In this document: positions 1-22,041 of the stretch, piece by piece
How positions within the stretch are numbered: the first letter of the stretch is position 1
Layout: the number at the start of each line of letters is the position of its first letter
From: Baffinella frigidus
Lineage: Eukaryota > Cryptophyceae > Cryptomonadales > Baffinellaceae
Direction of reading: 5' to 3'
DNA length: 22,041 bases
Assembly: GCA_026770585.1 (NCBI GenBank)
Contig: MU646504.1
Span: 587,494 to 609,534 of the forward strand
Position numbers and translations under genes: made by a program
Notes under the pieces: model-generated
Database searches by the model: none
What the model was told of the DNA's origin: nothing
The model's input: only the letters and a program-made list of their open reading frames with translations

Positions 1-66
1 AGGAGGAGGAGGAGGAGGGTGCCAGGGGGAAGAAGGTGCCTGGGTGGAGTAGGGCATGATAGCTCA

Positions 67-120
67 CGAGAGAGAGAGATAGAGAGAGATGTTTACTGAC
101 ACAGAGAGTCTACAGTCCAG
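67..120 (-). mobile_element. Fragment of SINE-like family B
   Basis: A GA tract runs into GATGTTTACTGACAC (88-102), matching the family-B junction at 5362 and 18934. Only the tail-proximal part is recognisable and no flanking duplication is evident. Confidence 0.35.
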
Positions 121-140
121 AACTCTGCGTGTTCCTTTTT

Positions 141-290
141 GGTAGCTAACGACCAGGATGGTGTTGGTAGCTAACGATTAGGATGGTGTTGGTAGCTAAC
201 GATCAGGATGGTGTTGGTAGCTAACAATCAGGATGGTGTTGGTAGCTAACGATCAGGATGGTGTTGGTAGCTAACGATCAGGATGGTGTA
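141..290. repeat. 25-bp minisatellite, six copies
   Basis: The unit GGTAGCTAACGATCAGGATG plus GTGTT starts at 141, 166, 191, 216, 241 and 266 with only one or two substitutions per copy. It is not a multiple of three and contains TAA/TAG in frame, so it is non-coding. Confidence 0.9.
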
Positions 291-336
291 CATCGCGACA
301 GGCAAAGAGGGACTCTCGGCGGGTGGGAGCGGGCAG

Positions 337-388
337 CATGGAGGCGGTATTGCCGCATGGGGGGGCGCCACCCTCTCCCTTGTTGACG
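337..388 (+). CDS. Exon: POMP repeat fragment
   Basis: Reads HGGGIAAWGGATLSLVD plus one base. The GGGI...G.L.L pattern is the core of a POMP beta-helix repeat. The acceptor is CAG at 334-336 and the donor GTGTCA at 389. The frame is also open back to about 283, so the exon may start earlier, for example after the AG near 300. The phase does not join directly to the exon at 1069, so at least one exon between them is missing from my model. Confidence 0.5.
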
Positions 389-3300
389 GTGTCAGGTTAC
401 GAGCCCTCCCCCGGGATACCAACCAACCAACCCACCAACCACGGGTCACGAGTCCAACATCCTTCGTGCTGCCTCAAACCCTAAACCCTAAACCAGGGTC
501 TTCAGGTCATTTAGGTTCTTTAATCCCGCACCTCCACCGGCGGACGCTTCCAGTGGCCCTGCTTCCCGTAGGATCGTATGATGCCACCCGGTGCAGAGGA
601 CCAGTGTGGTACCGGGAGGTAGACCTGCCTGGAACAGGTATCGTCCTGGTGCCAACTTGCCCGGGTTGGTCAACCGTGGGGGGTAACGCCGCCGTGTCGC
701 GGTTTCGTCAAGTCGAAAATCCCCCGTCAGTACGGCGGTTCACTCAACCGGGCAGGTTGTGTGCCAGGACTGCAACCAAACCGGGTATGGCTGGTACCAT
801 AACCACCTCTGGTTGTTCAACTGTTGGCTGTGAAACTCGCCTAGAGAGAGAGAGAGAGAGAGAGAGAGATGGTGGGGAGGGGCGCGAAGTTGCTCTGTGA
901 ACCGAAGACGCCGGGAAAGGTTTCCTGGCGATGTTGTCAGGGTGCACGGGAACCCTCGCCCCCACACCCTCAACCCTAAACCCCAAACCCTAGACCCTAG
1001 ACCCTAGACCCTAAACCCTAAACCCCAACCCCCAAACCCTAAACCCTAAACCCTACACCCTAAACCAGGGTGCACGGCAACCGTGCGGTGGGGCAAGGCG
1101 GGGGGGTTTTCATGGAGACTACTTGGAGTTCAACAGGAGTTGCATTCACCGCGAGTGACGACGTCGTCATTGAGAGCAACTCCTGTGGTAAACCCTAAAC
1201 CCTTACCCCTTAACCCTGAACCCTGAACCTGAAACCCGAAACCAGAAACCCGAAACCCTGAACCTTAAACCCGAAACTCTAAAGTCTAAACCCTCAACTC
1301 TCAACTCTCAACGGTGAAGGTCCTCGCTCGCAGGGAGCTACGGAGGCGGGGTGGCAACCGCACGCAGCGGGCGGCCGGGCGGAGACTCTATGGAGATGTC
1401 CAACACGCTTGTGCGCGGGAACACGGCTGGCCACAGGCAAGATCCCGGTTTCCGATCTCATGGCTAAAGAAGTGATATTTATTCAGGATGAGGGTTTGCG
1501 AGGAGTTGTTCAGTCTGGTGCACATTGTTTTCCTGGCCGCTCTCGAGGGAAGAAGGCAAAATTTAAGAGGTATCAAGGACATTCACCTGAAAGCCAGAAT
1601 CTAGCCCTGACTGTCTTATATGTGCCGAGTTCGCTCGACAGCGGTACGCGACTGACCCCTTGGTTGCTCCGAAGTGGTTGCTCCGAAGTGGTGCACGAAG
1701 ACGCTTCCGAAGGCGCAGAGAAGCAGAGAAGGTCGTCACGCGCGGTCGTCCAAGAGTCGGACACAGCGTCGCCAGTGTGTTGATGACCCAGCGTCGCCAG
1801 TGTGTTGATGACCCAGCGTCGCCAGTGTGTTGATGACCCAGCGTCGCCAGTGTGTTGATCACGCGAGCGTCTCGAGTCCTCACAGGGCCGTGCTCGCGAG
1901 TCGCAAAACTTCTCGATTCCAGGGTAGTTACCATACTGGCTCTACAGAAGGCGCTTTGTCTCCTAGGATACAGTAGGCGCTTTGTCTCCTAGGACTGATG
2001 AACTTGAAGGCACCAAAGTGAAGAAAGCGCCCCCTGAGTGGGGATGTGACCCAGTGCATGAATGTGAATGGGCAATTGAAACAAGGCAGAAGAGGGGATG
2101 GGAATGTGAGGCAGGGCATAGGTGTGGTCTGCGTGGGTCAATACTCTCGATCTTGGCGTGGCGTCCCCGCAACCATTGGTGCAGAGCGGCCTCGTTCTTT
2201 CGCGACACGTGGCCGTGAGAGAGAGGGAGAGAGGAGAAAGGGAGAGAAAGAGGGGGGCAGGGCAGGGGTTTGGACCGCGGCTCCCTGCACCGCGCTTGGT
2301 GCTCAGCGTGCGGTAACTTCTCTCACGCTGGGGCCGGCGCGCGCAGTGGGGGCGGGATCGCGATGAAGTCGGGCACGCTCCTGCTCTCCAACATGTCGAT
2401 GGATCACAACCGCGCGTCTGCCTCCGGGGGGGCGGTCTACGTCATGGGCGCCACCTTGCAGGTGTGAGCTCCTTGAGGTCATCTGGCTTCTTCAAGCTCC
2501 TATCATAGGTGGACACTGGAACTTATCCTGCAGGAAATTGCTGGTTCCTTTCGGATTGCAGGACAAACGAGCACCGCTCGGACACTGGGCCCGCCCAGGG
2601 TCTTCGCTGGGTCGGCCAGGGTCTTCTCTGGGTCGGCCAAGGTCTTCTCTGGGTCGGCCAGGGTCTTCTCTGGGTCTTGAGTCCTGGGGAGGGGCTAGGA
2701 GCTAAGGACCCCCCTGGAGACGGTATGTGTCCTTATTCGCGAGTGACCCCTGCCGGCAAGCCTTCTCAGCGTGCAAACAGCCAATAGCCCCCTACAGTGG
2801 ACCATATCGACATTGTAACTTGGGCCATTTATTTCGAGGGGTCTGTCGAAAACGACTGGCTGCCCAAAGGAAATGGCTCAAACTACATGCTCAATTTGAT
2901 GCACTTAGGAGGGCTGGTACAGATAGATGGCATGGTCGCTGGGAAGAGGTGCACGAGAAAGACTTCTTGATTCCACACGAGAATGCTAGAGGGGCCTATT
3001 TCAAGCCGATGTGCTTTTAAAAGTGGGCATTTGTGTAGTAACTTTCGTTGATTGGTCGCGTAACTAGCCATATATTGGCAGGCGCGAGGTTGGAACACCC
3101 TCTCATGGTACACATATTTACAACCCCACATGCAAATAGGATCCTGCAGGATTCTCGAGTGGTTGGCGACCAACTGGTCCGGATCCACTTCCTCGTCGAG
3201 ATCATTTACCGGGCCATTTACCGGGCCTCGCCCCATGATCATTGACCGGGCCGGCCTCGCCCCATGGGTGTTTGAATTCTCTTTTCCCTCTAGTCTTATA

Positions 3301-5653
3301 TTTACCTTCCTAGGAAAAGGTGCAAAACGTTTCTACCACCGATCAACATCTTCGCCTGGTTGAGGGTCTACGGTTCAGGGTTCAGGGGTTTGGGTCAAGG
3401 TGAAACGTTCCGATGAATCATGCGTGCTGGCCCGCAGGTCTTAGTCGTCGTTTTTACCACTCTCCTGCCGAAACGAGTGATGCAAAAGCCAACCACCCGC
3501 TTAAGTCGTCGCGTGTGTGTAGGAGGTGGAGTTAAAATCCATCCGAAAAATGCTCGTAGGAGCGGGCGACACGGGGTACAGTAGTGGCACAATGCGTAGG
3601 ATGTGTGGCGGTGACGCTGGTTGTTTGGCAAGAAGTTATGAATGTCTCTCGTCGCGTGTGCAGGTATCCGGCAACTGGACCATGTCCGGCAACTCGGCGC
3701 GGCTCTCTGGAGGCAGTCTCACGGCAGACGGGAGCCAAGTCCTTCTCCAGGGCAATGCCACCGTCTGCTTCAACCGTGCAGGTGCTAGGCCCGCGTCAGG
3801 ACTGATAGGACCGCCTCACCACGGATGGGCCCACCTCAGGACTGATAGGCCCGCCTCAGGACTGATAGGCCTGCCTGCAGTACACGGATGGTATTGCCAC
3901 GGAGGATTGGTGGTCGGCACTTCGAAAGACCTGCCAGCGTTTGGCAACGGCCCCAGGCCCAAGTGCGTGCCCGCGATGATGATCATCGGTCGCGTCTGTG
4001 CAACCACCGAGGGACACCTCTAGAGTTCTTGCCAATCACGTGGCTTATGAATGTGGTCGAGGGCAGTGTACCCCCGTTACAGCAACTACTTTCGTGCAAA
4101 CAAGGGAGGCAACCCTTTCCTGACACATGAACCAGCGAAACACAGAGGGTTTGTTGGTGCAATGTCACCAGTGAGCCTCATAACCTCTCTCTCGCTCTCT
4201 CTCTCTCTCGCTCGCTCGCTCGCTCGCTCTCTCTCTCTCTATGCATCAGGAACCGACGGGGGGGGGCTGGAGGTAAACGGGGGGAGTCTGGTGGCGCGGG
4301 GCAACATCCTGATCCAAGACAACCTCGCCACATTCGATGCGGGAGGCATCAAAGTCACTCTCGGCGCCAAAGTGGTCCTTTCAGAGGTGCCCCCCCCAGC
4401 CAATGTTTGGCCTTTGCATGTGGCATGGATACGTGTAGAGTCGAGGACGCAACTGCGCATACTGTCCCACGACCGGACAGTATGTGTGGGTGTCTGTTGC
4501 ATTTGGAGTTGCGAAACGTTGGGAGTTGCGAAACGTTGGGAGTTGCGAAACGTTGCTCTTCTGTTGGTGTGCGCCTCGTGCACCTCTCGCGCGAGAGGAC
4601 TCTCTCCTTCTCGCTCTCTCCTTCTCGCTCTCCTGCTCGCGCATTCTCGCTCTCTCTTTCTCGCTCCCGCGCGCTTGCTCTCGAGCTCTCGAGCTCTCGC
4701 TCGCGCGCACGCTCGTTCTCTCTCTTCTTCTCCAGTCAATTGAGACGCACAGCGAACCAGCTTTGAATAATCGTTTCTCTGCATGGAGCAGGGGGTGGAG
4801 GTTTCTCGCAACTCTGCACGCTACTACGGTGGCGGTACCGCCCTTGCCCCATCCTCTCAAAGGACTACAGAGGGCCGGAATTGGATCCTTTTCTTCGGAT
4901 TGTATCGGGAATGGTCACGTGATATCCGGGCAACAGTCTCCCCTGTAGCCGTTTGAGCAGAATGCTCTATGGAGGAAGCAACTGGGCAGCGGCAAGAGAC
5001 CGGATCGTTCATTTGCGAACAAAAATAGGCCTACCCCCATGACAAAGATCAGGTTTCTTCATGTTAGGAAGAATCAAATAAGGCTACTCACCCTGTATTC
5101 GAAGGATTTCCCGATGCAGACTTGACCGAGCCAACCCCCTGTCCCCAGACAGAGGCTCCCCCGTGCGTCGGTTGACGCATGGTCCCTTTTCCAGTAGCAC
5201 ACCCCGCCCCGTTGAGTCAACACCCTGGCAGGCACGAACACCCTGGCAGGCACGAACACCCTGGCAGGCACGAACAAACGCTGCCCGGGTTAGTCAACCG
5301 TTGCACGCACGTGCTTGCATGGGACCCTCCGCAGAGAGAGAGCGAGAGAGCGAGAGAGAGAGAGATGTACTGACACCCGGGCAAATGCATTCCATCTGCC
5401 CTCGGTGGGCAGATGCCAGCCATCTTACCCGCAGGGGACCCTCTGCAGGATAAGTTGCAGTGTCCGCCTTGGGTGGGAGCTCGAACAACATAGAGGACCT
5501 GAAGGCTTGCATCTCACCCTCCGCAGGCATCATGGTCAACGGCGCGACCCTCGCAGCGAGCGGGGTCCGCATTATTGGGAACTCCGCAGGCTCTGCGGGC
5601 GGGGTGGGCGCCTTCTTGTTCCTCAAAGAGAGCAGGTCACGTCCCTGCACCCG

Positions 5654-5699
<46 letters not shown>

Positions 5700-8600
5700 G
5701 CTCTGCCACTGCCCGGCAACGCACAGGGTGTCAGTCCGCCCCTGAATTCTGGACCCTAGTCCCTGGACCCTGGACCCTGGACCCTGGACCCTGGACCCTG
5801 GACCCTGGACCCTGGACCCTGAAGCCTGAAGCCTGAAGCAGGGTGACGCTCTCGGGCGGCGTGATTGTGCGCGGGAACACAGCCGTCTCGCAGGGGGGGG
5901 GGCTCATGTTGCTGGTCATCACCCCTACCACCTGCTGCTGCTTTTTCTTGTATTCCTCTCAAGCCTCATAACGCGTGGTCGAAAAGTCTGCCCCGCACTT
6001 AGTGCATCTGGTTAAACGCTCTGCACTGAATGCAATGAGTGGTCTCGGGTCTCCAGGGGAGCACTCTGGATGCCCGGAACTGCAGCGTGGTCGACAACCA
6101 CGCGGCGCTCGGCGGAGGCCTCTACGCAGGGGAAGCCAGTGCGGCTGTCCTGGCCGAGGCCACCGAGCTTGCGGGGAATACCGCGCGCACTGCTGGGGGG
6201 GGGGGGTTCCTCGAATCGAGTCAGCTCGAGTGCCGGGACTCTTCTCTGTCGCGCAACGTCGGGGGGGCGTTGGGCGGAGGACTGCGCATGACGCTGGACT
6301 CGCAGTTGCTTCTTGAGAGGTGCGCGGTGCGTGAGAACAAGGCTGGAGGGTCTTCCTGTGTGGTTGTGGATCATGGCATGTGCGGCGGGGGAGGCATCGC
6401 GGCTGGGGACTCTGCCGTGGTGGTCATCGCCAGCGCCTCAGTCCTGGAGGCTAACGACGCCGGGCCGGGGGTCGGGGGGGGGATGCGGGTGTCTGGGTCG
6501 TCGATTGTCACTGTGTCGGAGTCGACGTTGCGTTCGAACCTGGCTGGGGGAGACGGCGGGGGCGTGGCCTGTTTCGGTGCCAGCACGGTGCATCTCACGA
6601 GCTCAGTGGTGGCGGGCAACCGGGCGGGGGCGCGCGGAGGCGCTGTCTTCGCGGCCGCCAGCAACACCCTTACTCTGGCCGGCTCCCTCAAGCTGGCGAA
6701 CAACAGCGCCGCTTCCGACGGGGGGGCGGTGTTCAGCGAGGGCCAGGTGGCGCTTGCGGCGGGCGGGCGCACGAGGCTGCTGGGGAATGCAGCGGAGAAG
6801 CGGGGGGGGGGTCTCGCGATCAAGGGGCAGCAAATGCGTATGCTTGTGGGACACTCGCTTGTGGCGTCTGGAAACACGGCTGAAAACGGCGGGGGCTTGG
6901 CACTCCTCGAGGGAAGCAGCATCCACTTGCAGCGGGAGCAGTGTGCGACACAGTGCGGTGCCGGCAAGATTGGGGACGGCACGTGTGACCCTGCGTGTTT
7001 GACGCGGGGGTGCCTCTGGGACGGAGGTGACTGCGACTTGCGCTTCCTCTCTGCGGGGACCTCTCCTGCATGCAGCAGACAAGACTGTGCCGTCTTCTCC
7101 GACACGTCGACCAACGCGTGTGTGGGCGAGTGCTTCACGGCAGGGTGCGCGTGGGGTGGAGACAAGTGCAGAGTGGCACACACAGCTGTGCGTACGTGCC
7201 CGTTCTACGACGCTGTGGCTCTCCACTCAATGAAACAGAGCAGCCCAAAGCCCCTCCTGCCGGGGCTGGGCGTAGACTACAGCAACATCACCGTCGCAAG
7301 CCTGGAAGCGGCGCGGCTCGACTTGATCCAGGCGCAGGGGCGCCCGGACATCGCGTTTGCTAAATACCCGGGGTGCGGCTCCACGCCGCTGCTGCTCGAC
7401 AGCAATCACGCCACGCGGTACGGCGGGGGGGTCTTCTATGAGGGGGGGGACGTGTGCGCGGCGGCGGGGCAGGCGTGTTTCATCGACGGGCTCGAAGTGG
7501 GGCTCGTGGCGGGGCGTCTCCGGGACAACGCTGCGGGCATCGCTGGCGGGGCGATGCACGTGGGCTGTGCGGGCGATGACCGCGCATCCCAGCAGTGCAT
7601 ACCTGCCCTGCTGCGACGGCTGCGGCTGCCTGTGCCCGCGCTGCCTGTGCCCGCTGCCGGAGCGTCGACGCCTGGCCTGGTCGTGCAGATGTGGGCCAAC
7701 TCTGCCGGGCAGTACGGTCCACGTATCTCGTCGTTGCCGTCCTCGATGGTGTGGACGGACAGCGCCAACTTGAGCCAAGTCAACATGACCTTCGCGCCAG
7801 GCCTCACGAAAGTGCGTGTTGCGGTGCAGCTCTACGACTCGCTAGGTTCTCAGGTGAGAGGGACATCTCACGCGATCACTTTCCGCATGTGTCGGGCGTC
7901 CAAGGCAAGCTGCGAAGAAGGCAGGGCCCTGTCAGCGGCAGTCGCCGCGACGATGGATGCCGGCACGGGACTGGCGCGCGCGGAAATCGACGAGGCCGAG
8001 TGCGTTATTGGGAGCGACTTTGTGGAGATGCGCGCATCATGCACATCATGCAAGGCCATGGCAGCGGTCGGGGCACGGCGGATGGTGCAGTGTGCGTGCG
8101 GCGCTGGGCAGGCCCGCATCGGGAGCCGGAGTCGGGGGACGTGGCAGTGCACGCAGTGCGCGTCTCACGAGTACGTGGTCGACCCCAACAATGCCGCGCA
8201 CGCGTGCAACACCTGCCCAGTGGGCGCGACGTGCAGCGGGGGGGCGTTGTTGCCCACCTTGCAGGCCTCCGTTTTCGAGGCGGGCTTGGATGGGATATAC
8301 CGCCTGACGCGCTGCCCGCCTGGATATGAAATCCTCTTGACGCCGATTGCGGCAGAAGAAGAGTGCAGGCAGTGTGTGCCTGGAACATACTGTGTAGGCG
8401 GGGCGTCAAGAGCGGCCAAGTGCCCCGCGAACTCGCACAGTCAAGCAGGGGCCACAGAGACAGCAGGGTGCGCGAAAGCAGTGATGGTCGCGCTGTCGCT
8501 GTCACTGCCGTTGCCGCTCTCGGCGTTTGAGAAGACGGGGACACAGGAGCAGTTGAAAGAGGCGATGGGCGACGCCGCGGGCGTTGAGGCGAGCTCTGTG

Positions 8601-11600
8601 CTCATTGTGGGCTACGCTGAAAGCTCGGACCGGAGGGCTGGGGGCAGGGGGCTGCTGGGTGTTGTTCTGGATGTTGACCTGGAGATCGCGGGTGCGGACA
8701 CTGGCAGCGCCGAGGCGATAGCAAAGCGCCTCGACGGAGACACCGTCAACGATAACCTCTTCCAGAAAGGCCTGCCGAGTGCCAAGATCACGCGCGCGCC
8801 GGAAATTATCCAGACGAAGCGAGACAGGACTGTGGAGGTCGTTGCGGGCAGCGTGGCCTCTGTGATCGCCGCGCTCCTCGTCGCGAGCGCGGTGTGGGGC
8901 GTGGCGCGGGGGCACTGGCGGAAAGCCAGTCGCCGCCTGTTTCTCGCAAAGCAAGGCTCTGCTGCAGAGCAGAGGGACCTTCCACAGGAGCTCCGTGTCA
9001 AGTACCAAGCCCAGCGTGTCCTGGCCAGCGGGGCGCACCGCATCGTACTGGAGGTGGCGTCGAGGAAGGGCGGGCTAGCGGTGGACCACCAGATGGTGTC
9101 CTGGGCCGTTAAGCTGGTGCATGCGTCCGATGGGTGGGTGCGCATCTCTGACGGCAACATTCGCCGCCTGCAGCGGGAGGTGTCGAGACCTCCCGAGAGA
9201 GACCCGGTTCAGGGTTCATAAACCCAACTACGTCCACACAGCAGCAGTGGTGCATCACTGCGGTCCCCTCATGTGTTGCTTCGACAGCCTTGGACATGTG
9301 AGACTACCAGGTCTGCTGCCTCTTTGGACCTGTCACCGGTGCTGCACCCAGCCGCCCAGCCGGGGCTTCTGAGTGTGTGTGTGCGAGAGAGCGAGCGAGA
9401 GAGAGAGAGAGAGAGAGAGGCAGCTTCACCATCAACTCAGGAGTGGACGGAGTTGGGTTAATTAACCCTGAACCCCCGCTGCTTGTCGGTGGGCACCTTC
9501 CCCCCTGTTCCTTGCCACAGACCTCCCCCTATTGTTTCTTCTCGCTGACCGCCCCCATTCTCGTGCTTTGCTCTGAACACTTTTCGCTGACCACTTTTTG
9601 CTGACCACTTTTCCATGCGATCGCAGGTTGCGCTGCTGGACAAAATCAACTCTCCTAATGTTGTGAAGCTCATGGAGTCTGGGCTGTCGAGCGATCAGGC
9701 AGAACCCTAAACCCCAAGCCCTTACTAAACCCTAAACCCCAACACCCTAAACCCCGAACCCTAAACCCTGAACCCTGAACCCTGAACCCTGAACCCTAAA
9801 CCCAAAACCCTGAAGCCTGAAGCCTGAAGCAGGCAGTGTTCTGGCTGGTCATGGAGAAGCTCGAAGGGCCGTCTCTCAAAGAAAGGCCTCGCCCTAAACT
9901 CTAAACCTTGACCCCTGAAGCCTAAACCCTGAACCCTAAACCCTAAACCCTAAACCCCAAACCATAAACCATAAACCATAAACCATAAACCATAAACCAT
10001 AAACCATAAACTCTCAACCCTAAAATCCAAACACTAAACTCCAAACCCTAAACTCCAAACCCTAAAGCCTAAACCCTAAATCCTCAACCCTAAACGCAAA
10101 AGCAGGCTGGGAACATCAGGCCCCGTCTCGCAAATCGAAGCCATCCGGGTTTGATCCTCTGCCGCAACCTTGAGAAACCATGAGAAAAGGAACGTTGTGA
10201 GTGTTGGACACTCTCGCGCTCGGCGCAGGCATGGCTAACAGCGTCTTGCTGCGAACGCGGAGAGTAGCGCGGGGCGTGATTGCCTTCCACGGATCCGCGC
10301 CCGCAGCCGAAAAGGGCTAGATTTTGGCCTGACGATATTTACGTCATGAAACGCAACGTTTCACGTCTAAACGTTGCATTTTTCGCGAAATCATCCGAAA
10401 TCGACCATTTTTCACTTGTTCATTTGAAATGCCGATACGCATTTGAAAGGACTAAAACCGATTCGTGTCCGGGCGCGGGCGCAGATCATGCTGGAGGTGT
10501 GTGCGGGTGTCAAGGCTATCCACGAGCTTGGCGTTGTCCACCGCGATATCAAGGTCGCTGTCTCTTCTTTGTTACCCTCAGAAAGTCTCTTCTTTGTTAC
10601 CCTCAGAAAGCACTTCCATGATACTCGCGAGGCCCCTAACCCTTTTGAAAATTGACGTCAAGGTGCAGTTGACTGATCCGCGCAGTTTTTGTACAAAAGG
10701 GAGGGGGGCGTGACCGAGGAGGCTTAGTGCCAGGGGAAGCCAGGATTAGTCAACCGCATTGGGGTGTCTTTCTGTTTTTTCTATTGTTTTGATTCTGATC
10801 CCTTGCAGATTCTCGGATTGCTGCATTCGATTGCTGCATGCAACCCCCCCCCCCTCTGGCAAGTGCACGCCCCTGTCGTTCTGGGCAGGTCTCTCAGTCG
10901 GGACGGCTGCTGCTGCCGTGTGTTACCCTCTGCCATGTGTCACCCCCTGCCGATAATCTCGGGGCTTCAGCTGACGATTGGGAGTTGGGGGTATGTTCCG
11001 TCGTTAGCAGATGCATCGCATGGTGCTGACACGTGCGTAACCATCACACCATGTCGTCGATACTCGATTATAATCACCTTGTTTTTGTTAATGCACGACA
11101 TGTTGATGTCAGTGTGAACAAATGGAGGCAGCGGTAGTGGTAGGCGCTGAACATGATGTCCCTCCACGCCGATTGCTCGAGAGGATTCGGCTCTTTCCGA
11201 CCGTCAAAGAGGACGGGGGTGACCTTTGAAAACCGCTGCAGCAAGGGGGGGTTGACTTTTGGCGTTCCCTTCCTGGCGTCTGGCGTGTAGTGGTGCGGCG
11301 CAGCCGGCGAAGAGAGAGATTAATGATTTATTGCCAAAAAAACAGAGTCAGCGCCGCACATGCTACGCATTGTGCCACTACTGTACCCCGTGTCGGCCGC
11401 TCATACGAGCATTTTCCGGATGGGTTCTAACTCCACCTCCCACGTGGCTACACGCTTTTCGTATAGCCACCTGACCAACTCCATACAAAACGCCTACAAT
11501 CGACATTTAAAAATAGAGTTGAGCATCCCTTTTGTGGCTTTCCGGATGGATTGTAACTCGACATCCCACGTGGCTGGCTACCTTGCAGCCGGCGAACATC

Positions 11601-14438
11601 GTGCGGGCGGCGGGTGGGGTGCACAAGCTCATCGACCTGGTCAACCCTACACCCCGAACCCTAAACCCTGAACCCTTAACCCCAAACCCTAAACACGAAA
11701 CCCGAAACCCGAAACCCTAAACCCGAAACCCTAAAGCAGGGGGCCGCTCAAGTTGCAGCGCATGCCGACCTCCTCGCGACCTCGCACGTCACGTTGGACA
11801 CGGACACTGTGAGTCGATTCCCCCCACTCTTGTTCGCTGCCAACTCCGCCGGGAAACGCCAAGTCCTACCCGCGTATCGTAAGTTGACAGATGGCTTAGA
11901 AGTGGCCAACTAGACTTGAGTGACAGCGTCAAGGCGAGGGGTGCCTCTATCGTGACGTTGCAAGTTGGCACATGTTTCTGCTGAGAACGCCTCCTCACTC
12001 AACGGGGGGGGGGGGGGCGGTCTTTTGGCGCCGGGAAGTGGACTCAGCACACCTTGAGCGCTTGCCATGCTGAAATTTGACGCATAGGGCACACTGAAAG
12101 TTGATTCGTCACACTGAAGTTGACACACTGAAAGTTGACGCGTGGCTTTGCAGATAAACAGTTTGAGGACAGTCACGGTTGAAGGAGGTCGACGCTCAGG
12201 TCCGCTGAAAGTCCCGTTCCACCATCCACTTTACCCATATAACTGTTGACTTAAACGGGCTCCTTTTGTCCGGGCCACTCAGAAGGCTACAGGGCACCAA
12301 CCTGCCCGGATGTCCGGGCAGGTCACGTGAACATTCCCCCTACTGCCCGGATGTCCGGGCAGGTCACGTGAACATTCCCCCTACTGCCCGGATGTCCGGG
12401 CAGGTCACGTGAACATTCCCCCCACTGCCCGGATGTCCGGGCAGGTCACGTGAACATTCCCCCTAAAACCTAAAAAAATATCCAATTCCGGTTCTATGTA
12501 GCCTTCTGGGTGGCAGGATAATTAAACCGGGCAGACCGTTGTACCAGAACAACTTCCCGTAAGTCAACACTTGTACGGGATCAGTCAACTGCCTGATGGG
12601 AGAGTCTTGATCGGTTCGCCAACGCACCTGATTCGTTCCAGGGCACAAATTTGTCAACCTCCACAAATCAAACCACTTATCGTGGGAGGAAGTGGGCATC
12701 CATCAACCTTGCGCCCATCCCCTTGGTTTAGGGTTTATCCCCTGCTTGCTGGCATGCCCGCGTTACATGGGCCTACGGTGCTCCCATAGCTACCGTGTGC
12801 TAGTGAGATAGTGAGTGAGTGAGTGAGTGAGTGAGTGAGTCGGCTGGACCTGGAGGATGGGTGTCGTGTGAGGCAGACAGAGGGCGCGTGAGTGACCGCA
12901 GACAGAGGGCGCGTGAGTGACCGCCGCCCTCTGTCTGGCCCCTGACGGGTGTCGTGTCAGTCACCGCCCCCCTCTTCTCACCCCCATGGCCGTGCCAAAT
13001 GCCAAAACGGCGAATCCTCTCTACCAAATGACAACGCACAAAATGGTGAGAAAGGCCGTTCCCACCTGGCGGCAGGCTTGCCCGCCTTTGGGGCATACTC
13101 AGCCCCCGAGAACTTCATCCCTCTGGCCCCCGTGACGTTCGCGGCGGACATCTGGTCGCTGGTGATGACTCTCTTCGAGCTGGTCACGGGAGCGCTCCCC
13201 TACAACGACACCCCCGACGCGGTGTCAGCCAGCGCGATCATTGCGGTCAGTCCCCGCACCACGCCCGTGTCCTTGCCACTCACCGGACTACCAAGCCAAT
13301 TCGTGCATAACCCATGAGCGATCTGACATAGGATCCTACGGTAGGCAATGGCGTAGGGACATGGGGGGGTTCGTGCGGATAAGGTAACGGAAAGGTGGCC
13401 CGATTTGGGCGAATCCCTTCGTAGCCCGCTGTTGGTGTTGTTGATGCGGAGAACGGAGCTTGGTGCGGCGGTGCGGCGGTGCGTTGGCGTGTCGTCCACC
13501 CGTAGTACGAGTGGGGAAGGATGCACGTCCTGAGGCACGTCCTGGTCTGCACCCGCTGCCTTGATGCGATCTCAAGGGATGCAGGACCTTCCTGCAGGGT
13601 GCGTTCCAGTGTCCGTTTATGGTCGGGGTTAAACGAACCTAAAGGACCTAACTGCAGGGGGGGCGGGGCTGGAGCTGATAACCTCTGAGAATTCTGGGTT
13701 GCAGGTGCAGGGGGGCCGACACGGGGTACATCAGTGGTACAATGCGTAGCATGTGCGGCGCTGACGCTGGTTGTTTGGCACTAGATTATGAATGTCTCTC
13801 TCTGCAGGGGGACCTGGACGCGGACCTGCGGGACGTGCGGGACGTGGCCCCCGAACACATCCGCTCTGGCCTCTCGTCCACCTTCTCTCAGGTATCACGA
13901 AACGTAAGGCGTAAGGGCCTCTCTAGGACGTGGCCCCCTGACACATGCGCTCTGGTCTCTCCTCCACCTTCTCTGAGGTCCCACTCCTGAACCCTAAACC
14001 ATGAACACATCCGCTCAGAAGCATGAACACATGCGATTTGGCCTCTCCTCAACTTTTGCTGAGGTCCCAATCCTGAACCCTAAACCATAAAAACGGCCTT
14101 GAACAATCCCTGAACCATGAACAGTGAACCGAAACCCAAACACCCCAGCCCTAAACCCTACACCCAAAATCATACACCTACACCCAACCTCCTCAGCCCA
14201 CATCCCCAGCCCTAACACCTAAATCCCAACGTCCCGCCGCTAACGTCCCACAGCGTAGCACAGCTAACGTGCCACAGCTTGGCTGACTCTCCTTTCTCGA
14301 GCAGGTACTAGCGCTGGGGCTGCGGAAGAGGCAGGAGGAGCGGACACAGACGGCCGACGATCTCTCGAGCGATCTCCATCGCTGCCTTGTCGACTCGGTA
14401 TCCCGCCAGAAAGAGAGAGAGAGAGAGCGCGCGCGCGC

Positions 14439-14494
<56 letters not shown>

Positions 14495-15998
14495 ACCTCC
14501 CACCAACCTACCGCTGCCTTGTCGACTCGGTACCCCACCATCCCACGCAAACGACTTGAGGCAACATTTTTGAACCGGGATTGGAATATTTTCTTCGATT
14601 TGTATTGGAATTGGTCACGGTACGCCCGGATATCTGGGCACGACGGTGGCTCTTAGCTTTCTTGGCGGTTGTTTTTCTTCTTCTGAATTACCCTTGATGC
14701 GAGAAATGCGCGCCTACTCACCCTCCGAGGAGGGCCGAATCGCCGTTTGGAGGTCCCGTGATTTGCACCGGAGGTTCTGATTTCTTCTGGAGGCGGTTGG
14801 AATCCGTGCTCCGCGTCCTCTGCCACGGTCGACCTCGGTCTCCCGCCCCTCAGAGGAGACGCCAAGGTCTGTCTCTCTCTGCATCACCAAACCTTCCATC
14901 ATACCACAAAAACTCGGTATATCACCAAACCTTCCATTATACGATGAAGACTTGTTATATGACGAAAACCCTCTCGTTATGACAAAAACTTGCTTTTGCC
15001 TTTCCAGGTCGAAGTGGAGTTCCGGTGAAGTGTTAGACCCCAATTGAATCATGTTTGAATTGGACATTAACCTTCCGAATCTTGCGGGCAGGGGGGGGCG
15101 CTGCGTGAAGTGTTAGACCCTAATTGAACAATTCATTAGACCCTAATTGAACGATTCACCGTGACCAGGTTGAGGAGACATACTCGACGTTTGTGTCCTA
15201 CCGAATTTTCTCAGAAAAGATGCACGCCCGGATTCTCCACCAGGTGCTCCTCGTGCCCCCCCCAACTTGAGGCCACGCCAGGTCGTACATGAGAATTTCG
15301 GTTACAAGTCTCGTTGTTAATTTGATACTGCGCGGACGTGAAAAGGACGATTTTGTGGAGGTACGTGGACGAGGAGCTGCGTGCCACCAGGTCCCACATA
15401 CTCTTTTAGTACTACAAAACGAAACGTTGCGTTCTGAACTTTGCACCCATGACCTTGCGTGGTTCCTGCGCCCTGCTGTGTTTTCTGTGACCACCCGCAG
15501 GCGTTGTGGGCATACCAGGAATGTCAAGGTCACCGGCTGTCTTCTGCCGGTGGCCTTGACATTCACATCTGCGCATACCAGGAATGTCAAGGTCACCGGC
15601 TGTCTTCTGCCGGTGACCTTGACATTCACATCTGCGCATACCAGGAATGGCTCCGGCTGTCTTCTGCACATCTGCGTTTCCTTGACACACCTCACTTGCC
15701 TGCACTCTCTCAGTGTCCTGGCGTGCTGCGGGTTTGGGCACGGAGCATACAGATACAAGGGCGCTGGGCTTCGAAAGGCGCCAGGACGCTCTGGTCCTTG
15801 CGGTGCTCACGCACGTGTTTTGAGTTGAGTGCACACCCTGGGACAGGTGTTGAACAACTCAGTCACGCCCACTCTCTCTTACACCCACACTCACTCTATA
15901 TCACACATACACGCTCACTCTCTCTCCCCCCCCCCCTCTCTATCTCTCTCTCAGGTGCTGAACAAAACAGTGACGCCCTCTCTCACACACACTCTCTA

Positions 15999-16056
<58 letters not shown>

Positions 16057-18711
16057 GCAGGTTCTGAACAACACAGTGACGCCCGCGGGGCACCGTGTGA
16101 TCAACTTCCTAGATGTCACGCGCCTCGTCGCGGGCGAAGACTGGGAAAAGGTGACGCGCCCCCGCTGCCTCCTCCCCAGCGAGACAGACAGAGACAGACA
16201 GAGACAGAGACAGAGACAGAGACAGAGGCAGAGACAGAGACAGAGACAGAGACAGAGACAGAGACAGAGACAGAGACAGAAACAGACAGAGACAGACAGA
16301 TGTACCGACACTGGGGAAGATGCGTGCAATCAGTCGTGGTGAGTGGGGCCAGGCAGACCAGGCAACTTGCCTACGGGGGAGCCCCCCCCCCCCGCGAATT
16401 CAAACGTCCCCGTTGTCCCGTCCCGACATCACGTTTCAGAAGGTCGTACGTTGATCGTAAGTAATGAGGACCTGGTCCCAGGACTGAATAAAGAGGTTCC
16501 CAAGCAAAGCACACCCCACACGGTGGACAACGAACCTTTCGTCAAGAGTCAACTTTCCCAGAGATAATTAACTTCAAGGATTTTCTCAGGCAAATTGGTC
16601 ACGTAACACCCCGAAATCCGGGGTCAACGAAACCTTCGTAGCCCACCGAGTGGTCCCCACATCCGGACACCACTACCAGATCGCATCACCCATCTTCAGC
16701 CAAATCGAGGCTCCCACAGTCGCTGCCACATCGCGGCGCGTCAACATGTGCGTGTGCTGCTTAAGTTGACGTGTGTCCTTGAGTTGACGCCCTGCGTTAA
16801 GTTGAAGCACGTCCCTCAACCCTGATCCGAAATATCCTGTTCGTTCTGAACTAACGCTTCTCCCTGTACTGCCCCTGATCTTTGTACGGTCGTGCTCTGC
16901 GGCGAATGAACGTTGCTACTTCCCCCTTGGGTTGGCAGGGGTTTTCGCAAGGGCTGATGAATTCGATGGTCGCGATCCCCTTGATTTCTGCGGGCGTCAT
17001 CAACCCCATGGTCAAACTCCAAGGTTCTCTCTCTCCCTCTCCCTCTCTCTGCCTCCCTCTCGCTCTCTCTCCCTATCTCTCTCTCTCTCTCTCTCTCTCT
17101 CGCTCTCACTCTCTCCCTCCATCCCTCCCTCCCTCCCTATCGCTCTCTTTCCCTCTCTCTCTCTCTCTCTTTCTCTTTCTCTCTCTCGCTCTCCCTCCCT
17201 CCCTCTCGCTCGCTCGCTCGCTCGCTCGCTCGCTCGCTCTCTCTGACGTGCCCTTTGCAGGAACGGACGAGGACAGGGTTGACAATGTTGCCAAGGAGCT
17301 TGTGGTTTCTCCCCTAAATCTTAAACCCTCAACCCTAAACCCCAAACTCTAAACCCTAAATCCTCGACCCTAAACCCTAAACATTAAACCCTAAACCCTT
17401 AACCCCAAACCCTAAACCCCAAAGCTTAAACCCCAAACCCCAACCCCTAAACCTTAAACCCTAAACCCTGAATCCTGAACCCTGAACCCTACAGATCATG
17501 CACGCCCTCATGGACCCCCAATCCAAGCGCAAAAACGTTCAGGTAATAATTACCCCCTCCACTCGAGTGGAGAAAACTTTAAAATGGAATGCGGAGTATT
17601 TCAAATGCTGGGTTGTAAACATTTGGTCGCGGGCGGGCTTGGTCACGTTACTAGCGGATATCCGGCAGCAACGTGGCCAAACGCGATTATGTGTGACAAG
17701 TACTACACAGCGGTCCACTTGTAAAGGAGCCCCAGTTGAAAAATACTCACATTTATAGCCTCGAGTGGCTGTCCAAACTTCTGCCTCATTCCTCTTGCTG
17801 GAAAAGCGCTGCTCGCCGAGACAAAAGTCGAGAGTGTGACGTCTTGAAGCACAAGTGGAACCTCTGTTATTTTTAGTAACAGTAGAAAATTCGTAATGGG
17901 CGACTTTAATCATCCCGGACATTCCCGGAAGGGGAACCTGGAAGCCATCTATCTATCCGGTCCTGATAGGCGCGTCCCTCATCGTGTCCGGCATTTGTAC
18001 TGACGCGTCCCCCATCGTGTCCGTCAGCTGAACCTGGAAGCCATCTATCCGATCCTGATCGGCAAACCGCGCGACGCGAGCGACAACTTGTATCCAGATA
18101 CCGGCAACTTCTACTCCGACGGTCCCGCCCCCAACCCCCTCCACGCGATGATAGATGGTGTATCAAATCGACCTGTTTTCAAAGTCAACCTACCCACGCA
18201 TCCGTCAACTTGGGCCAAAATTTGGCCAAAATACTTTTAGTAGTGCAAAAATAATAAGAAGTCGGATCAGATTTGGTACACAGCTTATCGTCGCGTGCCC
18301 CCCTCCTACACACAAAGACATGACCAGCACGTACCCGCGCGCGTCCCTAAACTGCAATTATCAACCCGCAACCCTAAACCCTAAAACCTAAACCCTAAGC
18401 CCGAAACCCGAAACCCGAAACCCGAAATCCGAAACCCTAAACCCTAAACCCTAAACCCAAAACCCCAAACCCTAAACAATTCACTACAAACCCCAAACCC
18501 CAAACCCCAAACCCCAAACCCCAAACCCCAAACCCCAAACTCCAAACCCCAAACCATGAACTCTAAATCATCAACCCTAAACGGTGACGGAACGTGCTCA
18601 CAAGCAGGGTCGTGCCAAGCAGTCGCAAGCGGGTTGCGGGTGCGCTAAAACCATCCCAGTGATAAAGTGCAGGCGGGCCAGTTGGTCGTCAATAAAGAAC
18701 TCTCTCACACA

Positions 18712-18749
<38 letters not shown>

Positions 18750-19397
18750 CTCTCTCTCTCTGCAGGGTCATCGCAAGCAGTCGTGAGCGGGATTCTGGTG
18801 GAGAAAGTCTCGCCGCCGATCAACTCTTCCGTCAAAAACTTCCTGCGCAGGAGAGTCACGCCACGCTCCCTGGCATCTTGTCTAGAGAGTGAGAGAGAGA
18901 GAGCGAGCGAGAGAGAGAGAGAGAGAGAGAGAGATTTACTGACACTCGAGGAGATGCATTATGTCTGTCTTCTGTGCCGCCAGCCAACGTACCCTGTTAT
19001 CGTATCTAATTTGTCCTGGTCCAGGCACAAGTTCTGTGACTAACGTTAGTCGCCGTGCTGGTGCAAAATTGCCCGGTTACTTGGTCAGTCGTGAAGAGTT
19101 GAGGCGGTGTCACGGAGTCCCCCGTTCGACAGTTGACTAACCCTTGCAGGGTCTGTTCGCAGTTGGTACCAGGAAGGACGGTTCCTAATCTAGGCAGGCG
19201 TCGTGCCATGTCTGAGAGCCTGGCTGGATCAGTCAACTGCGGTGCGCTAGGATGCCACTGTTTCTGCTGAGGTGCTCTCACGAAGGGTGCGAGCTGATCG
19301 CCCCACCTGAACAACACCGGTGTTGTTTCGGCAACCGTTGCCGAACCTCCCATCGAGGCACTGCACGTGTACCTCCCCACACATCCGGGCCGTGCGT

Positions 19398-19442
<45 letters not shown>

Positions 19443-21925
19443 CTTTATTGACAACCAACTGGTCCGGATCCTCTTTGTCGCCGAGGTTGTTTTAGCGGGC
19501 CGGCCTCGTGCCATGGGAGTTTGAATTGCCTTTTCCAGGTCGCCTTGTATCTACCTTCCTAGAGGATGCGGCATGAAGACGCTTTCTGGGGTGGGCAAGT
19601 TGTTCCGCACGGAAGGGGCTCGCAACCTGCTGTGCTCAGATTAAATCTATCCCAGTGGTCTTTCCTGTCCTCAGCGGCGGGAACCCCGGGCACCTCAACT
19701 CCTGCACCCTACACCCTACACCTTCCTCCCTACACCTTACACCCCACACCCTACACCCTACACCCTACACCCTAACCCCTACACCCTACACCCTGCACCC
19801 TGCACTCTACACCCTACACCCTTGACCCTACATCCTAAACGCAAGAGCCTCAACAGGCAGGGGATGCACGTGAGCAGGGAGAGTGCAGCTTTGACGACGA
19901 CGGTCGCCTCATCGGTACCGTCCCGACAGGGCGATGCCAAGGTTCACTCGGGAAGATTCATTGTAGCGTGAGAGCGTGAGATGCTCAAGTGCTTCCGGCA
20001 CTTCTCTCGCTTCCTCTTTCTCTCTTTATGTCCCTCCCGCTTTCTCTCTATCTCGCTATCTCTCTATCTCTCTCTGCCAAGGTTGCCACCATAAGCAATT
20101 CGAATCGCCTAGATCCGCCTGCGAAAATCTGGAATCGCCAGAGATACATTTAGAGCAGGGAGTTCAGTACAAAAGGGCGCGTAAAATGCTATTTTGGCGA
20201 GCCGAGATTCACTCAAGCAGAGGTAGAACACTGAGAGAGAGAGAGAGTTCTTTATTGACGACCAACTGGTCCGGCTCTACTCTTTCGCCGAGAATATTTC
20301 AGCGGGCCGGCCTCGTGCCATGGGTATTTGAATCCCCTTTTCCCGGTGGCCTTACATCTACCTTCCTAGGTAGAACACTGAACGTGCCTCAGACTGTGCC
20401 GCAATCCAGCCCCCGAAATGTCCGACTATCGGGTTTCGGCTCTCAACGGTTGCATTGACACGGAACATAGAGTGGAGTGATGCGGACTGCGGGACACAGT
20501 CGACTCTCTCTCTCTCCCTCTCTCCCTCGCTGTCCGCTCCCTGTCCGCACTCGGTCCGCACGCGCTGACAGGTCCTTGGCGGGCCCACAGATATCGAGTC
20601 TGCTGGGGCTGGACTGCGCGCGCCTGTGGGAACACGGTCAACCCTAAACCATAAACCATACACCATAAAACATACACCCTGAACCTTACATCCTGAACCC
20701 TAAACCCTAAACCCTAAACCCGAAACCATAAACCCTAAACCATAAAGCAGGGGACCTTCCGGAAGAAGACCTCTCGGAAGAGTCGTACCTCTGGCGGATG
20801 GTCCGTGCCTCCAACTCTAAACCCTAAACGCTAGACCATAAACCCTGAAACCCAACCCTAAACCCTAAACCCTAAACCCTAAACCCTAGACCCTAGACCC
20901 TAGACCCGAAACCCGAAACCCGAAACCCGAAACCCGAAACCCGAAACCCGAAACCCGAAACCCTAAACCCGAAACCCGAAACCCTAAAACCAACCCCCTA
21001 ATCCTGCGTTTGCGGGTCTCGAAACCTGTGTGTAGGATAGGCGTGAAAGATTTGTGGTCTGCAAAGCACATATGGTGAGGCTTGCATGCACGGAGCGTTG
21101 GCCTCCAGGAACGGAGGTTGTCCGTGCTTCAACGCGGTGCCTGCTCGATCTTGATCGACGCCTGGCAGTCTCCTTGCTGGTAGGTCACTTGCGCGCCGCT
21201 GCCAGTCCTCCTCCGCGATTCCGTTTGTGTCTCCTAAAACTTCTACTCGACGTGACATGTGTTAATTCACTCCGGTTATGCCTCAATGGGATTTGTCTGC
21301 AGACTGACGTGGTGTCGTGCTCGGGTGGCAATCAGGTGCAACGGGATCCGCCTCTCCCGGCGATGGACCTGAATCAGCTCAGGAGACTCAAGGCCGAAAT
21401 GCGCCACCTGGTGGGCTACCCCTGTAGGCTGTTTATGTCTGCGAATTTGCAATTCTGGGTCTCTCTCTCTCACGAATACCTCGCTCTATCTCACATGATT
21501 GGCAAAGGTAGACAGGCTCGGAAGCTAGAGCCTTGCCCGCGCGCTGAAGGCTGATGTGCCTCCTCGTCGAGACCACCTGCCTCCTCTTCCTCCTCTTGTT
21601 TCCTTGCTCTCGTCCTCTCTCTCGCTCGCTCTCGCTCTCTCTCTCTCTTCCGCTCGCGCGCTTGCTCGCGCTCTCTCTCTCGCGCGCGCGCTCGCGCTCT
21701 GCTCTCGTCCACCAACGTCTGGCACCAGGCCAAGTGCTCCTCTGTCCCGTCCCGGCATTTGATACCCCCATCAAGTGTCGGCCGTGGTCAGTGAGCGGTC
21801 AATCCAACCCAGGAGCAACCGTGCCCGGCCCCGCCCTTTTTCGTCTGACGGGGGCTCATAACCTGGATCAGGTGCCGAAGATTCACGAGGTTGTCGACCG
21901 GGTGCACGCGGACAAGCTGCAGTGA
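337..21925 (+). CDS. Multi-exon receptor-like protein: POMP-repeat ectodomain, Notch-like Cys modules, TM, protein kinase, TIR-like domain (5' partial)
   Basis: Predicted single-pass membrane receptor kinase with a TIR-like C-terminal half. My join is 337-388, (unresolved exon), 1069-1187, 1334-1436, 2347-2461, 3664-3781, 4250-4386, 4792-4873, 5527-5635, 5842-5914, 6057-9179, 9627-9698, 9833-9885, 10106-10148, 10485-10553, 11589-11639, 11740-11878, 13076-13245, 13808-13891, 14305-14397, 15169-15243, 16061-16150, 16939-17023, 17261-17301, 17495-17542, 18028-18157, 18766-18888, 19150-19161, 19889-19902, 20591-20636, 20751-20800, 21336-21410, 21872-21925. From 1069 onward all junction phases agree and no internal stop appears. 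All acceptors are AG; donors are GT except GC at 1437, 4874, 9699 and 9886. The N-terminus and signal peptide lie left of the window. Domain order is seen in the sequence; receptor function is inferred. Weakest points are 4873, 11878 and the micro-exons 19150 and 19889. Confidence 0.78.
842..870. repeat. (GA)n microsatellite
   Basis: An uninterrupted AG dinucleotide run in an intron. Unlike the tracts near 5362 or 19440, the sequence to its right does not match families A, B or C. Confidence 0.9.
961..1066 (+). repeat. Telomere-like CCCTAAA block abutting a splice acceptor
   Basis: Degenerate tandem CCCTAAA/CCCTAGA/CCCCAAA units run into the acceptor TAAACCAG of the exon at 1069. The C-rich strand is the coding strand, as in most other blocks of the window. 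Confidence 0.85.
1069..1187 (+). CDS. Exon: POMP repeat
   Basis: After one base that completes a codon it reads VHGNRAVGQGGGVFMETT and on to DDVVIESNSC, then one base of a split glycine codon. GNxAxxxGGGVF is a textbook POMP repeat. The donor GTAAACCCTAAACC at 1188 is itself the first unit of a telomere-like repeat. Confidence 0.75.
1188..1333 (+). repeat. Intron made largely of telomere-like repeats
   Basis: A 146-bp intron starting GTAAACCCTAAACCC and continuing as degenerate CCCTAAA, CCCTGAA, CCCGAAA and CTCTCAA units to about 1312, then about 20 bp of unique sequence ending in CTCGCAG. Confidence 0.8.
1334..1436 (+). CDS. Exon: POMP repeat
   Basis: Reads (G)SYGGGVATARSG, then DSMEMSNTLVRGNTAGH and two bases of a split serine codon. 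The GNTAGH turn joins in frame to SGGGIAM of the next exon, completing a canonical GNTAxxGGGI motif across the intron. The donor is GC (GCAAGA at 1437). Confidence 0.75.
1437..2346. other. Intron with short tandem duplications
   Basis: No gene seen. It contains a doubled GGTTGCTCCGAAGT (about 1662-1690), the 25-bp minisatellite at 1764-1860, a doubled AGGCGCTTTGTCTCCTAGGA at 1949 and 1976, and a purine-rich stretch at 2216-2255 before the acceptor GCGCGCAG. Confidence 0.6.
1764..1860. repeat. 25-bp minisatellite, four copies
   Basis: The unit CAGCGTCGCCAGTGTGTTGA plus TGACC starts at 1764, 1789, 1814 and 1839 and is nearly identical between copies. Confidence 0.9.
2347..2461 (+). CDS. Exon: POMP repeat
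   Basis: Encodes GGGIAMKSGTLLLSNMSMDH followed by NRASASGGAVYVMGATLQ: two GGxx strands flanking an N-R-A turn, the spacing of POMP repeats. The acceptor is GCGCAG and the donor GTGTGA at 2462, in phase 0. Confidence 0.8.
2597..2678. repeat. 21-bp minisatellite, four copies
   Basis: The unit AGGGTCTTCTCTGGGTCGGCC starts at 2597, 2618, 2639 and 2660. It is open in one frame, but that frame lacks any link to the POMP exons. Confidence 0.88.
3155..3318 (-). mobile_element. SINE-like family A copy A1, tail lost
   Basis: Shares GACCAACTGGTCCGGATC, GGGCCGGCCTCG.CCCATGGG, TTTGAATT.CCTTTTCC and CTACCTTCCTAG-like blocks, in the same order, with copies at 19440 and 20248. It has an internal expansion of the GGGCC.TTTACC segment and lacks the GA tract seen beside the other two. 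Confidence 0.7.
3363..3400 (-). repeat. Short telomere-like stretch in reversed orientation
   Basis: GGTTCAGGGTTCAGGGGTTT and neighbours are G-rich on the + strand. Together with one TTTAGGGTTTA near 12726 this is nearly the only exception to the C-rich orientation of all other blocks. Confidence 0.5.
3524..3648 (+). mobile_element. SINE-like family C copy C1 with target-site duplication
   Basis: Very similar to C2 (13714-13802) and to the reverse complement of C3 (11314-11446); shared blocks include GACACGGGGTACA and CAATGCGTAG. It ends TTATGAATGTCTCTC. It is flanked by an exact 12-bp repeat TCGTCGCGTGTG at 3506-3517 and 3649-3660. The right copy runs straight into CAG, the acceptor of the exon at 3664, and the left copy is followed by TAGG. 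Confidence 0.78.
3664..3781 (+). CDS. Exon: POMP repeat
   Basis: Reads VSGNWTMSGNSARLSGGSLT, then ADGSQVLLQGNATVCFNRA plus one base. It has two SGN turns and a GGS strand start. The donor is GTGCTA at 3782. The acceptor lies immediately after the family-C element. Confidence 0.8.
3782..4249. other. Intron with 20-bp duplications and a CT/CGCT tail
   Basis: Starts with about three degenerate copies of CTCAGGACTGATAGGCCCGC (3795-3875), then unremarkable DNA, and ends with (CT)n and (CGCT)n at 4180-4240 just before the acceptor ATGCATCAG. Confidence 0.6.
4180..4240 (+). repeat. (CT)n/(CGCT)n tract acting as polypyrimidine tract
   Basis: A pyrimidine dinucleotide and tetranucleotide run ending 9 bp before the acceptor AG at 4248-4249. 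Confidence 0.85.
4250..4386 (+). CDS. Exon: POMP repeat
   Basis: Completes a split glycine and reads TDGGGLEVNGGSLVARGNI, then DNLATFDAGGIKVTLGAKVV and LSE. It shows GGGL and AGGI strand starts with N-L-A between. The donor is GTGCCC at 4387, phase 0. Confidence 0.82.
4387..4791. other. Intron with 17-bp repeat and C/T-G rich microsatellites
   Basis: Contains three tandem copies of GGAGTTGCGAAACGTTG (4505-4555), then a CT-rich tract with CGCG interruptions (about 4580-4730). Its translation is simple serine/leucine/arginine and is not considered real. Confidence 0.7.
4792..4873 (+). CDS. Exon: POMP repeat
   Basis: Reads GVEVSRNSARYYGGGTALAP and SSQ: an R-N-S-A turn followed by YYGGGTALA, a clear POMP repeat. 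The 3' end is uncertain: a GC donor at 4874 (SSQRTTE plus one base) gives the phase needed by the next exon. A GA donor at 4863 was considered but does not keep phase. Confidence 0.65.
4866..4945. repeat. Dispersed repeat family D
   Basis: The string from CCGGAATTGGAT through TTTTCTTCGGATTGTAT to ATGGTCACGTGATATCCGGG matches 14572-14645 along its length. The ATCCGGGCA palindrome with TGGTCACG also recurs near 16590, 17640 and in the array at 12302. Confidence 0.6.
5219..5275. repeat. 18-bp minisatellite, three copies
   Basis: AACACCCTGGCAGGCACG is repeated three times in tandem without change. Confidence 0.88.
5335..5434 (-). mobile_element. SINE-like family B copy B2 with target-site duplication
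   Basis: A (GA)n tract then GATGTACTGACACCCGGG and ATGCATT, matching 18934 onward. About 100 bp long and flanked by GGGACCCTCCGCAG (5321-5334) and GGGACCCTCTGCAG (5435-5448), one mismatch in 14. Read on the minus strand the element ends in a (CT)n tail. Confidence 0.7.
5527..5635 (+). CDS. Exon: POMP repeat
   Basis: Reads IMVNGATLAASGVRIIGNSA, then GSAGGVGAFLFLKES and two bases of an arginine codon. GNSAGSAGGVGAF is a POMP turn plus strand. The acceptor is CCGCAG at 5521-5526 and the donor GTCACG at 5636. Confidence 0.8.
5636..5841 (+). repeat. Intron of (CT)n plus CCCTGGA telomere-variant repeats
   Basis: Holds a (CT)n tract at 5657-5698, then about nine tandem heptamers CCCTGGA (5757-5820), then GAAGCCT units ending in the acceptor GAAGCAG. 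CCCTGGA has the 7-bp period of CCCTAAA, so it looks like a locally homogenised variant of the telomere repeat. Confidence 0.85.
5842..5914 (+). CDS. Exon: POMP repeat
   Basis: After one base it reads VTLSGGVIVRGNTAVSQGGG and LMLL. GNTAVSQGGGL is an ideal POMP motif. It contains a 10-G run (5893-5902) coding for Gly-Gly-Gly. The donor is GTCATC at 5915, phase 0. Confidence 0.85.
6057..9179 (+). CDS. Long exon: POMP repeats, Notch-like Cys modules, Cys-rich region, TM helix, kinase N-lobe
   Basis: A 1,041-codon uninterrupted frame. The acceptor CTCCAG (6051-6056) is preferred because GSTLDARNCSVVDNHA then joins the previous exon in phase 0. Order: about ten POMP repeats (GGGLYAG, GGGFLES, GGGLRM, GGGIAAG and similar); two LNR-like cysteine modules; further POMP repeats (YGGGVFYEGG, AGGAMHVGC); a sandwich-like segment; a GCC2/GCC3-like cysteine region; a membrane-proximal domain; one TM helix; a basic stop-transfer (RGHWRKASRR); and the kinase glycine-loop strand and VAIK-type lysine (VSWAVKLV). 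It ends at QRE with donor GTGTCG; the open frame running on to 9221 is intron read-through. Much longer than every other exon here. Confidence 0.92.
6942..7034 (+). other. Lin-12/Notch repeat-like cysteine module 1
   Basis: CATQCGAGKIGDGTCDPAC then C.WDGGDC: six cysteines with the spacing and the DGxCD and WDGGDC motifs typical of LNR calcium-binding modules. Confidence 0.85.
7071..7169 (+). other. Lin-12/Notch repeat-like cysteine module 2, degenerate
   Basis: CSRQDCAVFSDTSTNACVGE, then C, then CAWGGDKC. Six cysteines are kept, but the DGxCD calcium motif is lost and WDGGDC has become WGGDKC, so calcium binding is doubtful. Confidence 0.7.
8150..8470 (+). other. GCC2/GCC3-like cysteine-rich region
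   Basis: Contains CNTCPVGATCSGG, RCPPGYEILL, CRQCVPGTYCVGG and KCPANSHSQAGATETAGC. The CxxCxPGTYC and CPxxSxSxxGAT signatures are those of ephrin-receptor/GCC2-GCC3 type repeats common in protist surface proteins. It lies between the beta-helix and the membrane, as expected for a stalk. Confidence 0.8.
8484..8815 (+). other. Membrane-proximal alpha/beta domain
   Basis: Begins VMVALSLSLPLPLSAFEKTG and later reads DVDLEIAGADTGSAEAIAKR. Alternating strands and helices of about 100 residues next to a TM helix resemble a SEA-like or similar algal surface-protein domain. Family assignment is from memory and uncertain. The leucine-rich start is not a second TM helix because a polar helix follows at once. 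Confidence 0.45.
8838..8906 (+). other. Transmembrane helix
   Basis: VVAGSVASVIAALLVASAVW and GVA are hydrophobic for 23 residues, preceded by acidic and polar residues and followed by RGHWRKASRR. The positive side faces the kinase, which fits a type I topology with the POMP region outside. Confidence 0.9.
9180..9626. other. Intron within kinase N-lobe
   Basis: Contains a (GA)n tract at about 9385-9419 and a small tandem CGCTGACCACTTTT motif (about 9544-9611, three loose copies) that gives a pyrimidine-rich run before the acceptor GATCGCAG. Confidence 0.7.
9627..9698 (+). CDS. Exon: kinase alphaC-beta4 region
   Basis: Reads VALLDKINSPNVVKLMESGL and SSDQ. It joins QRE of the preceding exon to give LQREVALLDKINSPNVV, the alphaC helix with its conserved glutamate and the HPNIV-like beta4 entry. 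The donor is GC (GCAGAA at 9699). Confidence 0.92.
9699..9832 (+). repeat. Intron composed entirely of telomere-like repeats
   Basis: 134 bp from GCAGAACCCTAAACCC to CCTGAAGCAG. Apart from the terminal splice bases it is degenerate CCCTAAA/CCCTGAA/GCCTGAA throughout. Confidence 0.9.
9833..9885 (+). CDS. Exon: kinase hinge
   Basis: AVFWLVMEKLEGPSLKE plus two bases. VFWLVMEKLEG is beta5 and the hinge; LVMEK is the usual position of the gatekeeper and hinge residues. The GC donor (GCCTCG at 9886) is supported because it keeps phase with the exon at 10106. Confidence 0.88.
9886..10105 (+). repeat. Intron composed almost entirely of telomere-like repeats
   Basis: 220 bp starting GCCTCGCCCTAAACTC and ending CGCAAAAGCAG. 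It includes about seven tandem ACCATAA heptamers (9960-10010), another homogenised 7-bp variant, and CTCCAAACCCTAAA units. Confidence 0.9.
10106..10148 (+). CDS. Exon: kinase alphaD-alphaE link
   Basis: One base completes an arginine, then LGTSGPVSQIEAIR. Joined to its neighbours it gives PSLKERLGTSGPVSQIEAIR followed by IMLEVCAGV, the normal alphaD to alphaE stretch of a kinase C-lobe. The donor is GTTTGA at 10149. Confidence 0.82.
10149..10484. other. Intron with a small hairpin
   Basis: A lower-GC stretch. GCAACGTTT (10353-10361) and AAACGTTGC (10369-10377) form a 9-bp stem with a 7-base loop, next to further GAAACG/CGTTTC and CGCGAAA motifs. No repeat family recognised. Confidence 0.6.
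10485..10553 (+). CDS. Exon: kinase catalytic loop
   Basis: IMLEVCAGVKAIHELGVVHR then DIK. HRDIK carries the catalytic aspartate. The donor GTCGCT follows directly, and the next exon supplies PAN. Confidence 0.95.
11314..11446 (-). mobile_element. SINE-like family C copy C3, inverted, with duplicated splice acceptor
   Basis: Reverse complement matches C1 and C2: GACACGGGGTACAGTAGTGG, CAATGCGTAGCATGTG and the AATCTCTCTC tail end. The 12-mer GCAGCCGGCGAA occurs at about 11302-11313 just left of the element and again at about 11585-11596, where it is the acceptor and first bases of the kinase exon. Confidence 0.75.
11513..11580 (-). mobile_element. Partial family-C copy next to C3
   Basis: TTTCCGGATGGATTGTAACT and CATCCCACGTGGCTGG repeat the right end of C3 (TTTCCGGATGGGTTCTAACT and CCTCCCACGTGGCT). 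This suggests either a second insertion or a local duplication. Confidence 0.6.
11589..11639 (+). CDS. Exon: kinase PAN and metal-binding strand
   Basis: PANIVRAAGGVHKLIDL. It continues HRDIK into HRDIKPANIV, with the conserved asparagine, and then KLIDL, the strand before the metal-binding aspartate. The donor is GTCAACCCTA at 11640. Confidence 0.95.
11640..11739 (+). repeat. Minimal intron wholly made of telomere-like repeats
   Basis: Exactly 100 bp from GTCAACCCTACACC to CCGAAACCCTAAAGCAG. There is no unique sequence. It splits the kinase DLG motif between L and G. Confidence 0.93.
11740..11878 (+). CDS. Exon: kinase activation loop
   Basis: GAAQVAAHADLLATSHVTLD then TDT. KLIDLGAA is a DLG variant of DFG. 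Two donors are possible. GTGAGT at 11809 gives a loop of normal length but breaks phase unless a tiny exon is missing. GTAAGT at 11879 keeps phase with 13076 and adds about 23 residues (VSRFPPLLFAANSAGKRQVL and more). The second is used here, with caution. Confidence 0.75.
11879..13075. other. Intron with poly-G, 41-bp palindromic array and tetranucleotide repeat
   Basis: Contains a 14-G run (12004-12017), repeated CACACTGAAAGTTGAC (12089-12140), the 41-bp array, one TTTAGGGTTTA near 12726, GAGT repeats (12809-12841) and two copies of GACAGAGGGCGCGTGAGTGA (12877-12922) followed by an inverted CCGCCCTCTGTCTG. No gene seen. Confidence 0.7.
12302..12466. repeat. 41-bp tandem array with a perfect 18-bp palindrome
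   Basis: Four copies of TGCCCGGATGTCCGGGCAGG followed by TCACGTGAACATTCCCCCTA. TGCCCGGA/TCCGGGCA is self-complementary around AT/GT, and CACGTG is a second palindrome. The core resembles dispersed family D. Confidence 0.92.
13076..13245 (+). CDS. Exon: kinase APE motif and C-lobe
   Basis: LPAFGAYSAPENFIPLAPVT, then FAADIWSLVMTLFELVTGAL and PYNDTPDAVSASAIIA. APE, the D-W-S of alphaF and the LVTGALPY turn are classic protein kinase features. The donor is GTCAGT at 13246. Confidence 0.93.
13246..13807. other. Intron ending in a family-C insertion
   Basis: The first 400 bp hold only a small GCGGTGCGGCGGTGCG duplication and GCACGTCCTGAGGCACGTCC. The right end is element C2. Confidence 0.55.
13714..13802 (+). 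mobile_element. SINE-like family C copy C2, 5'-truncated
   Basis: CCGACACGGGGTACATCAGT to TTATGAATGTCTCTCTC matches C1 with few changes but lacks its first 45 bp or so, as 5'-truncated retroposons do. The (CT) tail directly forms the polypyrimidine tract of the acceptor at 13806. TGCAGGGGG occurs on both sides (13706 and 13803), so the likely target duplication includes the acceptor. Confidence 0.75.
13808..13891 (+). CDS. Exon: kinase C-lobe
   Basis: GDLDADLRDVRDVAPEHIRS then GLSSTFSQ. It links SAIIA to VLALGLRKR and fits the alphaG to alphaH segment. The donor is GTATCA at 13892. Confidence 0.85.
13892..14304. repeat. Intron with two decayed copies of the preceding exon's 3' end
   Basis: The exon tail (13841-13893) recurs at 13928-13980 with about five changes, including a frame-breaking TGA, and more weakly at 14024-14074. 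Both extra copies continue into GAGGTCCCA.TCCTGAACCC and degenerate CCCTAAA units. The rest is telomere-like and C-rich to about 14230. Confidence 0.8.
14305..14397 (+). CDS. Exon: kinase C-terminal helix
   Basis: VLALGLRKRQEERTQTADDL then SSDLHRCLVDS. LRKRQEERTQTADDL corresponds to the conserved arginine helix that ends the kinase fold. The donor is GTATCC at 14398. Confidence 0.92.
14408..14511 (-). mobile_element. (GA)n-rich insertion flanked by a duplicated exon end and donor
   Basis: GCTGCCTTGTCGACTCGGTA occurs at 14381-14400 (exon end plus GTA donor) and again at 14513-14532; with flanking bases about 26 bp are repeated with two mismatches. Between lie an (AG)n run and about 25 unique bases. 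This is what a target-site duplication around a tail-only retroposon fragment would look like. Confidence 0.65.
14572..14645. repeat. Dispersed repeat family D
   Basis: CCGGGATTGGAATATTTTCT through GATTTGTATTGGAATTGGTC to CCCGGATATCTGGGCA aligns with 4873-4945 over its full length. Confidence 0.65.
15169..15243 (+). CDS. Exon: TIR-like domain, strand A
   Basis: VEETYSTFVSYRIFSEKMHA then RILHQ. FVSYR is TIR box 1 (F-x-SYR type) and is followed by an amphipathic helix. Phase 0 at both ends; donor GTGCTC at 15244. Confidence 0.88.
15511..15660. repeat. 63-bp tandem repeat carrying an 18-bp-stem hairpin
   Basis: Units start at 15511, 15574 and 15637. In unit 2 AATGTCAAGGTCACCGGC (15583-15600) pairs perfectly with 15609-15626 across an 8-base loop. 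Unit 1 has one mismatch. Unit 3 has lost most of both arms but kept the loop. Confidence 0.92.
15847..16060 (+). repeat. Triplicated exon start separated by (CT)n tracts
   Basis: CAG|GTGTTGAACAACTCAGTC at 15844, CAG|GTGCTGAACAAAACAGTG at 15952 and CAG|GTTCTGAACAACACAGTG at 16058 are three versions of the acceptor plus first eight codons. Each of the last two is preceded by a long (CT)n tract. Only the third leads into the TIR frame. Confidence 0.85.
16061..16150 (+). CDS. Exon: TIR-like domain, strand B and box 2 side
   Basis: VLNNTVTPAGHRVINFLDVT then RLVAGEDWEK. V-x-FLD is TIR strand B and L-V-x-G-E-D-W corresponds to the L-x-x-G-x-x-W loop before box 2. The donor is GTGACG at 16151. Confidence 0.9.
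16151..16938. other. Intron with GACAGA microsatellite
   Basis: A (GACAGA)n run at about 16183-16292 flows into a family-B-like GATGTACCGACACTGGGGAA (16289-16308). After that come a CCCCC run, a family-D-like TTGGTCACGTAACACCCCGA (16594-16613) and repeated GTTGACG. No gene seen. Confidence 0.65.
16183..16320 (-). mobile_element. Probable family-B fragment with expanded GACAGA tail
   Basis: The tail-to-body junction CAGATGTACCGACACTGGGG and ATGCGTGCAAT mirrors B2 and B3, with GACAGA replacing GAGAGA in the tail. Confidence 0.5.
16939..17023 (+). CDS. Exon: TIR-like domain, box 2 helix and strand
   Basis: GFSQGLMNSMVAIPLISAGV then INPMVKLQ plus one base. It joins GEDWEK to give GEDWEKGFSQGLMNS, then VAIPLIS, the helix followed by the V-x-x-L-S strand of TIR domains. 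The donor is GTTCTC at 17024. Confidence 0.92.
17024..17260 (+). repeat. Intron almost wholly (CT)n/(CCCT)n/(CGCT)n
   Basis: A 237-bp intron. About 220 bp are pyrimidine dinucleotide and tetranucleotide repeats starting directly at the donor GTTCTCTCTC. The acceptor is CCCTTTGCAG. Confidence 0.92.
17261..17301 (+). CDS. Exon: TIR-like domain, putative catalytic glutamate
   Basis: Completes a glycine and reads TDEDRVDNVAKEL. The position matches the W/x-x-x-x-E-L helix that holds the glutamate used by NAD-cleaving TIR domains. Here the tryptophan or cysteine is replaced but the E-L pair is kept. The donor is GTGGTT at 17302. Confidence 0.85.
17302..17494 (+). repeat. Intron composed almost entirely of telomere-like repeats
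   Basis: 193 bp. After GTGGTTTCTC it is CCCTAAA-type repeat to the acceptor, which is itself a repeat variant (AACCCTACAG). Confidence 0.92.
17495..17542 (+). CDS. Exon: TIR-like domain helix
   Basis: IMHALMDPQSKRKNVQ continues the KEL helix (AKELIMHALM). The basic stretch precedes the next beta strand. The donor is GTAATA at 17543. Confidence 0.85.
17543..18027. other. Intron with an upstream echo of the next exon
   Basis: Contains a family-D-like stretch at 17630-17680. AACCTGGAAGCCATCTAT occurs at 17935 and again at 18031 (inside the next exon), and CGCGTCCC.CATCGTGTCCG occurs at 17971 and 18004. These make an interleaved duplication of the acceptor region. Confidence 0.7.
18028..18157 (+). 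CDS. Exon: TIR-like domain, last core strand
   Basis: LNLEAIYPILIGKPRDASDN, then LYPDTGNFYSDGPAPNPLHA and MID plus one base. IYPILIG is the strand D/E type hydrophobic core (I-P-V-x-x-G in other TIRs). The donor is GTGTAT at 18158. Confidence 0.85.
18368..18590 (+). repeat. Telomere-like block with homogenised CCCCAAA and CCCGAAA runs
   Basis: Heptamer period kept throughout, with local runs of one variant (CCCGAAA near 18402-18426, CCCCAAA near 18488-18550). Confidence 0.9.
18640..18762 (+). mobile_element. SINE-like family A copy A4, sense orientation with (CT)n tail
   Basis: GGCCAGTTGGTCGTCAATAA AGAAC followed by (CT)n is the reverse complement of the tail junction of A2 and A3. It is flanked by CAGGGTCGTGCCAAGCAGTC (18605) and CAGGGTCATCGCAAGCAGTC (18763). 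The right one is the acceptor and start of the next exon. Confidence 0.75.
18766..18888 (+). CDS. Exon: end of TIR-like domain and following helix
   Basis: SSQAVVSGILVEKVSPPINS, then SVKNFLRRRVTPRSLASCLE plus one base. An amphipathic segment that follows the TIR core. The donor is GTGAGA at 18889, which merges into the GA tract. Confidence 0.82.
18889..19149 (-). mobile_element. Intron carrying SINE-like family B copy B3
   Basis: The (GA)n tract (to 18934) and GATTTACTGACACTCGAGGA with ATGCATT match B2. The exon end CCACGCTCCCTGGCATC (18861) has a weak echo CCAACGTACCCTGTTATC at 18984, a possible decayed target duplication. The rest is ordinary sequence to the acceptor CCCTTGCAG. Confidence 0.6.
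19150..19161 (+). CDS. Candidate 12-nt micro-exon
   Basis: GG completes an arginine after CLE, then SVR plus one base before GTTGGT, giving CLERSVR. Proposed because phase fits and because an ERSV motif is what I remember (unverified) after such algal TIR-like domains. Without transcript data it is tentative. Confidence 0.4.
19404..19562 (-). mobile_element. SINE-like family A copy A2
   Basis: (GA)n then TTCTTTATTGACAACCAACT GGTCCGG to CTACCTTCCTAG. Roughly 80% identical by eye to A3 over about 120 bp. Possible decayed target duplication: GTGCGTCATGGAG (19392) and ATGCGGCATGAAG (19566). Confidence 0.78.
19700..19840 (+). repeat. CCCTACA heptamer block (telomere variant)
   Basis: At least twelve heptamers of CCCTACA with a few CCCTGCA and CCCTAAC, same period and orientation as the CCCTAAA blocks. 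Confidence 0.9.
19889..19902 (+). CDS. Candidate 14-nt micro-exon
   Basis: CT completes a threonine, then LTTT, donor GTCGCC at 19903. It bridges SVR to ISSLLGLDC in phase. An alternative exon 19861-19941 (GMHVSRESAALTTTVASSVP and more, acceptor AGGCAG, donor GTTCAC) is also phase-compatible with 20591 but not with 19161. Confidence 0.35.
19903..20590. other. Intron with family-A insertion
   Basis: The left part is ordinary apart from a CT stretch at 20010-20075. A3 follows, then a CT-rich segment at 20500-20530 before the acceptor GGCCCACAG. Confidence 0.6.
20235..20367 (-). mobile_element. SINE-like family A copy A3 with exact 14-bp target-site duplication
   Basis: A (GA)n tract, TTCTTTATTGACGACCAACT GGTCCGG, GGGCCGGCCTCGTGCCATGG, then CTACCTTCCT. 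Flanked on both sides by AGGTAGAACACTGA (20221-20234 and 20368-20381), identical. The clearest evidence of mobility in the window. Read on the minus strand it is about 133 bp with a (CT)n tail. Confidence 0.9.
20591..20636 (+). CDS. Exon: C-terminal helical tail
   Basis: ISSLLGLDCARLWEH plus one base. It joins the next exon to give LWEHGDLPEEDLSEESYLWR. Donor GTCAACCCTA at 20637, the same repeat-derived donor as at 11640. Confidence 0.82.
20637..20750 (+). repeat. Intron wholly made of telomere-like repeats
   Basis: 114 bp from GTCAACCCTAAACC to ACCATAAAGCAG, all CCCTAAA, ACCATAA, CCCTGAA or similar heptamers. Confidence 0.92.
20751..20800 (+). CDS. Exon: C-terminal tail
   Basis: Completes a glycine and reads DLPEEDLSEESYLWRM. 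The donor is GTCCGT at 20801, phase 0. Acidic and helical; function unknown. Confidence 0.85.
20801..21335 (+). repeat. Intron with telomere-like block then unique sequence
   Basis: 20813-20995 is CCCTAAA, CCCTAGA and about nine CCCGAAA heptamers. 21000-21335 is ordinary DNA in which I recognise nothing. An alternative acceptor CTGCAG at 21302 would add TDVVSCSGGNQ in frame to the next exon. Confidence 0.85.
21336..21410 (+). CDS. Exon: C-terminal helix
   Basis: VQRDPPLPAMDLNQLRRLKA then EMRHL. The second half is a strongly amphipathic, charged helix. The donor is GTGGGC at 21411, phase 0. Confidence 0.82.
21411..21871. other. Last intron with CT/CGCG tract
   Basis: Contains a CT-rich tract with CGCG insertions (21600-21710), otherwise nothing recognised. 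The acceptor is GGATCAG at 21865-21871. Confidence 0.7.
21872..21925 (+). CDS. Terminal exon with stop codon
   Basis: VPKIHEVVDRVHADKLQ then TGA at 21923-21925. It extends the RLKAEMRHL helix. Alternative: GCAGTG at 21919 could be a GC donor like GCAGAA at 9699, which also leads into CCCTAAA repeats. In that case the gene would continue past the window. Confidence 0.75.
   Translation: MPKIHEVVDRVHADKLQ

Positions 21926-22041: not shown

Follow-up and report, generated by a model that had tools for sequence, protein, structure and literature searches.

In animals, a receptor TIR is linked to a Ser/Thr kinase in trans: in the TLR-MyD88-IRAK pathway, the connection is made via adaptors, and the TIRs of TLR and MyD88 act as scaffolds. 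Enzymatic TIRs, by contrast, depend on assembly and on a Glu residue for NAD+ cleavage. SARM1 is cytosolic and carries ARM and SAM domains in addition to its TIR. Receptor kinases, for their part, act by clustering. Proteins with a TIR and a kinase in one chain have also been described. The lancelet LRR-TIR-kinase proteins, described as RIPK2 homologues in the passage of PMC11747288 that concerns them, hold both domains as does the protein reported here, but in another order. The choanoflagellate "Kinase TLRs" of a 2018 eLife paper (PMC6040629, which we take to be Richter et al. 2018) are presented in its main text as LRR-TM-Pkinase-TIR proteins unique to choanoflagellates, for which a streamlined pathway bypassing kinase recruitment is proposed.

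Here, we describe a predicted gene in a 22,041-nucleotide stretch of DNA from the cryptophyte Baffinella frigidus (contig MU646504.1; "the window"). The window is eukaryotic DNA rich in introns, and the gene traced on its + strand joins 32 exons spanning 337-21925 into one in-frame ORF of 1833 residues plus stop. Judged by their published description in PMC6040629, the Kinase TLRs have in common with this gene the order of ectodomain, TM, kinase and TIR in one protein, but their ectodomain is LRR whereas that of the window is beta-helix/LNR/Cys-rich; because Pfam gives beta-helix and LNR and no LRR, we do not class the window protein as a Kinase TLR. TLR-MyD88-IRAK signaling likewise connects the TIR of a receptor with a Ser/Thr kinase, but in the window protein the kinase lies in cis, between TM and TIR. 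The architecture of the original prediction is only in part a novelty: the TM-kinase-TIR order is already in print for choanoflagellates in its LRR form, which is the nearest published architecture, and what is new is the non-LRR ectodomains and the cryptophyte-linked family. This family shares the inner order of the Kinase TLRs, with other ectodomains and probably in another supergroup. We consider it rather probable that one gene encodes a single-pass receptor with a kinase and a SARM1-like TIR in cis, in which clustering by ligand would lead to phosphorylation and to Glu-dependent NAD+ cleavage. The features are as follows.

337-388, 1137-1187, 1334-1436, 2347-2461, 3664-3781, 4250-4386, 4792-4834, 5527-5635 and 5842-5914, + strand: exons 1-9, first part of a right-handed beta-helix (from phases and PF13229).
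6057-9179, + strand: exon 10, 1041 codons in a single open frame (from the open frame, Pfam, alignment to the relative P0121 and an AlphaFold model).
6057-6926, + strand: beta-helix repeats, exon 10 residues 1-290.
6936-7037, + strand: LNR (Notch/Lin-12) repeat, ORF residues 300-333 (PF00066, 7.2e-7).
7722-8105, + strand: tentative beta domain of Ig/macroglobulin-like type (residues 556-683 of exon 10).
8124-8471, + strand: Cys-rich TNFR/ephrin-receptor-like stalk, with invariant Cys columns in a five-row alignment.
8490-8828, + strand: tentative membrane-proximal alpha/beta domain, SEA-like by predicted fold.
8853-8918, + strand: single transmembrane helix.
8991-14397, + strand: protein kinase of Ser/Thr type, from the last part of exon 10 through exon 20 (PF00069, 4.3e-30, 105.4 bits).
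15169-15243, 16061-16150, 16939-17023, 17261-17304, 17495-17542 and 18028-18157, + strand: TIR domain, exons 21-26 (TIR_2 at best 20.4 bits, cut-off 28).
17296-17298, + strand: GAG codon of E1650 (in DNVAKEL), a residue aligned by hhalign and mafft with the catalytic Glu of SARM1.
18766-18854, 19861-19914, 20591-20636, 20751-20800, 21336-21410 and 21872-21925, + strand: exons 27-32, conserved C-terminal tail ending LVPKIHEVVDRVHADKLQ-stop (from phases, alignment and tblastn).

Exon edges were picked with splice signals, and in places also relatives, in view. In the resulting model, all 31 introns end in AG, and 28 start with GT and three with GC; the GC donors lie at 1436-1437, 9698-9699 and 9885-9886. 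Exons 13 and 17 were identified by comparison with the relatives P0121 and P0009. The longest open frame of the gene (6039-9221) holds exon 10, which alone encodes the rest of the beta-helix, the LNR, the Cys-rich stalk, the TM helix, the juxtamembrane segment and the kinase N-lobe. At the other end, P0121 is alignable to residue 1810 of the first exon join, in which exons 27 and 28 end slightly differently, and tblastn with relatives matched parts of exons 27, 30, 31 and 32 among the matches listed. The gene seems to be truncated by the left edge of the window, and the protein's real N-terminus is probably encoded further 5'.

Could two adjoining genes, one for a receptor kinase and one for a TIR protein, have been wrongly joined? 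The gene model is a prediction from genomic DNA and relatives, and exons 20 and 21 are separated by an intron of 771 bases that holds a microsatellite. The relatives speak against such a join. Of 8000 proteins scored against a kinase-TIR segment of 481 residues that lacked exons 13 and 17, 520 matched with E no higher than 0.001, and the best 120 of these were listed; in the best 16 of the 520, at 45-58% identity, the kinase C-lobe continues into the TIR in one frame. With region 1470-1813 of the first join as query, five of 5385 candidates were found (P0121, P0122, P0123, P0124 and P0125), and with residues 1860-2137 of P0125, 40 of 2744, including P0125 itself and P0123; 39 of these 40 proteins carry PF00069, and the exception, P0163, has EF-hands instead. 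Kinase and TIR stand in one frame in the 16 shorter proteins and in 43 of the 44 long ones (the window model counted), and MMETSP transcriptome entries are among the relatives (P0122, P0123 and P0148-P0151, Cryptomonas included). Because relatives have both parts in one frame, we reject the two-gene reading, to which we give next to no chance; the prediction that a single gene runs from ectodomain through TM and kinase to TIR was borne out by the one predicted ORF and by the same kinase-to-TIR join in relatives.

Other proteins with this domain order exist, as the search suggested in the original prediction revealed. P0121 is the B. frigidus hypothetical protein T484DRAFT_1784367 of the public record; it is 40% identical to the window protein over 1168 columns and, like it, has beta-helix/PMP, Cys-rich region, TM, kinase, TIR and tail in order, but unlike it has no LNR match in Pfam. 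P0122 is from Cryptomonas curvata and P0123 from Cryptomonas paramaecium (taxid 2898). All family members with a named organism are cryptophytes, and we infer that the receptor family is a cryptophyte family. It is large and apparently undescribed: in the open-licence literature we found no description of a cryptophyte TIR receptor kinase, and term searches of main texts gave no Guillardia, cryptophyte or cryptomonad in PMC6040629 and no match in that of an Arctic algae paper, PMC9756366.

The introns of the predicted gene hold several kinds of repeats. Introns 2, 11, 12, 15, 24 and 29 (1188-1333, 9699-9832, 9886-10105, 11640-11739, 17305-17494 and 20637-20750) consist largely of CCCTAAA-type telomere repeats. 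These six of the 31 introns are 100-220 bases long and, allowing up to one mismatch, are 73-96% repeat, the corresponding shares being 1% for exons and 3-4% for the window after shuffling; in all six, the C-rich strand is the coding strand. Such repeats point to a way in which introns may be gained or lengthened. Exons 19, 20, 22 and 26 each have a partial copy in an adjoining intron (13926-13974, 14512-14529, 15958-15978 and 17934-17953); these copies are 18-49 bases long and 89.8-100% identical, and the exon 19 copy translates with a stop. Two dispersed repeats, both of about 137 bases, also lie inside introns, one at 3519-3655, 11307-11443 and 13714-13801 and the other at 19426-19562, 20233-20369 and 3247-3314. 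Their longest copies are 86-87% identical, some copies run in inverted orientation or are incomplete, and the repeats resemble short mobile elements. Intron 17 holds an 82-base unit in tandem (12302-12465; 98.8% identity).

The ectodomain is predicted to be built on a beta-helix. Pfam Beta_helix matched the longest open frame at 3.9e-8, and on the joined ectodomain including exons 1-9, PF13229 reached a whole-query E of 6.9e-18 in three stretches, the best of which, residues 18-187, lies within exons 1-9. In positions 1-6056, a GG[GA]-hydrophobic motif occurs ten times on the + strand (eight in model exons) and twice on the − strand, a count that is partly circular because these motifs had a part in the choice of the exons. 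A parallel beta-helix of GG-rich repeats, predicted here, is also the fold of chlamydial Pmp/pertactin-type passengers; however, the window protein has no autotransporter domain by Pfam. The PMP repeat profile (PF02415), which is matched by P0121, gave no match in the window at E up to 1, so we class the window protein as beta-helix only and not as a member of the chlamydial POMP/Pmp family, and the label "POMP repeats" is dropped. The same applies to "GCC2/GCC3": the Ephrin_rec_like/GCC2_GCC3 profile (PF07699) is matched by P0122 and P0125 but, up to an E of 1, not by the window, and the stalk's own Pfam match is to DUF7631 only, at 21.0 bits versus a cut-off of 27. By contrast, the LNR call holds (30.0 bits, cut-off 21.2), as does the single TM helix, with a hydropathy of 2.38 and an AlphaFold helix at 933-954. 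Foldseek with the AlphaFold model of the ectodomain gave no match below E 0.001, its first rows being complement, mastigoneme and cadherin chains; when the model was aligned with VIA-align after Foldseek, pertactin and similar chains ranked first.

The ectodomain also bears on what the receptor may be for. Instead of defense, it could serve adhesion, mating, particle capture or mechanosensing, with the LNR and the SEA-like domain forming a Notch-like force- or cleavage-gated switch. The LNR above its cut-off and the tentative SEA-like fold near the membrane are in line with this, as are the CUB, Kelch (P0148-P0151), CHASE (P0147) and LamG (with TNFR) ectodomains of relatives. Other relatives have beta-helix, beta-helix plus Notch (P0162, which carries Beta_helix, Notch and kinase) or ephrin-like ectodomains. 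We regard such a role as somewhat unlikely; it would be compatible with the same inner mechanism as the receptor with kinase and SARM1-like TIR that we favor.

The kinase match begins at LRVKYQ (8991) and runs through exon 20. K1286, the alpha-C E1308, H1383-D1385, N1390, D1403 and the APE E1450 are all in place, and the DFG motif reads DLG. These residues and the PF00069 match place the domain among eukaryotic-type Ser/Thr kinases. The glycine loop, however, is degenerate (VLASGAHRIV versus VLGSGSFGVV in P0122), and kinase activity is therefore uncertain; judged by its sequence, the window kinase is likely but not certain to be catalytically active.

The identity of the TIR, although supported, rests on the family, the window score alone being below threshold. 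The segment has the motif order YSTFVSYR...INFLDVTRLVAGEDWEKGF...VAIPLIS...DNVAKEL...IYPILIG, and scores 19.9-20.4 bits against TIR_2 (PF13676) as a segment and 16.6 bits within the kinase-to-tail join, versus a cut-off of 28. Five full-length relatives (P0121-P0125) also stay below the cut-off, at 13.2-15.3 bits. Of eight TIR segments scanned singly, those of P0162 (28.2 bits) and P0163 (30.0 bits) pass it and the other six do not; as whole proteins, P0162 (24.3 bits) and P0163 (24.0 bits) both fall below. P0163, a 1489-residue EF-hand protein without kinase, thus has a more canonical TIR. At E up to 1, TIR_2 was matched by all 14 members of one set and 16 of the 18 of another, and was the only Pfam family common to more than one segment in either; chance matches to single members concerned five families in the 14-member set and three in the 18-member set. 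A PDB search with a family profile at E up to 10 returned 17 distinct sequences, in effect one hit because all are forms of SARM1, with a best E of 0.11 by hmmsearch that is not significant on its own; with an earlier family profile, SARM1 was again the sole protein matched (best E 0.13). A narrower 14-row profile (A2) found no TIR chain in the PDB and only an armadillo repeat artefact, and neither the window TIR alone nor that of P0163 alone found a TIR chain there. By hhalign, in contrast, the family profile matched the SARM1 TIR at 96% (local) with the KE motifs paired, whereas in two runs the controls, 100 shuffled SARM1 sequences and 102 segments taken at random from other proteins of the kinase-TIR search, never exceeded 50%, their highest values being 2.1% in one run and 4.1% in the other. 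The TIR proposed from the letters alone is thus upheld by profile search at the level of the family, through TIR_2 and SARM1, and not for the window segment by itself.

Like the SARM1 TIR, an NAD+ hydrolase, the family has the conserved motif order, VFISYR and the Glu in the KE motif; it differs by a longer loop ahead of strand B and by an insertion that precedes the KE helix in many members. An AlphaFold model of the relative P0014 from a 16-row alignment was poor over the TIR (pLDDT 28-42 at residues 81-160 and 47-71 at 161-230, no TIR sheet), and the TIR fold itself is therefore putative. PADLOC gave two matches among 14 members, one to ThsB (0.033) and one to PDC-M04A (0.037). The NCBIfam matches of 18 members fell in five families, the TIR-like FxsC (four members, best 0.0085), ThcB4 (two) and retron TIR (one), and the non-TIR BldC and AMP_phos (one each). 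The idea that the TIR part came from a virus or a bacterium was rejected, since none of 33 IMG/VR and none of 15 GTDB pattern-matched stretches encoded relatives, in tests that are weak and reach only close relatives; an equally limited plasmid search with the P0163 TIR gave no match.

The score below the Pfam cut-off would also fit a TIR that is a decayed remnant in a protein that is merely a receptor kinase. Yet the window TIR is 44-66% identical to those of 13 relatives, with the Glu invariant in all 14 rows of the alignment, and its exons are open and in frame with intact splice sites. We consider decay very improbable.

E1650 was paired by both hhalign and mafft with the E of SARM1 DWVHKE, presumably the catalytic Glu642. 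In an alignment of 60 sequences (the window, P0001-P0016 and P0121-P0163), 44 of which exceed 1000 residues, this Glu is kept in 42 of the 44 long proteins and in 57 of all 60; P0160 has V, and P0163 is unaligned there, yet has E in two other alignments. Of the other TIR columns, the Arg is kept in 44, the BB-loop Asp in 41 and the Trp in 43 of the long proteins. In the kinase columns of the same 44, where P0163 is a gap, the Lys is kept in 43, the alpha-C Glu in 41 (two Gln), the HRD Asp in 35 (eight Asn) and the DFG Asp in 34 (eight Gly, one Asn). P0152, P0153, P0154, P0156, P0157, P0159, P0160 and P0161 are pseudokinases by sequence: in all eight, the HRD Asp is replaced by Asn and the DFG Asp by Gly. 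In a quick FastTree phylogeny of 44 sequences with many low supports, these eight form one branch with support 1.0, and beta-helix ectodomains are scattered over several branches. All eight retain the TIR, and seven keep the Glu, as expected if the TIR is an independent output. P0017 and P0018, the best-scoring kinases after the receptor family among the matches listed, are 33% and 31% identical to the window in the kinase and have a similar lead-in (FPHELRKQY and FPRELSREY versus LPQELRVKY); they end in a C-terminal PARP (3.8e-21 and 5.9e-17), and no ectodomain was seen. Because of these PARP cousins, PARP being another NAD+-using enzyme, and of the pseudokinase branch, an NAD+-linked output is more likely, still unproven. 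The conserved Glu is a putative NADase residue, its conservation being no proof of NAD+ cleavage.

The same architecture could instead hold a TIR that is a non-enzymatic assembly or adaptor module and recruits other TIR proteins, leaving the kinase as the sole enzyme. Such a module would resemble the scaffold TIRs of animals, and in the pseudokinase branch the BB-loop region is altered in the members printed, so that constraint on the TIR is not uniform. The near-invariant Glu at the SARM1 catalytic position, the PARP ends of P0017 and P0018, and the fact that SARM1, an NADase, is the only protein in the PDB matched by two family profiles (A4 and A5) all argue against it, and we hold it to be unlikely.

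For the receptor with two active inner domains, we suggest the following mechanism. The beta-helix/LNR/Cys-rich ectodomain would bind a surface ligand, which may be prey, a bacterium, a partner cell or a particle. The ligand would cluster receptors and thereby bring both inner domains to activity: the clustered kinase would phosphorylate itself and targets, and the TIR domains, once clustered, would assemble and use the conserved Glu for NAD+ cleavage. One molecule would thus give both a phosphorylation output and an NAD+-derived output.

Tentatively, and with more doubt than confidence, we extend this to the family as a whole. A large receptor-kinase family with an NAD+-consuming output may have arisen in cryptophytes, perhaps separately from animals and choanoflagellates, with a SARM1-like TIR in membrane receptors and PARP in related kinases without a seen ectodomain; ectodomains would have been freely swapped, and one dead-kinase branch would have the TIR as its sole effector. 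If true, algae would have a distinct receptor system for immunity or prey sensing. The uniqueness claimed for choanoflagellates in the main text of PMC6040629 concerns the LRR version, and the wider TM-kinase-TIR order would no longer be theirs alone. Innate immunity classically starts from TIR signaling or from receptor kinases, and adaptors usually connect the two; a family of unicellular algal receptors that combines them in a single chain would offer a system in which to ask whether receptor-driven NAD+ signaling arose more than once. The varied ectodomains, combined with a conserved putative NADase Glu, may also provide a way to ask what these algae sense at their surface.
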